A DNA stretch of 64,000 nucleotides, from positions 124,001-188,000 of the forward strand of contig NZ_JACYOT010000006.1 of the NCBI RefSeq assembly GCF_014858005.1. Reading direction: 5' to 3'. Both the position numbers and the translations under genes were made by a program. The DNA comes from Propioniciclava soli. GTDB lineage: Bacteria; Actinomycetota; Actinomycetes; Propionibacteriales; Propionibacteriaceae. The notes beneath the pieces are model-generated. The model had not been told where the DNA came from. It ran no database searches and saw only the letters and a list, made by a program, of their open reading frames with translations. Position 1 is the first letter of the stretch. The number at the start of each line of letters is the position of its first letter. Shown in pieces: positions 1 through 64,000 of the stretch.

Positions 1-666
1 GACGGCGTTGATGGCGTCGAGCATCGCGCCCGGGCCGCCCACGTGGATCACGCCCACGATCGGCAGCAGCACGAGGGCGGTGACCATCATGCAGCCCTGG
101 ACGACGTCGGTCCACGACACGGCCAAGAAGCCGCCCACCAGCGTGTACAGCACTGTGACCCCGGCGACGAGCAGCATGCCGGCAAGGTAGGGCAGCCCGA
201 ACGACGACTCGAAGAACGTCCCGCCGGCGACCATGCCGGACGACACGTACAGCGTGAAGAACACGAGGATGATCGCCCCGGCCACCAGGCGGATGGCGTA
301 CGGGTCGCGCAACCGGGCACCGAGGTAGGACGGCAGCGTGATCGAGTCGGCCGCGAGCTGCGTGTAGGCGCGCAACCGGGGCGCGACGAATTTCCAGTTG
401 AGCCAGGCGCCGACGGTCAGGCCAACCGCGATCCACAACTCGACGAGCCCGGAGAGGTAGAGCGCTCCCGGCAGCCCCATGAGCAGCCAGCCCGACATGT
501 CGGACGCCCCGGCCGACAGTGCGGCGACGAACGGGCCCAACCCGCGGCCGCCGAGCATGAAGTCACCGAGGTCCTTCGTGCGGGCCTGGGCCACGAACCC
601 GATGGTCACCATCGCGATCAGGTAGATCAGCATGGAGACGACTTGCCAGATGAGGTCCGTTCCCAT
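1..666 (-). CDS. putP: Sodium/proline symporter PutP (3' end outside window)
   Basis: The first 222 residues of an SSS-family transporter that imports L-proline with Na+ across the cytoplasmic membrane; the rest lies beyond the left edge. The visible part has about five hydrophobic segments. The run LGGRGLGPFVAALSAGASDM (residues 38-57) is the family hallmark, and Asp56 corresponds to the Na+-binding Asp55 of E. coli PutP. ATG at 666 is preceded by a GGGAGGA ribosome-binding site at a good distance. It follows hemB in the same direction with a gap of 36 bases but has no obvious role in haem synthesis. The similarity to E. coli PutP is strong over the whole visible part, so proline is the likely substrate, although other SSS substrates are possible. 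Confidence 0.9.
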   Translation of the reverse strand, partial: MGTDLIWQVVSMLIYLIAMVTIGFVAQARTKDLGDFMLGGRGLGPFVAALSAGASDMSGWLLMGLPGALYLSGLVELWIAVGLTVGAWLNWKFVAPRLRAYTQLAADSITLPSYLGARLRDPYAIRLVAGAIILVFFTLYVSSGMVAGGTFFESSFGLPYLAGMLLVAGVTVLYTLVGGFLAVSWTDVVQGCMMVTALVLLPIVGVIHVGGPGAMLDAINAV

Positions 667-702
667 GGGGTCCTCCCGGGGCGAGAAGCGATGCCCGGGA
701 GG

Positions 703-1719
703 CTAACGCACCGCGGGCACCTCCAGGGCGGCGTATGACAGGACGAGATCGGCACCGGCGCGGACGATGCACGTGAGCGACTCGGCGAGCGCGGCGTCCC
801 GGTCGATCCAGCCACGCTCGGCGGCCGCGCAGATCATCGCGTACTCGCCCGAGACCTGGTACGCGGCCACCGGCACGTCGGACGCCGCCGCCACGTCGGC
901 GAGCACGTCGAGGTAGGAGCCGGCGGGTTTCACCATGACGAGGTCGGCACCCTCGGCGAGGTCGAGCAGCGCTTCGCGCAGACCCTCGCGCCGGTTCGCC
1001 GGATCCTGCTGGTAGGTGCGCCGGTCACCCTGCAGGGACGAGCCGACGGCTTCGCGGAACGGGCCGTAGAACGCCGACGCGTACTTCGCGGCATAGGCGA
1101 GGATCGCGACCTCCGCGTGGCCCGCCGCGTCCAGTCCTTCGCGGATCGCCCGCACCTGGCCGTCCATCATCCCGGACGGGCCGACGACGTGGGCGCCGGC
1201 GTCCGCCTGGCTCACGGCCAGCGCGACGTAGGCCTCGAGCGTGGCGTCGTTGTCGACCCGGCCGTCCTCGGTGAGCAGCCCGCAGTGGCCGTGGTCGGTG
1301 AACTCGTCCAGGCAGGTGTCGGCCATCACCACCAGGTCGTCGCCCACCGCGTCCCGCACGGCGGCCAGGCCGCGGTTGAGGATCCCGTCCGGCCGGGCGC
1401 CGGCCGAGCCGGCGGCGTCCTTGTCCTCCTCGCGCGGCACGCCGAACAGCATCATGCCGCCCAGACCGGCGGACGCTGCACGCTCGGCCTCGGCGCACAG
1501 CGAGTCCAGCGTGTGCTGGACGACGCCGGGCAGCGAGCTGATGGGCCGCGGGGCGTCCTGGCCGTCGCGGACGAAGACGGGGAGCACCAGCTGGCTGCGG
1601 GCGAGCCGGGTCTCGCGGACGAGGGCGCGCATCGCGGGCGTGGTGCGCAGCCGGCGCGGGCGGATACTGGGTGCCGGCGTGCTGGGTTCTGGCGTCCGTG
1701 ATTCGTGATGCAGTGTCAT
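703..1719 (-). CDS. hemB: Delta-aminolevulinic acid dehydratase (porphobilinogen synthase)
   Basis: Condenses two 5-aminolevulinate molecules to porphobilinogen in the cytosol. The protein has 338 residues, normal for the family. The two active-site lysines are visible: Lys212 (AAKYASAFYGPFR) and the Schiff-base Lys264 (VMVKPAGSYLD). The metal segment reads DTCLDEFTDHGHCG, keeping two of the three cysteines of the zinc-type enzymes with Asp in the middle position, so metal use may be mixed. The ATG at 1719 overlaps the stop of hemCD as ATGA, showing translational coupling in the hemE-hemG-hemCD-hemB operon. It is the last haem gene of this wing. Confidence 0.95.
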   Translation of the reverse strand: MTLHHESRTPEPSTPAPSIRPRRLRTTPAMRALVRETRLARSQLVLPVFVRDGQDAPRPISSLPGVVQHTLDSLCAEAERAASAGLGGMMLFGVPREEDKDAAGSAGARPDGILNRGLAAVRDAVGDDLVVMADTCLDEFTDHGHCGLLTEDGRVDNDATLEAYVALAVSQADAGAHVVGPSGMMDGQVRAIREGLDAAGHAEVAILAYAAKYASAFYGPFREAVGSSLQGDRRTYQQDPANRREGLREALLDLAEGADLVMVKPAGSYLDVLADVAAASDVPVAAYQVSGEYAMICAAAERGWIDRDAALAESLTCIVRAGADLVLSYAALEVPAVR

Positions 1720-3392
1720 GCGGGCTCCTGGAGGGCGTCGACGAGGGCGGCGAGGACGCCGTCGGCGTCGGGGCTGGCGGCGGTGGCGTGTACGGGCAGG
1801 CCGGCGGCGCGGGCGGCGGCGGCGCTGGGGGCGCCGAGCGTCACGACGCGGGTGTGACCGCTCGGCTCGCCAAGCAGGTCGGCCACGGCGCGGGCCACCG
1901 AGCCGGCGGTGAGCACCACGGCGTCGTAGGTGGGCCAGGCCTCGACGAGCTCGGCGGGGGCGGCCGGGAGCGGGCGGGTGGTGTAGGTCGCGACCCGGTG
2001 GACGCGCCAACCGCGGGCGGACAGTCCGTCGGCCAGCGTGGGCGCGGCGAGCTGCGAGCCGGGGGTCAGCACCGTTCCCGGGCCCTCGGGCAGGGCGCCG
2101 ACGAGCGCGGCGGCATCCCCGTCGGCCACCAGATCGACCCTCCCACCGGCCGCCTCGATGGCCGCGGCGGTCGCCTGGCCGACGGCGGCGGTGCGCCGCG
2201 CCAAATCGTTCAGGGCGTGCCCGGCCGCGACGAGGGCCGTGACGCCGGTGGCCGAGGTGAGCACCAGCCAGTCCACGGGGTCAGGGGCGCCGGGGAGGTC
2301 GAAGGGCAGCGGCGCCTGCTCGGTGAGCGGCACGGCGTCCACCTCGGCGCCGGTGGCGCGCAGGGCCTCGGCGAGCGGCCCGTCGGGGCGCGGCACGAGG
2401 ATGCGGCGGCCCACGAGCACCGGGTGGGCACCGGGGGCCCACAGCTGGGTGCGGTGGAACTCCTCCAGCCGGCTGGGGCGCGCGGCTCCGAGCGGGGTGA
2501 CCGCGGCCGCCCCGTCGCCGAGCAGCCGCCGCGCGGCACGGCGGCCCAGCGCGTCGGCGTCGGTGGGCCACGGCTCCGCCACGGACGTGCGCGCGGCGGT
2601 GGCGCCATCGGTGGCCAGCACCGTGGCCGCCAGGCTGAGCACGCCGTCGGCCAGCGTGGCGAACGCCCCCACCGGGGCCGCGCAACCGGCCTCCAACGCG
2701 GCGAGCACGGCCCGCTCGGCGGTGACGGCCGCGCGGGTGGCCTCGTCGTCCAGCGCAGCCAGCGCCGCGACGGTGGCGGTGTCGGCGGCGCGACACTCCA
2801 TGCCGAGCGCCCCCTGGCCGGGTGCGGGCAGCAGGTCGAGGGTTTCGAAGGCGGCGTCCAGCAGCCCCAGGCGTTCCAGCCCGGCGCGGGCCAGCACGAC
2901 GGCGGCCAGGTCGGGCTCGGTGGTGTCGGAGCCGAACGCGCGCGCCAGCCGGGTGCCCACGTTGCCGCGGATCTCCACGACCACGAGGTCGGGTCTCCGC
3001 GCCCGCAGCTGGGCGGCGCGGCGCGGCGAGCCGGTGCCCACCTTCGCGCCGGCCGGCAGCGACGCCAGCGTGTGGCCGTCGCGGGCGCACAGCACGTCCG
3101 CCGGATCGGCGCGCCGCGCGATCGCGGCCAGCGTGAGGCCGGGCACGGCGGCGGTCGGCAGGTCCTTCAATGAGTGCACCGCCAAGTCCACGTCGCCGGC
3201 CAGCAGGGCTCGGCGCAGCGCGGCGGCGAACACGCCCAGCCCGCCGGCGTCGACCAGGGACGCGGTGGTCACGTCCCCCTCGGAGCGGATCGTCACCAGC
3301 TCCACCTCGTGGCCCAGCGCGCGCAGGGCGTCCGCCACGTGGCCCGACTGGGTGCGCGCCAGCTCCGAGCCTCGCGTGCCGAGGCGCAGCAT
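1716..3392 (-). CDS. hemCD: Fused hydroxymethylbilane synthase / uroporphyrinogen-III synthase
   Basis: A 558-residue bifunctional enzyme. Residues 1 to about 310 are HemC, which polymerises four porphobilinogens; Cys237 in LEAGCAAPVG is the dipyrromethane attachment residue, and LGTRGSELA marks the start. From about residue 323 (VGRRILVPRPDG) to the end is a HemD domain, which cyclises the product to uroporphyrinogen III. Such fusions are known in actinobacteria. The ATG at 3392 overlaps the hemG stop by one base (TGATG); a GTG one codon earlier at 3395 is an alternative. It is translationally coupled to both neighbours. No separate hemD is visible, consistent with the fusion doing both steps. 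Confidence 0.93.
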   Translation of the reverse strand: MLRLGTRGSELARTQSGHVADALRALGHEVELVTIRSEGDVTTASLVDAGGLGVFAAALRRALLAGDVDLAVHSLKDLPTAAVPGLTLAAIARRADPADVLCARDGHTLASLPAGAKVGTGSPRRAAQLRARRPDLVVVEIRGNVGTRLARAFGSDTTEPDLAAVVLARAGLERLGLLDAAFETLDLLPAPGQGALGMECRAADTATVAALAALDDEATRAAVTAERAVLAALEAGCAAPVGAFATLADGVLSLAATVLATDGATAARTSVAEPWPTDADALGRRAARRLLGDGAAAVTPLGAARPSRLEEFHRTQLWAPGAHPVLVGRRILVPRPDGPLAEALRATGAEVDAVPLTEQAPLPFDLPGAPDPVDWLVLTSATGVTALVAAGHALNDLARRTAAVGQATAAAIEAAGGRVDLVADGDAAALVGALPEGPGTVLTPGSQLAAPTLADGLSARGWRVHRVATYTTRPLPAAPAELVEAWPTYDAVVLTAGSVARAVADLLGEPSGHTRVVTLGAPSAAAARAAGLPVHATAASPDADGVLAALVDALQEPA

Positions 3393-4921
3393 CACTGCCC
3401 GGACCCGCCCTTCGCGCCGGACTCGGTGCCGTCGTCATCGTCGTCATGCGACCCAAGGGTGGACGCCCCCACTGACAGTTTCTCTGCCACGGCGCGGCCG
3501 TGCGGCACCACGGCTGCCAGGCCAGTGCCGGCGTACCAGGCGCCGGTGATCTCGAAGCCCTCCAGCTCGGCGGCGGCCTGGGTCAGCTCGGCCACGCGGT
3601 CGCGGTGCTCGGGGGTGTGCGGCGGCAGGGAGTTGGGGTAGTGGATGACGGCGTGGCCGGCCACGTCGGTCTCGGCGAGATCGACGCCGAGCAGCACCGA
3701 GGCGTCGGCGAGGGCGTCGGCGAGCGTGGGCTCCGGTGTCGGGGTGCCCGCGCGGCCGTAGGAGACGCGCAGCACGTGCCGGCCGGTGCCCGCGACCGTC
3801 GTGGGCCACTTGACCGAGTAGTGGGTCAGCGCCTTGCACGTCACGCGGGGGGTGTCGCCCTCGTGCACCGGCGTGACCAGCAGGCCGGAGCCGCGCGGTG
3901 CGGCGTCCAGCTCGGGGCGGGTCACCGCGACGCACACCTGGGTCAGGTCGGCGCCGCGGGGGAGCTCCCAGTCGCCGATGTTCAGCTCGGGCAGCGAGCG
4001 CAGCAGGTCGAGCGCGGCGCGCCCGTCGAGGGCGATGACGAGCTTGGGTGCCCAGTCCTGCTCGGGTTCGCCGATCGGCACGGGCGGGTCGGCCGGGTTC
4101 GGCGCGCGGCCGGCCTCGTGGTGCGTGACCAGCCACCCGGAGCCGTCCCGGGCGATCCCCGTCACCAGGCGGCGAGTACGAACCGTGCCGCCCCCGGCAT
4201 CGATGGCCGAGACCAGCGCCTCGGCGAGCCGGAACAGCCCGCCCGAGACCGACGCCACCACCGAACCCTCGGGTGCCTTGGCGCGCAGCGCGGCGGCGGC
4301 GCCCACCAACGAACCCTCCTCGGCGAGCGCCTCGCGCAGGCCCGGCGCGACGATGTCGACCGCGAGCTGGCTCGGGTGCACCGAGTGGACGCCGCCGGCG
4401 ACGGGATCGACCAGCCGGTCCAGCACCTCGGCGCCGAGGCGGGTGGTGACGAGGGTGGCGAGGTCGGCGGCGTCCGCGCCGGCGTCCGGGCCGAGGGTGA
4501 GATCCTCCCTCGCCCGCGCCAGACCCTCCTCGGACAGGGCGTCGGCGACCTGCGGGTCGTCCAGGTCGGTCGGGATGCCCAGCACGCCGTGCGGGATGCG
4601 GAACGCGTGCCCGGGCTGCTCGCCGTCCCCAATGCCGTCGGTCGACCCGTCGTGGGCCCAGATCCAGGACTCACCGTCGGGGGTGACGACCTCGAGCCCC
4701 AGCTCCTCGGCGAGCTCCGCGGTGGCCTTGCTGCGGCGGGCGAAGGACTCCGCTCCCAGGTCGACGCGGACGCCGCCGATTGGCGCGCCGAACACCAGGC
4801 CGCCGCACTGGCCGCGGGCCTCCAGCAGCAGCGGGCGGACGCCGAGCTGGGTGAAGCGGTGGGCGGCGGCCAGGCCGCTCATGCCGCCGCCGATGACGAT
4901 GGCTTCTGCGTGGCTGCTCAC
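3392..4921 (-). CDS. hemG: Coproporphyrinogen III oxidase (CgoX; HemY/HemG-type FAD flavoprotein)
   Basis: An FAD-dependent oxidase of 509 residues. The N-terminal Rossmann motif VIGGGMSGLAAAHRF (about residues 9-23) binds FAD, and the C-terminal part repeats the GxWxxG-type FAD contact (GAWYAGTGLAAVV). In actinobacteria this family oxidises coproporphyrinogen III to coproporphyrin III, the substrate of the neighbouring HemH; the hemQ gene nearby supports that reading. The tail ends in an Asp/Gly/Ser-rich stretch after residue 490. The start is GTG 4921, overlapping the hemE stop as GTGA; it leaves the FAD fingerprint close to the N-terminus as expected. Confidence 0.92.
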   Translation of the reverse strand: MSSHAEAIVIGGGMSGLAAAHRFTQLGVRPLLLEARGQCGGLVFGAPIGGVRVDLGAESFARRSKATAELAEELGLEVVTPDGESWIWAHDGSTDGIGDGEQPGHAFRIPHGVLGIPTDLDDPQVADALSEEGLARAREDLTLGPDAGADAADLATLVTTRLGAEVLDRLVDPVAGGVHSVHPSQLAVDIVAPGLREALAEEGSLVGAAAALRAKAPEGSVVASVSGGLFRLAEALVSAIDAGGGTVRTRRLVTGIARDGSGWLVTHHEAGRAPNPADPPVPIGEPEQDWAPKLVIALDGRAALDLLRSLPELNIGDWELPRGADLTQVCVAVTRPELDAAPRGSGLLVTPVHEGDTPRVTCKALTHYSVKWPTTVAGTGRHVLRVSYGRAGTPTPEPTLADALADASVLLGVDLAETDVAGHAVIHYPNSLPPHTPEHRDRVAELTQAAAELEGFEITGAWYAGTGLAAVVPHGRAVAEKLSVGASTLGSHDDDDDGTESGAKGGSGQ

Positions 4922-5964
4922 AGCGCGTGGATCCTCTCGACGAGTCGGGTGAGCACCCCGGGGTCGGTGCTCGGGGGGACGCCGTGCCCGAGGTTGAGCA
5001 CGTGCCCGGGGGCGGCGCGGCCGCGTTCGACGACGTCGGTGAGGTGGGCGTCCAGCGCGTCCTCGCCGGCGGCCAGCAGGGCGGGGTCGATGTTGCCCTG
5101 CAGCGGCGTTCCGGGCAGGCGGGCGGCGGCCTCGTCCAGCGGGGTCCGGTAGTCGATGCCGACGGCGTCCGCCCCCACGGCGAGCTCCTCCAACAGGTGG
5201 CCGGTGCCGGTGCCGAAGTGGATGCGGGGCACGACGCCCTGGACCGCGGCGAGCGCGGCGCGGCTGTGGGGGGCGACGTGGGCGACGTAGTCGGCGCGCG
5301 TCAGGGAGCCGGCCCACGAGTCGAAGAGCTGCACGGCCGAGGCGCCCGCGTCGGTCTGGGCGCGCAGGAAGTGCCCCGAGATCTCCGCGCACCAGGCCAT
5401 GAGGCGGCCCCAGGACTGCGGATCGGCGTGCATCATGGCGCGCGCGGCGAGGTGGTCGCGGCTGGGGCGTCCCTCGACGAGATAGGCCGCCAGGGTGAAC
5501 GGCGCGCCGGCGAAGCCGATCAGCGGCGTCCACCCCGCGTCGCCCGACGGCGTGGTGGCCAGCTCGGCGGTGATGATGCCGATGGCTTGCGTGATCGCGG
5601 CGGTGTCACCCGGCTCGTGCGCGACGAGGGCCGTCACGTCGGACGCCGTGCGCACCGGTTCGGCGATCACGGGCCCCACGTCGGGCACGATCTCGACGTC
5701 GACCCCGGCCAGCTTGAGCGGCACCATGATGTCGGAGAAGAAGATCGCGGCGTCGACGCGGTGGCGGCGCACGGGCTGCAACGTGATCTCGGCCGCGAGC
5801 TCGGGCATGAGGCAGGACTGCAACATGCCGGTGCCCTTGCGGACCTCCCGGTACTCGGGCAGGGAGCGGCCGGCCTGCCGCATGAACCACACGGGCAGCG
5901 GGCCGCCACGGTGGCCTGACAAGGCACGGAGGAGGGGCGGGGTCGTCGGGTCGGCATGGGGCAC
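4918..5964 (-). CDS. hemE: Uroporphyrinogen decarboxylase
   Basis: Decarboxylates uroporphyrinogen III to coproporphyrinogen III. The protein has 348 residues, standard length. The N-terminal signature FMRQAGRSLPEYR (residues 27-39) and GFAGAPFTLAAYLVEG are typical, and the Asp of FFSDIMVPL is the expected pyrrole-binding Asp. It is the first gene of the leftward haem wing, divergent from hemA with 88 bases between starts. GTG 5964 is chosen because a -10 hexamer TAGGGT lies exactly six bases upstream, which would make the transcript leaderless, and no ribosome-binding site is seen. hemG follows with a 4-base overlap. Confidence 0.94.
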   Translation of the reverse strand: MPHADPTTPPLLRALSGHRGGPLPVWFMRQAGRSLPEYREVRKGTGMLQSCLMPELAAEITLQPVRRHRVDAAIFFSDIMVPLKLAGVDVEIVPDVGPVIAEPVRTASDVTALVAHEPGDTAAITQAIGIITAELATTPSGDAGWTPLIGFAGAPFTLAAYLVEGRPSRDHLAARAMMHADPQSWGRLMAWCAEISGHFLRAQTDAGASAVQLFDSWAGSLTRADYVAHVAPHSRAALAAVQGVVPRIHFGTGTGHLLEELAVGADAVGIDYRTPLDEAAARLPGTPLQGNIDPALLAAGEDALDAHLTDVVERGRAAPGHVLNLGHGVPPSTDPGVLTRLVERIHAL

Positions 5965-5970
5965 GCTGCC

Positions 5971-5976
5971 ACCCTA
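5971..5976 (-). promoter_or_regulatory. -10 element of hemE (leaderless start)
   Basis: TAGGGT on the minus strand, six bases before the hemE GTG. It matches the actinobacterial TANNNT -10 pattern and predicts transcription starting at or within a base of the start codon. No convincing -35 was seen. Confidence 0.6.
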
Positions 5977-6052
5977 TGCCGCGCGGCGGACGGGTGCCGG
6001 GGGTGCGGACGCATTCGAACCTGTCGGCCGGGGATGGTTCAATGGCAGTGTC

Positions 6053-7435
6053 GTGGGAATCCAACTCGTTGCCGTCCACCACGCCGACCATGGGCTCGGC
6101 GCGGTCGAGGCCATCGCCCAGGGCGTCCCCGGTCTCGGGCGGCGCCTCGTCGAGGCGACCCCCGGCATCGCCGGCGCGCTCGTGCTCTCCACGTGCAACC
6201 GCGTGGAGGTCTACCTGCAGTCCGACCTGCCGCTGGCTGCCGTGGCCGAGGCGGTGCGTCGCGACCTGACCTCGGGCCCGGACGCCCCCGCCGACGTCGC
6301 GCTGCTGGAGCTGGCGGACGCCGACGCCATCGACCACCTCTTCCACGTCACCGCCGGGCTCGACTCGATGGTGGTGGGGGACCGGGAGGTCGCCGCCCAG
6401 GTGCGCCGCGCCCTTCTGGAGGCGCGGACCGCGCGCACGGCGTCCGGTCTGCTCGTCTCGGTGGTGGAGCAGGCGCTGCGCACGGCGCGGCTCGTCACGC
6501 AGCGCACCCGGCTCGCGACGCGCGGCCGCTCCGTGGTGAGCGTGGCGCTCGACCTGGTGCCGCGCGCCTGGCAGGCGTCCCGCGTGCTCATCGTGGGCAC
6601 CGGCGCCTACGCCGGCGCCGTCGTGGCCGACCTGGCCGAGCGCGGCTGCCGCGACATCGCGGTGTTCAGCCACAGCGGCCGGGCCGAGGCCTTCGCGCGC
6701 TCGCATTCCGGGGTGCGCGCCGTGGCCGATCCGTTGAGCGGGGCGATGGTGGACGCCGACGTCGTGGTCGCCTGCCGGGGCTCGGGCGTCCCCGCCGTGC
6801 TGGCCGAGGACGTGCGCGAGGCGGTCGCCGCGCGCGACCATCGCGAGCTGGTGCTGGTGGATCTCGCCGTGGGCCGCGACGTGGAGCTCGCCTGCGCCGA
6901 TCTGCCCGGGGCGCTGCTGCTCGATCTGGAGACGATCTCGCGCCACGTGCCGGACGCCGCCCATCGCGACGTGATCCGCGCCCGGGAGTTGGTGCGCACC
7001 GGCGTCGGCGAGGCGCTGGCACGGCTGCGGGGTCGGGAGATGGACCCCGCGGTCATCGCACTGCGCGACACCGTGCACGACATGGTGCACGACGAGGTCG
7101 ATCGGCTGCCGCTGGGCCGGGAGCTGACCCGGGAGGAGGCGGCCCACGCCCTGCGGCGGCTCGCGGCGCGGCTCGTGCACGTGCCGAGCGTCCGAGCGCG
7201 CAAGGCGGCCGTCGAGGGCCGCTCGGAGGAGTACCTCTGGGCGCTGAGCGAGCTGTGGGGCCTGGAGGCCCCGACGCGTCCCGTGCTGGGCAACCTGGAG
7301 TTGGACGGCCCGGCGCAGGAGTCGGCGCGGATGGTGGCGCCCGACACGTTGGACGAGGACAGCTGCCCGGTCACCGGGCTGCGGGTGGATGATCTGGGCG
7401 GCGTCGAGGAGGCGCCCCGACGAGAGGCGATGTGA
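6053..7435 (+). CDS. hemA: Glutamyl-tRNA reductase
   Basis: Reduces glutamyl-tRNA to glutamate-1-semialdehyde, the committed step of C5-pathway haem synthesis. It has 460 residues. Cys48 in LVLSTCNRVEVY is the catalytic cysteine that forms the thioester. A Rossmann fold (VLIVGTGAYAG, near residue 180) binds NADPH, and the C-terminal helical dimerisation domain follows. The start is GTG 6053, the only start codon close to the conserved N-terminus; there is no clear ribosome-binding site. It heads the rightward wing hemA-hemH-hemQ and overlaps hemH by one base. The usual partner hemL (aminomutase) is not in the window. Confidence 0.93.
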   Translation: MGIQLVAVHHADHGLGAVEAIAQGVPGLGRRLVEATPGIAGALVLSTCNRVEVYLQSDLPLAAVAEAVRRDLTSGPDAPADVALLELADADAIDHLFHVTAGLDSMVVGDREVAAQVRRALLEARTARTASGLLVSVVEQALRTARLVTQRTRLATRGRSVVSVALDLVPRAWQASRVLIVGTGAYAGAVVADLAERGCRDIAVFSHSGRAEAFARSHSGVRAVADPLSGAMVDADVVVACRGSGVPAVLAEDVREAVAARDHRELVLVDLAVGRDVELACADLPGALLLDLETISRHVPDAAHRDVIRARELVRTGVGEALARLRGREMDPAVIALRDTVHDMVHDEVDRLPLGRELTREEAAHALRRLAARLVHVPSVRARKAAVEGRSEEYLWALSELWGLEAPTRPVLGNLELDGPAQESARMVAPDTLDEDSCPVTGLRVDDLGGVEEAPRREAM

Positions 7436-8490
7436 TGGTCGATGCAGTGCTGGTGGTGTCCTACGGCGGGCCGAGAGGTCCCGAGGACGTGCTGCCCTTC
7501 ATGCGGAACGCGACGCGGGGGCGAGGCATCCCCGACGAGCGGCTGGTCGAGGTGTCGGGCCACTACCAGCGCTTCGGGGGGGTGTCGCCGATCAACGAGC
7601 GCAACGCGGAGCTGATGGACGCCCTGGGCGAGGCCCTGCGCGAGCGCGGGCTCGACGTGCCGGTCGTCATCGGCAACCGCAACTGGACGCCCTACCTCGC
7701 CGACACGCTGCGCGAGCTGGCCGCGTCCGGTCTGCGCGACGTGCGGGTGGTCATCACCGCCGCCTACTCCAGCTACTCCGGCTGCCGCCAGTACCGCGAG
7801 GACCTGGCGGGGGCGCTGGCCGAGCTCGGCGAGGAGGCCGAGGGGTTCACCTTCACCAAGATCGGCCCCTACGCCGAGACCGACGGCTTCGTGGGCGCCA
7901 ACGCCCGGGCATTGGTGGCGGCGGTGCGCGAACTCGGGGGCGCCGAGGACCTGCCTGCCGTGCTCTTCGTGACCCACTCGATCCCGACCGCCATGGATGC
8001 CGCGTCCGGCCCCGGTGGTGAGGAGGGCACCTACCACGCCCAGCACCTGCGGGTGGCCGAGGCGGTCGCGCGGGAGGCGTCCGCCGAGCTCGGGGTGGAG
8101 GTGCCGTGGGAGCTGGTGTTCTGCTCCCGTTCTGGCGCCCCGCACATCCCGTGGCTGGAGCCCGACGTGAACGACCGGCTCGAGGAGCTGGCCGCCGACG
8201 GCGTCGAGCGCGTCGTCACCGCGCCCATCGGTTTCATCAACGACCACATGGAGGTCGTGTTCGACCTCGACACCGAGGCCCGCGAGACCGCCGAGGGCCT
8301 CGGCCTGGGGTACGTCCGCGCCGCCACCGTGGGCGTGGACCCGGGGTTCGTCGCGCTCCTGGCAGACGCCGTCGTCGCCGGTGAGCGCGGCACGATCGCC
8401 GGGATGCCGACGTGTGGGGCGTCCTGCTGCGGCTCGGGGCGTCCGGGCGCCGGAGCGCCGACCGTTCTCGACAACGAAGGAGTCTCATGA
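7435..8490 (+). CDS. hemH: Coproporphyrin III ferrochelatase (CpfC)
   Basis: Inserts Fe2+ into coproporphyrin III to give coproheme. It has 351 residues. The N-terminus VVSYGGPRGPEDVLPFMRN, the iron-site His in VTHSIPT and the Glu in INDHMEVVFDLD are family features. The C-terminus carries PTCGASCCGSG, a cysteine cluster matching the [2Fe-2S] site of actinobacterial ferrochelatases, with Cys in YSGCRQY a likely fourth ligand. ATG 7435 overlaps the hemA stop (TGATG); a GTG one codon earlier is possible. The next gene, hemQ, overlaps by four bases, so coproheme is made and consumed by coupled genes. Confidence 0.94.
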   Translation: MVDAVLVVSYGGPRGPEDVLPFMRNATRGRGIPDERLVEVSGHYQRFGGVSPINERNAELMDALGEALRERGLDVPVVIGNRNWTPYLADTLRELAASGLRDVRVVITAAYSSYSGCRQYREDLAGALAELGEEAEGFTFTKIGPYAETDGFVGANARALVAAVRELGGAEDLPAVLFVTHSIPTAMDAASGPGGEEGTYHAQHLRVAEAVAREASAELGVEVPWELVFCSRSGAPHIPWLEPDVNDRLEELAADGVERVVTAPIGFINDHMEVVFDLDTEARETAEGLGLGYVRAATVGVDPGFVALLADAVVAGERGTIAGMPTCGASCCGSGRPGAGAPTVLDNEGVS

Positions 8491-9257
8491 CCCAGCCCAC
8501 TTCCGGCCACGGCGCCGGCCCGCACGGCAAGACGCCCGGGGCACCGTTCACCGGCGACCCGCGCGACGTGTACGTGGCGCCCGAGGACGTCAACGCCGCC
8601 ACCCACTACCTGATGTACTCGGTGTTCGCGCTGCCGGCTCCGCTCTCGGCGGACGCCGACAACGCCGCGCTGGCCGACGGGGCCGCCGCGGCCCTGGCCG
8701 ACGCCGGCGTGACCGTGCGCGGCTGGTACGACATCGGCGGGTTCCGGGCGGACGCCGACCTGCTGGTGTGGACGCTGTCGGAGGACCCGGCCGCGCTGCA
8801 GGCGGGGTATCACGCGCTGCGGCGCTCCGAGCTCGGTGTGCTGCTGGAGCCGGTGTGGAGCAACGTCGGCGTCCACCGCCCGGCTGAGTTCAACAACTCC
8901 CACACCCCGGCCTGCTTCTCGGGGATCGCCCCGCGGCCGTGGCTGACGGTCTACCCGTTCGTGCGCTCCTACGAGTGGTACTACCTGGAATCGTCCAAGC
9001 GCTCGCACATGCTGCGCACGCACGGCATGGCGGCCAAAGACTTTCCCGACGTGCTGGGCTCAACCACCTCCGCCTTCGCCTTGGGCGACTACGAGTGGCT
9101 GCTGGCCTTCGAGGCCGACGAGCTGCACCGCCTCACCGACGCGATGCGCGCCCAGCGCGCCGTCGAGGCGCGGCTGCACGTGCGCGAGGAGACACCGTTC
9201 TTCACGGGCCCGCGCGTCGAGCTGGCCGAGTGGATCGGACGCCAGCCGCGTCGCTGA
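8487..9257 (+). CDS. hemQ: Coproheme decarboxylase ChdC (HemQ)
   Basis: Performs the peroxide-dependent decarboxylation of coproheme to haem b, the final step of the coproporphyrin-dependent pathway. It has 256 residues with a chlorite-dismutase-like fold. The motif WLTVYPFVRSYEWYYL contains the Tyr expected to form the catalytic radical, and the His in SKRSHMLRTHG region fits the axial haem ligand. ATG 8487 overlaps the hemH stop as ATGA, with GAAGGAG upstream. Its presence shows the cell uses the coproporphyrin rather than the protoporphyrin route. A strong hairpin follows eight bases after the stop. Confidence 0.93.
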   Translation: MTQPTSGHGAGPHGKTPGAPFTGDPRDVYVAPEDVNAATHYLMYSVFALPAPLSADADNAALADGAAAALADAGVTVRGWYDIGGFRADADLLVWTLSEDPAALQAGYHALRRSELGVLLEPVWSNVGVHRPAEFNNSHTPACFSGIAPRPWLTVYPFVRSYEWYYLESSKRSHMLRTHGMAAKDFPDVLGSTTSAFALGDYEWLLAFEADELHRLTDAMRAQRAVEARLHVREETPFFTGPRVELAEWIGRQPRR

Positions 9258-9264
9258 TGTCTGT

Positions 9265-9292
9265 CGTCCACCCCGGGAATCCGGGGTGGACG
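9265..9292 (+). terminator. Hairpin after hemQ
   Basis: A perfect 12-bp stem (CGTCCACCCCGG with its complement) closing a GAAT loop, starting eight bases after the hemQ stop. No T run follows, as is common in high-GC actinobacteria. It probably ends the hemA-hemH-hemQ transcript. Confidence 0.6.
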
Positions 9293-9434
9293 ATGACGAG
9301 GTGAGGGCGTCGGGCCGGGAGCGCCTCACGGCGCGTGGCCGCTCGTAGCGGCGAATGTTGGAGCCCGGGGCTACCGCAGCCCGACGCCGTGACGAGGATA
9401 CGGGCTGATCCCCGCGATCCCAAGCCCACGTTGG

Positions 9435-9490
9435 GGCATTTGGACCCGAGGGAATGGCGCCATGGCGCCATTCCCTCGGGTCCAAATGCC
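9435..9490. repeat. Dispersed palindrome, copy 1 (56 bp, perfect)
   Basis: Two 28-bp arms with no loop, centred on GGCGCCATGGCGCC. The left arm begins GGCATTTGGACCCGAGGG. Compared with copies 3 and 5, one base pair in each arm is changed in a matched way (GAGGG/CCCTC instead of GAGGA/TCCTC), so pairing is kept. It lies between convergent hemQ and the rhamnosidase gene, 46 bases past the rhamnosidase stop. It is likely a 3'-end hairpin or binding site; ORFs running through it are not real genes. Confidence 0.9.
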
Positions 9491-9536
9491 GATCACCAGC
9501 GCGCCCCCCACCCCCCCGAGGGCAGGGCAGGACGGG

Positions 9537-12299
9537 TCAGGCGGGGGAGGGGGCGGTGAAGGTGTGCCGGCCGTGCGCGACCACGGTCTCCTCGCCGCCC
9601 AGCACCACCCGGGCCGTCGCACCCACGGGCACGACCACGTCCAGGGTCAGGACGCCGTCGCTCACCGACCACGACGACGCCGCCGGGCCGTACGGCGTCA
9701 CGTGGACGGCCTCCGCGTGGGTCAGCCCCACAGGGTGCGGCGCGACGAGGATCTCCGCGTAGCCGGGTGCCGCCGGCGCCAGGCCGGCGACGTCGCGCTG
9801 CAGCCAGGCCGCCACGGCGCCCAGCGCGTAGTGGTTGAACGACGTCATCTCACCGGGGTTGATCGACCCGTCGGGCAGCATCGAGTCCCACCGCTCCCAC
9901 GTCGTCGTGGCGCCCATCGTCACGGCGTACAGCCACGACGGGCAGCCCGTCTCCAGCAGCAGGGCCGAGGCGGCGGCGTCCTGCCCGGTGGCCGTCAACG
10001 CCGCGCACACGACCGGCGTCCCGGCGAACCCGGTCGCCACCCGGCCCTCGGACTCCGCGACCTTCCGCGCCAAGTGCTCCCCGGCGCGGACGCGATCGTC
10101 CTCGCCCAGCACGTCGCACACGATGGCCAACGCGTAGGCCGTCTGGCTGTCCGAGCTCAGCCGGCCGTCGGGCTGCAGGTACGCGTCGCGGAAGGCCGCG
10201 GCGATGGCGTCCGCCAGCTCGCCGTAGCGCGACGCCTCGGCCTCCTTGCCCAGCGCGGCGGCCCACCGCGCCACGATGCGGGCCGACTGCGCGAAGTAGG
10301 CCGTGGCGACGAGGTACGGATCGGTCATGGCCTGCATGGGGTTCTCCGGCGGCGCGGAGGGGTCGAGCCAGTCGCCGAGCTGCATTCCCGAATCCCAGAC
10401 GTGGCCCTCCCCGGCCAAGGAGTCGACCAGGTCGACCCACTGCCGCGCCGACTCCCACTGGTCCTCCAGCAGCCGCCGGTCGCCGGTGGTCTCGTACAGC
10501 GTCCAGGGCGTGATCGTCGCGGCGTCGCCCCACACGGCGGCCGGACGCGGCGGCGTCCAGAACCCGCCGGGAATGACCGGGACGTACCAGGTCACCGTGC
10601 CGTGGGCCTGCTGTTCGAGCCACAGGTCGACGAGCCAACTGGCCAGCAGGCCGGTGGCGTCGTAGTGGAACGCGGCGGTCGGCGCGAAGGCGGCGACGTC
10701 ACCCGTCCAACCGAGACGCTCGTCGCGCTGGGGGCAGTCCGTGGGCAGCGCCACGAAGTTGCCGGTCATCGACCAGCGGGAGTTCTCGTGCAACCGGTCG
10801 ACCAGCGGTTCGGAGGACGCGAACCCGCCGAGCCGCTCCATCGTGGTGTGCAGCACGACGGCGCGCAGCGCATCCGGCTCGGGCTCGCCCGGCCACCCGG
10901 TGATCTCGGCGTAGCGGAAGCCGTGGATCGTGAACGCCGGCTCCCACTCCTCCCCGGCGTCGCCGCGGGTGGTGTAGGTGTCGGTCGCCGCCGCGCCGCG
11001 CAGGGGGCGGACGCCGAGCCGGCCGTTCTCGAGCACCTCGGCGTGCCGGATGCGGATCGTCGTGCCCGCCGGAGTGCCGTCGGGGAGGACGAAGCGCAGG
11101 CGTCCGGCGATGTTCTGGCCGAAGTCGACGAGCCAGACGTCGGGGTCGTCGGCCTCGATGCCGGGTGGCAGGAACCGTTCGGGTGCCGGGGACAGCCAGA
11201 TTGCGACCGGGGTCAGCTCGCCCTGCGTCTGCACGGGGGCGTCGAGGGGTGCCTCGAGCCGCGCGGCATCCGAGGGGTGGACGGCGACGGGCAGCCAGGT
11301 GCCACAGGGTTCGCCCGGGCGGGCCCAGGCGGTGGGGTCGTCGTCGGCGAGGCGGGCGTCGTAGGTCTCGCCCTCGTAGAGGCCGGTGAACAGAATGGGC
11401 CCGCCGCCGACCTGCCAGGCGTCGTCGGTCGCGACCACCGTGAGCGAGCCGTCGCCGTGGACGACCTCGAGCTGCAGGATCGCCGCCTGGTCGGCACCGT
11501 AGAGGTTGCGGTAGCCGCCGTCGAAGCCGATGTGGCCGCGATACCAGCCGTCGGCCAGCTCGGCAGCGAGGACGTTCGCGCCGGCAGCGAGCAGGTCGGT
11601 GACGTCGTAACTGCGGTGCAGGAGGCGCTCGCCGTAGACCGTCCAGCCCGGCACCAGCTCGTCGTCATCCACCCGCTCGCCGTTCAGCCAGGGGCGGATG
11701 AGTCCGTGCGCGGAGACGCGGAGCCGGGCGGCGGTGATGTCGCCGGGCAGATCGAAGGCGTGGCGGACGCGACTGGGCCGGCGGTCGGCGTCCGGGTTCT
11801 CGGGCCAGCTCGGGCCGACGGGCAGGGCCTGCCAGTCCTCGGCGGCCAAGATGCCGGTCTCGACGCTGATCGGATCCGACCACGGGCTCGTCACCTCGCC
11901 CTCGTCGCTGGTCCCGCTGACCCGGACGCGGACCGTGGCGGCCTCGCGCAGGGCCAGGGGCTCGTCGGGCCACGGCAGGTGGAGGGTGGCGGCGTTCGGC
12001 AGGGTGTGGGTGGTGGTGGACGCCTCCCCGCCGATCGGGCCGCAGGTCACCTCGACGGTCACCGACGCCAGCTGCCACCCGGCCGGGGCGCTCGGCACAT
12101 CGAAGGACAGCCGCGGCGTGGCGGTGGCGATGCCGAGGGCGTCGCCGGGGGGCAGGTGCTCGAAGCGCAGTCGCGTCGGCGTACCGAGCGGCCCGCGCGG
12201 ATCGGGGAGGTCCGCCGCGGTGGGGAACGGGGCGGGTTCCACCAGGTGGGCTCCCGGGGCGAGACCCGGGCGGCCTTCGGGAACGGTGACCTTCGGCAT
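9537..12299 (-). CDS. Alpha-L-rhamnosidase, GH78 family
   Basis: A 920-residue enzyme predicted to release terminal alpha-L-rhamnose from glycosides or glycans. The GH78 signature CPQRDERLGWTGD carries the expected general-acid Glu, and GATTTWERWD near residue 770 carries the base Glu. The N-terminal half holds the beta-sandwich domains seen in bacterial family members, followed by the (alpha/alpha)6 barrel and a C-terminal beta domain. No signal peptide is visible, so it probably acts inside the cell. ATG 12299 is selected because GAGGGAG lies six bases upstream; the GTG at 12323 would leave the ribosome-binding site inside the coding region. A -35/-10 promoter with an operator-like inverted repeat lies just upstream. 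Confidence 0.88.
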   Translation of the reverse strand: MPKVTVPEGRPGLAPGAHLVEPAPFPTAADLPDPRGPLGTPTRLRFEHLPPGDALGIATATPRLSFDVPSAPAGWQLASVTVEVTCGPIGGEASTTTHTLPNAATLHLPWPDEPLALREAATVRVRVSGTSDEGEVTSPWSDPISVETGILAAEDWQALPVGPSWPENPDADRRPSRVRHAFDLPGDITAARLRVSAHGLIRPWLNGERVDDDELVPGWTVYGERLLHRSYDVTDLLAAGANVLAAELADGWYRGHIGFDGGYRNLYGADQAAILQLEVVHGDGSLTVVATDDAWQVGGGPILFTGLYEGETYDARLADDDPTAWARPGEPCGTWLPVAVHPSDAARLEAPLDAPVQTQGELTPVAIWLSPAPERFLPPGIEADDPDVWLVDFGQNIAGRLRFVLPDGTPAGTTIRIRHAEVLENGRLGVRPLRGAAATDTYTTRGDAGEEWEPAFTIHGFRYAEITGWPGEPEPDALRAVVLHTTMERLGGFASSEPLVDRLHENSRWSMTGNFVALPTDCPQRDERLGWTGDVAAFAPTAAFHYDATGLLASWLVDLWLEQQAHGTVTWYVPVIPGGFWTPPRPAAVWGDAATITPWTLYETTGDRRLLEDQWESARQWVDLVDSLAGEGHVWDSGMQLGDWLDPSAPPENPMQAMTDPYLVATAYFAQSARIVARWAAALGKEAEASRYGELADAIAAAFRDAYLQPDGRLSSDSQTAYALAIVCDVLGEDDRVRAGEHLARKVAESEGRVATGFAGTPVVCAALTATGQDAAASALLLETGCPSWLYAVTMGATTTWERWDSMLPDGSINPGEMTSFNHYALGAVAAWLQRDVAGLAPAAPGYAEILVAPHPVGLTHAEAVHVTPYGPAASSWSVSDGVLTLDVVVPVGATARVVLGGEETVVAHGRHTFTAPSPA

Positions 12300-12339
12300 G
12301 TGCATCTCCCTCGTCGCAGACACGGTGGCGTCGAGGATG

Positions 12340-12368
12340 AGCCTAGCGGTGTCTGAAACGCTTCACAA
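12340..12368 (-). promoter_or_regulatory. Promoter and LacI-type operator of the rhamnosidase gene
   Basis: On the minus strand: -35 TTGTGA, a 17-bp spacer and -10 TAGGCT, giving a start about 34 bases before the ATG. The imperfect inverted repeat TGAAGCGTTTCA (12354-12365), centred on CG, overlaps the -35 and spacer. This arrangement and sequence resemble LacI-family repressor sites. No such regulator gene is next to it. Confidence 0.6.
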
Positions 12369-12451
12369 CGAAAGTCAGCAGTGCAGGAGCCCCCGCGTCC
12401 TGCCGCTGCCGAGAGCTCGGCGGTCACGCGGATTCCGCGTCCGCCCTCGTG

Positions 12452-14017
12452 TCAGCTCGGCGGAAGGATCGTGACACGGCGGTTGAGGGCCTTGCCGGTT
12501 TCGGTCGTGTTCGGGGCGATGGGATCGGCTTCGCCCTTGCCGTCCACGGCGAAGGTGTAGCCGTCGCCCAAGAGCGGGGCGAGGGCGTCCGCGACGGCCT
12601 GGGCGCGGCGGCGCGACAGGTCCAGGTTGTCGGAGCTGGAGCCGTCCGCGTCGGTGTGGCCGGTGAGGGTGAGTTGGCCCGGGTTGTCGAAGCCCTGGAT
12701 CTGCTCGGCCACCTGGGTGAGCACCGCGTTGGCCTCGGGTGTGAGCGTCGCCTCGTTGTAGGCGAACAGGACGGTGGTGTCGAGGTCGAGCTGTTGCCCG
12801 CTGGTGGTGATCGCATCCTCGGTGACGACGTCGACGAGGGGCAAGACGGCCTTCTCGGCCTGGTCCGGGCGGGCGGCCACGGCCAGCGCTTCCGCCGGGA
12901 TCTCGGGCCAAGGGCCGCCGAGGACGGGGAACGGGTCGTCGGCGTTCGGGATGGTCGGGGTCAAGGGGCCGTCCTCGACAGGGACGTCCTGGATGGCCTG
13001 CTGGCCACCAATGATGACGTCCACCCGGGTGACGTTCTCGGGCAGGCCGGGCATGGCTGCCCAGCACGTGCGAGCCACCTCGCCGTCGACGGTCACGTCG
13101 CCGGGAGAACACACCTGAGCCCGGTACGCGTCGAAGGCCACCGTGTGGGCCTGGTGGTTGGCATGGTCGACCACCCCCATGGTGAGCGGCCAACTCTGCC
13201 GGCCGCCCACCGCGTACGCGAGGACGGTGCTGCCCCCGCCGAAGGTGGCGAGGTTCTGGGGTTCGGAGCCCTCGGGCAGGACGGCGGAGTAGTAGAGGAC
13301 GGTGGCGTCCTCGACCCGGCGGACCCCGTGCACGGTCACCGTGACGGGGACGGGGTTGTCGGCGTCGTTGGGGTCGGCGTACGTCACCTGGCCGAGGGCG
13401 GGGATGTCGGCCGTGCCCTCCGGGGCGGTAGCCGGGCCGCGCACCACGGGCACGGAGACGGTGTCGTCCGACAGCGGGCTGAGGACTTCAACCTCGGTGA
13501 CGCTGGCCGGCAGCGGGGCGAACAGGGCGAACATGCCCCGTGGCGCGGCCAGCAGGGTGTAGGGCTGGCCGACCAGGGCCATCCGGTCGTGGAGATTCGC
13601 GACGTTGTTGTACATCACCGTCTTCGCGGGCCAGTAGACGCCGTCACCGGCTCGCAGGGCGGGTGCCCACTCGTTGGTGCTGCGGAGTCGGTCGTCGAAG
13701 TCCGCCTGGAAGTCGGGATGGGTGAGGGCGAAGGTCACCACCGTCGAGGCGTCCGTGACGCGCACCTCCAGGATGTCCAGGGTGGCCCCGGTCAGGCTGC
13801 CCTCGCCCTGCAGCGGGATGCTGGCGAGCACGGTGGTCAGCGGTTCGGCCCCCTGACGCACCAGTTCGGTGGCCGAGGACGCGTCCACGGCCGTGGGTGT
13901 GGCGGGTGCGGTGGCACTCGGTGCGGGCGTGGACGTGGCTGGGTCGGTGGGAGTGGGGCCCGTGGTGCAGGCGGCCAGGGCTGCCAGGGCCACGAGCGAG
14001 GAGGCGAGACGCTTCAC
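12452..14017 (-). CDS. Lipoprotein with C-terminal OmpA-like domain
   Basis: A 521-residue predicted lipoprotein. The signal peptide ends in a lipobox LAALAAC with the lipidated Cys at residue 17, followed by a Thr/Pro/Ala-rich linker. The middle (about 50-390) is a long all-beta-looking region I do not recognise. The last 120 residues are an OmpA/MotB domain, with FAYNEATLTPEA and LTGHTDADGSSSDNLDLSRRR, a fold that binds diaminopimelate-type peptidoglycan. It probably tethers the membrane to the wall or senses wall state. GTG 14017 follows AGGAAGGA at eight bases, and TATGCT at 14048-14053 is a likely -10. A three-base-shifted reading past 14017 is not coding. Confidence 0.8.
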   Translation of the reverse strand: MKRLASSLVALAALAACTTGPTPTDPATSTPAPSATAPATPTAVDASSATELVRQGAEPLTTVLASIPLQGEGSLTGATLDILEVRVTDASTVVTFALTHPDFQADFDDRLRSTNEWAPALRAGDGVYWPAKTVMYNNVANLHDRMALVGQPYTLLAAPRGMFALFAPLPASVTEVEVLSPLSDDTVSVPVVRGPATAPEGTADIPALGQVTYADPNDADNPVPVTVTVHGVRRVEDATVLYYSAVLPEGSEPQNLATFGGGSTVLAYAVGGRQSWPLTMGVVDHANHQAHTVAFDAYRAQVCSPGDVTVDGEVARTCWAAMPGLPENVTRVDVIIGGQQAIQDVPVEDGPLTPTIPNADDPFPVLGGPWPEIPAEALAVAARPDQAEKAVLPLVDVVTEDAITTSGQQLDLDTTVLFAYNEATLTPEANAVLTQVAEQIQGFDNPGQLTLTGHTDADGSSSDNLDLSRRRAQAVADALAPLLGDGYTFAVDGKGEADPIAPNTTETGKALNRRVTILPPS

Positions 14018-14090
14018 GACGGGGGTCCTTCCTGGGGGTTCGTGGCCAGCATAGGCAGTCTCTCCGGGTGCTCCGATGGGTCGGTGCCGA

Positions 14091-14690
14091 TCAGGCGAGG
14101 TCGTCGGCGCGCCACAGGTGCGCGCAGGCGCGCAGGTCGCGCGCCATGTCCTGCAACCGGGCGGCGCGCTCCACCGTGTCGTGCCCTGAGGCGAGATCGG
14201 CGCGTCCGGCCGCGACGACGTGGCAGAGCGCCGCGGCACGCTCCAGCGCGATCGCGAAATCACCGGTGAACGCGCCACGCAGGATCTCGTCGGCCACACG
14301 CCGCACCTCGTCGGGGCCCGTCGGGTCCACCCCCGCGACGGCGTGATTGGGTTCGGTGAACCGGACGCCGGCCGCGTACTCCCGCGCGGCGCCGTCCGAG
14401 TCGGCGCGGACCCACTCGCGCAGCACGTACAACCGGTAGAGCGCACCGGGCAGGCTGCGGGCGGGACGCTGCGCCCACAGGTCGGCCACCGTCGGGAGAC
14501 CCACGTCGTCGACGATCGCGACGAGCCGAGCGGTGACAGCCGGGTCGTCCGCGGCGCGTCCGGCGCGCACCAGCACGGCCGCCGTCTCGTGCGCGGCGTG
14601 CAGCTCACCGATGGGGTCCGAGCCCTCGCCCATCTCCTCCAGGACGGCGGGGTCGCGGAAGGCGGGGCGGTGGTAGCGGCGCGGACTCAC
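14091..14690 (-). CDS. Hypothetical actinobacterial protein
   Basis: I do not recognise the family. It has 199 residues, is soluble and rich in Ala and charged residues with a mostly helical pattern, and has no signal peptide or membrane segment. ASGHDTVERAARLQDMARDL at the end is strongly helical. The GTG start is supported by a -10-like TAGCCT six bases upstream, which would make the message leaderless. It follows the membrane-protein gene at 14700 by nine bases, so it may also be read from that transcript. Confidence 0.6.
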   Translation of the reverse strand: MSPRRYHRPAFRDPAVLEEMGEGSDPIGELHAAHETAAVLVRAGRAADDPAVTARLVAIVDDVGLPTVADLWAQRPARSLPGALYRLYVLREWVRADSDGAAREYAAGVRFTEPNHAVAGVDPTGPDEVRRVADEILRGAFTGDFAIALERAAALCHVVAAGRADLASGHDTVERAARLQDMARDLRACAHLWRADDLA

Positions 14691-14696
14691 CCGACA

Positions 14697-14702
14697 AGGC
14701 TA
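14697..14702 (-). promoter_or_regulatory. -10 element of the 14091-14690 gene (leaderless start)
   Basis: TAGCCT on the minus strand, six bases before the GTG. It overlaps the TAG stop of the preceding gene. Confidence 0.45.
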
Positions 14703-15317
14703 GCGAGCCAGCGGACGCCCGGCCGACCTGCGCCGGCGCCGTGGCCGGCGGACGCCGGCGTGGACGAGCTGCAGCTCGGCCAGCTGCTCCGCCACCTCGG
14801 AATTCCCCGACCGCCAGGCGGCCATGGGGTCGGCCGCCACGGTGCGCAGCTCGGCGATCGGGAGCGTCGCCAGCGCGCGCAGGGCCAGCAGGTCGGTGCC
14901 GTCGACGGTCTCGACGAGACCCAGCACCTCGCTCGCCCGCCGCGAGAACGCGAGACGGCGGGGGAGCCAGAACAGCATCAGGAGCACGACCGGCACGAGG
15001 AACGTCAGCCAGCCGGCGACGGTGGCGGTGGTCTCGATCGCGTTGACCTGCTCCTGGGCGGACGCCATCAGCCCGGCCACGGTGCCCGACAGGCCGGTGA
15101 ACGGCTGGCTCAGTCCGTCGCCCACCACCGGCAGCCCGTCGGCCTGCCTGGCGATCTCATCCAACTGGGAGCGGACGCCCCCGCCCACCGCGACCGTCTG
15201 CCGGGCCGGCTCGGCGACCGAACGGACCACGCCATCGGTGACGCGGCCGGCGAACCACCACCCGATCGTCCAGACCAGCACGAAGGCGTCGAACACGATC
15301 TGGCGAACGAGCTTCAT
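14700..15317 (-). CDS. Hypothetical membrane protein
   Basis: A 205-residue protein with two hydrophobic segments, near residues 5-25 and 95-115, separated by a soluble region that may be outside the cell. The cytoplasmic tail ends in an Arg-rich stretch (RRPRRRRRSAGRP). I cannot name a family. The start is uncertain: ATG at 15317 places the first membrane segment at the N-terminus, but in-frame ATGs at 15341, 15350 and 15353 exist and none has a good ribosome-binding site. Confidence 0.55.
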   Translation of the reverse strand: MKLVRQIVFDAFVLVWTIGWWFAGRVTDGVVRSVAEPARQTVAVGGGVRSQLDEIARQADGLPVVGDGLSQPFTGLSGTVAGLMASAQEQVNAIETTATVAGWLTFLVPVVLLMLFWLPRRLAFSRRASEVLGLVETVDGTDLLALRALATLPIAELRTVAADPMAAWRSGNSEVAEQLAELQLVHAGVRRPRRRRRSAGRPLAR

Positions 15318-15393
15318 TGAGGGGCGTGCATAGAACCGCATGGGTTTCATCATGGCCCCGGACGTGTCCAAGCCCACGGCGCAGCGCGGCCGA

Positions 15394-16674
15394 TCAGATG
15401 AGGAGGCGGTAGAACGGGCTGTCGGGGGAGACAACCTCCACGCGCATGGGGCTGGCGTCCATGCGGGCGCGCAGCGCGTCGTAGGTCGCCGGATCGCCGA
15501 GCTCGACGCCGACCAACGCGGGCCCGACCTCCCGGTTCGACTTCTTCACGTACTCGAAGTGCGTGATGTCGTCCTCGGGGCCGAGCACCTCGTCGAGGAA
15601 GCGCCGCAGGGCACCGGGCTCCTGGGGGAAGTTCACCAGGAAGTAGTGCTTGCGGCCTTCGTGGATGAGCGAGCGCTCCACGATCTCGGCGTAGCGCGAG
15701 ACGTCGTTGTTGCCGCCGGACACGACCGCGACCACCACCTCGTCGGGGCGGGGCCGCACGCGCTGCAGGGCCGTGGTGGCCATCGCGCCGGCGGGCTCGG
15801 CGATGATGCCCTCGGTCTGGTAGAGCTCCAGCATCTCGGTGCAGATCGCGCCCTCCGGCACGGTCATCATCTGCGGGCCGAGCTCGCGCGCGATCTGGAA
15901 CGTGACGTCTCCCGCGCGGCGCACGGCTGCTCCGTCGACGAACGTGTCGATGGACGGCAGGGTGGTCGGACGCCCGGCGTCCAGCGCCGCCGCCAGGCAG
16001 GCCGCCCCGACCGGCTCGACGCCCACGACGCGGGTGTGCGGGCTGTGCTGGGCCAGCCAGGTCGCCGAACCGGCGAGCAGCCCGCCCCCGCCCACCGGCA
16101 GGTACACCGCGTCGGGTTCCCGCTCGAGCTGGTCGACGAACTCGCGTGCCACGGTGCCCTGGCCTGCGATCGTGCGCGGATGGTCGAAGGCCGGCACCTT
16201 CGTGGCCCCCGAGGACTCGGCCTCCGCGGTGGCGAGCGAGAACGCCTCGTCGTAGGTGTCACCGGCCACCACCAACTCGACGAACGCGCCACCGAAATGG
16301 CGCATCCGGGCCCGCTTCTGCCGCGGTGTGGTGGAGGGCACGAAGATGCGGCCCCGGATGCCAAGGGCTGCGCACGCCATGGCGACGCCCTGGCCGTGGT
16401 TGCCCGCGGACGCCGCGATGACGCCGGCCTCGCGCTCGGCGGCGTCGAGCTGGGCGATGAAGTTGTAGGCGCCACGGATCTTGTAGCTGCGGACGGGCTG
16501 CAGGTCCTCCCGCTTGAGCCAGACCTGGGCGCCGGTCAGCGTCGAGAGCCGCTCGTCGTACTGCAGCGGGGTCTCGGAGATGACACCCGCCAACCGGCGG
16601 GCCGCGTCGTCAATGTCGACCGCCGACACCAGCGGGCGCTGGTCGGTGGGCGGCAGAGTTCGCGGGGACGTCAC
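15394..16674 (-). CDS. ilvA: Threonine ammonia-lyase (biosynthetic)
   Basis: A PLP enzyme that deaminates threonine to 2-oxobutanoate, the first step to isoleucine. It has 426 residues. The PLP lysine is in VRSYKIRGAYNF, the phosphate-binding loop is PVGGGGLLAG, and SAGNHGQGVA is the substrate loop. The C-terminal 90 residues (KHYFLVNFPQEPGALRRFLD) form an ACT-like regulatory domain, so isoleucine feedback is likely. GTG 16674 is the start giving a normal N-terminus; CACAAT six bases upstream may be its -10. It stands alone between unrelated genes. Confidence 0.92.
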   Translation of the reverse strand: MTSPRTLPPTDQRPLVSAVDIDDAARRLAGVISETPLQYDERLSTLTGAQVWLKREDLQPVRSYKIRGAYNFIAQLDAAEREAGVIAASAGNHGQGVAMACAALGIRGRIFVPSTTPRQKRARMRHFGGAFVELVVAGDTYDEAFSLATAEAESSGATKVPAFDHPRTIAGQGTVAREFVDQLEREPDAVYLPVGGGGLLAGSATWLAQHSPHTRVVGVEPVGAACLAAALDAGRPTTLPSIDTFVDGAAVRRAGDVTFQIARELGPQMMTVPEGAICTEMLELYQTEGIIAEPAGAMATTALQRVRPRPDEVVVAVVSGGNNDVSRYAEIVERSLIHEGRKHYFLVNFPQEPGALRRFLDEVLGPEDDITHFEYVKKSNREVGPALVGVELGDPATYDALRARMDASPMRVEVVSPDSPFYRLLI

Positions 16675-16783
16675 CTCGCCATTGTGCCGCGCCCCGGCCC
16701 ACCCCGCACCAGCGCTCGCCCGTTGTGCCCGCGCCAGGGACGGGGCCGGGTGCGGGATCACCCGGGTGCCAGCGCGACTCCGC

Positions 16784-18388
16784 TCAGGCCCGCTTGCGCG
16801 CCGGGCGGGCGGGGAGCGGGTGCGTGGCGTCGACGACCTCCTCGAGGCCGGGCTCCGGGCGCAGCAGTTCGTCCTGCTCCGGCAGCCTCGGGGCGGACGC
16901 GTCCGCCGGCGCGTCGTCAGCGACCACGCGGCCCACCAAGGTCGGGACGCCCGCGGCGTCCGCCACCAGCTCGGGGGCGGCCACCTGGCGCAGCGGCTCC
17001 TCCACGGTGCCCAGCGGCGCGAGCTCCGCATCGGTCACGTTGAGGTCGCGGAAGCGCCGGGCCGTGACGAGCACCCGGGTCTCCAGGGAACCGACGGTGG
17101 CGTTGTACGCCTTCACCGCCGAGCCCAACGCACGGCCCAGCCGATCGACGTTGCCGCCCATCGTGCCCAGCCGGTCGTACAGCTCGCGGCCCAGCTGCGA
17201 CACCTCCGCCGCAGACTCCGCCAGCTTCGCCTGCTTCCAGCCGTAGGCGACGGCCCGCAGCAGGGCGATCAGGGTGGACGGCGTCGCCACCACGATGTTG
17301 CGCGCGCTGGCGTACTCCTGCAGATCGGGGATCAGCCGCATCGCCTCGAACCCCAACGCCTCGTTGGGCACGAACATGACGACGAACTCCGGCGTGCCCG
17401 GATCGGCCTTCCAGTAGTTCTTGCCACCCAGGGCGTCCACGTGGCTGCGCACGTTGCGCGCAAACTGCGCCAAGTGGTGCTCGCGGTCGCGCTCGTCCTC
17501 GGTCTCCTGCGCGTCCAGGAATGCCGAGAGCGGCACCTTGGCGTCCACGTACACGAACTTGCCCTCGGCGAGGGTCACCTTGAGGTCGGGGCGGATCACC
17601 CGGTCCTCCGACGTCGTCGTCGTCGACTGCTGCACGAAGTCGCAGTACTCGACCATGCCAGCCACCTCGGCCACCCGCTTGAGCTGCAGCTCGCCCCAGG
17701 CGCCGCGGACGTGCGGCTTGCGCAGCGCGGTCGACAACGCGTGGGTCTCCTTGCGCAGCTGCTCGCCGGTGAACTGCACGGCGCGCACCTGCTGGGCCAG
17801 CTCGGTCGCCATCGTCACGCGGGCCTGCTCCACCTCGCCCAACCGGGCGTCGAACTTCGCCAGACTCTCCTTGATCGGGGCCATGAGCATCTCGGTCTGG
17901 CGCAGCCGCGCCTCGGCGCTGGCGTCCACCTTGCGGCCCTGCTCGTCGAGCGCCTGGCCCGAGAGCACCTTGAACTCCTTGACCAGCGCGTCACGGTCGG
18001 CCGCGATCTCGGCGGCGCGGGCCAGCGCGGTGTCGCGCTCGGCCACCGCGGACGTCCGGCGTGCCTCGAGGGACGCTACTTGGGCCAATGCCGCCGCTGC
18101 CTCGGAGCGCGCCTCGGCCGCCGCCGTCCGCTCCTCCGCGATGCCCCGGCGCGCGCGCTCGGCGTCCGCCTGCGCCTCGCGGACGCGCAGCTCGGCGCCG
18201 GCGTGCTCGGCGCGAGCGCGCTCTGCCTCGGCCCGCGCGGACGCTTCGGCCGCGCGCAGCCGGTCGGCGGCCGCCGCGTCCTCGACCACCTCGACCGCGG
18301 CGGAGCGGCGCAGCACCAGCCAGGCGCCCAGCCCACCGAGCGCCACGCCGACCAGCAGGGCCACGAGAAGGATGCCTACGTTCTCCAT
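16784..18388 (-). CDS. rmuC: DNA recombination protein RmuC homologue
   Basis: A 534-residue protein with an N-terminal membrane anchor (residues 5-26), a long Ala/Glu/Arg-rich coiled coil (about 35-190), and the conserved RmuC domain (about 220-450), including ALRKPHVRGAWGELQLKRVAE and FVVMFVPNEAL. The RmuC domain belongs to the PD-(D/E)xK-like nuclease group and limits rearrangements at inverted repeats in E. coli. That role is of interest here because the window carries many long palindromes. ATG 18388 begins directly at the anchor. Confidence 0.9.
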   Translation of the reverse strand: MENVGILLVALLVGVALGGLGAWLVLRRSAAVEVVEDAAAADRLRAAEASARAEAERARAEHAGAELRVREAQADAERARRGIAEERTAAAEARSEAAAALAQVASLEARRTSAVAERDTALARAAEIAADRDALVKEFKVLSGQALDEQGRKVDASAEARLRQTEMLMAPIKESLAKFDARLGEVEQARVTMATELAQQVRAVQFTGEQLRKETHALSTALRKPHVRGAWGELQLKRVAEVAGMVEYCDFVQQSTTTTSEDRVIRPDLKVTLAEGKFVYVDAKVPLSAFLDAQETEDERDREHHLAQFARNVRSHVDALGGKNYWKADPGTPEFVVMFVPNEALGFEAMRLIPDLQEYASARNIVVATPSTLIALLRAVAYGWKQAKLAESAAEVSQLGRELYDRLGTMGGNVDRLGRALGSAVKAYNATVGSLETRVLVTARRFRDLNVTDAELAPLGTVEEPLRQVAAPELVADAAGVPTLVGRVVADDAPADASAPRLPEQDELLRPEPGLEEVVDATHPLPARPARKRA

Positions 18389-18471
18389 GTTTCGATCCTC
18401 GCAGGCCCCTCTGACAATTTTCCGACGCCCCCGCCGACGTCGCCCGAACGGGGCGGCAGATCGCCGGCAGA

Positions 18472-18894
18472 TCAGTGCGCAGGGGCGTCCAGACGCCGGC
18501 CGAGGACGACGACATCCTGCTCCTCGTACCCGAGCCGGGCGTAGAAGGTCAGCACCTCGGTGTTCGCGGTGCGCACCATGAACTGCACCTTCGGCAGGTC
18601 GTGGGCCACCAGCCAGCCCTCGGCCGCCGCCATCAGCGCCCGACCGATGCCCTCACCCCGGCGCCCGGGGTCGGCGGCGAGGTAGTAGACCCAGCCGCGG
18701 TGGCCGTCCCCGCCGACCATGACGGTCCCCACGAGCGCCTCCCCGTCGCGTACGCCCAACACCGTCGACGAGGGGCCGGCGAGGGCACGGGCATAGTCCG
18801 CGTGCGCGTCGTTCCAGGGGCGGGTCAGGTTGCAGGCCCCCCAGAGCGCGACCGTGGCGTCGGCGTCCGCGGGGGTGAGGGTCACGACATCCAT
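18472..18894 (-). CDS. GNAT-family N-acetyltransferase (YpeA-like)
   Basis: A 140-residue single-domain GNAT. The acetyl-CoA loop is DPGRRGEGIGRALM (about residues 76-89), and the beta-bulge strand GWVYYLAA precedes it. The C-terminal FYARLGYEEQDVVVLGRRL resembles YpeA/RimI-like members. The substrate is unknown. It is divergent from the M18 peptidase gene with 33 bases between starts. TAAGCT six bases before the ATG predicts a leaderless transcript. Confidence 0.8.
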   Translation of the reverse strand: MDVVTLTPADADATVALWGACNLTRPWNDAHADYARALAGPSSTVLGVRDGEALVGTVMVGGDGHRGWVYYLAADPGRRGEGIGRALMAAAEGWLVAHDLPKVQFMVRTANTEVLTFYARLGYEEQDVVVLGRRLDAPAH

Positions 18895-18900
18895 GGCGCG

Positions 18901-18910
18901 AGCTTAGGAC
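18901..18910. promoter_or_regulatory. Overlapping divergent -10 elements
   Basis: AGCTTAGGAC contains TAAGCT on the minus strand (six bases before the GNAT ATG) and TAGGAC on the plus strand (about 17 bases before the M18 peptidase ATG). The two promoters share bases, so the genes may compete for polymerase. Confidence 0.4.
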
Positions 18911-18927
18911 TGCGGCAGGATGGGCGC

Positions 18928-20193
18928 ATGGACGCCCGCGCGCACATCGACGACCTCGCCGCCTTCGTGGTGGCCTCCCCGTCCTCCTACCACGCCGCCG
19001 CCGAGGTGGCCCGCCGCCTGGACGCCGCCGGCTTCACCGCCCAGGCCGAGGAGGACGCCTTCACCGACGAACCCCGCGGTGGCTACGTCGTCCGCGACGG
19101 TGCGATCGTCGCCTGGCACGTGCCGAGCGGGGTGGACGCCGCCCGCGCCGGCGTCCGCATCGTCGGCGCCCACACCGACTCCCCGGCGCTCAAGCTCAAG
19201 CCCGCACCCACGTCCTTCGGCCTGGGCTGGCAGCAGGCGGCCGTCGAGGTCTACGGCGGCCCGCTGCCCAACCAGTGGCTCGATCGGGAGCTCGGCGTCG
19301 CCGGCCGCCTGATCACCACCACCGGCGAGCAGCGCCTCGTCGCCACCCCCGCGTGGCTGCGGGTGCCGCAGGTCGCGCCCCACCTCGATCGCTCGGTCCA
19401 CGAGAAGCTGAGCCTCGACCGGCAGGCCCACCTGCGGCCCGTCTTCTCGGTCGGACGCCCCGACCTCGACCTGCTCGAGCTCATCGACGCCGAGGCCGGG
19501 CTGGAGGCCGACGACGTCGCTGGCCACGACCTCATCTGCCACCCCACCGAGGCCCCCGCCGTGTTCGGCCCCACCGAGGAGTTCTTCGCCTCCGCTCGGC
19601 TCGACAACTTGTCCTCGGTGCACGCCGGTCTCACCGCGCTGCTGGCGGCCGACGAGGGCGACGACATCACCGTGCTCGCCTGCTTCGACCATGAGGAGGT
19701 CGGCTCGTCCTCCCGTTCAGGTGCCGCCGGGCCGCTGCTGGAGCAGGTGCTCCGCCGGCTCGCCGGCGCGCTCGGGCTCGACGACGACGGCTGGTTCCGC
19801 CTGTTGGCCCGCAGCTCGTGCATCTCGGCGGACGCCGGCCACGCCGTCCACCCCAACTACCCGCACCTGCACGACCCCGACCACCGGCCACTGCTCAACG
19901 CCGGCCCGCTGCTGAAGCACAACGCCAACCTCCGCTACACCTCGGACGCCGCCAGCTCGGCCCTGTGGCGCCGCGCGTGTGACGCGGCCGGCGTCCCGAC
20001 CCAGGACTTCGTCTCCAACAACGCCGTGCCGTGCGGCTCGACCATCGGCCCCATGACGGCCGAGCGGTTGGGCGTCCTCATGTGCGATGTCGGCATCCCG
20101 CTGCTGAGCATGCACTCCACGCGCGAGCTCGCCGGCGTCCGCGACCCGGGCTGGCTCGCCGCGGCCCTCACCGCGTACTACGCGGGCGCCTGA
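18928..20193 (+). CDS. M18-family aminopeptidase
   Basis: A 421-residue zinc aminopeptidase expected to remove N-terminal acidic residues from peptides. The metal ligands typical of M18 are visible: His in GAHTDSPALKLK, the Glu pair in CFDHEEVGSSSRSG, Asp in SARLDNLSSV and the late His in LLSMHSTRE. Length is normal. ATG 18928 is the first in-frame start before MDARAHIDDLAAFV. The ZIP transporter gene follows 24 bases later, so zinc supply and a zinc peptidase may be co-expressed, though this is inference. Confidence 0.88.
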   Translation: MDARAHIDDLAAFVVASPSSYHAAAEVARRLDAAGFTAQAEEDAFTDEPRGGYVVRDGAIVAWHVPSGVDAARAGVRIVGAHTDSPALKLKPAPTSFGLGWQQAAVEVYGGPLPNQWLDRELGVAGRLITTTGEQRLVATPAWLRVPQVAPHLDRSVHEKLSLDRQAHLRPVFSVGRPDLDLLELIDAEAGLEADDVAGHDLICHPTEAPAVFGPTEEFFASARLDNLSSVHAGLTALLAADEGDDITVLACFDHEEVGSSSRSGAAGPLLEQVLRRLAGALGLDDDGWFRLLARSSCISADAGHAVHPNYPHLHDPDHRPLLNAGPLLKHNANLRYTSDAASSALWRRACDAAGVPTQDFVSNNAVPCGSTIGPMTAERLGVLMCDVGIPLLSMHSTRELAGVRDPGWLAAALTAYYAGA

Positions 20194-20217
20194 GGTGCCC
20201 GCCGTCGGCCCGGCGGG

Positions 20218-21027
20218 GTGCTGAGCGTGGTTCTCGCGCTCGCCGTCGCGCTGCTGGCGGGGCTGGCCACGTCAATCGGCGGCGCCCTCGCGCTCGGACG
20301 CCGCACCCTGCGCCGCTCCTGGCTGGCGGTGATGCTGGCGTTTGCCGCCGGCGCCATGCTCATCGTGAGCTTCGTGCAGGCGATCCCGCTCGGGCTCACA
20401 GCGTTGCAGGCGTCGTTCGGTGAGAGCGCCGCCCACCTGTTGCTGTGGGCGTCCTTCTTCACCGGCATCGGGCTCGTCCTGGCCGTGGACCGGCTGCTGC
20501 CCGTGCAGCTCAACCCCAACGAGACGGCCGGCGGCGACGTGTCGAGCACGGGCGACCAGCTGCGCACCGGGCGGCTGTTGCGCTCGGGGCTGCTGGTGGC
20601 CGGTGTGCTGGCGCTGCACAACCTGCCCGAGGGGATGGCGACGTTCGTCGCCACGTACGCCGACCCGGGCGTGGGCCTGCCGCTGGCCGTGGCCATCGCG
20701 ATCCACAACGTGCCCGAGGGCATCGCGGTGGCCGCGCCGGTGTACGCCGCCACCGGGTCCCGCACGCAGGCGTTCTGGTGGGCGACGGCGTCCGGGCTGA
20801 CCGAGCCGCTGGGGGCGCTGCTGGCGGCGTCCTTGTTGGCCTGGGTCGTGCCCCCGGTGTTCTTCGGCGTCGTCTACGGGCTGGTCGCCGGCATGATGGT
20901 GTTCCTCGCGCTCGACGAGCTGCTGCCCGGCGCGTGGCGCTACCAGACCGACAAGCACCAGACCGTCTACGGCATGCTCGCCGGCATGGCCGTGGTGGTG
21001 GCCAGCATCGTGCTGTTCACCCTCTGA
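20218..21027 (+). CDS. ZIP-family metal transporter (ZupT-like)
   Basis: A 269-residue membrane protein with about eight hydrophobic helices. The two metal-binding helices carry ALHNLPEGMATF and AIHNVPEGIAVAAP, the paired HNxPEG motifs of ZupT-type zinc/iron importers. Between helices III and IV the cytosolic loop is short and lacks the usual His cluster. The GTG start has a weak ribosome-binding site, so it may depend on read-through from the M18 gene. It is convergent with the channel gene at 21044. Confidence 0.85.
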   Translation: MLSVVLALAVALLAGLATSIGGALALGRRTLRRSWLAVMLAFAAGAMLIVSFVQAIPLGLTALQASFGESAAHLLLWASFFTGIGLVLAVDRLLPVQLNPNETAGGDVSSTGDQLRTGRLLRSGLLVAGVLALHNLPEGMATFVATYADPGVGLPLAVAIAIHNVPEGIAVAAPVYAATGSRTQAFWWATASGLTEPLGALLAASLLAWVVPPVFFGVVYGLVAGMMVFLALDELLPGAWRYQTDKHQTVYGMLAGMAVVVASIVLFTL

Positions 21028-21047
21028 CACCCGGCAGGGTGGGTCAG
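21024..21047. terminator. Hairpin between convergent genes
   Basis: CTGACACCC pairs with GGGTGGGTCAG across a GGCA loop, with a two-base bulge. It includes the ZIP stop codon and touches the end of the channel gene. It could act in both directions; no T run is present. Confidence 0.35.
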
Positions 21048-22792
21048 GAGCGCGCCGCGGAGTGGGCGCGGCGCTGCGTCATCCAGCGCCAGAGGAGGCC
21101 GCCGCTGGAGCGGTCCTCCCCGGTGATCACGAAGGTCAACATGGTGTCGTTCACCAAGGTGAACTCCTGACGCCGCCGCGCCTCCGCCGAGCCCACGAAC
21201 AGCACCTCGTCCCCCTCGGCCAGCCGAAGCCCCTTGCCGGGGTTGATCATCGTCTTGTCGTCGCGCGCGTGCACGAGCGGCTTGAGCCACAGCGGCTCGG
21301 ACTCGTGACGCGGGTCGGCCATCAGGTGCCCGACGGTCACCTCCACCCCCTCGCGAATCTGGCGGACGACGGCGGGCGCGGTCGGCTCGTCCATCACCAG
21401 GCTCCACGTCTCGGGGACGTACCCCGGCCGCAGCGTCGATAGCTTCGTCACCAGCTGCGAACACACCGGCTCGTCCTGGTTGCGCAGGTAGGCCAGGTAG
21501 CGGGCGAGCAGGGGCGTGGTGATGACGGCCAGGAACTCGCGGGCCACCAGCTTGGACGGCTCCATGGCCAGGTCGCCCTCGAAGGCCTCGAACAACGGCG
21601 CCGAGGAGCGTTGGTTCTGCCGGGTCACGATGAAGATGTCGGGGTTGAGCTCGCGGGCGTGGGCGGCGATGGCGAGGTTGCGGCGGTCGTCGCGGTGACC
21701 GGCCACGATGCCGTTGGCGTGCTCGATGCCGGCCGCGGCGAGAACGCCGGGCTCGGTGCCGCGCCCCTTGATGTCCACCTGCTGCCCGCCGTCGTAGTGG
21801 GAGTGGTCGATGACGCTGACCGTGAGACCGAACGCGCGCAGCGCCTCGGTGATGGCGTGGCCGAAGCGTCCATACCCGCACATCACCCAGTGGCCGGCCG
21901 GGGGGTGGTGCGCCTCGGGGAGCGGCATCCCGGGCAGGCCGGTGAGAATCTCCCGGGCCAGGTAGCGCTCCGGGGCGATGATCGCCGAGACCAGGTGTTC
22001 GGCGAACCGCTCGAAGGGGTTCACCACGATGTCGTTGAGGAAGACGCCGTGGGCGGTGTCCATGTCGGTCTCCTGGATGCGGGCCAGCGTCGGCAGACCG
22101 CGTCGGAGCATGCCGACGTTCACCGCGATGTCCAGGTTCGTCTCGTCCGCGGGGGCCAGCGCCATGACGCCCCGGCAGTTCGGTTTCAGCAACCCGGCGG
22201 CGATGAGGCTGTCGGCCTGGGAGGCGTCCGAACGGGCCATCGGGGGGTCGAAGGAAAACTGTTCCAACCGGAGTTCCTCGAACCGCACCGGGTCGGGCTC
22301 GATGATGACGAACCGCAGGCCCACCCGGTCGAGGCCGTGGCAGACCATCGCGCCGGTCTCGCCGCAACCGGCGACGATGTAGAACGGCTCCCGCATCCCG
22401 CGAATGTGGTTGTTGAAGCGCGCCGAGCGCACGGCGTTCTGCAAGCCCGGGTCCTGCAGCAGGGCCAGCAGGTTGACGATGGAGAACGACCAGCCGATCA
22501 CCGTGGCATAGATGCTGACCGTGAGCCACAGCCGTTGGGCACCGGAGTACGGCACGGGGATCTCGCCGAACCCGATCGTGGTGCCGGTGTAACTGATGAC
22601 GTAGAAGGCGTGGAACAGCCCCATCCCCGGGGTTGGCTGGCCGTCGGCGTCCACCCCCGGGACGAGGGCCAGCACCGACGTGCACACGGTGTAGACGATC
22701 GTGACGATGATCAACGGAACCCGCATCCGGCGCAGGACCAGGTAGAAGACGTTGGTCATGGGCAGCCGAGACTGCCCCGTGGTGGCGCGCAT
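21044..22792 (-). CDS. Potassium-channel-like protein with two RCK/TrkA-N domains
   Basis: A 582-residue membrane protein resembling CASTOR/POLLUX and Kch-type channels. Two hydrophobic segments (about 26-46 and 88-112) flank a pore with the filter TGTTIGFGEIP, close to the K+ signature TVGYG. Two Rossmann-like regulatory domains follow: FYIVAGCGETGAMVCHGLD (about 140) and HWVMCGYGRFGHAITEALR (about 305), the second with an intact GxGxxG. NAD(H) or nucleotide gating is likely. The next gene, ending three bases upstream, encodes a small membrane protein that may be a partner. K+ selectivity is inferred from the filter. Confidence 0.82.
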   Translation of the reverse strand: MRATTGQSRLPMTNVFYLVLRRMRVPLIIVTIVYTVCTSVLALVPGVDADGQPTPGMGLFHAFYVISYTGTTIGFGEIPVPYSGAQRLWLTVSIYATVIGWSFSIVNLLALLQDPGLQNAVRSARFNNHIRGMREPFYIVAGCGETGAMVCHGLDRVGLRFVIIEPDPVRFEELRLEQFSFDPPMARSDASQADSLIAAGLLKPNCRGVMALAPADETNLDIAVNVGMLRRGLPTLARIQETDMDTAHGVFLNDIVVNPFERFAEHLVSAIIAPERYLAREILTGLPGMPLPEAHHPPAGHWVMCGYGRFGHAITEALRAFGLTVSVIDHSHYDGGQQVDIKGRGTEPGVLAAAGIEHANGIVAGHRDDRRNLAIAAHARELNPDIFIVTRQNQRSSAPLFEAFEGDLAMEPSKLVAREFLAVITTPLLARYLAYLRNQDEPVCSQLVTKLSTLRPGYVPETWSLVMDEPTAPAVVRQIREGVEVTVGHLMADPRHESEPLWLKPLVHARDDKTMINPGKGLRLAEGDEVLFVGSAEARRRQEFTLVNDTMLTFVITGEDRSSGGLLWRWMTQRRAHSAARS

Positions 22793-22795
22793 GGG

Positions 22796-23176
22796 TCAGC
22801 GGCGCATCGTGAAGATCTCACCGAGCAGGAGCACGACCGAGATCAGGTTGGCCAGCAGCGCACCGCCGGAGAACGACACCACCTGGCTCATCGCCTGACC
22901 GCCCATGCCGGGGCCGATGTAGACGGCCCACGTCCAGATGAGGGCCGCGACGAGGAGCTGCAGGTCGGCCACCAGGCTCGTCGCGAGGTGGACGGCGCCG
23001 AGCTGGGTGCGGTCGCCGAACTTGAGGATCGTCGCGATGACGCTGACGGCCAGCGCCGCGGCCAGGCCCCAGACGCTGTGCAGGTCGGGCCGGTCCATCT
23101 CGCCAATGAAGAAGCCGAAGTTCAGCGTGGCCGCGAGCGTGATGAAGAAGCCGAAGACGACCTTCTCGAAGTTCAT
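22796..23176 (-). CDS. Small integral membrane protein (DUF6394-like) next to the channel
   Basis: A 126-residue protein with four predicted membrane helices (about 5-25, 35-53, 66-88 and 98-120) and a short charged end. It resembles the DUF6394 family, a name I assign with moderate certainty. ATG 23176 is chosen because GAGGAG lies nine bases upstream; ATG 23185 would directly abut that site. Only three bases separate it from the channel gene, so they are surely co-transcribed and may form one complex. Confidence 0.65.
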   Translation of the reverse strand: MNFEKVVFGFFITLAATLNFGFFIGEMDRPDLHSVWGLAAALAVSVIATILKFGDRTQLGAVHLATSLVADLQLLVAALIWTWAVYIGPGMGGQAMSQVVSFSGGALLANLISVVLLLGEIFTMRR

Positions 23177-23304
23177 GGGCCCCATCTCCTCGGTGGCCGA
23201 TCCTGCGTGTCAGCAGTCACTCTAGGACGCCGCGGTGACGTTTTCGATCACCGTGGCGGGTGGTGGTGGGGGAGGGCCGAGGTGAGCGGCGGCGTCCGGG
23301 CCCG

Positions 23305-23310
23305 TAGAGT
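23305..23310 (+). promoter_or_regulatory. -10 element of ychF
   Basis: TAGAGT eight bases before the ychF GTG, giving a leader of zero to two bases. An inverted repeat CGGTGA...TCACCG lies further upstream in the same divergent spacer. Confidence 0.45.
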
Positions 23311-23318
23311 GGACTCCC

Positions 23319-24392
23319 GTGGCACTCACCATCGGTATCGTCGGCCTCCCGAACGCGGGCAAGTCGACCCTCTTCAACGCCCTGACCCGCAACACCGTTC
23401 TGGCGGCGAACTACCCGTTCGCGACCATCGAACCGAACGTCGGGGTGGTGGGGGTGCCCGAGCCGCGGCTGGCGACGCTCGCCGAGCTGTACTCATCGGA
23501 GCGGATCGTGCCGGCGACGGTGAGCTTCGTCGACATCGCGGGCATCGTGAAGGGCGCCTCGCAGGGCGAGGGCATGGGCAACGCGTTCCTGGCGAACATC
23601 CGTGAGGCGGACGCCATCTGCCAGGTCACGCGCGCGTTCAGCGACGACGACGTGACGCACGTGGACGGCGCCGTGAACCCGGCATCCGACATCGAGACGA
23701 TCACGACCGAGCTGGTGCTGGCCGACCTGCAGACGCTCGAGCGCGCCATCCCGCGCCTGGAGAAGGAGGCGCGCATCAAGAAGGAGGCGCAGCCGAAGCT
23801 CGCGGCGTGGAAGGAGGCGTACGCGACGCTGTCGGACGGGACCGGCATCTACGCGGCCGACCTCGACCCCGAGCCGCTGCGCGAGCTGTTCCTGCTGACG
23901 GCCAAGCCGTTCATCTACGTCTTCAACTGTGACGCCGACCAGCTGGCCGACGCCGCGCTGCTGAAGCGCATGGCGTCCGTCGTGGCCCCCGCCGAGGCGA
24001 TCTTCCTGGACGCGAAGTTCGAGTCCGAGCTGGTGGAGATGGAGCCCGAGGAGGCTGCGGAGTTTCTCGCCGAGGCCGGCGTGGACGAACCGGGCCTCGA
24101 CAAGCTGGCGCGTGTGGGCTACGACACGTTGGGCCTGCAGAGCTATCTCACGGCGGGGCCGAAGGAGTCGCGGGCGTGGACGATCCGCAAGGGCGCGACG
24201 GCGCCCGAGGCGGCCGGCGTGATCCACACCGACTTCCAGAAGGGTTTCATCAAGGCCCAGGTCGTGAGCTTCGACGATCTCGTGGAGTTCGGTTCGGAGT
24301 CGGCGGCCAAGGCGGCGGGACGCGTCCGGTTGGAGGGCAAGGACTACGTGATGGCGGACGGCGACGTGGTGGAGTTTAGGTTTAACGTGTGA
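23319..24392 (+). CDS. ychF: Redox-regulated ATPase YchF (OLA1-type)
   Basis: A 357-residue Obg-family protein that hydrolyses ATP and associates with ribosomes. The Walker A motif GLPNAGKST is at residues 9-17, the switch region DIAGIVKGASQGEGMGN is intact, and the C-terminal TGS domain includes IHTDFQKGFIKAQVVSF. GTG start; probably leaderless. It is a conserved core gene and marks the left border of the accessory island, whose first promoter overlaps its stop codon. Confidence 0.94.
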   Translation: MALTIGIVGLPNAGKSTLFNALTRNTVLAANYPFATIEPNVGVVGVPEPRLATLAELYSSERIVPATVSFVDIAGIVKGASQGEGMGNAFLANIREADAICQVTRAFSDDDVTHVDGAVNPASDIETITTELVLADLQTLERAIPRLEKEARIKKEAQPKLAAWKEAYATLSDGTGIYAADLDPEPLRELFLLTAKPFIYVFNCDADQLADAALLKRMASVVAPAEAIFLDAKFESELVEMEPEEAAEFLAEAGVDEPGLDKLARVGYDTLGLQSYLTAGPKESRAWTIRKGATAPEAAGVIHTDFQKGFIKAQVVSFDDLVEFGSESAAKAAGRVRLEGKDYVMADGDVVEFRFNV

Positions 24393-24426
24393 CGTTATTG
24401 ACGCAACGCGTTAAGGTTGCTAACTT
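24383..24426 (+). promoter_or_regulatory. higBA promoter with operator-like palindromes
   Basis: -35 TTGACG (24398-24403), a 17-bp spacer and -10 TAACTT (24421-24426), followed by six bases to the higB GTG, so the mRNA should be leaderless. Two inverted repeats sit on it: TAACGT-GTG-ACGTTA (24383-24397), spanning the ychF stop, and AACGCGTT (24405-24412) between -35 and -10. These are good candidate HigA or HigBA binding sites for autorepression. Confidence 0.65.
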
Positions 24427-24432
24427 GGGCGC

Positions 24433-24714
24433 GTGATCAGATCCTTCGGTGACCGCGACACCGAGCGAGTCTGGTTACGTGAACGGGCCCCCAAGCTCGA
24501 TCCCCGGATCCACAGGGTTGCCAACCGAAAACTCCATCACCTGGACGCGGCGACCGATCTCAATGCTCTCCGCGTACCACCGGGGAACCGGTTGGAGGCT
24601 CTGACAGGCGATCGATCGGGACAGCACAGCATCCGCATCAACGACCAGTGGCGGATCTGTTTCGTCTGGACCGATGCCGGACCTGAGCACGTCATCATCG
24701 AGGACTACCACTGA
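24433..24714 (+). CDS. higB: Type II toxin HigB (RelE/ParE superfamily)
   Basis: A 93-residue toxin predicted to cut mRNA on the ribosome. It begins MIRSFGDRDTERVW and has the HigB core RLEALTGDRSGQHSIRINDQ then WRICFVW, as in functional RelE-fold toxins. The order toxin-then-antitoxin is the HigBA type. The GTG start sits six bases after a -10, so it is read without a leader. higA follows after eight bases. A degraded second copy lies at 25818-25970, showing this locus was duplicated. Confidence 0.88.
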   Translation: MIRSFGDRDTERVWLRERAPKLDPRIHRVANRKLHHLDAATDLNALRVPPGNRLEALTGDRSGQHSIRINDQWRICFVWTDAGPEHVIIEDYH

Positions 24715-24722
24715 GGCGCACC

Positions 24723-25022
24723 ATGACTGAGAAGCTCTACCCTCCGATTCACCCTGGCGAGATCCTCCAGGAGGACTTCCTGGACGGGTTCGGCATCACC
24801 CAGCACAAGCTGGCTGTTGCTGTCGGAGTGCCGCCGCGCCGGATCAACGAGATCGTGCACGGCAAGCGCCGGATCACGGCAGACACTGCGCTTCGCCTGG
24901 GTCGCTACTTCGGCATGAGTGCTCAGTTCTGGATCAATCTGCAGGCGCGCTACGACCTGGAGGTCGAAATGGACATGCTCGGCGACTCGCTCGACCGCAT
25001 CGAGCCGCTCCAGTTGGCATGA
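24723..25022 (+). CDS. higA: Antitoxin HigA (XRE family)
   Basis: A 99-residue helix-turn-helix protein that binds HigB and represses the operon. PPIHPGEILQEDFLDGFGI then the HTH region (about 25-65, KLAVAVGVPPRRINEIVHG) are typical HigA. ATG start eight bases after higB. Its last four bases overlap the start of the SDR gene (ATGA), so the enzyme gene is translationally coupled to the toxin-antitoxin pair. Confidence 0.88.
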   Translation: MTEKLYPPIHPGEILQEDFLDGFGITQHKLAVAVGVPPRRINEIVHGKRRITADTALRLGRYFGMSAQFWINLQARYDLEVEMDMLGDSLDRIEPLQLA

Positions 25023-25825
25023 GTGCCCCGCCGCTCATGGGGCGGGTGGCGCTCGTCACGGGGGTGAGTCGCAGGCAGGGGATCGGGTTCGCCATTGCGT
25101 CCAGGCTTGCCGCACGAGGGTTTGAGCTCTTCGTGACGCATCATCGGCCCCATGACGAGGACCAGCCATGGGGTGGGGATGATCTGGAGGTCCTCATGGA
25201 GGAGCTCCGTGCGCAGTGCGTCGACCCTGGTCAGCGCGTCGTCGATATGGGTGTGGACCTGGCGGAGGACGGGGCGCCCGAAGCGGTGGTGGGGCAGGCC
25301 GTGGGCGAGTTCGGTCACGTCGATGTGCTCGTCTGCAACCACGCCCGGTCTGGTGGCGATGGGGTCATCGGCGACCTCACAGCTGAGATGCTGGACGCGC
25401 ACTGGGCGGTCAACGCCCGGTCGTCGATCTTGCTGGTCCAGTCGTTCGCTGCCCAGCATGACGGTCGTCCCGGAGGTCGAGTGGTATTGATGACGTCCGG
25501 CCAGGGGCTCGGGCCCATGCCCGGAGAGGTGGCCTACGCGGCGTCCAAAGCGGCGTTGGCGGGGGTGACGATGACGCTTGCCGACCAGCTGGCTGACGTT
25601 GGCATCACGGTCAACACCATCAACCCTGGCCCGGTCGACACCGGCTACATGACCCCGGAGATGATGGCCCACGTGGCTCCGATGTTTCCCTTCGGGCGGA
25701 TGGGAGCGCCGGACGATCCGGCCCGCTTGATCGAGTGGCTGGTCAGTGACGAGGGGCAGTGGATGACGGGCCAGGTTCTCAACACCGAGGGTGGGTTCGC
25801 ACGCTGGCGGCCACCCTCATCATGA
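25019..25825 (+). CDS. Short-chain dehydrogenase/reductase
   Basis: A 268-residue SDR oxidoreductase. The cofactor motif TGVSRRQGIG is at residues 14-23; the catalytic residues Ser160, Tyr173 and Lys177 (YAASK) are present; the usual NNAG is CNHA, a common variant. The Arg pair after the Gly motif suggests NADPH. The end PSS is followed directly by the decayed higB2. It resembles antibiotic-resistance-adjacent or FabG-like SDRs; the substrate is unknown. It is bracketed by two related higBA modules. Confidence 0.82.
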   Translation: MSAPPLMGRVALVTGVSRRQGIGFAIASRLAARGFELFVTHHRPHDEDQPWGGDDLEVLMEELRAQCVDPGQRVVDMGVDLAEDGAPEAVVGQAVGEFGHVDVLVCNHARSGGDGVIGDLTAEMLDAHWAVNARSSILLVQSFAAQHDGRPGGRVVLMTSGQGLGPMPGEVAYAASKAALAGVTMTLADQLADVGITVNTINPGPVDTGYMTPEMMAHVAPMFPFGRMGAPDDPARLIEWLVSDEGQWMTGQVLNTEGGFARWRPPSS

Positions 25826-25970
25826 CACCCGGAGTGCTCCTGGTGAACTTGAGCAGCGCAATGGTGACCGCCACTATCAGCACAGCTTCGGCGTCAACGA
25901 TTAGTGGCGGATCTGTTTCGTCTGGAGAGAGTGAGGTCCCCACGATGTCGAGCTCGTCGACCACCACTGA
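25818..25970 (+). pseudogene. Degraded second higB toxin gene
   Basis: Read from 25818 the frame gives HHDTRSAPGELEQRNGDR, then QHSFGVND-stop-WRICFVW-RE-stop-GPHDVELVDHH-stop. This aligns with residues from about 36 to the end of the intact HigB at 24433. TAG at 25902-25904 stands where the intact copy has CAG (Gln), and TGA at 25932-25934 follows. The N-terminal third is missing and the remnant overlaps the end of the SDR gene. A 24-bp stretch at 25903-25926 is identical to 24647-24670. It cannot make an active toxin. Confidence 0.8.
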
Positions 25971-26256
25971 CCTGATGGACCCGATTCATCCGGGCGAGAT
26001 CCTTTTGGAGGACTTCATCGAGGGATTCGGGATGACCGAGAACAAGCTTGCGGTTGCCATGGGCGTTCCGCCGCGGCGGATCATGAAGATTGTCCACGGC
26101 AAGCGCGGCATCACGGCTGACACCGCAGTTCGTCTGCGTGCCGTCAGCACGACCGCGGAGTTATGGATGAATCTCCAGAGCCATGACGAGCTGCGGCTGG
26201 AGCGGCACGCTCTCCGCGATCAGATCGGCGGCCTTCAGCCGCTGCGGACAGCATGA
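25945..26256 (+). CDS. higA: Orphan HigA-like antitoxin (second copy)
   Basis: A 103-residue XRE protein. From MDPIHPGEILLEDFIEGFGM it parallels the first HigA (MAVAMGVPPRRI-type HTH), but helix 4 is altered (AVSTTAELW in place of RYFGMSAQFW, one residue shorter). ATG 25945 has GTGAGG upstream; ATG 25975 would match the first HigA length better and is an alternative. Its toxin is degraded, so it could still bind the first higBA operator or protect against HigB. It overlaps the next gene by ATGA. Confidence 0.75.
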   Translation: MSSSSTTTDLMDPIHPGEILLEDFIEGFGMTENKLAVAMGVPPRRIMKIVHGKRGITADTAVRLRAVSTTAELWMNLQSHDELRLERHALRDQIGGLQPLRTA

Positions 26257-26765
26257 GCCGCCTCGTTGTGGTCTCCGGGCTTCCTGGGACCGGCAAGACG
26301 ACGCTGGCCAGGAGGCTCGTCCGGGAGCTGCGCGCCGTCTACCTGAGGGTGGATGTCGTGGAGACCCCGCTGGCTCGGGCCGGGATCGACGTCGGACCGC
26401 TTGGGTACGAGATCGTTCGCGAGCTGGCGGCATCGAATCTGGCGCTGGGGCTGCCGGTGGTCGTCGACCTGGTCAACCCGTTGCCGACCACCCGCAGGAT
26501 CTGGACGGGCTTGTCCGCCGAGCTCCAGGTGGGGCTGATGGTCTTCGAGTGCCAGGTCCCGGACGCTGAGGAGCATCGGCGTCGCGTCGAGACCCGCCAG
26601 CCCGACCTGCCCGGCCAGGATCTCCCCACCTGGGCGGATGTGCTGGCGCGCGAGTACGTGCCCTGGGACGAGGTCCGGGACGGCCGGCGGGTCCTGGTCG
26701 ACATGACGGATACGGAGGCAGCGTGGCTCCACGCCCTCGAAGCCGTGACGCGCGAGCAATCTTGA
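26253..26765 (+). CDS. P-loop kinase-like protein (AAA_33/zeta-toxin-like)
   Basis: A 170-residue P-loop NTPase. Walker A GLPGTGKTT is at residues 9-17, and VVVDLVNPLPTTRR marks a Walker B-like strand. The Arg-rich lid REEHRRRVETRQPD fits small-molecule or nucleotide kinases such as chloramphenicol-phosphotransferase-like or zeta-toxin-like proteins. The substrate is unknown. Its start overlaps the second higA (ATGA) exactly as the SDR start overlaps the first, which suggests a repeated higBA-plus-cargo arrangement. Confidence 0.7.
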   Translation: MSRLVVVSGLPGTGKTTLARRLVRELRAVYLRVDVVETPLARAGIDVGPLGYEIVRELAASNLALGLPVVVDLVNPLPTTRRIWTGLSAELQVGLMVFECQVPDAEEHRRRVETRQPDLPGQDLPTWADVLAREYVPWDEVRDGRRVLVDMTDTEAAWLHALEAVTREQS

Positions 26766-26769
26766 GTCG

Positions 26770-27315
26770 TCAGCGGGCGCGCCACTGGGCATCGCTCATC
26801 GCATAGACGAGGTTGTCATCCCATGCCCCGCGGCACCAGTACGACCTTGGTGCCAGGGATTCGACGTGCATGCCCAGCCGCTCCAACAGCTTGGCCGACC
26901 GCACGTTCTGCGGTGACAGTTGGCCCACGAGCCGGTGGCATCCGAGGCGTTCGATGAGGTCGGTGACCACGGCGGACGCCGCCTCGAAGGCGTAGCCACG
27001 GCCTTGGTGCTCGGTTCGGAGCGTGAAGCCGATCTCCGCGACGCCGCCGTGCTCGTCGAGCCCCACGTAGAGGTCTCCGACGAGTTCGCCCTCGTGCTCG
27101 ATCCCGATCTGACGCGGCTCGCCGGGGACGATGTCGGTCCAGGTGGACTGGGCCACGACAAGGCGTTCCACCCGTTCCCGTGTCACCGGCAGCTCCCAGT
27201 CCTGCAGCGCCGACACCTCTGGATCGTTGCGGTAGGCCAGGATCACGTCGATGTCGTCCTCGCGCAGGGGCCGCAGGATGAGACGTTCGGTGCGCAGAGG
27301 GTAGCCCGGACTCAC
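26770..27315 (-). CDS. GNAT-family N-acetyltransferase (RimJ/RimL-like)
   Basis: A 181-residue GNAT of the RimJ/RimL type. It starts with the typical YPLRTERLILRPLREDDID, and EHQGRGYAFEAASAV is the acetyl-CoA loop; LGCHRLVGQLSPQNVRSAKL follows. Aminoglycoside or protein N-terminal acetylation are both possible. GTG 27315 is preferred because a TATAAC lies about nine bases upstream; the open frame continues to 27480 but that extension looks random. It is convergent with the kinase gene, four bases apart. Confidence 0.75.
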   Translation of the reverse strand: MSPGYPLRTERLILRPLREDDIDVILAYRNDPEVSALQDWELPVTRERVERLVVAQSTWTDIVPGEPRQIGIEHEGELVGDLYVGLDEHGGVAEIGFTLRTEHQGRGYAFEAASAVVTDLIERLGCHRLVGQLSPQNVRSAKLLERLGMHVESLAPRSYWCRGAWDDNLVYAMSDAQWRAR

Positions 27316-27690
27316 GTCGGTCAGGTTATAGGCCCAGGGCACGCCGCGCTGTTCGGAGCGGCCACGCCTAGTTCCGAGCGGCCACGCACCGATCCGGTTC
27401 CGCAGGTGCGCACGGGCCAGCACGTCGGAGCCACACCTGGCATCGCGTTGGTGGTGCCCATGACAGGGGTGACCCTGCACCGTGGCCGACCGGCCAAGGC
27501 CTGCGCCCCCTTCGGCCAGGCAACCGCAGAATTCGTTGCCCCACCCCTGGGCAAGGGATTCGATGGTTCTCAGGTGATGCAGAGCTCCCTCTTCCGTGGG
27601 CGCCCCATCATCGCGGCGGTCACCGTGGCCGTCGTCCCGAACAGTCGCTCATGGACAACGGGAAATTCGTGATGGTGCAATCAGACAACT
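27316..27690 (+). other. Intergenic region upstream of the lanthipeptide precursor
   Basis: About 375 bases with no gene I can support. A plus-strand open frame from 27462 to 27672 has no recognisable motif. I looked for a piece of a class III synthetase (kinase or cyclase motif) and saw none. The precursor's promoter is probably in the last 60 bases, but no clear -35/-10 pair stands out. Confidence 0.5.
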
Positions 27691-27708
27691 GAGAGGAGGT
27701 GAATCGGC

Positions 27709-27834
27709 ATGGCCGACATCTTGGACCTGCAGGAGGATGGCGTCGCCACCCCCGAGGAGGAGAAGCGCTCGATGTGCTCCTTCTTCTACTGCACCTCGAA
27801 CCTCAGCTTGGTGCTGTGCCCTTGGCGCGTCTGA
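27709..27834 (+). CDS. SapB/AmfS-family class III lanthipeptide precursor
   Basis: A 41-residue ribosomal peptide. The leader is about MADILDLQEDGVATPEEEKR; ILDLQ (residues 4-8) is the motif class III synthetases (LanKC) need, and TPEE matches the TPKE/TPAE of RamS and AmfS. The core from Ser21 holds S24-x3-C28 and S30-x2-S33-x3-C37, the same two-ring pattern as SapB (SLLLC then SSLSITTC). It ends CPWRV. The start is certain: AGGAGGT lies eight bases upstream. SapB-type peptides are surface-active and aid aerial growth or act as small antibiotics. No LanKC gene is within the window; two FtsX-like permease genes follow. Confidence 0.85.
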   Translation: MADILDLQEDGVATPEEEKRSMCSFFYCTSNLSLVLCPWRV

Positions 27835-27866
27835 ATGGCCCAGACCTGCCTCGCCGTTGAGCCGTT

Positions 27867-27894
27867 CGCCCCGCCCGACTTCTCGGGCGGGGCG
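27867..27894 (+). terminator. Strong hairpin after the lanthipeptide precursor
   Basis: A perfect 12-bp stem (CGCCCCGCCCGA and complement) with a CTTC loop, 32 bases after the precursor stop. It has no T run. It probably ends or attenuates transcription so that precursor mRNA exceeds that of the transporter genes, a common arrangement in lanthipeptide clusters. Confidence 0.6.
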
Positions 27895-28070
27895 ATGTGC
27901 GCGAGGAGCCCCTGTTCACTTCCGGTCAGCGTTGGCGTCGGACCCGTGACTTCGGGGGTCCGCGTTGCTGGACTGTCGAACGGCAACGAACACCCCCGGG
28001 AAGGACACGTCATGGTGAGTCAGCTCCAGAAGCTTCTCTCACGCGCCGATCTGGCTCGGATGCGCCCCTC

Positions 28071-28175
28071 GAGCTGGCGGCCATCGGTCACGTCTCGGCG
28101 CCCAGCGTGACGGTGATGACCCGCCACCCCGCCCTGGCCGCAGTCCACGGCTTGGGCGCCCGCAGGGAGGGTTGA
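28071..28175 (+). pseudogene. Possible relic of an ABC ATPase C-terminus
   Basis: The frame reads ELAAIGHVSAPSVTVMTRHP then ALAAVHGLGARREG-stop. TVMTRHPALAA resembles the VTHDPxxAA H-loop region that ends FtsX-associated ABC ATPases, and the stop sits three bases before the permease start, the place an ATPase stop would have. The Walker and signature motifs are absent. It may instead be a chance frame. If real, the ATPase has been lost by deletion. Confidence 0.3.
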
Positions 28176-28178
28176 GCC

Positions 28179-29588
28179 GTGCACCGAATCCATCTCGCCG
28201 AGTTGCGGGACGCGTCGGCCGCGTGGGCCGGGGTGTCCATCGCGTTCGTCGCCGTCAATGCGGCCCTCGCCATGACCCTCACGATTTTGTACTCGGGCTC
28301 GGTTCGGCTTGCGGCCGGAGAACTGCCGCTGATGGCCGCGACGGCCTACACGATCGTGCAGGGGCTCAACGCCCTGGTCATCCGTTTCGTCGCCGTGCCG
28401 ATCGTCGCCGGTGCCACCAGCTTGGTGGTCGACTCCCGTCGGGGCGCGCTGGCCAGGCTGGCCTTGTCGGGTGCCACGCCCGCCCAGGTGCGCGGAACCG
28501 TCACCTAGCTGGTGGCCGTGTCCCTGGTGAGCGCCGTCGTGGGGGACGCCGTGGGCCTCGCCCTGGTCGCGCCCATGCTGCGCCTGGTGGACTACTCGGC
28601 GCGCGCCGAACCCCTCCACGTCTCGATCGACCCCCTCTATTCGCTGCTCCCGCTCATCGCGGGGAGTCTGCTCTGCGTCTTGGTCGCGGTGATCGGCGGC
28701 GGCAAGCAGGCCCGCCTGGCCAGTGAGATCCCTCCCGTGGAGGCACTCCGCCAGTCCCTGGCGCCGACCCGTTCGGGGCGGCTGACGACTGGGGGCTGGA
28801 TTCGGTTGGTGCTGCTCGCACTGCTGGTTGCCGGTCTGTTCGCCTCCGTGCCGCTGCAGGTCGCCCACCGGTACAAGGAGACCGTCAGCAACCTGCTGAT
28901 CCTGGGCTTCTTCCAGATCGTCATCTGGGGTGCGCTCCTGGCGGTGGTGGCTCCATGGGTCATCCAGCCCCTGACGTCGGCCTGGACGCGGTGGGTGCCG
29001 TCCCGCGCGCCGGTCTGGCTGCTTGCCCGGGCCACCGTCGCCGCGCGGGTCGAACGGCTGTACAAGTCGGTCGTTCCGGTGATGTTCACGATCGGCATCG
29101 CGGTCGCGTCGGTGGGGTTGGGCGCGTCCATGGTGGACACGTTGGCCGCGTCGATGGCCGATGTCCGGCTCGAGGGCTCGAGCTGGGAGTCGCTCGTCAT
29201 GATGTTCGGCGCTCCGCTGTCCATCGCGCTGGCAGGCGGGGTCGGAGCCCTGACAATGATGGGGAGCCAACGGTCGGCCGATCTCGCGCTGGCCGGCGTT
29301 GTGGGGGCCACCCCCGCGCAACGCACCCTCATCCCGCTGCTGGAGGCGGTCATCATCACCGGCAGCGCTGCGCTTCTCTCGCTTGGCATGGTCGTGCCCG
29401 CCTACGCCTTCCAGGCCTGGTCCCTCACGGCCGCCGGCCTCACCTACCGCCTCAACGTCCCGGTCGTGGTCGGTGCGGTGGCGGTTGCGATCTGCCTCGT
29501 CGTCACGATCGCGGCGACCGTACTGCCCACCCTGCGCTCCCAGCGGTCGCCCGAGCCCAGGGTCATCATGCGACTTGTGGCCGCGTGA
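28179..29588 (+). pseudogene. FtsX-like ABC permease interrupted by an amber codon
   Basis: A 470-codon frame similar end to end to the next gene (MHRIHLAELRDASAAWAGVS). TAG at 28506-28508 breaks it after residue 109; the neighbour has Gln (CAG) there, with one residue less in between. Downstream the frame is intact, with the hydrophobic segments and the paired FtsX domain. GTG 28179 has AGGGAGG eight bases upstream. It could be inactive, read through, or a sequencing error. With the next gene it would form a two-permease exporter of MacB/FtsX type, possibly for the lanthipeptide. Confidence 0.7.
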
Positions 29589-29608
29589 CGCCACGAAAGG
29601 AATTCATC

Positions 29609-31009
29609 ATGCATCGCGTGCATCTTGGCGAACTGCGGAACTCGTGGTCCGCCTGGGCGGGCGTCTCGGTCACGTTCGTGACCGTCAATGCCGCCCTCGC
29701 GCTCATCGTCCTCATGGCCTCGACCGGATTCGTTTCCGGGGATGCGGGCGTCGCGATCTATGCCGGCACCCAACTCGTCACCACCGGGTTCCTCATCCTG
29801 CTCGTGTCACTGCCCGTGCTGGCCTCGGCCACCTCGCTGGTCGTCAACGCCCGGCGCGGGGCGCTGGCCCGTCTCGCGCTCGTCGGCGCCACGCCGAGCC
29901 AGGTGCGCTCCACGCTCGTGAGCCAGCTCGTGGCCGTCTCTCTCGCCTCCGCGCTGGTCGGTGACCTCCTCGCCTTCGCCCTCGCCCGCCCGTGGATGGC
30001 GTTGGATGCCTGGGCGGCCCGCAACGAGGGCCTGGCCCTGCCGACGGAGCCCGGCCCGCACTGGGGGCCGGTGCTGGCCGTTAACGTGCTGTGCGCGGGC
30101 GTCGCCGTGCTCGCCGGTGCCCGGCAGGCGTCGTGCGCCAGCAGCATCCCGCCGATCGAAGCGCTCCGGCAGGCGATGGCCCCGATGCGTGACGCCCGGC
30201 TCACCGCGGGCGGCTGGGTTGCCCTCGTCGTGATCGGTCTGGGCGTGACCGGCGCGATCGGCGCCGTCGTCGTCATCTCGGCCCAGGGCAGCGTGTCGGT
30301 CGTGGGGCACCTGATCATGGCCGCCACCACCCTGGTGTTCGTGCTCACCGCCGGGCTGGCGGTGGCCGCGCCGGTGGTGGTGGCCCCGCTGACCCGTGCC
30401 TGGACGGCGCTGGTGCCCTCACGGGCCCCTGCCCGGGTGCTGGCCCGTTCCACCGTCTCCGCCCGGGCCGATCGGCTGTACAAGTCCGTGATCCCGGTCA
30501 TGTTCGCGCTCGCCATCGGCATCGGCGTCACGGCCGTGCTGGATTCCTCACTCGCGTCCATGGTCGCGAGCGGTGGCGGGTTTGCCGAGCTGAGCACGCC
30601 GGCGATCGCTGACCTGGCTGCTCTGTTCGGCCTTCCGCTGGCCATCGCCTTCTCCTCGGGGATCGGCTCGCTCGTCATGATGGGCCGGCAGCGGGACGCC
30701 GAGCTCGCGCTGCTCGGCATCGTCGGCGGCACCCCCGCGCAACGCTCATGGATCCCCGTCTGGGAGGCCGTCATCATCACCGTCAACGCGGCGTTGCTCT
30801 CGCTGATCGTGACCGTGCCGAGCCTGATCTACACGTGGTTCGCGATCACGGCCGCGGGTGCGACCTTCGTCCTGGTGGTGCAGCCCTGGTTGGTGGCCCT
30901 GCTGGTGGGCGGCGGCATCGTCGGGACCGCGCTCACGACGGTGCTGCCGACCCTGCCCGCGCAACGGCTGCCCGAACCCCGCGTGGTGGCGCGGTTGGTG
31001 GGGGAGTGA
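29609..31009 (+). CDS. FtsX-like ABC transporter permease
   Basis: A 466-residue permease with two FtsX-type domains. It has about ten hydrophobic segments, starts MHRVHLGELRNSWSAWAGVS, and has the cytoplasmic loop RRGALARLALVGATPSQVRS and again RQRDAELALLGIVGGTPAQR, the coupling-helix positions of this family. ATG 29609 has GAAAGGA upstream. It is an intact tandem duplicate of the interrupted gene before it. No intact ATPase gene accompanies it, so it would need one from elsewhere. Export of, or immunity to, the nearby lanthipeptide is plausible but unproven. Confidence 0.78.
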   Translation: MHRVHLGELRNSWSAWAGVSVTFVTVNAALALIVLMASTGFVSGDAGVAIYAGTQLVTTGFLILLVSLPVLASATSLVVNARRGALARLALVGATPSQVRSTLVSQLVAVSLASALVGDLLAFALARPWMALDAWAARNEGLALPTEPGPHWGPVLAVNVLCAGVAVLAGARQASCASSIPPIEALRQAMAPMRDARLTAGGWVALVVIGLGVTGAIGAVVVISAQGSVSVVGHLIMAATTLVFVLTAGLAVAAPVVVAPLTRAWTALVPSRAPARVLARSTVSARADRLYKSVIPVMFALAIGIGVTAVLDSSLASMVASGGGFAELSTPAIADLAALFGLPLAIAFSSGIGSLVMMGRQRDAELALLGIVGGTPAQRSWIPVWEAVIITVNAALLSLIVTVPSLIYTWFAITAAGATFVLVVQPWLVALLVGGGIVGTALTTVLPTLPAQRLPEPRVVARLVGE

Positions 31010-31079
31010 TGCTTCGGCGGCGCATGGTTCTCGCCGGGCGCCGCACCACATCGCCTTGACTCGCGCGGGCACGGCGCGC

Positions 31080-31502
31080 TCAGGTGAAGCGCAGGAAGGC
31101 GCGCAGGGAGGCGTCCGGCACGTCGCGAATCTCGGTGAAGCCGCGGGCCTCGTAGAACGCCCGTTGGCCGGGGTCGTCGTCGGTGATCAGCACCTGCTGG
31201 CGGACATCGGCGAACGGCTCGAGGACGGCGGCGAGCAGGGCGGTGCCGACGCCACCGCGCTGGTGGTCGGGTGCGACCAGAATGTCCTGGAGGTACACGA
31301 TCGTCACGCCGTCCCCCACCACCCGGGCCAGGCCGACGAGGTCGTCGCCGACGCGGGCGCACACCACCCGCAGCGACCGTCCCACGGCCGCGTGGAGCCG
31401 GTCGGGATCACGGGTGTACGCCTCCCACCCGACGCTGCGGTAGAGCTTCACCAGTTCGTCACGGCCTGGGATCTCGTGGGTGGTCAGCGTGGGGGTGTTC
31501 AC
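31080..31502 (-). CDS. GNAT-family N-acetyltransferase
   Basis: A 140-residue GNAT. Acetyl-CoA motif APDHQRGGVGTALLAAVLE, beta4 VYLQDILV, and the Tyr region FYEARGFTEI. The start GTG is marked by TAGCGT six bases upstream, making it leaderless. Similar to YitI-type or ribosomal acetyltransferase-like proteins; no substrate can be named. It marks the right border of the accessory island, where the GGACGCC word becomes frequent again. Confidence 0.78.
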   Translation of the reverse strand: MNTPTLTTHEIPGRDELVKLYRSVGWEAYTRDPDRLHAAVGRSLRVVCARVGDDLVGLARVVGDGVTIVYLQDILVAPDHQRGGVGTALLAAVLEPFADVRQQVLITDDDPGQRAFYEARGFTEIRDVPDASLRAFLRFT

Positions 31503-31508
31503 GGTGCG

Positions 31509-31514
31509 ACGCTA
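31509..31514 (-). promoter_or_regulatory. -10 element of the 31080-31502 GNAT gene
   Basis: TAGCGT on the minus strand, six bases before the GTG, predicting a leaderless transcript. Confidence 0.5.
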
Positions 31515-31625
31515 GCCCAGCCCCCGCCTCCGGCCGCGCAACCGCGCCGTCCGAGGTGCCCGGGGGAGAAGAGCCGTGCCACGCGACGGGAGCGTCGCGG
31601 ACTGGGGGGAGCGAGGTGACCGGGG

Positions 31626-31844
31626 TCAGCCGGCCCGGCCGGCGGCGTCGACGCCACCGGTCGGGTCCGTTTGACTCTCCAGCCAGTCACCCGACTCGTT
31701 GATCGTGTCGGCGTAGGAATCGACCACCGTCTCCGTGGGGTCGGGGTCGGCGTCCACCCGTGCCGCGTCGGGGGTGCGCTGCGCGAACTCGGCGTCGCGG
31801 TTCAGGTCGTCGGGGGATCCCGCCTGGTGGGGATGGTCGGTCAC
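31626..31844 (-). CDS. Small acidic hypothetical protein
   Basis: A 72-residue acidic protein starting VTDHPHQAGSPDDLNRDAE and rich in Asp, Thr and Pro, with no membrane segment. GTG 31844 has AGGAGG at a six-base distance, which makes it better than the earlier ATG at 31868. I do not recognise a family. Likely disordered; it could be a stress-related small protein. Confidence 0.55.
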   Translation of the reverse strand: MTDHPHQAGSPDDLNRDAEFAQRTPDAARVDADPDPTETVVDSYADTINESGDWLESQTDPTGGVDAAGRAG

Positions 31845-31928
31845 GATTGCCTCCTGGGGTCGCGTCACTGCGGTGGTCGCATCGTAGGTCGCTCCCGGCC
31901 GTCATGTCGGCGATCGGCGCAGGTGAGT

Positions 31929-31934
31929 TAGGGT
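31929..31934 (+). promoter_or_regulatory. -10 element of the methyltransferase gene (leaderless start)
   Basis: TAGGGT six bases before the ATG at 31941; no ribosome-binding site is present in between. Confidence 0.6.
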
Positions 31935-31940
31935 CCGATC

Positions 31941-32936
31941 ATGCCGGATGCGATCTTCGACCACCCGCGCGTGGCCGCGGTGTACGACGCCCTCGACCCC
32001 GACCGCAGCGACCTCGACGTCTACGCGGCGATGGTCGAGGAGTTCGGCGCGGCCAGCGTCCTCGACATCGGTTGCGGGACGGGAACGCTCGCGACGCTGC
32101 TGGCGGCGCGCGGCGTCCGGGTGAGGGCCGTCGACCCGGCCGGCGCCAGCCTCGACGTCGCCCGCACCAAGCCGCACGCCGACGCCGTGACCTGGGTGCA
32201 CGGCACGGCGCTGGACGCCCTGCCCGTGCAGGTCGACCTGGCGTTCATGACCGCCAACGTCGCCCAGGTGTTCGTGGGTGACGGCGCCTGGCGCGACGCT
32301 CTCACCGCCGTCCGCGCGGCCCTGGTGCCCGGTGGACGCCTCGTGTTCGAGTCCCGCGACCCGGACGTCCGCGCCTGGGAACGGTGGACGCCCGAGCGCA
32401 CCCGCCAGGTCGTCGACGTGCCCGGTGAGGGCCGCGTCGAGGAGTGGATCGAGGTGACCGGGGTCGGCGACCGCACGGTGACGTTCAGCTCACCGACGGT
32501 CTTCCACCGCGACGGCGTCCGCGTGGAATCGACCTCCACCCTCGTCTTCCGCACCCGCGCCGAGCTGACCCGCTCGCTGGAGGAGGTCGGGTTCGTGGTC
32601 GACGAAGTCCGTGACGCCCCGGACCGCCCGGGCGCAGAATTCGTCTTCGTCGCCCGCAAGACCTCCGATGCTGGCGACGCCGACTCCGTGCGCAGGCTGC
32701 GCCGCCGCAGGGACGCCGCCGAGCTGTTCGCCGACCTCGACCCGTGGGGACTCATCGAGGGCGGCGCTCCCCGCGACGAGTACAGCCCCGAGGTGGACGC
32801 CCTGCTCGACCTCGAGCGGCCGGTGACGCCCGACGAGGTGCAGGCCACGTTCACCCGGATGGCCCAACCGGTGGACATGGTGGACGCCTTCGGCCTGGCC
32901 GACGCGTTCAACGCCGTCCTGGCCCGGCACCCCTGA
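31941..32936 (+). CDS. Class I SAM methyltransferase with C-terminal extension
   Basis: A 331-residue protein. The N-terminal 240 residues form a class I methyltransferase: VLDIGCGTGTLATLLAARG (about 40-58) binds S-adenosylmethionine, and VDPAGASLDVAR follows. The last about 70 residues (ELFADLDPWGLIEGGAPRDE and on) are a separate helical segment that resembles the DUF1871 type (DPxG...PxDEY...). I do not know the substrate. ATG 31941 is leaderless by its -10. The linker has an Arg-rich stretch (RRLRRRRDAAE). Confidence 0.75.
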   Translation: MPDAIFDHPRVAAVYDALDPDRSDLDVYAAMVEEFGAASVLDIGCGTGTLATLLAARGVRVRAVDPAGASLDVARTKPHADAVTWVHGTALDALPVQVDLAFMTANVAQVFVGDGAWRDALTAVRAALVPGGRLVFESRDPDVRAWERWTPERTRQVVDVPGEGRVEEWIEVTGVGDRTVTFSSPTVFHRDGVRVESTSTLVFRTRAELTRSLEEVGFVVDEVRDAPDRPGAEFVFVARKTSDAGDADSVRRLRRRRDAAELFADLDPWGLIEGGAPRDEYSPEVDALLDLERPVTPDEVQATFTRMAQPVDMVDAFGLADAFNAVLARHP

Positions 32937-33014
32937 CGGGGCCGCCCACCGAGCGCAGCCAGGTCACTGCGGCGTCCTCCGACTACGGTGGGCGTGAGCC
33001 GTGAAGGAGAGCCC

Positions 33015-34280
<1,266 letters not shown>

Positions 34281-34296
34281 CTCCGGCACCCCCCTC

Positions 34297-34352
34297 GGCA
34301 TTTGGACCCGGGGAAATGGCGCCATGGCGCCATTTCCTCGGGTCCAAATGCC
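34297..34352. repeat. Dispersed palindrome, copy 2 (56 bp, one G-T mismatch)
   Basis: Same family as copy 1; centre between 34324 and 34325. Left arm CCCGGGG against right arm CCTCGGG gives one mismatch, G34311 with T34338, which is a G-U pair in a plus-strand RNA. It sits between convergent genes, 16 bases past the P450 stop and 39 past the oxidoreductase stop. Confidence 0.9.
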
Positions 34353-34391
34353 CATCCAGGGGTCGGCCCCCAGCCCCAGCCTCCAGGGGGC

Positions 34392-35351
34392 TCAGAGGGA
34401 CAGGAGCACCCGGGCCCGTGAGCCGGCGTCCACGCGATCGTGGGCCTCGGCGATCCGCTCCAGCGGGAACGTGACGCGGGGCACGTCCAGCCCCACGGCC
34501 AGGGCCGACAGGTCGCGTGCCGCCTCCGCGCGGGCCTCGGCGCTGAAGTCGTCGCTGCCCAGCAGCCGGATGGTCACGTTCGCGAACAGCAGCGGCCAGA
34601 ACGGCAACCGCGGCTCGGCATCGCGCGTCGCGTAGGCGGCGATGGTGCCGCCGGGGGCGATCACGTCCACCGCCAGGCCGACGTTGTCGCTGAACGCCAC
34701 CTCCACGATCCGGTCGACGCCGTCGGGAGCCAGCTCTCGCACCGCGTCAACCACCCCGTCGCCCAGCACCACGACCTCATCGGCGACGCCCGCGGCGGCG
34801 TCCACGTCGGCGTCCGAGCGCACACTGCCGATCACCCGGGCCCCGTCGCGGCGCGCCAGCAGCGCCGCCAGCCGTCCGACGCCGCCGAGGACGCCGTGCA
34901 CGAGCACCGTCGCCCCGCGCACGGAACCGTCGGCGAACACGCACCGGTGGGCCGTGATGCCGGGGATGCCCAGGCAGGCTCCCACCTCGAGCGGCGCGGC
35001 GTCGGGGAGGTCCACCGCGTGGTCGGTCGGCACGCACACGAATTCTGCCGCCGTCCCGAACGCGCGGTAGGACTGGGCGCCCCACACCCACACGCGGCGC
35101 CCCACCCGGTCAGCAGGGACGCCCTCGCCGACGGCGTCCACCACGCCCGAGCCGTCGGAGTGCGGGATGACGAGGGGGAACGGAAGCCCGCTGCCCTGCC
35201 AGTCGCCCCGCTTCTTGGTGTCACCCGGGTTGATGCCGGAATGGGCGAGGCGGACGCGGACCTCACCCGGGCCGGGGATCGGCTCCGGCTGCTCGCCGAC
35301 GACGAGCACGTCGGCGGCGGGTCCGCCGCGGGTGTACCAGGCTGCGCGCAC
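34392..35351 (-). CDS. Zinc-independent quinone oxidoreductase-like protein
   Basis: A 319-residue NADPH:quinone reductase of the MDR superfamily. GINPGDTKKRG and VLVHGVLGGVGRLAALLA (nucleotide-binding AxxGxxG-like) are visible, and no zinc-ligand Cys cluster is present. GTG 35351 follows GAGGAGA. It is the last gene of a leftward run whose upstream member is an NmrA-like gene, 40 bases away. Both act on small redox substrates, and an HxlR regulator lies upstream, so all three may answer quinone or aldehyde stress. Confidence 0.8.
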   Translation of the reverse strand: MRAAWYTRGGPAADVLVVGEQPEPIPGPGEVRVRLAHSGINPGDTKKRGDWQGSGLPFPLVIPHSDGSGVVDAVGEGVPADRVGRRVWVWGAQSYRAFGTAAEFVCVPTDHAVDLPDAAPLEVGACLGIPGITAHRCVFADGSVRGATVLVHGVLGGVGRLAALLARRDGARVIGSVRSDADVDAAAGVADEVVVLGDGVVDAVRELAPDGVDRIVEVAFSDNVGLAVDVIAPGGTIAAYATRDAEPRLPFWPLLFANVTIRLLGSDDFSAEARAEAARDLSALAVGLDVPRVTFPLERIAEAHDRVDAGSRARVLLSL

Positions 35352-35391
35352 GACGTTCTCCTCGGGGTCGGTTTCTCGGGGGGCGGGTGGG

Positions 35392-36243
35392 TCAGGACGC
35401 CAGGGTTCGGGCGAACTCCGCCACGGACTTCGCGGGACGCCCGAGCAGCGCGGGGACGTCGCCGGTGACCTCGGCGAGCGCCCCGGAGGCGACGGCGGTG
35501 TAGGTCGACACCCAGGCGTCGTACTGCCAGTCGGGTTCACCCGGCCACTGCGCGCGGCGGGAGGCGTGGGCGTCCTCGACCGTCTCGTTCTCGAACCGGT
35601 AGGGTCGCCCGGTCGCCGCGCCCAGCTCGGCCAGCGCGTCCGCGAACGTCAGCGACTCCGGCCCGGTCAAGGTGTACGTGGCGCCGGCGTGATCGGCGGC
35701 GGAGCGCAGCACCGTCGCCGCCACCTCGGCCACGTCGGCTCGGACGACGAAGGCGCACCGGCCCTCACTGGCGGGGCCGCGGACGACGCCGTCGGCGTCG
35801 GCGAAGGCGGGCAGCGCGTCGGCATAGAAGTTGTCGCGCAGGAACGTGAAACCCAATCCGGCGTCGCGGATGGCCGCCTCGGTGTGGAAGTGGTCGCGTC
35901 CCAGGGTGAACACCGCGTCGGGCGCGGCGGCCGCGAACGAGGTGTACACCACGTGCTTCACCCCGGCCTCGGCCGCGGCCCGCACGAACGTGCGGTGCTC
36001 CTCCAACCGGGTGGCCGACTCCCCGGCCGACACCATGAGCACCACGTCGACGCCGGTGAGGGAGTCACGCACCGCGTCGGCGTCCCCAAAGGTGGCCTGC
36101 GCGACGTCCGCGCCCGGCAGGTGCGGCGCTCGCGCGGGCGTCCGCACGACCAGCCGCAGGGGGACGCCGGCGGCGGACAACCGGCGGGCGACGGCGCCGC
36201 CGAGCTGGCCGGTGGCGCCGGTGACGGCAATGGGAACGGTCAT
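35392..36243 (-). CDS. NmrA-like NAD(P)-binding protein
   Basis: A 283-residue atypical SDR. TGATGQLGGAVARRL (residues 8-22) is the dinucleotide motif GxxGxxG. It lacks a YxxxK pair, as NmrA/QorB-like sensors or quinone reductases do. ATG 36243 has AGGAGA upstream and overlaps the HxlR stop (ATGA). In QorR/QorB systems an HxlR-type regulator controls such a gene, and this adjacency fits that pattern. Confidence 0.8.
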   Translation of the reverse strand: MTVPIAVTGATGQLGGAVARRLSAAGVPLRLVVRTPARAPHLPGADVAQATFGDADAVRDSLTGVDVVLMVSAGESATRLEEHRTFVRAAAEAGVKHVVYTSFAAAAPDAVFTLGRDHFHTEAAIRDAGLGFTFLRDNFYADALPAFADADGVVRGPASEGRCAFVVRADVAEVAATVLRSAADHAGATYTLTGPESLTFADALAELGAATGRPYRFENETVEDAHASRRAQWPGEPDWQYDAWVSTYTAVASGALAEVTGDVPALLGRPAKSVAEFARTLAS

Positions 36244-36593
36244 GAGATCTCCTGTCGAGCGGCTTGCACGTCTGCTGCGTGGGCGCGGGCCCACGCGACG
36301 AGAGCGGCGGCGGCCGGGACGGCGGACGCCCCCACGTCGGTGAGTTCGTAGTACACCTGCCGGATCCCGCCGGTACCGGGCCTCCGGGACACCAGACCAT
36401 CGGTCTCGAGATGGCGCAGGGTCGCGGTCAGCATCTTCGGGCTGATGCCGTCGACGCGTTCACGCAACGCGCTGAACCGCGCCCGGCCGTCGCCGAGGGC
36501 GACGAGCACGAGCACGGCCCAGCGGTCGGCCACCGTGTCGAGGACGGACCGCGACGGGCACAGCCGGTTGAACGGGTCGTACGCCGGGGTCAC
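36240..36593 (-). CDS. HxlR-family transcriptional regulator
   Basis: A 117-residue winged-helix regulator. FNRLCPSRSVLDTVADRWAV with a conserved Cys near residue 10 and the wing region (RFSALRERVDGISPKMLTAT) are HxlR hallmarks. The Cys suggests a redox or quinone sensor as in QorR and YodB. GTG 36593 overlaps the stop of the osmoprotectant-binding protein gene (GTGA), which puts a regulator at the end of the transport operon. Confidence 0.82.
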   Translation of the reverse strand: MTPAYDPFNRLCPSRSVLDTVADRWAVLVLVALGDGRARFSALRERVDGISPKMLTATLRHLETDGLVSRRPGTGGIRQVYYELTDVGASAVPAAAALVAWARAHAADVQAARQEIS

Positions 36594-37519
36594 GCCAGGC
36601 CCTTGGCCGCCAACCACTCCGAGGCGATGTCGGCGGAGCGACGCTGCTCGTTCACGCTCTGCGCATTGAGCTCCTGCAGGTCGCTGGCGCTCAGCTGGGC
36701 GTTGACGTCGTCGAGCACGGCCTCGGCCTCCGCGTCCACCCGCTCCGAGACCAGGGGCAGCACGTTCTGGGGCAGGATCAGGCTCTCCGGGTCGTCGAGC
36801 ACCACGAGGTCGTTGTCGGCGATGGCCGGGTCGGCGGTGTAGAGGTCCGCCACCTGGGTGGTTCCGTCGAGCAGCGCGCGCAGCGTGAGCGGGCCGCCCG
36901 AGTCCTCCACCGGCGTGAGGGCGATCGTGACACCGTAGGCCTGCTGCACGCCGTCGGGGCCGTAGGGGCGCGTCGCGAACTCGCTGTTGGCGGCGATGGT
37001 CAGCCCATTGATGCCGGCGAGGTCGCCGATCGCGGTGAGGTTGTGCTCGTCGGCGAAGGCGCGCGTCACCGTGTAGGAGTCCTGGTCGGACGCCTCGGCC
37101 GGCGTCAGCACCCGCAGCCCGTCCGGCAGCTCCTGGCCCAGGGCCTCGACGATGGACGCGGTGTCGGTCACCTCGGCATCGGAGTTGTAGTACTGCAGCA
37201 GGTTGCCGCCGTACTCGGGCATCACATCGAGATCGCCGGCCTCGAGCTCGGGCAGGTACACCTCACGCTGGCCGATCTGGTACTCGCGCTCCACGGTGTA
37301 GCCGGCGCCCTCGAGCGCCTGGGCGTAGATCTCGGCGATGATCTCGTTGCTGTAGTACGCCTGCGAGCCGACCACCAGGGTCGTGTCGCCGGTCGCGGCG
37401 CCCGGGTCGGTCGTGGCGGGGGAGGTGCCCATCGGGTCGCTGGTGCCGCAGGCGGCCAGGACACCGAGGCCAGCCACGGCGGCGACCGCGGTGAGGGTGC
37501 GGCGGGAGAACACGGACAT
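36590..37519 (-). CDS. Glycine betaine/choline-type ABC transporter binding lipoprotein
   Basis: A 309-residue lipoprotein of the OpuC/QAT family. Signal peptide with lipobox LGVLAACGTS; then DTTLVVGSQAYYSNEIIAEI and EYGGNLLQYY, the quaternary-ammonium pocket region. It should deliver glycine betaine, choline or a related compatible solute to the two permeases. ATG 37519 follows AAGGA. It is the fourth gene of the ABC operon and overlaps the HxlR gene. Confidence 0.88.
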   Translation of the reverse strand: MSVFSRRTLTAVAAVAGLGVLAACGTSDPMGTSPATTDPGAATGDTTLVVGSQAYYSNEIIAEIYAQALEGAGYTVEREYQIGQREVYLPELEAGDLDVMPEYGGNLLQYYNSDAEVTDTASIVEALGQELPDGLRVLTPAEASDQDSYTVTRAFADEHNLTAIGDLAGINGLTIAANSEFATRPYGPDGVQQAYGVTIALTPVEDSGGPLTLRALLDGTTQVADLYTADPAIADNDLVVLDDPESLILPQNVLPLVSERVDAEAEAVLDDVNAQLSASDLQELNAQSVNEQRRSADIASEWLAAKGLA

Positions 37520-37541
37520 GGGGATTTCCTTTCGGGTGGGG

Positions 37542-38210
37542 TCAGCGGGTGGTGCGCAGGCCCGCCGGGGTGGCGAACCTTTGGAGGAGGCCGAACGCGA
37601 TGTCGGCCACGAGGGCGAGCCCCACGACCAGCAACGAGGCGGCGAGCATCTGCGGGTAGTCCTGGGTGCGGAGCCCCAGGAAGAGGAAGCGGCCGAGCCC
37701 ACCGGCGCCCACGTAGGCGGCGAGCGTCGCGGTGGCGACGACCTGGAGGAACGCGGAGCGAATGCCGCCGATCAGCAGCGGCATGCCGAGCGGCAGCTCG
37801 ACACGGGTCAGCACCTGCCACTCCGTCATGCCGGCGGCGCGGGCGCCGTCGACGGCCACCCGGTCGGCCGCCTCGACGCCGGCGTAGGTGCCGGCCAGGA
37901 TCGAGGGCAGGGCCAACGCGACGAACGCGATCATGGGGCCGACGAGTCCGATGCCGAGCAGCAGGCCGAGCAGCGTCACCAGGCCGAGGGTCGGGAGGGC
38001 GCGGGCCGCGCTCGCGAGCCCCACGGCAAGGCCGCGGCCGCGTCCGGTGTGGCCGACCCACAGGCCGGCCGGCACCGCGACGAGGCAGGCCAGCAGGACG
38101 CCGACCACCGAGTAGCCCAGGTGCTCACCCAGGCGGGCCCAGATGCCGTTCGGGCCAGCCTGGTGGGCGGGGTCGGCGATCCAGGCGAACGCGTCGAGAA
38201 GGTAGTTCAC
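37542..38210 (-). CDS. Osmoprotectant ABC transporter permease
   Basis: A 222-residue BPD-type permease with five to six membrane helices. LTRVELPLGMPLLIGGIRSA includes the EAA loop; LASAARALPTLGL is a family motif. It pairs with the second permease at 38207. GTG 38210 overlaps that gene's stop (GTGA). Confidence 0.88.
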   Translation of the reverse strand: MNYLLDAFAWIADPAHQAGPNGIWARLGEHLGYSVVGVLLACLVAVPAGLWVGHTGRGRGLAVGLASAARALPTLGLVTLLGLLLGIGLVGPMIAFVALALPSILAGTYAGVEAADRVAVDGARAAGMTEWQVLTRVELPLGMPLLIGGIRSAFLQVVATATLAAYVGAGGLGRFLFLGLRTQDYPQMLAASLLVVGLALVADIAFGLLQRFATPAGLRTTR

Positions 38211-38884
38211 GGCGCCACCTCCGCCTGCGTCGGCGCGACGACGGCCGCCGCTGCCGGCCGCGTCCACGGCAGCACCAACCGGCCGAGGGCCACGAGGAGG
38301 GCGTCGACGACCAACGCCAACGCGATCGTGAGCACGATGCCGGCCAGGATGGAGGGCATGATGTTGCGCTGGAAGCCGTCGGTGAACAGCATGCCGAGGC
38401 TCGGGACGCCGAGTACGGCGCCCACCGTGACCAGGGAGATCGTGCTCACCGCCACCACCCGCAACCCGGCCAGCAGGGTCGGGCCGGCGACGGGCAGCTC
38501 CACGGTGAGGAAGCGGCGGACGCCGCCGTACCCCAGGGCGTCGGCCGCATCGACGACCCGCGGGTCGACCGAGCGGAGGGCGTCCGCCGTGGCGGGCACC
38601 ATCAGCGCCAGACCGTACAGGGTGAGGGCGACGATGATGTTGGTCGCATCCCGGACGCCGGTGCCGATCACCAGCGGCAGCACGACGAACAGCGGCAGCG
38701 AGGGGATGGCGTAGAGCAGGCCGGCCGCCGAGAGCAGGGGCGCGCGCAGCCAGCGGACGCGCCCGGCCAGCCAGCCGACGGGCAGGGCCAGCAGGAAGCT
38801 CGCGACGATGGGAGGCACCGCGAGCAGCAGGTGGCTGACGAGATGGCCACCGATCACGTCGAGGTTGTCGCCGATCCACCTCAT
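38207..38884 (-). CDS. Osmoprotectant ABC transporter permease
   Basis: A 225-residue BPD-type permease with about five to six membrane helices. The EAA loop is LTVELPVAGPTLLAGLRVVA and LYAIPSLPLFVVL is typical of OpuCB/OpuCD. ATG 38884 overlaps the ATPase stop (ATGA), so the operon is translationally coupled. Confidence 0.88.
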   Translation of the reverse strand: MRWIGDNLDVIGGHLVSHLLLAVPPIVASFLLALPVGWLAGRVRWLRAPLLSAAGLLYAIPSLPLFVVLPLVIGTGVRDATNIIVALTLYGLALMVPATADALRSVDPRVVDAADALGYGGVRRFLTVELPVAGPTLLAGLRVVAVSTISLVTVGAVLGVPSLGMLFTDGFQRNIMPSILAGIVLTIALALVVDALLVALGRLVLPWTRPAAAAVVAPTQAEVAP

Positions 38885-39702
38885 GGTGCGGGCTCCTCGG
38901 CCAGGACGCCCACCGCGCGGCCGTGGCCGTCGACGAGGACGCCACCGCCGTCGGGGGAGCGGTGCAGGGTCCGCTCACCCTGGGCCAGGCCGATGAATCC
39001 GGCCACGAAGTCGTTCGCCGGGTGCGCCAGAATCTCCTCCGACGTGCCGCGCTGGGCCACCTGGCCGCCATTGGCGAGGATGATGATCTGGTCGCCCAGC
39101 GTGAAGGCCTCCTCGACGTCGTGCGTCACGAACACGATGGTCTTGCCGAGCTCGGACTGGATGCGGCGGAGCTCGGCCTGGAGGTCGCGGCGGACGAGGG
39201 GGTCGACGGCGCCGAAGGGCTCGTCCATCAACAAGATGTTGGGGTCGGCCGCCAGCCCGCGCGCCACGCCGACGCGTTGCTGCTGGCCGCCGGAGAGCTG
39301 GTTGGGGTAGCGCCGAGCCATGCTCCGATCGAGCCCGACCAGGTCCATGAGCTCTTCGGCGCGGGCGTGGGCCTCCGCCTTGGGCGTCCCGTTGAGCAGC
39401 GGCACGGTGGCGATGTTGTCGATGACGCGGCGGTGCGGCAGCAGGCCGGCGTTCTGCATCACGTAGCCGATGCTGCGGCGCAGGGGCACCACGTCACGCT
39501 GGGCGATGTTCTCGCCGTCGATGGTGATGGTGCCCGAGGATGCCTCGACCATGCGGTTGACCATGCGCAGGATGGTGGTCTTGCCGCAGCCCGAGGAGCC
39601 GAGGAGCACGGTGGTCTGGTGGGGTGGGAACTGGCCAGAGAAGTCGTCGACGGCGACCGTCCCGTCCGGGTACTGCTTGGTGACGCAGGTGAACTCGATC
39701 AC
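38881..39702 (-). CDS. Osmoprotectant ABC transporter ATP-binding protein
   Basis: A 273-residue ATPase of the OpuCA type. Walker A GSSGCGKTT, Q-loop YVMQNAGLLPH, signature LSGGQQQRV, Walker B ILLMDEP and the H-loop VTHD are all present. The last 40 residues may be part of a truncated CBS region. It is first in the operon. GTG 39702 has AGGAGAGG upstream, and an inverted repeat lies just beyond. Confidence 0.92.
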   Translation of the reverse strand: MIEFTCVTKQYPDGTVAVDDFSGQFPPHQTTVLLGSSGCGKTTILRMVNRMVEASSGTITIDGENIAQRDVVPLRRSIGYVMQNAGLLPHRRVIDNIATVPLLNGTPKAEAHARAEELMDLVGLDRSMARRYPNQLSGGQQQRVGVARGLAADPNILLMDEPFGAVDPLVRRDLQAELRRIQSELGKTIVFVTHDVEEAFTLGDQIIILANGGQVAQRGTSEEILAHPANDFVAGFIGLAQGERTLHRSPDGGGVLVDGHGRAVGVLAEEPAP

Positions 39703-39721
39703 GAGACAGCCTCTCCTGAAG

Positions 39722-39751
39722 GTGGTAACCGGAAGTTACCACAGTGGTCAA
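39722..39751 (-). promoter_or_regulatory. Operator-like inverted repeat and promoter of the osmoprotectant operon
   Basis: GTGGTAAC-CGGAA-GTTACCAC (39722-39742) is a perfect 8-bp inverted repeat with a 5-bp spacer, about 20 bases before the ATPase start. TTGACC on the minus strand (39746-39751) may be the -35, and it overlaps the stop of the SLH gene. A repressor at the repeat would block the promoter. No matching regulator can be named. Confidence 0.55.
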
Positions 39752-40941
39752 GGCGCAGTCTGCCCCGCGGCCGTTCCGTGGGACGGGGCTGGTGCGGAGG
39801 CCTCCGCGCGCGAGGGTGCCAGCCGGACCGCGGCGGCGTCTTCCATGACCGGCAGCTCCATCCCGGCCGCGACCACCACGTCGGCGACCACCACGTCGGC
39901 GGCCACCACGTCGGCGGGCACCGCACCCGGGCCGTCCGCGGTGCCGGTGGTCGCCAGGCGCGTGGTCGCCAGGTCAGCGGGCGCGCCGAGCGGCGAGACC
40001 GTGTCGTCCGGGGTGTTCGCCACGATCAGCCAGTGCAGCCGGAAGAGGAAGGCGGCCATCGCATCGCGGGCGATCGGGGTGAGGGGCCGGAACGTGCCGT
40101 CCTCCCAGCCCGTCGCGATGCCCGAGCTCGCGAGCCAGGCGATCTCGGCGTGGAACGGGTTGTCGGTGGCCACGTCGACGAACACCGGTGTGGTGGGCGG
40201 CGTGGGGGCCGCCACGGTGCCGGCGAACCAGTGGTCGTGGAAGAACCGGTACACGAAGGCGGCCATCGCGTCCCGGTTCACCGGCGTGACCGGGCGGAAG
40301 GTACCGTCGGGGTAGCCGGTGGTGATGCCGGTGGCGGCGAGCCAGCCGATCTCCGCGGCGAACTGGTCGGAGGGAGCCACGTCGGCGAACGGCGCGGTGC
40401 CGGGCGCTGGCGGGACGGGTCGCCCGGCCATCCGGTGGAGGAAGGCGGCCATGGCATCGCGGTTCACCGACGCACCGGGGCGGAAGGTGCCGTCGGGGTA
40501 GCCGGTGGTGATGTCGTTGGCGGCGAGCCACATCACCTCGGTGTGAAACATGTCCTGGGCGGGGACGTCGGGGAACGCCGGCGTGAGCGCGGTGAACGCC
40601 GCTTGGTGGCTGGCTTGGTCGCAGGTGGCCTGCACCAGCACGAAGGCCTTCTCCTGGAAGAGGAGCGTCGTCTCGAAGGAGTCCGCGGGGGCCAGGGTGA
40701 GGCCGGTGGCCAACCGCAGCCACGGCGTGTTCCAGTCGTCGAACAGCCAGATCTCGCAGCCGGTCAGCGGCGCCGTGCCCTCGTTCACCACTCCCAGCTC
40801 GACGGTGCCGAGGGCCGGTTCATCGGCGTACACGGCGAGGGCGGAATAGGCGGCGCGCGCGGTGGGTGGCCCACCCAGCCAGGTGCCGAGCAGAACGAGA
40901 ACCCCGAGCAGGGCGGCGCTCGCGCGGGATGTCACGGTCAC
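39748..40941 (-). CDS. Secreted protein with three S-layer homology domains
   Basis: A 397-residue protein. A signal peptide (residues 1-31, ending ARAAYS) precedes a beta-rich domain (about 32-115) and three SLH repeats, each carrying the TGYPDGTFRP...VNRDAMAAF type signature (about 130-320). The last 75 residues are low in complexity and rich in Ala, Val and Asp. SLH domains bind pyruvylated wall polymers in other bacteria. GTG 40941 has GAGGAGA at a five-base distance; GTG 40935 is less well placed. It is a tandem paralogue of the gene before it. Confidence 0.85.
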   Translation of the reverse strand: MTVTSRASAALLGVLVLLGTWLGGPPTARAAYSALAVYADEPALGTVELGVVNEGTAPLTGCEIWLFDDWNTPWLRLATGLTLAPADSFETTLLFQEKAFVLVQATCDQASHQAAFTALTPAFPDVPAQDMFHTEVMWLAANDITTGYPDGTFRPGASVNRDAMAAFLHRMAGRPVPPAPGTAPFADVAPSDQFAAEIGWLAATGITTGYPDGTFRPVTPVNRDAMAAFVYRFFHDHWFAGTVAAPTPPTTPVFVDVATDNPFHAEIAWLASSGIATGWEDGTFRPLTPIARDAMAAFLFRLHWLIVANTPDDTVSPLGAPADLATTRLATTGTADGPGAVPADVVAADVVVADVVVAAGMELPVMEDAAAVRLAPSRAEASAPAPSHGTAAGQTAP

Positions 40942-40976
40942 GGGGTCTCCTCTGGGTGGGGCAACGGCGGCGGTGG

Positions 40977-41996
40977 TCAGTCCCGACCCGCGCGGGCCGG
41001 CCGCTCGGCCAGGTCGAGCGCGACACGGGCCGGCCCGGCCGGCCCGGCTGGAGCGTCGGGCTCGGCGGTGTCGGCGTTGGACACGATGACCAGGTGCTCG
41101 CGGAACAGGAAGGCGGCCATGGCGTCGCGCGCCACGACGTCGTGGGGACGGAACGTGCCGTCCCCGTAGCCCGTGGTGATCTCGTACTGTTTGAGCCAGG
41201 CGATCTCGCGGGCGAAGGGGCTGGCGAGGGGCACGTCCACGAAGGGGGCGACGGTCGGCGTCCGGTGGGGCGCGAACCGCCCCGGGAACTGCTGGTCGTA
41301 GAAGAACCGGAACAGGAACGCGGCCATGGCCTCCCGCGAGACCGACACCTTCGGCCCGAACGTGCCATCGGGGAATCCGGTGCTGATGCCGGTGGACGCC
41401 AGCCAGCACACCTCCTTGTAGAAGGGGGCGTCCGGCGCCACGTCCGAGAACGGGGATGCGGCGGGCAACGACACGGTCGGCTCGCCGGCCAGACGGTAGA
41501 GGAAGGCGGCCATGGCGTCACGGTTGATCGGCTCCCCGGGCCGGAACGTGCCGTCGGGCCACCCCGTCGAGATGCCCTCGGACGCCAGCCACATGATCTC
41601 GGAGTGGAACGCCAGCCTCGCCGGCACGTCGAAGAATTCCGGCGTCCGCGTCCAGAACGGCACGCCGTAGAGGTCCTCGGCGCACCGCGCCATGCCGATG
41701 TAGTACCCCCGGGGCACGGCCTGCCGCTCGAACCGTCGGTACTCGTTGACGCCCAGGGTGACGCCGGTCGCCAACGTCGCGTAGGTCCGATTCCAGTCGT
41801 CGACGATCGTGACGGTGCAGTCGGTCAGCGGGGCGTCACCGGCATTGCCCACGTCCACGAACGACGTGTCGCCCGCCTCACCGGCCAGGATGTCGAGGTA
41901 GGGGCCGGTGACCGCGCGCGCCGGAGCGGGGGCGGCCACCACGGCCAGCAGCGCAGCGGATGCCAGTGCGGCGCCGAGCCGGCGCAACGGGTGCAT
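40977..41996 (-). CDS. Secreted protein with three S-layer homology domains
   Basis: A 339-residue paralogue of the previous gene. Signal peptide (1-28), an N-terminal beta domain containing GDAPLTDCTVTIVDDWNRTY with one Cys pair, and three SLH repeats (STGWPDGTFRPGEPINRDAM is the first). ATG 41996 follows AGGAGG. The gap to the downstream copy is 35 bases, so both are probably made together and may coat the cell surface. No sortase motif is present. Confidence 0.85.
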   Translation of the reverse strand: MHPLRRLGAALASAALLAVVAAPAPARAVTGPYLDILAGEAGDTSFVDVGNAGDAPLTDCTVTIVDDWNRTYATLATGVTLGVNEYRRFERQAVPRGYYIGMARCAEDLYGVPFWTRTPEFFDVPARLAFHSEIMWLASEGISTGWPDGTFRPGEPINRDAMAAFLYRLAGEPTVSLPAASPFSDVAPDAPFYKEVCWLASTGISTGFPDGTFGPKVSVSREAMAAFLFRFFYDQQFPGRFAPHRTPTVAPFVDVPLASPFAREIAWLKQYEITTGYGDGTFRPHDVVARDAMAAFLFREHLVIVSNADTAEPDAPAGPAGPARVALDLAERPARAGRD

Positions 41997-42073
41997 GGAA
42001 ACCTCCTGGTTGTTTCGCGTGGCCCCAGTGTGACCCACCGCCGCGGGCGGTGCACCCCGGGCGCCGGGCGGGG

Positions 42074-43243
42074 TCAGGAACGGGTGGCCCACCACGGAGT
42101 GCCCGTGGCGGCGTCGTAGCGGTAGACCTCCCGGCCCTCGACCCAGGTGCGCAGCACCCGGTTCCGCAGATCGAGCGGGTCACCGGACCACAGCACCACG
42201 TCGGCGTCCTTGCCCTTCTCCACCGAACCGACCCGGTCGGCCACGCCCATCACCGTCGCGGGGTTCACCGTGATCGTGCGCAGCGCGTCGACCGGGTCGA
42301 GGCCGTCACGAACGGCCAGGATCGCCTGGGTGACGAGGTGGTCGATCGGCACCACCGGGTGGTCGGTGATGATCGACACGTCGACGCCGGCGCGGGTCAG
42401 GATGCCCGGGGCGGCCGTCGTCCGGTCACGCACCTCGACCTTCGAGCGCGAGACGATCAGCGGGCCATAGAGCACGGGGACGCCGCGGGCCGCGACGAGA
42501 TCGGCGATCTTCCAGCTCTCGGTGCCGTGGTCGAGCACCAGGTCGTAGCCGAACTCCTCGGCCATGCGCAGCGCCGTGGCGATGTCGTCGGCCCGGTGGC
42601 AGTGCTGCCGCCACGGGATCTCGCGGTTCAGCACGCGCAGCAGCGCGTCGTGCACGAGGTGCGGCTCGGCGTCGCTCTTGGCGCCGTGGTTGCGCGCCTC
42701 GGTGAACGCGGTACGAATCGTCAGGGCGGTGCCCAGCCGTGTGGAGGGCGTCTTCTTCTGTTCGCCGTAGACCCGCTTCGGGTTCTCGCCCAGCGCGGCC
42801 TTGAGCCCGGACGGCGAACGCATCACCATCTCGTCCACCACGCGGCCCCACGTCTTGATCGCGACCGTCAGGCCACCGATCGGGTTGCCCGACCCGGGGT
42901 TGACGTTGACCGACGTGACGCCGCCCGACACCGCGTCGTCGAAGCCCTTGTCGAACGGGTTGATCGCGTCGAGGGCGCGGGCCGCGGCCATCACCGGGTT
43001 GGTCATCTCGTTCGTGTCCTGCCCCGCCCAGCCCTCGCCCTCCTCGTGGACGCCGAGATGCACGTGGGCGTCCACGAACCCGGGCAGCAGCCACGCGCCC
43101 GCGGCGTCCACCACCTCGTGGCCGCGCGGCACCTTCACCTTTTCGCCAAGGGCGGCGATGCGGCCGTCGGTGAGGACGACCGTGCCGTCGAAGGGCTCCC
43201 CGACCACGGGGACGACATGGGCTGAGGTGATCGCGACGTTCAT
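42074..43243 (-). CDS. Amidohydrolase family protein
   Basis: A 389-residue metal-dependent hydrolase. DAHVHLGVHEEG carries the HxH metal pair (about residues 60-62). A later HCHRADD and TDHPVVPIDH supply further ligands, and the C-terminal part (NPATVMGVADRVGSVEKGKD) is typical of imidazolonepropionase-like enzymes. The substrate is unknown. ATG 43243 is set by TAGGGT seven bases upstream. It is followed by genes of unrelated function. Confidence 0.8.
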   Translation of the reverse strand: MNVAITSAHVVPVVGEPFDGTVVLTDGRIAALGEKVKVPRGHEVVDAAGAWLLPGFVDAHVHLGVHEEGEGWAGQDTNEMTNPVMAAARALDAINPFDKGFDDAVSGGVTSVNVNPGSGNPIGGLTVAIKTWGRVVDEMVMRSPSGLKAALGENPKRVYGEQKKTPSTRLGTALTIRTAFTEARNHGAKSDAEPHLVHDALLRVLNREIPWRQHCHRADDIATALRMAEEFGYDLVLDHGTESWKIADLVAARGVPVLYGPLIVSRSKVEVRDRTTAAPGILTRAGVDVSIITDHPVVPIDHLVTQAILAVRDGLDPVDALRTITVNPATVMGVADRVGSVEKGKDADVVLWSGDPLDLRNRVLRTWVEGREVYRYDAATGTPWWATRS

Positions 43244-43250
43244 GGCGACG

Positions 43251-43256
43251 ACCCTA
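43251..43256 (-). promoter_or_regulatory. -10 element of the amidohydrolase gene (leaderless start)
   Basis: TAGGGT on the minus strand, seven bases before the ATG. Confidence 0.6.
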
Positions 43257-43278
43257 GCCCGTGCCTGTGACAATCCAC

Positions 43279-44715
43279 TCAGGCCGCTGCCCCACGCCAG
43301 GCCGGGGCGGCGTCCGGATCGGGCAGCACGGCGGAGGAGAAGGCGTCCGGGGGTGCGCCGTCGCCCCGACGCACCCTCTCTTCGTGATCGGCCAGCGCCG
43401 CCCGCACCCACCCCGTGAGCGCGACCAGTCCGGCGAGGTTGACGACCGTGATGAGCGCCATCGCGGAGTCCATGAGGATCCAGACGTGGGGGAGCGCCTG
43501 CACCGCGCCGATGCCGGTCGTCGCCACCGTCACCGCCGCCAGGACGAAGCGCGACCACCGGGGCCCGCCGAGGAAGTCGAGGTTGACCTGCGCGTAGGCG
43601 TACGCGCCCAGGATGGAGCTGAACCCGAAGAAGAAGATCATGACCAGCATCGGCCAGCTCGCCCACGCGCCGAGTTGGCCCACCACGGCGTTCGTGGTGA
43701 GCGAGGCCGCCTCCTCGCGCGGCGTCACGCCCGGCACGTAGCCGCTGGCGTCGGTCGACAAGATGATGAACGCCGTCGCGGTGCAGATCACCATCGAGTC
43801 GATGAAGACGCCGAGGCTCTGCACGAAACCCTGCTGCACCGGGTGCGCCACGGTGGCCGTGGCGGCGCCGTTGGGCGCGGTGCCCATGCCGGCCTCGTTG
43901 CTGAACAGGCCGCGCTGGGCACCGTTCAGCAGGGCCGCCATGACGCCCCCGCCGAGCCCGGCCAGCCCCTCGCGGAGGCCGAACGCGCCGGCGAGGATGT
44001 CCCCGAGGAACGCCGGGACGTGGGTGAGGTTCGCCACGATCACGGCCAGCGCGATCGCCACGTAGGCGAGCGCCATGAGGGGCGTGATCAGCTCGGCGGC
44101 ACGCGCCACCCCGCGCACCCCACCGAACACCACCAGCGCCGTGAGCGCGGCGACCACGACGCCCGTGACCCCGGTGGGGACGCCCTGAGCCGCCTCGAGC
44201 GCCACCGCGATGGTGTTCGACTGCACCATGGGCATCGCCACCACCATCGCGAAGATGAGCAGCACCGCGAACAGGACGCCCCACCCGCGCGAACGCAATC
44301 CGACGCTGACGTAGAACGCGGGCCCGCCCCGGAACGTGCCGTCCGGGGCACGCACCTTGAAGACCTGCGCCAGGGTGGCCTCGGCGAACCCGGTGGCCAT
44401 GCCCACGGCCGCCACCACCCACATCCAGAAGATCGCGCCCGGGCCGCCGAGGATCAGCGCGAGCGCGACCCCGGTGATGTTGCCGATGCCGATGCGGGTG
44501 GCCATGCCGATCGCGAACGCCTGGAACGACGAGATGCCGCCCTGCGCCCCGGCTCGGGAGCGCGTGAGCGAGCGCACCATCGCGCCGAAGTGGCGCACCT
44601 GGACGCCCCGGGTCGCGATCGTGAGCCAGAGGCCGACCGCGACGAGCAGCCCGACGAGCCCGTACAGGTAGACCTGCCCGTTGATCCGGTCCAGTTCGGC
44701 GAAGAAGGCGTCCAC
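43279..44715 (-). CDS. Alanine/glycine:cation symporter (AGCS)
   Basis: A 478-residue symporter with about 11 membrane helices. The signature GISSFQAFAIGMATRIGIGN (about 60-79) and GAQRGLFSNEAGMGTAPNGA are characteristic; substrates are alanine or glycine with Na+. GTG 44715 is set by TACCCT six bases upstream, so it is leaderless. It lies close to fumC (gap 16 bases), but a separate promoter is indicated. Confidence 0.9.
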   Translation of the reverse strand: MDAFFAELDRINGQVYLYGLVGLLVAVGLWLTIATRGVQVRHFGAMVRSLTRSRAGAQGGISSFQAFAIGMATRIGIGNITGVALALILGGPGAIFWMWVVAAVGMATGFAEATLAQVFKVRAPDGTFRGGPAFYVSVGLRSRGWGVLFAVLLIFAMVVAMPMVQSNTIAVALEAAQGVPTGVTGVVVAALTALVVFGGVRGVARAAELITPLMALAYVAIALAVIVANLTHVPAFLGDILAGAFGLREGLAGLGGGVMAALLNGAQRGLFSNEAGMGTAPNGAATATVAHPVQQGFVQSLGVFIDSMVICTATAFIILSTDASGYVPGVTPREEAASLTTNAVVGQLGAWASWPMLVMIFFFGFSSILGAYAYAQVNLDFLGGPRWSRFVLAAVTVATTGIGAVQALPHVWILMDSAMALITVVNLAGLVALTGWVRAALADHEERVRRGDGAPPDAFSSAVLPDPDAAPAWRGAAA

Positions 44716-44721
44716 CCCGGC

Positions 44722-44727
44722 AGGGTA
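44722..44727 (-). promoter_or_regulatory. -10 element of the AGCS gene (leaderless start)
   Basis: TACCCT on the minus strand, six bases before the GTG; it lies just after the fumC stop. Confidence 0.4.
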
Positions 44728-44731
44728 GGCC

Positions 44732-46132
44732 TCAGCCGGCGGACGGGTGCGTCATGTCCATCGGCACGACCCAGGCGTCGAACTCCTCCGCGGTGAGCTT
44801 GCCGGAACGCAGCGCCGCCTCCCGCAGCGTGGAACCGGTCTTGTTGGCGTCCTTCGCGATGGCGGCCGCCGCGTCGTAGCCGATGTGGCGGTTCAGGGCA
44901 GTGACGAGCATCAGGTTCGAGCCCAGGTTGGCCTCGATGCGCTCGTGGTTGGGCTCGATGCCGGCGGCGCAGTGGTCGGTGAAGGACGCCGACGCGTCCG
45001 CCAGCAGCCGGATCGACTCCAGCACCGCGTGGGCCATGACCGGCTTGAACACGTTGAGCTGGAAGTTGCCCTGCGTGCCCGCGAAGCCGACCGTGGCGTC
45101 GTTGCCGAACACGCGCGCGACGACCATCGTGACGGCCTCGGACTGGGTGGGGTTCACCTTGCCCGGCATGATCGAGCTGCCCGGCTCGTTCTCGGGGATG
45201 CGCAGTTCGCCGATGCCGTTGCGCGGGCCCGATGCGTACCAGCGGACGTCGTTGGCGATCTTCATCAGCGCCGCCGCGAGCACGCGCAGCGAGGAGCTGA
45301 CCTCGACGAGTGAGTCGTGGGCGCTGAGCGCCGCGAACAGGTTGGGCGCCTGCGCGAACTCCAGGCCGGTCTCCTCGGAGATCTTGGTCGCGGTGAGGCG
45401 TCCGAAGTCGGGGTGGGCGTTGAGGCCGGTGCCGACGGCGGTGCCGCCGATGGCCAGCTCGCGGGCGCGGCTGTCAGCGTGGCGGATGCCCGCGAGGGCG
45501 AAGTCGAGCTGGGCGACCCAGCCGCCGAACACCTGGCCGAGCGTGACCGGTGTGGCGTCCTGCAGGTGGGTGCGGCCCACCATCACGACGTCAGAGAATT
45601 CCTCACCCTTGGCGGCGAGCACATCGCGGAGCCGCTCGACCGGCGCGTAGAGGCGTCCGTTGAGCTCGCTGACGACCGCGATGTGCATGGCGGTGGGGAA
45701 CGTGTCGTTGCTGGACTGGCCGCGGTTCACGTGGTCGTTCGGGTGCACCGGCTTCTTGGACCCGCGCTCGCCGCCGGCCAGCTCGATGGCCTTGTTGGAG
45801 ATGACCTCGTTGGAGTTCATGTTCGACTGCGTGCCCGAGCCGGTCTGGAACACCACGAGCGGGAACTGGTCGTCGAGCCCACCGGCGATGACCTCGTCGG
45901 CGGCGCGGACGATGAGATCGGCCACGTCACCCGGCAGCTCACCCAGCTCGCCGTTCGCCTGCGCGGCGGCCTTCTTCAGCACGCCCAGCGCGCGCACCAT
46001 CGCGCGGCCCCAGACAAACGTGTCACGGCCGATGTCGAAGTTCTCGATCGAGCGCTGCGTCTGCGCGCCCCAGTAGGCGTCGGAGGGCACCTCAATGGTG
46101 CCCATGCTGTCGTTCTCGGTGCGGGTGCTCAT
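44732..46132 (-). CDS. fumC: Class II fumarate hydratase
   Basis: A 466-residue iron-independent fumarase of the TCA cycle. The signature [16 protein letters not shown] is complete, with the catalytic Ser in it; [15 protein letters not shown] holds the active-site His. ATG 46132 is preceded by TACGGT at seven bases (46140-46145), so the mRNA is leaderless; the frame remains open to 46153 but earlier starts would lie upstream of that -10. TCA genes idh and gltA lie 10-15 kb downstream in the window. Confidence 0.95.
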
Positions 46133-46139
46133 GGATCCC

Positions 46140-46145
46140 ACCGTA
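46140..46145 (-). promoter_or_regulatory. -10 element of fumC (leaderless start)
   Basis: TACGGT on the minus strand, seven bases before the ATG at 46132. Confidence 0.55.
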
Positions 46146-46216
46146 CCGAGCACGGCCCGGCCGCGGGGCGCGTGGGGGGCATCCGGGTGATGTCCCCCGG
46201 TGGCCGCCGCGTCCGG

Positions 46217-47182
46217 TCAGGCCGTCTCTGGGCCAAGGCCGAGGAACTCCCGCCAGGCCGGCACCTCGCGCTCGGCCTGCTCCAGCCCGAGGGCGTGCGC
46301 CTGGGTGAGTTTCGCGAGGTCGCGCTCGCCGTTGCTGACGGGCATGTGGTCGGGCACGAAGACGAACGCGTCCCCGGAGTCCTCCAGCGCGAAGACCTCC
46401 TCGCGCGTGGCGTTGTAGCGCAGGTGGCGCGTGACCAACGCGTCCGCGACCGCCGGCCAGCGGCGGAAGTGGCGGCGGTAGAACCACGGGGCGGGCAGGG
46501 GACCCTTGGTGTAGCCACGCTCCTGGGTGAGCACAATGAAGAATTTCGTGTACCCGGCGGCCCGGGCGGCGTCCAGCGCGATGCCCCCGCTCGTGCCGAG
46601 CGCGCCGTCGACGTAGAAGTCACCCTCGATCTCCACAGGAGGCATCACGACGGGCATGGTGGAGGACGCCTGCACGCGGGGCAGGATCTCGTCGAGCGTC
46701 CGCAGATCCGGACGCCCCCAGGTGATTGTCGCGCCATCGGAGCAGCGCAGTGCCTGGATGGCGAGGTCGGCGGGGTGGGAGGCGAAGGCGTCCATGTTGA
46801 ACGGCAGGAGCCCGTCCGGGCCGGAGGTCTGCCGGTAGATGTACTCGGCGTGGAACAGCCCCTTGCCCTGCACGAACGTGCGCCAGTTGCCGAAGTTGGG
46901 GTCGGCCGCCAGGTCGATGAAGGACGCCCGCGCTCGCCACGGGTCGGAGCTCAGGTAGTTCAGCGTGTTCGTCGCGCCCGCAGAGATGCCGGCCACGAAC
47001 GGGAACACGATGCCCTGTTCGATGAGTTTCACCACGACCGCCGCGGTGTAGCTGGCCCGCATCGCCCCACCCTCGAAGATGAGGGCCACCTTCTCCACGT
47101 TCGCCTGCGTCGGGGTGATGCGCTGGGGTGTGGGACGCCCGGGGGTGGCCGTGTGGGGGTCGTGCGGTGCGGGGGAACTCAC
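46217..47182 (-). CDS. Patatin-like phospholipase
   Basis: A 321-residue acyl hydrolase. The nucleophile motif is GISAGATN in place of GxSxG, with the oxyanion run FEGGAMRASYTA upstream (G-G-x-R), and the catalytic Asp is in DGALGTSG. Residues 1-28 are Pro/Thr-rich and poorly conserved. GTG 47182 is chosen because TAGGGT lies seven bases upstream; GTG 47098 would remove the unconserved part but has no promoter or ribosome-binding site. Copy 3 of the palindrome lies further upstream. Confidence 0.82.
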   Translation of the reverse strand: MSSPAPHDPHTATPGRPTPQRITPTQANVEKVALIFEGGAMRASYTAAVVVKLIEQGIVFPFVAGISAGATNTLNYLSSDPWRARASFIDLAADPNFGNWRTFVQGKGLFHAEYIYRQTSGPDGLLPFNMDAFASHPADLAIQALRCSDGATITWGRPDLRTLDEILPRVQASSTMPVVMPPVEIEGDFYVDGALGTSGGIALDAARAAGYTKFFIVLTQERGYTKGPLPAPWFYRRHFRRWPAVADALVTRHLRYNATREEVFALEDSGDAFVFVPDHMPVSNGERDLAKLTQAHALGLEQAEREVPAWREFLGLGPETA

Positions 47183-47189
47183 CCGATCC

Positions 47190-47195
47190 ACCCTA
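47190..47195 (-). promoter_or_regulatory. -10 element of the patatin gene (leaderless start)
   Basis: TAGGGT on the minus strand, seven bases before the GTG; this decides the start codon. Confidence 0.6.
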
Positions 47196-47236
47196 GCCGT
47201 CGCCGCTGGGCGCCGGGATGCAGCCCCCCGCGACCG

Positions 47237-47290
47237 GCATTTGGACCCGAGGAAATGGCGCCATGGCGCCATTTCCTCGGGTCCAAATGC
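47237..47290. repeat. Dispersed palindrome, copy 3 (54 bp, perfect)
   Basis: Same family, centre between 47263 and 47264, with arms identical to copy 5. It lies between two codirectional minus-strand genes, 52 bases after the stop of the NYN-like gene and upstream of the patatin promoter. Confidence 0.9.
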
Positions 47291-47342
47291 GCAAGGAAGG
47301 GGGAGCCGCCGCAAGCGCAGGGACGCCGCCGCAGCGCAAGCG

Positions 47343-47804
47343 TCAGCGGACGGCGCGGGGGCCGACGATGGTGACGCCGTACGGCCGCACCCGCTCGATG
47401 AGCCCCCGGTCGGCCGTGGCCAGGGTGATCGCGTTGCCGGGCCCGGACGCCCACGCCGCGCACCGGTCGACGATCGCGTCGTCGCCCGAGCTTGGCGCGT
47501 GGACGACCGTGATGACGGGGGCCTCCGGTGGAGGCGCGTCCAGGGCGGGGGCGTCCGTGGCGGGCGCGTCCAGGGCGGGGGCCGCAGGCGGATGCCGCAG
47601 CAGGTCGCTCTCGGGCACCCCGGCCCGGGCCCGGCCCTCCAGCACGACCTCGACCCGATCGTGACCCGCAAGGACGGGATCCCCACCGGTCGCCCGGGAC
47701 GCCAGCGCCTCGACGAGCCGGCGCGCGGCCCCGGCCCGATCGCGCCACCAGCCGTCCGGCACCGAACCGACGACGTTTGCGGCGTCCACCACCAGGACCT
47801 TCAT
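47343..47804 (-). CDS. Predicted NYN/PIN-like protein
   Basis: A 153-residue protein. MKVLVVDAANVVGSVPDGWW starts with the Asp-Ala-Asn pattern of NYN-type ribonucleases, and SGDDAIVDRCAAWA and ATADRGLIERVR supply later acidic residues. A low-complexity insertion (APALDAPATDAPALDAPPP) sits in the middle. Some relatives are labelled NTP pyrophosphohydrolases. Overlaps the TRIC gene (ATGA). The function is a guess. Confidence 0.55.
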   Translation of the reverse strand: MKVLVVDAANVVGSVPDGWWRDRAGAARRLVEALASRATGGDPVLAGHDRVEVVLEGRARAGVPESDLLRHPPAAPALDAPATDAPALDAPPPEAPVITVVHAPSSGDDAIVDRCAAWASGPGNAITLATADRGLIERVRPYGVTIVGPRAVR

Positions 47805-48484
47805 GACCGGCTCCGACGCCGCCGGCCGAAGCGGCGCACCGTCACGCGGGGGAAGCGCAGGGTGACGTCGAGCGGCTCGGGCAGCATCCACCCCAGCCGG
47901 CGTGCGGCCAACCCGAGCAGCAGGCACAGCCCGATGGACGCCCCCATGCCGAGATCCGGCTGGCCCAGGCCCGCCGCGCCGAACGCCACGGCGCTGCCCC
48001 CGATCGCGAGCGTCGCATACAGCGTGTTGCCGCCGAACACGCGCGGCGTCTGGCCGACCACCACATCGCGCACCATGCCGCCGCCGACGGCGGTGATGAC
48101 GCCGAGCAGCACCGAGGGAACTACGCCCAGCCCGGTGCCCGTCGCCTTGAGCGTCCCGGTGGCCGACCAGCAGCCCAACGCCAGCAGGTCGGCGACGACG
48201 AGCAGACGGCGGCTCACCGGGCCGTCCAAGTGCAGGACGTACGCCAGCGCCGCGGCCACCAGCGCGCCCGAGAGGTAGGCGGGGTCGGTGAGCGCGACGG
48301 GCTGGCCGGCGTCCAACAACACGTCGCGCAGCATGCCCCCGCCCAGCGCCGAGATGATGGCGAGCGTCGCGAACCCGAACAGGTCGAAACGGCGCGAGCG
48401 TGCGACCGCCCCGCCGAGCAGGCCGTTCGCCACCACACCGAGCACGTCCACGAACCGGAAGACGTCCCCCGGATCCCACCCCAC
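47801..48484 (-). CDS. TRIC-type channel (UPF0126) membrane protein
   Basis: A 227-residue protein with about seven membrane helices and two repeats, each with GGGMxRD: ALGGGMLRDVLLD and AVGGGMVRDVVVGQTP. This is the UPF0126/TRIC family, thought to pass monovalent cations. The Arg-rich tail (RRFGRRRRSRS) is cytoplasmic. The GTG start is separated by 12 bases from the peptide-ABC gene, so it may be expressed with it. Confidence 0.85.
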   Translation of the reverse strand: MGWDPGDVFRFVDVLGVVANGLLGGAVARSRRFDLFGFATLAIISALGGGMLRDVLLDAGQPVALTDPAYLSGALVAAALAYVLHLDGPVSRRLLVVADLLALGCWSATGTLKATGTGLGVVPSVLLGVITAVGGGMVRDVVVGQTPRVFGGNTLYATLAIGGSAVAFGAAGLGQPDLGMGASIGLCLLLGLAARRLGWMLPEPLDVTLRFPRVTVRRFGRRRRSRS

Positions 48485-48496
48485 CCGCCGCGCCCC

Positions 48497-50296
48497 TCAG
48501 CCGGCGTGGCGTGCGGCGCGGCGCTCGGCCTGGCGCGCGGGGTCGGGCACGGGGACGGCGGCGATGAGGTCGCGCGTGTAGGGATCCTGGGGGTCCAGCA
48601 GGACGCGCGACGTCGGCCCGGCCTCCACCACGCGTCCGGCGTGCAGCACGTATACGCGCGTCGACACCTCCTCGACCACCGCCAGGTCGTGGCTGATGAA
48701 CAGGCAGGCGAACCCGAGCCGCCGCTGCAGGGCGAGGAACATCTCCAACACGGCCGCCTGCACCGACACGTCGAGGGCAGACGTGGGCTCGTCGGCGACC
48801 ACCAGCGCCGGATCGAGCGCGATGGCGCGGGCGATCGCCACGCGCTGGCGCTGCCCGCCCGACATCTCGTGCGGGAACCGGCCTGCGAGTGCGGGATCGA
48901 GCTCCACCAGGCGCAGCAGCTCGGCCACGCGTTCGGCCCGGGCCGCGGCGCCGAGGTCGGCGTGCAGCACCAGCGGCTCGGCGATCGACGCGCCGATGGT
49001 GGCGCGCGGGTTGAGCGAGCCCGCCGGATCCTGGAACACGATGCCCGTGCGTGCCTGGATGCGGCGCCGTTCGGCCGGCGCCAGGCCGTCCAGGCGTTGG
49101 CCGAGGATGCGCACCTCCCCGCTCGTGGGCGGCTGCAGCGACGTCACGACGTTCGCCAGCGTCGACTTGCCCGACCCGGATTCGCCCACGAGCCCGACGA
49201 CCTCGCCCGCGTCGATGCGCAGGTCCACGTGGTCGAGCGCATGGAACGGCCGGCGGCCGCGGCGGGTGTAGGTGACCGTCAGGTCGGTGAGGGCGACGAC
49301 CGGGGCGGACGCGGCGGGCTCGGCGGGCCCGGTGGGGGGCCGGGTCGCGACTGGCTCGGCATCGGCAACGGCGGCGGCGTCGACGGCGTGGTCCACCAAC
49401 CCGGCACCGAGCCGGGGGACGGCGTCCAGGAGCATGCGGGTGTAGGGGTGCTCGGGGTGCGCGAAGATGTCCCCGACGGCGCCCCGCTCGACGATGACGC
49501 CCTCGCGCATGATGACGACGTCGTCGGCGATGTCGGCGACGACGCCCATGTCGTGGGTGATGAGGATGACGGCCATGCCGGCGCGGGCCAGATCGCGCAG
49601 CAGGTCGAGGATCTGGGCCTGCACGGTGACGTCCAGGGCCGTGGTGGGCTCGTCCGCGAGCAACACCTCGGGCTCGTTGGCCAGCGCCAGCGCGATGCAG
49701 ACCCGCTGCACCTGCCCGCCGGACAGTTCGTGCGGATAGGACGCCAGCACGCGCTCGGCGGTGCCGGACGTGGCGCCGCCCCCGGCACCCGCGGCGTCCG
49801 CGGCGTCCGCAGCGCCCGCAGCGTCCGCAACAGCCCCGGCGTCCGCCCCGAGGCCGACCTGACCGAGCAACGTGACGGCCCGGTCACGGGCGGCGGCCGC
49901 GGACATCCGCCGGTGTGCCGCCAGCGCCAGCCGGAACTGGGCGCCGATGGTGAGCAGCGGGTTCAGCGCCCGCATGGGCTCCTGGAACACCGCGGCGACG
50001 CGGGCGCCGCGCACCGCGTCCAACACCGGCCGGGGCGCCCCGATGAGTTCGGTGCCGTCGGCCAGTTCGGCCGATCCGCTGACCGTGGCCGCACCCGGGG
50101 CCAGCCCCACGAGCCCCATCGCCGTCACCGACTTGCCCGAACCGGACTCGCCGAGCAGGGCGACGACGCGGCCGGGCACCGCCGTCAGCGACACCGCGTC
50201 CGCGGCGCGGACGCCGGGGAACGTGACGGTGACACCGGTGGCGGTGAGCACGGGACGGGTGGGGGTGGGGGCGTACGCCCCGGGTGCGGTGGTCAC
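48497..50296 (-). CDS. Fused double ATP-binding protein of a dipeptide ABC transporter (DppD-DppF type)
   Basis: A 599-residue protein with two ATPase halves in one chain. Each has GESGSGKS (Walker A), the signature (LSGGQVQR and MSGGQRQR), Walker B and the H-loop (THD/SHD). HPEHPYTRMLLDAVPRL and DPQDPYTRDLIAAVP are peptide-transporter C-terminal motifs. In the first half an Ala/Asp/Gly-rich insertion (GADAGAVADAAGAADAADAA) lies between Walker A and the signature, which is unusual. GTG 50296 has GAGGGAG upstream. It forms an operon with the binding protein and the two permeases. Confidence 0.9.
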   Translation of the reverse strand: MTTAPGAYAPTPTRPVLTATGVTVTFPGVRAADAVSLTAVPGRVVALLGESGSGKSVTAMGLVGLAPGAATVSGSAELADGTELIGAPRPVLDAVRGARVAAVFQEPMRALNPLLTIGAQFRLALAAHRRMSAAAARDRAVTLLGQVGLGADAGAVADAAGAADAADAAGAGGGATSGTAERVLASYPHELSGGQVQRVCIALALANEPEVLLADEPTTALDVTVQAQILDLLRDLARAGMAVILITHDMGVVADIADDVVIMREGVIVERGAVGDIFAHPEHPYTRMLLDAVPRLGAGLVDHAVDAAAVADAEPVATRPPTGPAEPAASAPVVALTDLTVTYTRRGRRPFHALDHVDLRIDAGEVVGLVGESGSGKSTLANVVTSLQPPTSGEVRILGQRLDGLAPAERRRIQARTGIVFQDPAGSLNPRATIGASIAEPLVLHADLGAAARAERVAELLRLVELDPALAGRFPHEMSGGQRQRVAIARAIALDPALVVADEPTSALDVSVQAAVLEMFLALQRRLGFACLFISHDLAVVEEVSTRVYVLHAGRVVEAGPTSRVLLDPQDPYTRDLIAAVPVPDPARQAERRAARHAG

Positions 50297-50307
50297 GGTC
50301 GGCTCCC

Positions 50308-52011
50308 TCAGCCCTCGACCGACAGGACGAGGTAGTTCGGGTAGGCGGGGAACGGCTCGACGTAGTAGTTGCCCACCGCGCTGCCCCCGATGAAGGAGTT
50401 GCGGGCGAACGCCAGCGGCACGCTGGGGGCGTCCTCGGCGATCATGCGGTCCACCGCCGCCCACATCGGGCCGGCGACCTCCGGATCCTCCTCCGCGGCC
50501 GCCGCGTCGATGGCGGCGTCCACCTCAGGGTTGGCGTAGCGGGAGGTGTTGTACCCGCCCTGGCCGATCTCGGCGGAGTGGTACAGCGGGCGCAGGTTCG
50601 CGTTGGGCGACGGGTAGTCAGGGTTCCACGAGCCGAGCGCCAGGTCGTAGCTCGACCCGTCGCCCTGGGTGGCGCGCTCGCTGAACGTGGCCGACTCCAC
50701 GGCGTCGATGGTGACGTTGATGCCGACGCGGGACAGCCCCTGGGCGATGGCCTCGGAGCGGGCGACGGAGTCGGAGTCGTTGCGGGTCAGCAGCACGAGG
50801 TCGAGGCTGCTGACGCCCGCCTCGTCGAGCAGGGCCTGCGCGGCCGCCACATCCCCCTCGGGCTCGGTGCCGTAGAGGGCGTACTCCTCGCGTCCGGGGA
50901 TGCCGGGGGAGATGTACGTTGTCGCGATCGCTCCACCGCGCTCGCCGCCCATGGCGATCAGCACGGCCGCCTTGTTGACGGCGTAGTTGATGGCCTGGCG
51001 CACGCGGACGTCGGCGACCCGCTCGGTGTTGATCGACAGGTACTGCAGCGGGCCGGGGTCGGACGTGACGATCCGATCCTGGCTCGCGGGGTCGCTGGCG
51101 AGCTGCGCCAGCGTGGACGCCGGCACCAACGAAGCCGAGATCGCGTTGGCCGGCTGATCGTTGAGCAGACGCTGCGTGGTGGTCTGCGTGTCCTGGCCCA
51201 GCTGCCACACGATGGTGTCGGGCTCGGCCGTCCGCATCTGGTCGATGTCGCTCGACCAGTACTCGTTGCGCTCCAGGCGCACCTCGACGCCCACGTTCGC
51301 GCTGGCCACGCGGTACGGCCCGGACGCCACGGGCTCGCGCGCGTAGCTCTCGGGGTCGTCCTGCGCCTCCGGCACCGGCGAGAAGGCCGGCGTGGACGCG
51401 ATCCAGGGCCAGTCGCCGGCCGGCTGGTTGAGGTGGAAGGCGATCGTGGAGTCGTCGACGACCTCGATGGAGTCGAGGTGCTGACCCTCGTACGGGCCGG
51501 TGTAGCCCTCGCCGCCGGCCAGGAGGGCGCGGTGGTAGGTCAGGCCACCGGAGAGCGCCGGGGCGTAGGTGCGCTCGAGGCCGTACTTGATGTCGGCGGC
51601 CGTGATGGGCGTGCCGTCCTCGAAGAACAGCCCGTCGCGCAGCGTGTAGGTCCAGGTGAGGCCGTCGTCGGAGACGGTGCCGGTGTCGGTCGCGAGATCG
51701 GGGACAACCTCGACCTCCTGGCCCGGCTCGACGCGCCACGTGGTGAGGCGCCGGTGCACCAGGGCCAGCGACGTGACGGCCATGGACTGCGACTTGGCCG
51801 GGTCGAGGTTCAGCTCGTTGCTGCTGGAGAGCACCTGCAGCTCACCGGCGGCTGCGGGCGCCTGCGTGCCGGTGTCGGTGCCGACCGCGCCGGTGTTGCG
51901 GGACGGGTCGTTGGCACCGCACGCGCTCAGGGCCAGCATGGCGCCGGCGGCGAGGGCGGCCGCGGCGGCGCGCAACCGGCGGCGTCGCGGATGGGGGGAA
52001 CGGGGGAGCAT
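50308..52011 (-). CDS. Peptide ABC transporter substrate-binding lipoprotein
   Basis: A 567-residue DppA/OppA-type lipoprotein. Signal peptide with Arg-rich start (PRRRRLRAAAA) and lipobox LALSACGAN. The SBP_bac_5 fold includes LTWTYTLRDGLFFEDGTPIT. Substrate is likely di- or oligopeptides. ATG 52011 follows AAAGGGA. It is transcribed with the permeases (gap 50 bases). Confidence 0.9.
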   Translation of the reverse strand: MLPRSPHPRRRRLRAAAAALAAGAMLALSACGANDPSRNTGAVGTDTGTQAPAAAGELQVLSSSNELNLDPAKSQSMAVTSLALVHRRLTTWRVEPGQEVEVVPDLATDTGTVSDDGLTWTYTLRDGLFFEDGTPITAADIKYGLERTYAPALSGGLTYHRALLAGGEGYTGPYEGQHLDSIEVVDDSTIAFHLNQPAGDWPWIASTPAFSPVPEAQDDPESYAREPVASGPYRVASANVGVEVRLERNEYWSSDIDQMRTAEPDTIVWQLGQDTQTTTQRLLNDQPANAISASLVPASTLAQLASDPASQDRIVTSDPGPLQYLSINTERVADVRVRQAINYAVNKAAVLIAMGGERGGAIATTYISPGIPGREEYALYGTEPEGDVAAAQALLDEAGVSSLDLVLLTRNDSDSVARSEAIAQGLSRVGINVTIDAVESATFSERATQGDGSSYDLALGSWNPDYPSPNANLRPLYHSAEIGQGGYNTSRYANPEVDAAIDAAAAEEDPEVAGPMWAAVDRMIAEDAPSVPLAFARNSFIGGSAVGNYYVEPFPAYPNYLVLSVEG

Positions 52012-52061
52012 GGTGTCCCTTTCTGTGGTTGGCGACCGGGGCGTCCGGCCTGGTTCTGGGG

Positions 52062-53054
52062 CTAGATCCGTGGATCCAGCACGGTGGCGAGGATGTCGGC
52101 GACGAGGTTGGCGAGGATGACGATGGCCGCGGCGAACACGGTGACGCCGACGATGACGGGCAGGTCGGTCTGGCCCACGGCGTCCATGAGCAGCGAGCCG
52201 ACGCCGGGCATCGAGAACACGCGCTCGGTGATCACCGCGCCGCCGAGCAGCGCGCCGAGGTCGAGTGCGACGAGCGGGATCACCGGGGTCAGCACGTTGG
52301 GCAGCACCTGACGGCTGATGACCGTCCGCTCGGTCAGGCCGAGCGAGCGGGCCATGCGAACGTAGTCGAGACCCAGATTCTCCAGCATGTGGCCGCGCAC
52401 GAGGCGGGCGTAGACGGCCGCGTTGATGAACGCCAGCACCGTCCAGGGCAGCACGAGATGCCAGGCCCAGTCGATCGGCGAGGTGGAGAACGGCACGTAG
52501 TTGGCCACGGGCACCATGTCGAGGGTGAACCCGAACACGAGGATGCCGAGCAGGCCCAACAGGTAGCTCGGCGCCGAGACGCCGACGACGGTGAGCGCCA
52601 TGATGCCGCGGTCGGCGAACGTGCCGCGCCGCAGCGCCGAGACCATGCCGGCGAGCACGCCCCCCAGCAGCCACAGCACGGCGGCGCCGATGGCCAGGGA
52701 GGCGGTGACGGGGGCGCGGGAGGCGATGAGCGACGTCACGGGCGCCCCGAGGCGGAAGGAGTAGCCGAGGCACGGCGCGTCGCAGTGGATCGCGCCGGCC
52801 CCCTCGCCGAACGTGCGGCCCGCGACGATGCCGGTGAGGTAGTTCCACACCTGGGTGTACCAGGGCTGGTCGTAGCCGAGGAAGACGCGGGCCGACTCGA
52901 GGCGGTCGGGCGTGCAGGGGCGTCCGCAGGCGAGCAGCGCCGGGTCGGCCGGCCACGCGGAGAACACCATGAACGTGAGCGCCACGATGATGACGAGGAC
53001 GAGCAAGGTCTGGGTCGCGAGGACGCCGATGCGGGCCAGCGTGCGGCGGTTCAT
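52062..53054 (-). CDS. Dipeptide ABC transporter permease (DppB type)
   Basis: A 330-residue permease with six predicted membrane helices. MARSLGLTERTVISRQVLPN is the EAA loop. ATG 53054 overlaps the stop of the second permease gene (ATGA). A Cys pair and long periplasmic loop (about 44-100) are present. Confidence 0.9.
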   Translation of the reverse strand: MNRRTLARIGVLATQTLLVLVIIVALTFMVFSAWPADPALLACGRPCTPDRLESARVFLGYDQPWYTQVWNYLTGIVAGRTFGEGAGAIHCDAPCLGYSFRLGAPVTSLIASRAPVTASLAIGAAVLWLLGGVLAGMVSALRRGTFADRGIMALTVVGVSAPSYLLGLLGILVFGFTLDMVPVANYVPFSTSPIDWAWHLVLPWTVLAFINAAVYARLVRGHMLENLGLDYVRMARSLGLTERTVISRQVLPNVLTPVIPLVALDLGALLGGAVITERVFSMPGVGSLLMDAVGQTDLPVIVGVTVFAAAIVILANLVADILATVLDPRI

Positions 53055-54118
53055 GAGCCCACCTGCGTCGTCGGGTCGAGGGCGTCACGCAGGCCGTCGC
53101 CGAACACGTTGAAGGCGTACGTGACGAGGAACAGCGCGGCGCCGGGGAACAGCAGGTACCAGGGGTCGGTGGCGATCCAGTTGACCGCGTTCGAAATCGT
53201 CCGGCCCCAGGACGCCGTGGGCGGGCGGACGCCGACGCCCAGGAAGCTCAGGGCCGCCTCGGCGCCGATCTTGCCCGGGATCGAGATGGTGCTGAACACG
53301 ATGATCGTCGCCCACAGGTTGGGCAGGATGTGCCGCCCGATGATGTGCGCGTTGGACGCCCCCAGGCTCCGCGAGGCCCGGACGAAGGGACGCGCGCGCA
53401 GCGACATCGTCTCGGCGCGCACCACCCGGGCGATCGACGGCCACCCGAACACGCCCAGGATGAGCACCATCAGGAGCACGCGGTTGAAATCGAACGGCAC
53501 GATCGCGCTGATCGCGATCATGAAGATCAGGCTGGGGAAGCCGAGCATGACGTCGATGAAGCGGGACGCCAGCACGTCCGCCACCCCGCCCACGTAGCCG
53601 GCGAGGATGCCGATCGCGACGCCGATGGCGACGCTCAGCAGCGTCGCGCCCAGGCCGATGACGATCGAGATCCGGGCGCCGTGGACGACGGTGGCGAACA
53701 GGTCGCGTCCGGTCTGCGGTTCGACGCCGAACGGGTGCTGCAGGCTGACGCCGCCGAGCGGCCCGGCGGGGACGCCGTAGGGGTCGAGCAGGTCGGTGTG
53801 GTAGGTCTCGGTGTCGACGCCGAGGGCGCCGGTGATGAGGTCGGCGAAGACGACGGCGAGCAGCGTCAGGGCGATGAGGGCGAGGCCGACGAGGGCGGCG
53901 CGGTCGGTGCGCAGGCGCGTCCAGACCCGGGTTCCTGGCAGCGGACGCCGCGCGGACCTGCTGTCGCCGGGGGCGCCGTCACTCGAGGCGCTGCGAACGG
54001 GCAACTCGCCGGTCTCGGGGGTGGTGGGGTGCGTGCTGGGGGCCCCGGACGGCTCGCCGGCGTGGCCGGTCAGCTCTGGCTGTGCCCGGTCGGAGCGGGG
54101 CGGTTCGGTGGGGGGCAA
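53051..54118 (-). CDS. Dipeptide ABC transporter permease (DppC type)
   Basis: A 355-residue permease with a 65-residue Pro/Ser/Thr-rich cytosolic N-tail and six membrane helices from about residue 75. ASRSLGASNAHIIGRHILPN is the EAA loop. The order C-before-B is less usual. The only available in-frame upstream start is TTG 54118; TTG 54004 is an alternative that trims the tail. No good ribosome-binding site marks either. Confidence 0.8.
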   Translation of the reverse strand: MPPTEPPRSDRAQPELTGHAGEPSGAPSTHPTTPETGELPVRSASSDGAPGDSRSARRPLPGTRVWTRLRTDRAALVGLALIALTLLAVVFADLITGALGVDTETYHTDLLDPYGVPAGPLGGVSLQHPFGVEPQTGRDLFATVVHGARISIVIGLGATLLSVAIGVAIGILAGYVGGVADVLASRFIDVMLGFPSLIFMIAISAIVPFDFNRVLLMVLILGVFGWPSIARVVRAETMSLRARPFVRASRSLGASNAHIIGRHILPNLWATIIVFSTISIPGKIGAEAALSFLGVGVRPPTASWGRTISNAVNWIATDPWYLLFPGAALFLVTYAFNVFGDGLRDALDPTTQVGS

Positions 54119-54302
54119 GGGGGTTCGCTTTCGACGGCGGGGCTGGGACGTGTCACGCGCTCGGCGCGCACGGACAGACCCGCGCCCTTCGACGTCCCTC
54201 CCGGTGCGGAACCCCGCGTTCAGGTCGCTTCACGTGTGTGCCAACGCCACGGTGCCACGGTTCATTCCGCCGCCGGCGACGTTTCACCATGTGGCGGCTG
54301 TC

Positions 54303-54308
54303 TAGGGT
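54303..54308 (+). promoter_or_regulatory. -10 element of the M20 hydrolase gene (leaderless start)
   Basis: TAGGGT seven bases before the ATG at 54316. The 197-base spacer to the dipeptide transporter contains no other clear element. Confidence 0.6.
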
Positions 54309-54315
54309 GGGGGTC

Positions 54316-55497
54316 ATGGACTTCACCGCCGCCGCCGCTGACCTCTCCGACGACCTCGTCGCGCTGCGTCGCGACCTGCACCGAATCCCCGAGCTCGGGC
54401 TCGAGTGCCCCGACACCCAGGCCGCGATCCTCGCCGCGCTGGAGGGGCTCGACCTGGAGATCACGACCGGGACGGGCTGCACGTCGGTGACGGCGGTGCT
54501 GCGCGGGGGGCGTCCGGGCCCGGCGGTGTTGCTGCGCGGCGACCTGGACGGCCTGCCGGTGGCCGAGCAGGCCGACGTCGACTACGCGTCAACCAACGGC
54601 CGCATGCACGCGTGCGGGCACGACCTGCACGTGGCCGGCTTGGTCGGGGCGGCGCGGCTGCTGGCCGCGCGGCGCGAGGAGCTGCCGGGCACGGTCGTGT
54701 TCATGTTCCAGCCGGGCGAGGAGGGCTCCGGCGGTGCCCGCGTCATGATCGAGGAAGGGGTGCTGGACGCCGCGGGCGAGCGCGTGGTCGCGGCGTACGG
54801 CGTCCACGTGGCCACGGGGGAGTACGGGCGGTTCTCGACGCGGACGGGGCCGCTGATGGCGGGCGCGAACGAGCTCGACATCACGGTGCACGGACGCGGC
54901 GGGCACGGCTCCCAGCCGCAGACGTCGCTCGACCCGGTGCCGGCCCTGCTGGAGATCGGGACGGCGCTGCAGGCGATGGTGACGCGGCGGTTCTCGGTGT
55001 TCGACCCCGTCGTGCTGACGGTGACGCAGCTGTCGGCCGGGGAGGCGCGCAACGTGATCCCCCCGTCGGCGTCGCTGGGCGCGACGGTGCGGACGCTGTC
55101 GCAGGCGTCCATCGACACGCTCACCGAGGAGACGCGCCGGCTCGCCGAGGGCATCGCCGCCGCACACGGGTGCACGGCCTCGGTGGACTTCCGCGTCGAC
55201 TACCCGGTGACGATGAACGACACCGACGAGGCAGCCTTCGTGGGTGACGTCGTGACGGAGCGCTTCGGCGCCGAGCGGTTCGAGCTGATGGCCGACCCGC
55301 TGATGGGGTCGGAGGACTTCAGCTACGTGCTGGAGCAGGTGCCGGGGGCCTTTGTGTTCCTGGGCTGCACGCCGCCGGAGACGGACTGGACGACCGCGCC
55401 CTGGAACCACTCGCCGTTGGTGGTGTTCGACGACGGCGTCCTGGCCGACCAGGCGGCCCTCCTGGCCGAGTTGGCCTGGCGCCGCCTCGAGCGCTGA
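54316..55497 (+). CDS. M20-family amidohydrolase/peptidase (hippurate hydrolase-like)
   Basis: A 393-residue metallohydrolase acting on N-acylated amino acids or short peptides. HACGHDLHVAGLV holds the metal ligands, FMFQPGEEGSGGAR the catalytic Glu pair, and GSEDFSYVLEQVPGAF the C-terminal ligand region. It is divergent from the dipeptide importer, so imported peptides could be its substrates. ATG 54316 is leaderless by its -10. A palindrome (copy 4) lies 42 bases after the stop. Confidence 0.88.
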   Translation: MDFTAAAADLSDDLVALRRDLHRIPELGLECPDTQAAILAALEGLDLEITTGTGCTSVTAVLRGGRPGPAVLLRGDLDGLPVAEQADVDYASTNGRMHACGHDLHVAGLVGAARLLAARREELPGTVVFMFQPGEEGSGGARVMIEEGVLDAAGERVVAAYGVHVATGEYGRFSTRTGPLMAGANELDITVHGRGGHGSQPQTSLDPVPALLEIGTALQAMVTRRFSVFDPVVLTVTQLSAGEARNVIPPSASLGATVRTLSQASIDTLTEETRRLAEGIAAAHGCTASVDFRVDYPVTMNDTDEAAFVGDVVTERFGAERFELMADPLMGSEDFSYVLEQVPGAFVFLGCTPPETDWTTAPWNHSPLVVFDDGVLADQAALLAELAWRRLER

Positions 55498-55539
55498 GTC
55501 CCTGCTCGCGTCTGGGGGTGGTGGGGTCGCTCCTGGATG

Positions 55540-55595
55540 GGCATTTGGACCCGAGAAAATGGCGCCATGGCGCCATTTCTTCGGGTCCAAATGCC
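55540..55595. repeat. Dispersed palindrome, copy 4 (56 bp, two adjacent mismatches)
   Basis: Same family; centre between 55567 and 55568. Left arm CCCGAGAAAATGG against CCATTTCTTCGGG differs at two neighbouring pairs: G against T and A against C. The first is a G-U pair in plus-strand RNA, the second is not. It is the most diverged copy. Downstream of the M20 gene and upstream of 55706. Confidence 0.88.
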
Positions 55596-55657
55596 GCCTC
55601 GTTGCCGCTGCGCGTCCACCCTGCCAACACCTCGACCCAAACGGACAACACCTGAGC

Positions 55658-55666
55658 TGTGGATAA
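55658..55666 (-). promoter_or_regulatory. Single DnaA-box-like 9-mer
   Basis: TTATCCACA on the minus strand, the exact E. coli consensus box, alone between palindrome copy 4 and the 55706 gene. One box alone has little meaning. Confidence 0.3.
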
Positions 55667-55705
55667 CTGCTGATCCGAGCTTGGGCGTGGCGCACGCTCT
55701 TCTCC

Positions 55706-56704
55706 ATGACACAAGCCTCGGAGCGCATCGACCTGCGCATGGTTTCCGGAACCACCCGCGCGCAACGCGCTGTCGTCTCGCGGGTGGAACACGCCCGCCG
55801 CCTGGCCGCGGCCCTCGAGTTGGCGGCCACCCACGGCGGTGTCCTCACCCGGGCCATGCTGCTGGACGACGGCATGACCACGGGACAGATCCGTTCTGAG
55901 GTCGAGCGGGGCGCGTTCCAGCGCCTCGGACGCCACACGCTCGGCCTCACCGGCCGGGAACTCACCGAGGCAGCCACCTGGTGGAGGGCTCTGTGGGAGT
56001 CGGGGCCGCGGGCGGTGCTGGACGGGCCGACGGCTCTGCTCGCCGCCGGCCTTCGTGGCTGGATCGAGCCGGTGATTCACGTGAGCGTGCCGCACAACAC
56101 CGCGCCGCGCAGCATTCCCGGGGTGCAGCACCGCCAGCTGCGCGACCTCGGTGCCGTCGCCGGGGCCGGCCTGCGTCACACCAAGCCCCACGTGGCGGTG
56201 ATCCGGGCGGCCCAGTGGGCTGCTACCGACAAGGCGGCGGCCACCCTCATCGCGATGACGGTGCAGCAGCGCCTGGTCATGCCCGCGACCCTGCTCGCCC
56301 ACTGGCACTCGGTGATCTACTCGGCGCGGCGCCCGGTGCTCGATGGGGTGATCCGTGATGTGTGTGACGGTGCCCACTCCCTGAACGAACTCGACTTCGC
56401 GGCGAGGTGCCGGCGCCGCAGGCTCCCCGAACCCACGCGCCAGGCAGTGCGGGTCAGCGACAACGGCCGGGTCTACCTGGACGCGCTCTTCGAGCCCGAG
56501 GGCGTCCACGTCGAGATTCAGGGTGCCGGCCACTTCGAGGGGACTGCAGGTGTCGCCGACGCGTTGCGGTTCAACGGCCTCGCCATCCGCGAGCCAGGGG
56601 TGGTGCGCCTGCAGATTCCCGTGTTGGGGCTGCGGACGGATCCGGACGCCTTCATGGACCAGGTCGCGGCCGCACTCGCCGCGTCCCGCAAGCGCGCCAG
56701 CTGA
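55706..56704 (+). CDS. Protein with AbiEi-like N-terminus and DUF559-like nuclease-fold C-terminus
   Basis: A 332-residue protein. Residues about 35-75 (LELAATHGGVLTRAMLLDDG... GAFQRLGRHTL) resemble the winged-helix of AbiEi-type antitoxin domains. The C-terminal 110 residues (NELDFAARCRRRRLPEPTRQ, DNGRVYLDALFEPEGVHVEI then QGAGHF) look like a DUF559/Vsr-like fold, with Asp and E-I-Q where D and ExK would be, so catalytic activity is doubtful. These two-part proteins are widespread in actinobacteria without known function. It is flanked by palindromes at 55540 and 56746. ATG start, no evident ribosome-binding site. Confidence 0.6.
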   Translation: MTQASERIDLRMVSGTTRAQRAVVSRVEHARRLAAALELAATHGGVLTRAMLLDDGMTTGQIRSEVERGAFQRLGRHTLGLTGRELTEAATWWRALWESGPRAVLDGPTALLAAGLRGWIEPVIHVSVPHNTAPRSIPGVQHRQLRDLGAVAGAGLRHTKPHVAVIRAAQWAATDKAAATLIAMTVQQRLVMPATLLAHWHSVIYSARRPVLDGVIRDVCDGAHSLNELDFAARCRRRRLPEPTRQAVRVSDNGRVYLDALFEPEGVHVEIQGAGHFEGTAGVADALRFNGLAIREPGVVRLQIPVLGLRTDPDAFMDQVAAALAASRKRAS

Positions 56705-56745
56705 CGCCCCCACCCCCTCCAGCGTCGCCCATCGCCGACGCAAGA

Positions 56746-56799
56746 GCATTTGGACCCGAGGAAATGGCGCCATGGCGCCATTTCCTCGGGTCCAAATGC
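56746..56799. repeat. Dispersed palindrome, copy 5 (54 bp, perfect)
   Basis: Same family; centre between 56772 and 56773. It lies between convergent genes, 41 bases past the 56704 stop and 49 past the idh stop. Arms match copy 3 exactly. Confidence 0.9.
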
Positions 56800-56848
56800 C
56801 AAATGAACGAGGGCGCACTCCCAACCCCACCCGCCGGGGGGTGGGTGG

Positions 56849-59826
<2,978 letters not shown>

Positions 59827-59903
59827 TCGTCCACAGGGGAGTCGGTGAATTCCATAGGGGAGTTCCACGCTGTCCACACGTCCCCGCGGGGGCCTGTGGA
59901 CAA
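59827..59903. promoter_or_regulatory. Cluster of three DnaA-box-like sites downstream of gltA
   Basis: TCGTCCACA (59827-59835) and CTGTCCACA (59870-59878) on the plus strand and a perfect TTGTCCACA on the minus strand (59895-59903), within 77 bases. The region is at the 3' side of gltA. It might titrate DnaA or be chance, since the word is short. Confidence 0.35.
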
Positions 59904-59909
59904 CCGCCC

Positions 59910-61181
<1,272 letters not shown>

Positions 61182-61187
61182 GCCAGC

Positions 61188-61193
61188 ACCCTA
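61188..61193 (-). promoter_or_regulatory. -10 element of gltA (leaderless start)
   Basis: TAGGGT on the minus strand, six bases before the ATG at 61181. Confidence 0.6.
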
Positions 61194-61365
61194 GGCGCCA
61201 ATCGGACGCCGTGGGCGCCTGTCCACACCGCGTCGGGGTGGCCCGGGGCTGCGAATGCTGTGCCCCGAATCGGGGCCCTGTTCCGCGCCCTCACGCGGTG
61301 GGCGACCCTGTGACCGGAATCCGCGGGGGAAATCCACGCCAGCAGCCCGCGGCCGGGTGTCGCGC

Positions 61366-62262
61366 TCAGCGCACCGCCGGCGTCGCCTGTTCGAACCGCA
61401 GCCGCCAGGACCCGTCGTGCTTCACCCACAGCGAGCTGCGCAGGGTCACGGCGGACGCCGAGCGCGCCCGCCAGCGCACCTGGACGATCCACGGCGCCAG
61501 GACGTCGACGCCCTCCACCTCGACGCGCACGGGCTCGGGCAGCGGCCCCAGCGTGGCCAGCAGCCGGCCCTTGCCCGCAGCGCGTCCGCGCTCGTCGTGC
61601 AGCACGAAGTGGGGGTGCAGGTGGGACGCGAACCCGTCGCGGTCGGAGCGCAGGGCGTCCGACAGCAAAGCCCGGGTCACACCGACGACGGGATGCTCGT
61701 CGGCGTCGTCGCCACCCTCGGCGAGGGCGTCCAGCAGGTCGGGTTCGGCCCGGGCGCCCGGCGTCACGTCGAGGGAGCCGGAGGTGATGACGTCCGCCGC
61801 GAACCCCGGACCCTCGTCCACGGGGGCGCCCCGCTGATAGGCGGTCGCGGCGGCGCGGGCGCGGGCGTCCGCCGCTTCGTTGAGCTCATGACCGGCGTGA
61901 CCTTTGACCCACTCGAACGTCACGCGGCGGCCGGCGATGGCCCGGTCGATGCCCTGCAGCAGCTCGACGTTCAACACCGGCTTGCCGTCGGCCTTCTTCC
62001 AGCCCTTGCGCTTCCAGCCCGGCATCCATTTCGTCACGGCGTTGATGACGTACTGGGAGTCGCAGTAGACGAGCAGGTCGTCGCCGGCACCGGCGGTCTG
62101 CTCGAGCAGGTCGAGGACGGCCATCAGCTCACCCATGTTGTTGGTGCCGTGCTTCCAGCCCCCGGCGCGCCACCGGTCACCGTCGACGAACCATGCCCAC
62201 CCCGCGGGGCCTGGATTGGACAGCGACGAACCGTCGGCGGCAGCGATGATCACGGCGTCCAT
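61366..62262 (-). CDS. RNase HI fused to a SnoaL/DUF4440-like domain
   Basis: A 298-residue protein. Residues 1-145 are RNase HI: Asp10, Glu45, Asp68 and Asp132 form the metal site, with His122 in VKGHAGHELNEAADARARAA. It removes RNA from RNA-DNA hybrids. After a 30-residue linker, residues about 175-298 look like an NTF2-fold DUF4440 domain (HLHPHFVLHDERGR... SSLWVKHDGSWRLRFEQ). The meaning of the fusion is unknown. The ATG at 62262 gives the normal RNase H start. Confidence 0.82.
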   Translation of the reverse strand: MDAVIIAAADGSSLSNPGPAGWAWFVDGDRWRAGGWKHGTNNMGELMAVLDLLEQTAGAGDDLLVYCDSQYVINAVTKWMPGWKRKGWKKADGKPVLNVELLQGIDRAIAGRRVTFEWVKGHAGHELNEAADARARAAATAYQRGAPVDEGPGFAADVITSGSLDVTPGARAEPDLLDALAEGGDDADEHPVVGVTRALLSDALRSDRDGFASHLHPHFVLHDERGRAAGKGRLLATLGPLPEPVRVEVEGVDVLAPWIVQVRWRARSASAVTLRSSLWVKHDGSWRLRFEQATPAVR

Positions 62263-62307
62263 TCTGCCCGGCCTGCAAGCGTCCCCCACGCATCGGGACG
62301 CCTGACG

Positions 62308-62988
62308 TCACGGGTTCGGCCGGACCAGCCCCGCGTCGTAGGCGAGCACCACCAACTGGACGCGGTCGCGCGCGTTGAGCTTGGCGAGCAGGTGGCCGAC
62401 GTGGGTCTTCACCGTCGCCTCCGCCAGCCAGAGCTGCTGCGCGATCTCGGTGTTGGTGTGGCCCTGGGCGATCGCGGTGAGCACCTCGAGCTCACGCTCG
62501 GTGAGCACGTCGAGTCGCTCCCGGGCCCGCGAGGCGGCCTCACCCGTGATCGGCAGCATCGGCACCAACCGCTCCAACAGGCGGCGCGTCGCCGTGGGCG
62601 CCACGACGGCCTCGCCGCCGTGCACGGCGCGGATGCCGGCGAGCAACTCGGCCGGGCCGGCGTCCTTCAGCAGGAACCCGGACGCCCCCGCGTGCAGCGC
62701 GGCGTACACGTACTCGTCGAGGTCGAAGGTGGTGAGCACCAGCACCTTCGCCGAGGAGCCCGAGTCGACGATGCGGCGCGTGGCCTCGACGCCGTCCATG
62801 ACGGGCATGCGAATGTCCATGAGGACGACGTCGCAGCCGCCCCCGGTGGTGGCGCGGGCCACGGCGTCGCGGCCGTTGCCGACCTCGGCGACGACGGTCA
62901 TGTCTTCTTGGGCGTCGAGAACCATGCGAAAGCCCAGCCGGACGAGTTCCTGGTCGTCGGCGAGCACGAGGCGCAGGGGAGCGGTCAT
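62308..62988 (-). CDS. NarL/LuxR-family response regulator
   Basis: A 226-residue regulator. The receiver domain has phospho-acceptor Asp58 in VVLMDIRMPVMDG, with the Lys in GFLLKDAG. The C-terminal LuxR HTH is LTERELEVLTAIAQGHTNTE and on. ATG 62988 overlaps the kinase stop (ATGA). It is regulated and phosphorylated by that kinase, and the targets are unknown. Confidence 0.92.
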   Translation of the reverse strand: MTAPLRLVLADDQELVRLGFRMVLDAQEDMTVVAEVGNGRDAVARATTGGGCDVVLMDIRMPVMDGVEATRRIVDSGSSAKVLVLTTFDLDEYVYAALHAGASGFLLKDAGPAELLAGIRAVHGGEAVVAPTATRRLLERLVPMLPITGEAASRARERLDVLTERELEVLTAIAQGHTNTEIAQQLWLAEATVKTHVGHLLAKLNARDRVQLVVLAYDAGLVRPNP

Positions 62989-64000
62989 GGTGTCCTTCCT
63001 GATGGGGTCGGGAATCGGGCGATCACGACGAAGCCGCCGTGCGGGTGGTTGCCGGCCTCGAGGGTGCCGCCGAACGCGGCGACGCGCTCGCGCATGCCGA
63101 TGAGGCCGTGGCCGAGGCCGTCGTGGGTGGTGGAACCGTTGCCATCGTCGCGCACCTGCACGGTGAGCACGGCGGGCGCGTGGTCGATGCTCACCAGCAC
63201 GCGGGCGTCCGGCCCGGCGTGCTTGACGGCGTTGGTGAGGGCCTCTTGGATGATGCGGTACGCCGCGAGCTCCAGCCCTGGGCCGAGGCGGGAGCGCAGC
63301 AGCGGGTCGCCGGTGACCTCCATGCGGACGCTGCGGCCGGCGTCCGCGAGGTGGGTCACAAGGTCGAACACCTCGCCGAGGCCGGCGGCCGGCTCGCGTT
63401 CGGTGCCGGAGTCGCTGCGCAGGACGCCCACCAGACGCCGCGTCTCCCCAAGCGCGTCGTGGGCCGTGGCGCGGATCGTCTGCAGGGCCTTCTCGGCGGT
63501 GGCCAACCGGACGGCGGGGTCGCCGTCCATGCCCGCGGCGTAGGCGCCGCCGTCGGCCTGCACGACGATGACGGCCAGGCTGTGCGCCACCACGTCGTGC
63601 ATCTCGCGGGCGATGCGCTGGCGCTCCTCGGACGCGGTGAGCTGCACCTGCTGCACCTGCTGTTGCTCGACGGCCCGGGCCCGCTCGGCCGCCGACACCC
63701 GGGACTCACCGAGGCTGCGGGTCAGCGCCCCGAGGGCCCAGCAGGCGGCGACGAGGGACAGCAGCAACCCGGCGATCAGAATGGTCGTCTCGACTGAGCC
63801 GGCCGCCCAGTCCCCGGCCGCGGCCAGCGCGGCGAGGACGGACGTCGCCAACCACCAGGGCCGGGCGCGGGGCCTCCCGTGGGCGGCGACGGCGAAGATC
63901 ATGAACGGGACGGCCACGTTGCCCGGCGCCGGCACCTGCACCAGCCAGAGCTGGAGGAGGTGGGGCACCGTCAGGGCGAGGGCGGCGAGGTCGGTGTGGG
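62985..64000 (-). CDS. Sensor histidine kinase (5' end outside window)
   Basis: The visible 338 codons of a HisKA_3-type kinase. Membrane helices in the first part (two or more by residue 85), then a coiled region (VEQQQVQQVQ) and the phospho-acceptor His in REMHDVVAHSLAVIVVQA. ATPase domain with NAVKHAG (N-box) and DDGNG (G1). The frame runs on through the right edge; GTG 63968 is a possible start, but the frame stays open upstream, so the gene is treated as partial. Confidence 0.9.
   Translation of the reverse strand, partial: HTDLAALALTVPHLLQLWLVQVPAPGNVAVPFMIFAVAAHGRPRARPWWLATSVLAALAAAGDWAAGSVETTILIAGLLLSLVAACWALGALTRSLGESRVSAAERARAVEQQQVQQVQLTASEERQRIAREMHDVVAHSLAVIVVQADGGAYAAGMDGDPAVRLATAEKALQTIRATAHDALGETRRLVGVLRSDSGTEREPAAGLGEVFDLVTHLADAGRSVRMEVTGDPLLRSRLGPGLELAAYRIIQEALTNAVKHAGPDARVLVSIDHAPAVLTVQVRDDGNGSTTHDGLGHGLIGMRERVAAFGGTLEAGNHPHGGFVVIARFPTPSGRTP

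Follow-up and report, generated by a model that had tools for sequence, protein, structure and literature searches.

What kind of element is the long palindrome of which five nearly uniform copies stand beside gene ends in one stretch of the Propioniciclava soli genome? The stretch analysed here, called the window, comprises 64,000 nucleotides with a G+C content of 72%. In it, the initial annotation had described five near-identical palindromes with shared arms, located 16-52 bp from the nearest stop codon and outside genes. Direct reading of the sequence confirmed all five copies and their coordinates. They are 54-56 bp long, loopless and self-complementary to 93-100%. The consensus unit, GCATTTGGACCCGAGGAAATGGCGCCATGGCGCCATTTCCTCGGGTCCAAATGC, is matched exactly by two copies of 54 bp. 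One of these (47237-47290) is in a tandem context, 52 bp past the stop codon of a gene that is on the minus strand and has no Pfam match, and the other (56746-56799) is in a convergent gap whose second gene encodes a monomeric isocitrate dehydrogenase. The three remaining copies, each of 56 bp, deviate from the consensus by one or two letters, meaning that the arms are near-identical but not identical. The copy at 9435-9490 is a perfect palindrome with a symmetrical change, the spacer variant GGAA in both arms (GAGGGAAT being present in the left and the right arm), and is located in the convergent gap between genes of the chlorite-dismutase family and the alpha-L-rhamnosidase family. The copy at 34297-34352 exhibits one arm mismatch (GGGGAAAT in the left arm) and lies in the convergent gap between a cytochrome P450 and a zinc-binding dehydrogenase gene. 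The copy at 55540-55595, two letters off the consensus (GAGAAAAT and ATTTCTTC), is found in a tandem context 42 bp past the stop codon of a gene for an M20-family peptidase. With genes called by a home-made gene finder, which assigns 90.7% of the window as coding, the distances to the nearest stop are in coordinate order 46, 16, 52, 42 and 41 bp; none of the five copies lies within a called gene and three of them are in convergent gaps, in agreement with the earlier description. The arm sequence GCATTTGGACCC has ten exact matches in the window, every one within the arms of the five copies, and allowing up to two mismatches yields 11 matches vs a shuffled mean of 3.98. No match to Rfam was obtained in the window at the gathering score.

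The window belongs to contig C54 of an assembly of 3.80 Mb in 65 contigs, which contains 46 copies of the element. A search with a 22-base arm (up to three mismatches) gave 79 matches in the assembly, and a looser local scan around them gave 46 rows, of which two chance rows were removed (L046:2843, within a called gene, and L062:2440, tRNA-like by eye). To the 44 copies left, on which the analyses of flank letters, similarity and complementarity are based, two more were added through an exact search for TTTGGACCCGAG. All 76 exact occurrences of TTTGGACCCGAG in the assembly are inside the 46 copies, so that no solo arm with exactly this sequence exists there. The five copies of the window are hence not the only ones, and the expectation of many copies genome-wide was right in kind; straight extrapolation from the window, which gives about 297 copies, is some six-fold too high because C54 alone (406 kb) carries 14 copies. 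The spread over contigs is uneven (p = 0.0022), with 4.9 copies expected on C54 and with two copies vs 7.2 expected on C1 (598 kb).

The copies occupy 21 tandem, 16 convergent and 8 divergent gaps, and one is intragenic; as the gene calls are home-made, some of the divergent labels may be wrong. For 30 of the 46 copies a stop lies no more than 60 nt away, and the remaining 16 are farther out or in a gene. On C54, 10 of the 14 copies are within this distance vs 2.87 expected by random intergenic insertion (none of 5000 simulations as high), and 11 of the 14 are closer to a 3′ than to a 5′ end (6.8 expected, p = 0.018). Over all copies, 42 stops are followed by a copy at a distance of up to 80 nt, convergent copies being counted twice, and for 39 of these 42 the distance is at most 53 nt. 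Copies off 3′ ends are more diverged, with a mean of 4.9 differences (n = 16) vs 1.8 (n = 30; p = 0.03); four of the six copies with at least 8 differences, or six with divergent neighbours, are of the divergent-gap or intragenic sort. The placement at gene 3′ ends, which the initial annotation had put forward, therefore stands as a bias and not as a rule, because 8/46 copies are in divergent gaps and 1/46 is intragenic, the latter figure also showing that copies are not found mainly inside genes. A regulon was considered as well, and this reading was dropped, as no common theme emerged from a Pfam scan of 39 proteins that are encoded next to a copy or contain one.

In an alignment of the 46 copies, the left-arm block GGACCCG and the central GCCATGGC are without any change, and the mirror block CGGGTCC exhibits one substitution (L042) and one 1-base deletion (L047). 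For 45 copies, substitutions were counted in whichever arm is less conserved, L047 being omitted owing to its deletion; this arm was chosen because it is not needed for detection, and a search bias is hence avoided. Among the 89 substitutions in these worse arms, none falls into GGACCCG, where 23.1 would be expected (0/10,000 simulations as low), and none into the innermost four bases, while 39 are in a 4-bp spacer and 28 in the 3-bp end. The better arms contain one substitution within GGACCCG. Even in the most diverged copies, including those in divergent gaps or within the gene, the three blocks are retained. Towards the outside, conservation fades gradually over positions 25-29 from the centre, with no sharp edge. 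In the DNA around the element, short tandem repeats are commoner beside copies (12/46) than in control gaps (6/121).

Two-sided pair changes were found in 15 cells vs 7.4 in shuffles (0/500 as high), with 13 of the 15 being in the spacer, and the covariation score was equalled in 2 of 500 shuffles. This covariation is not robust: two further measures match the shuffles (235 and 250 of 500), and partners slid by one column still yield 14 and 16 two-sided cells. In the spacer, 27 of 128 cells are unpaired. Pairing in the spacer is thus favoured at most weakly, and the sequence outside the spacer is fixed. Such fixed blocks are more than a generic terminator requires, and dead transposon copies would instead decay evenly. 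As the key letters hardly vary, the element looks like an inserted repeat which is read by its sequence in the cell. The earlier suggestion of a specific, putative protein partner for so uniform a family draws support from the invariant blocks.

How copies are acquired is best seen at locus L076, where one copy lies in frame within a DUF6350 gene and encodes about 18 residues at a place where the orthologues are short. Matches came from 18 relatives, 12 of which were aligned. All 12 aligned orthologues, nine of them from the same genus, are without the copy, and this alignment shows that it was gained by insertion. Two sites in the window are consistent with such a gain. The convergent genes around 34297 are 111 bp apart here vs 5 bp in the relative G002, and the aligned flanks of the 55540-56799 site are about 30 bp apart in G002, without the copies or the intervening gene. 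At both sites the extra DNA exceeds the palindrome, so that the exact ends of an insertion are not fixable there. The identity of G002 amounts to 78-82%, and its intergenic DNA at the compared sites may have changed independently. For the remaining copies we infer an origin by insertion as well. The proposals of the initial annotation on this point, a mobile palindrome or a copied 3′-end element, hold in part, with the gain at the DUF6350 gene, the two window sites that fit a gain and the bias to 3′ ends on C54 in their favour; a mobilising enzyme is putative, and the 3′ end is again no rule.

The 3′-end palindrome was searched for in 38 relatives (12 of the same genus, 10 of the same family and 16 of the same order, a few of them only 71-82% complete), none of which contained the arm within three mismatches. 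A 20-base half-site pattern was found neither in genome_contigs (one genome per species, 84,980 species) nor in viral_contigs (IMG/VR), and a 56-mer had no match in PLSDB or INPHARED at E 0.1; these genome, viral, plasmid and phage collections may omit the genome that contains the window, and also very close genomes. A search that prescribed the outer arms and left the centre free yielded no viral match and two genome matches, in Sphaerisporangium and in a myxobacterial MAG, both with unlike centres. Judged from these searches, the palindrome family looks private to one species, and a limited literature search found no published account of it. The two sampled sister species have hairpin families that differ from the present one. 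G005 exhibits its own intergenic hairpin family with 25 arm matches, the arm of which has one match each in seven further genomes of 39 (own one included), and one hairpin of this family sits in the orthologue of the gap in which L056 has a palindrome. G001 contains a small hairpin family with four matches at three places.

Several known systems resemble the element in part. The inverted pairs of the DNA uptake sequence in Neisseria are uniform, stand at gene ends and can serve as terminators. The present element is likewise a uniform inverted pair at gene ends; unlike the Neisseria pairs, it is without single arms outside pairs and has 46 copies. RAYT transposases account for the GTAG REPs. 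Unlike these REPs, the present family is not accompanied by a RAYT (PF01797, Y1_Tnp) in its own genome or in 22 relatives (0/23 genomes; 5 of 14 control genomes were positive), and a RAYT as partner was rejected. According to Di Nocera et al. (2013; PMC3733652), REPs of the GTAG and CGTC superfamilies are 20-40 bp long, mostly intergenic, and found close to 3′ ends where neighbouring genes are tandem or convergent, with some families being species-specific, some copies being within ORFs, and the CGTC REPs having no dedicated transposase; the word actinobacteria is absent from the main text of that paper. The palindromes described here are similarly dispersed, mostly intergenic and apparently species-specific, 37 of the 46 copies being in tandem or convergent gaps with a rare in-frame copy. 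However, they are 54-56 bp long and loopless with fixed inner and outer blocks, and inspection of the consensus ends and of the flank letters gave no GTAG or CGTC tag at the element ends. Because of this size and the lack of both tag and RAYT, the family was classed as a REP-like variant and not as GTAG or CGTC REPs. An in-frame palindrome is also a feature of the Rickettsia palindromic elements, which preserve the reading frame of the protein gene that contains them (PMC3733652), though only 1/46 copies is intragenic here.

The reading to which we lean, with slightly more belief than doubt, is that the extragenic palindromes form a REP-like, lineage-specific family and would act as two-way 3′-end hairpins with a sequence-specific partner. 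The predicted RNA hairpin has a free energy of -50.5 kcal/mol and is the same from either strand. A copy near a stop, when transcribed from either side, would consequently give the same 25-bp RNA hairpin and might serve as a bidirectional 3′-end element. It might terminate or attenuate transcription with no need of a U-tract; alternatively, it might stabilise the transcript as a barrier against 3′ RNA decay. That TTTT within 40 nt is present in none of the 92 flanks speaks against this reading, as does the lack of a RAYT and of a clear target-site duplication. In the simplest reading, GGACCCG, GCCATGGC and CGGGTCC would be the recognition site of a sequence-specific DNA- or RNA-binding partner, though the blocks might also be read by an enzyme responsible for spreading or homogenising the element. 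For the copies in divergent gaps and the intragenic one, a 3′-end role makes little sense. A replacement of conventional terminators by the element is not supported: other hairpins are no less in evidence at 3′ ends that carry a copy (mean -17.2 kcal/mol, n = 42) than at those without (-16.7 kcal/mol, n = 130; p = 0.051).

A conceivable yet unlikely alternative, modelled on BIME, matS or Noc sites, is that a chromosome-organising or gyrase-like protein binds the palindrome; 3′ ends would then be no more than safe locations, and transcription would not matter. In favour of such a site are the blocks, which are fixed in sequence and not by pairing alone, in divergent and remote copies too, and the uneven spread over contigs. 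However, its absence from all 12 congeners searched would be unusual for a chromosome-maintenance site, the distances to stops are tighter than under random intergenic placement, and the two-sided spacer changes, weak as they are, also argue against it.

MITEs are short, dispersed, noncoding elements of inverted-repeat structure. The palindrome shares all these traits, and it could accordingly be pictured as a MITE-like, non-autonomous element of two directly abutting 27-bp terminal repeats, its transposase being encoded elsewhere or lost and the 3′ bias reflecting a target preference. Whole units are indeed dispersed among unlike flanks: beyond a G-run and position +1, which is the first base outside the element and a C in 66 of 88 flanks, the flanks of different copies are alike at no more than about 33% (5.9 of 18 positions; 44 copies). 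The intragenic insertion in the DUF6350 gene is clear, and the G-run resembles a target, GGGG being present 5-12 nt outward in 30/92 flanks vs 5-10 in windows 13-40 nt out and 3.2 expected from intergenic DNA of C54. Nevertheless, we hold this explanation to be rather unlikely. In comparison with shuffled pairs there is no clear target-site duplication (3 of 80 combinations of offset and length with |z| > 2.2, one of them negative), and neither related transposon ends nor a longer element with the exact 12-mer ends came to light in the assembly (65 contigs with gaps; Y1_Tnp being the transposase family searched). Moreover, dead copies should decay evenly and not blockwise, and the outward fading of conservation is gradual, with no sharp stop. 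Insertion into the loops of older terminators was rejected separately, flank complementarity within a copy being no higher than between copies (44 copies).

Improbable in our view is the idea that the palindromes are ordinary I-shaped, that is T-less, intrinsic terminators whose sequence became common through copying, with no specific partner. Classical intrinsic terminators have a T-tract, which is missing after the element hairpin, but the mycobacterial I-shaped ones are T-less and located at most 50 bp from the stop in the account of PMC12288462, and a stable T-less hairpin mostly about 50 nt or less past the stop fits this type, the 16 copies farther out or in a gene excepted. Yet generic terminators require pairing and not fixed blocks, and the element is a single uniform sequence at 46 places, including divergent gaps and one gene; the other long hairpins seen on C54, in 200 kb of G005 and in 200 kb of G001 do not resemble it. 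The efficiency of termination in the absence of a U-tract is, furthermore, disputed, a title in the reference list of PMC12288462 reporting a U-tract requirement.

A cassette-like recombination site, with accessory genes inserted between two copies, was rejected as very improbable, for although three copy pairs 1180-1207 bp apart each enclose one gene, G002 lacks both gene and copies at 55540-56799, and G001 has a 72-bp gap where L056 has copy, gene and copy, this number of pairs is not significant (1.0 expected, p = 0.075), the three enclosed genes differ in kind by eye (two of them have presumed identities, and the third is without a Pfam match), and other genes at the L064 site in G005 and G001 indicate that such places vary anyway.

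Within the preferred reading of REP-like 3′-end hairpins with a sequence-specific partner, a more far-reaching idea is offered tentatively. A dedicated host protein might read the bipartite code GGACCCG - 10 bp - GCCATGGC - 10 bp - CGGGTCC, as DNA or as transcribed hairpin, at about 40 gene ends, and code and reader might be replaced wholesale between sister species. The family is uniform and apparently recently spread, it has neither tag nor RAYT, and the sister species G005 carries a different one. This would point either to a second way in which palindromes come to fill the gene ends of bacteria or to a fast-changing 3′-end recognition code. With sharply defined blocks and a small set of 46 copies, both the partner and an effect on transcript ends are directly testable.

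Besides the palindromes, the window contains several repeats of other kinds, some of which run across genes called by our own gene finder. At 40039-41646 of the window, a 154-nt repeat occurs six times and spans two adjacent called genes, the copies being arranged as two sets of three with identical spacing in both sets (207, 186). Two adjacent called genes are likewise spanned by two repeat pairs at 28938-30819, whose members lie 1.42 kb apart and are 71-73% alike; this is probably a tandem gene duplication.

Smaller duplicated stretches were also observed. A 93-nt stretch is present in two copies (24622-24714 and 25878-25970; 74% alike), both resembling the terminal part of a small protein of the RelE/HigB type, and the second copy exhibits an in-frame stop when inspected by eye. 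At 59195-59296, where no gene was called, there is a 51-bp direct tandem duplication with 86% likeness.

Beyond the window, on the same contig (C54; coordinates of the whole contig), two mutually related hairpins of about 70 bp were found at 395504-395571 and 395986-396057, 0.5 kb from each other. The contig further carries intergenic arrays at 225346-225455 and 282816-282966, built from a 20-bp unit with CACGTGGCGCA and inverted ends, which constitute a second repeat class in the P. soli genome. In the sister species G005, the 15 loci inspected (within L145-L170) are long intergenic regions with arrays of short (about 20-bp) repeats, in which species-specific hairpins are embedded. The P. soli arrays resemble these G005 arrays in their build.
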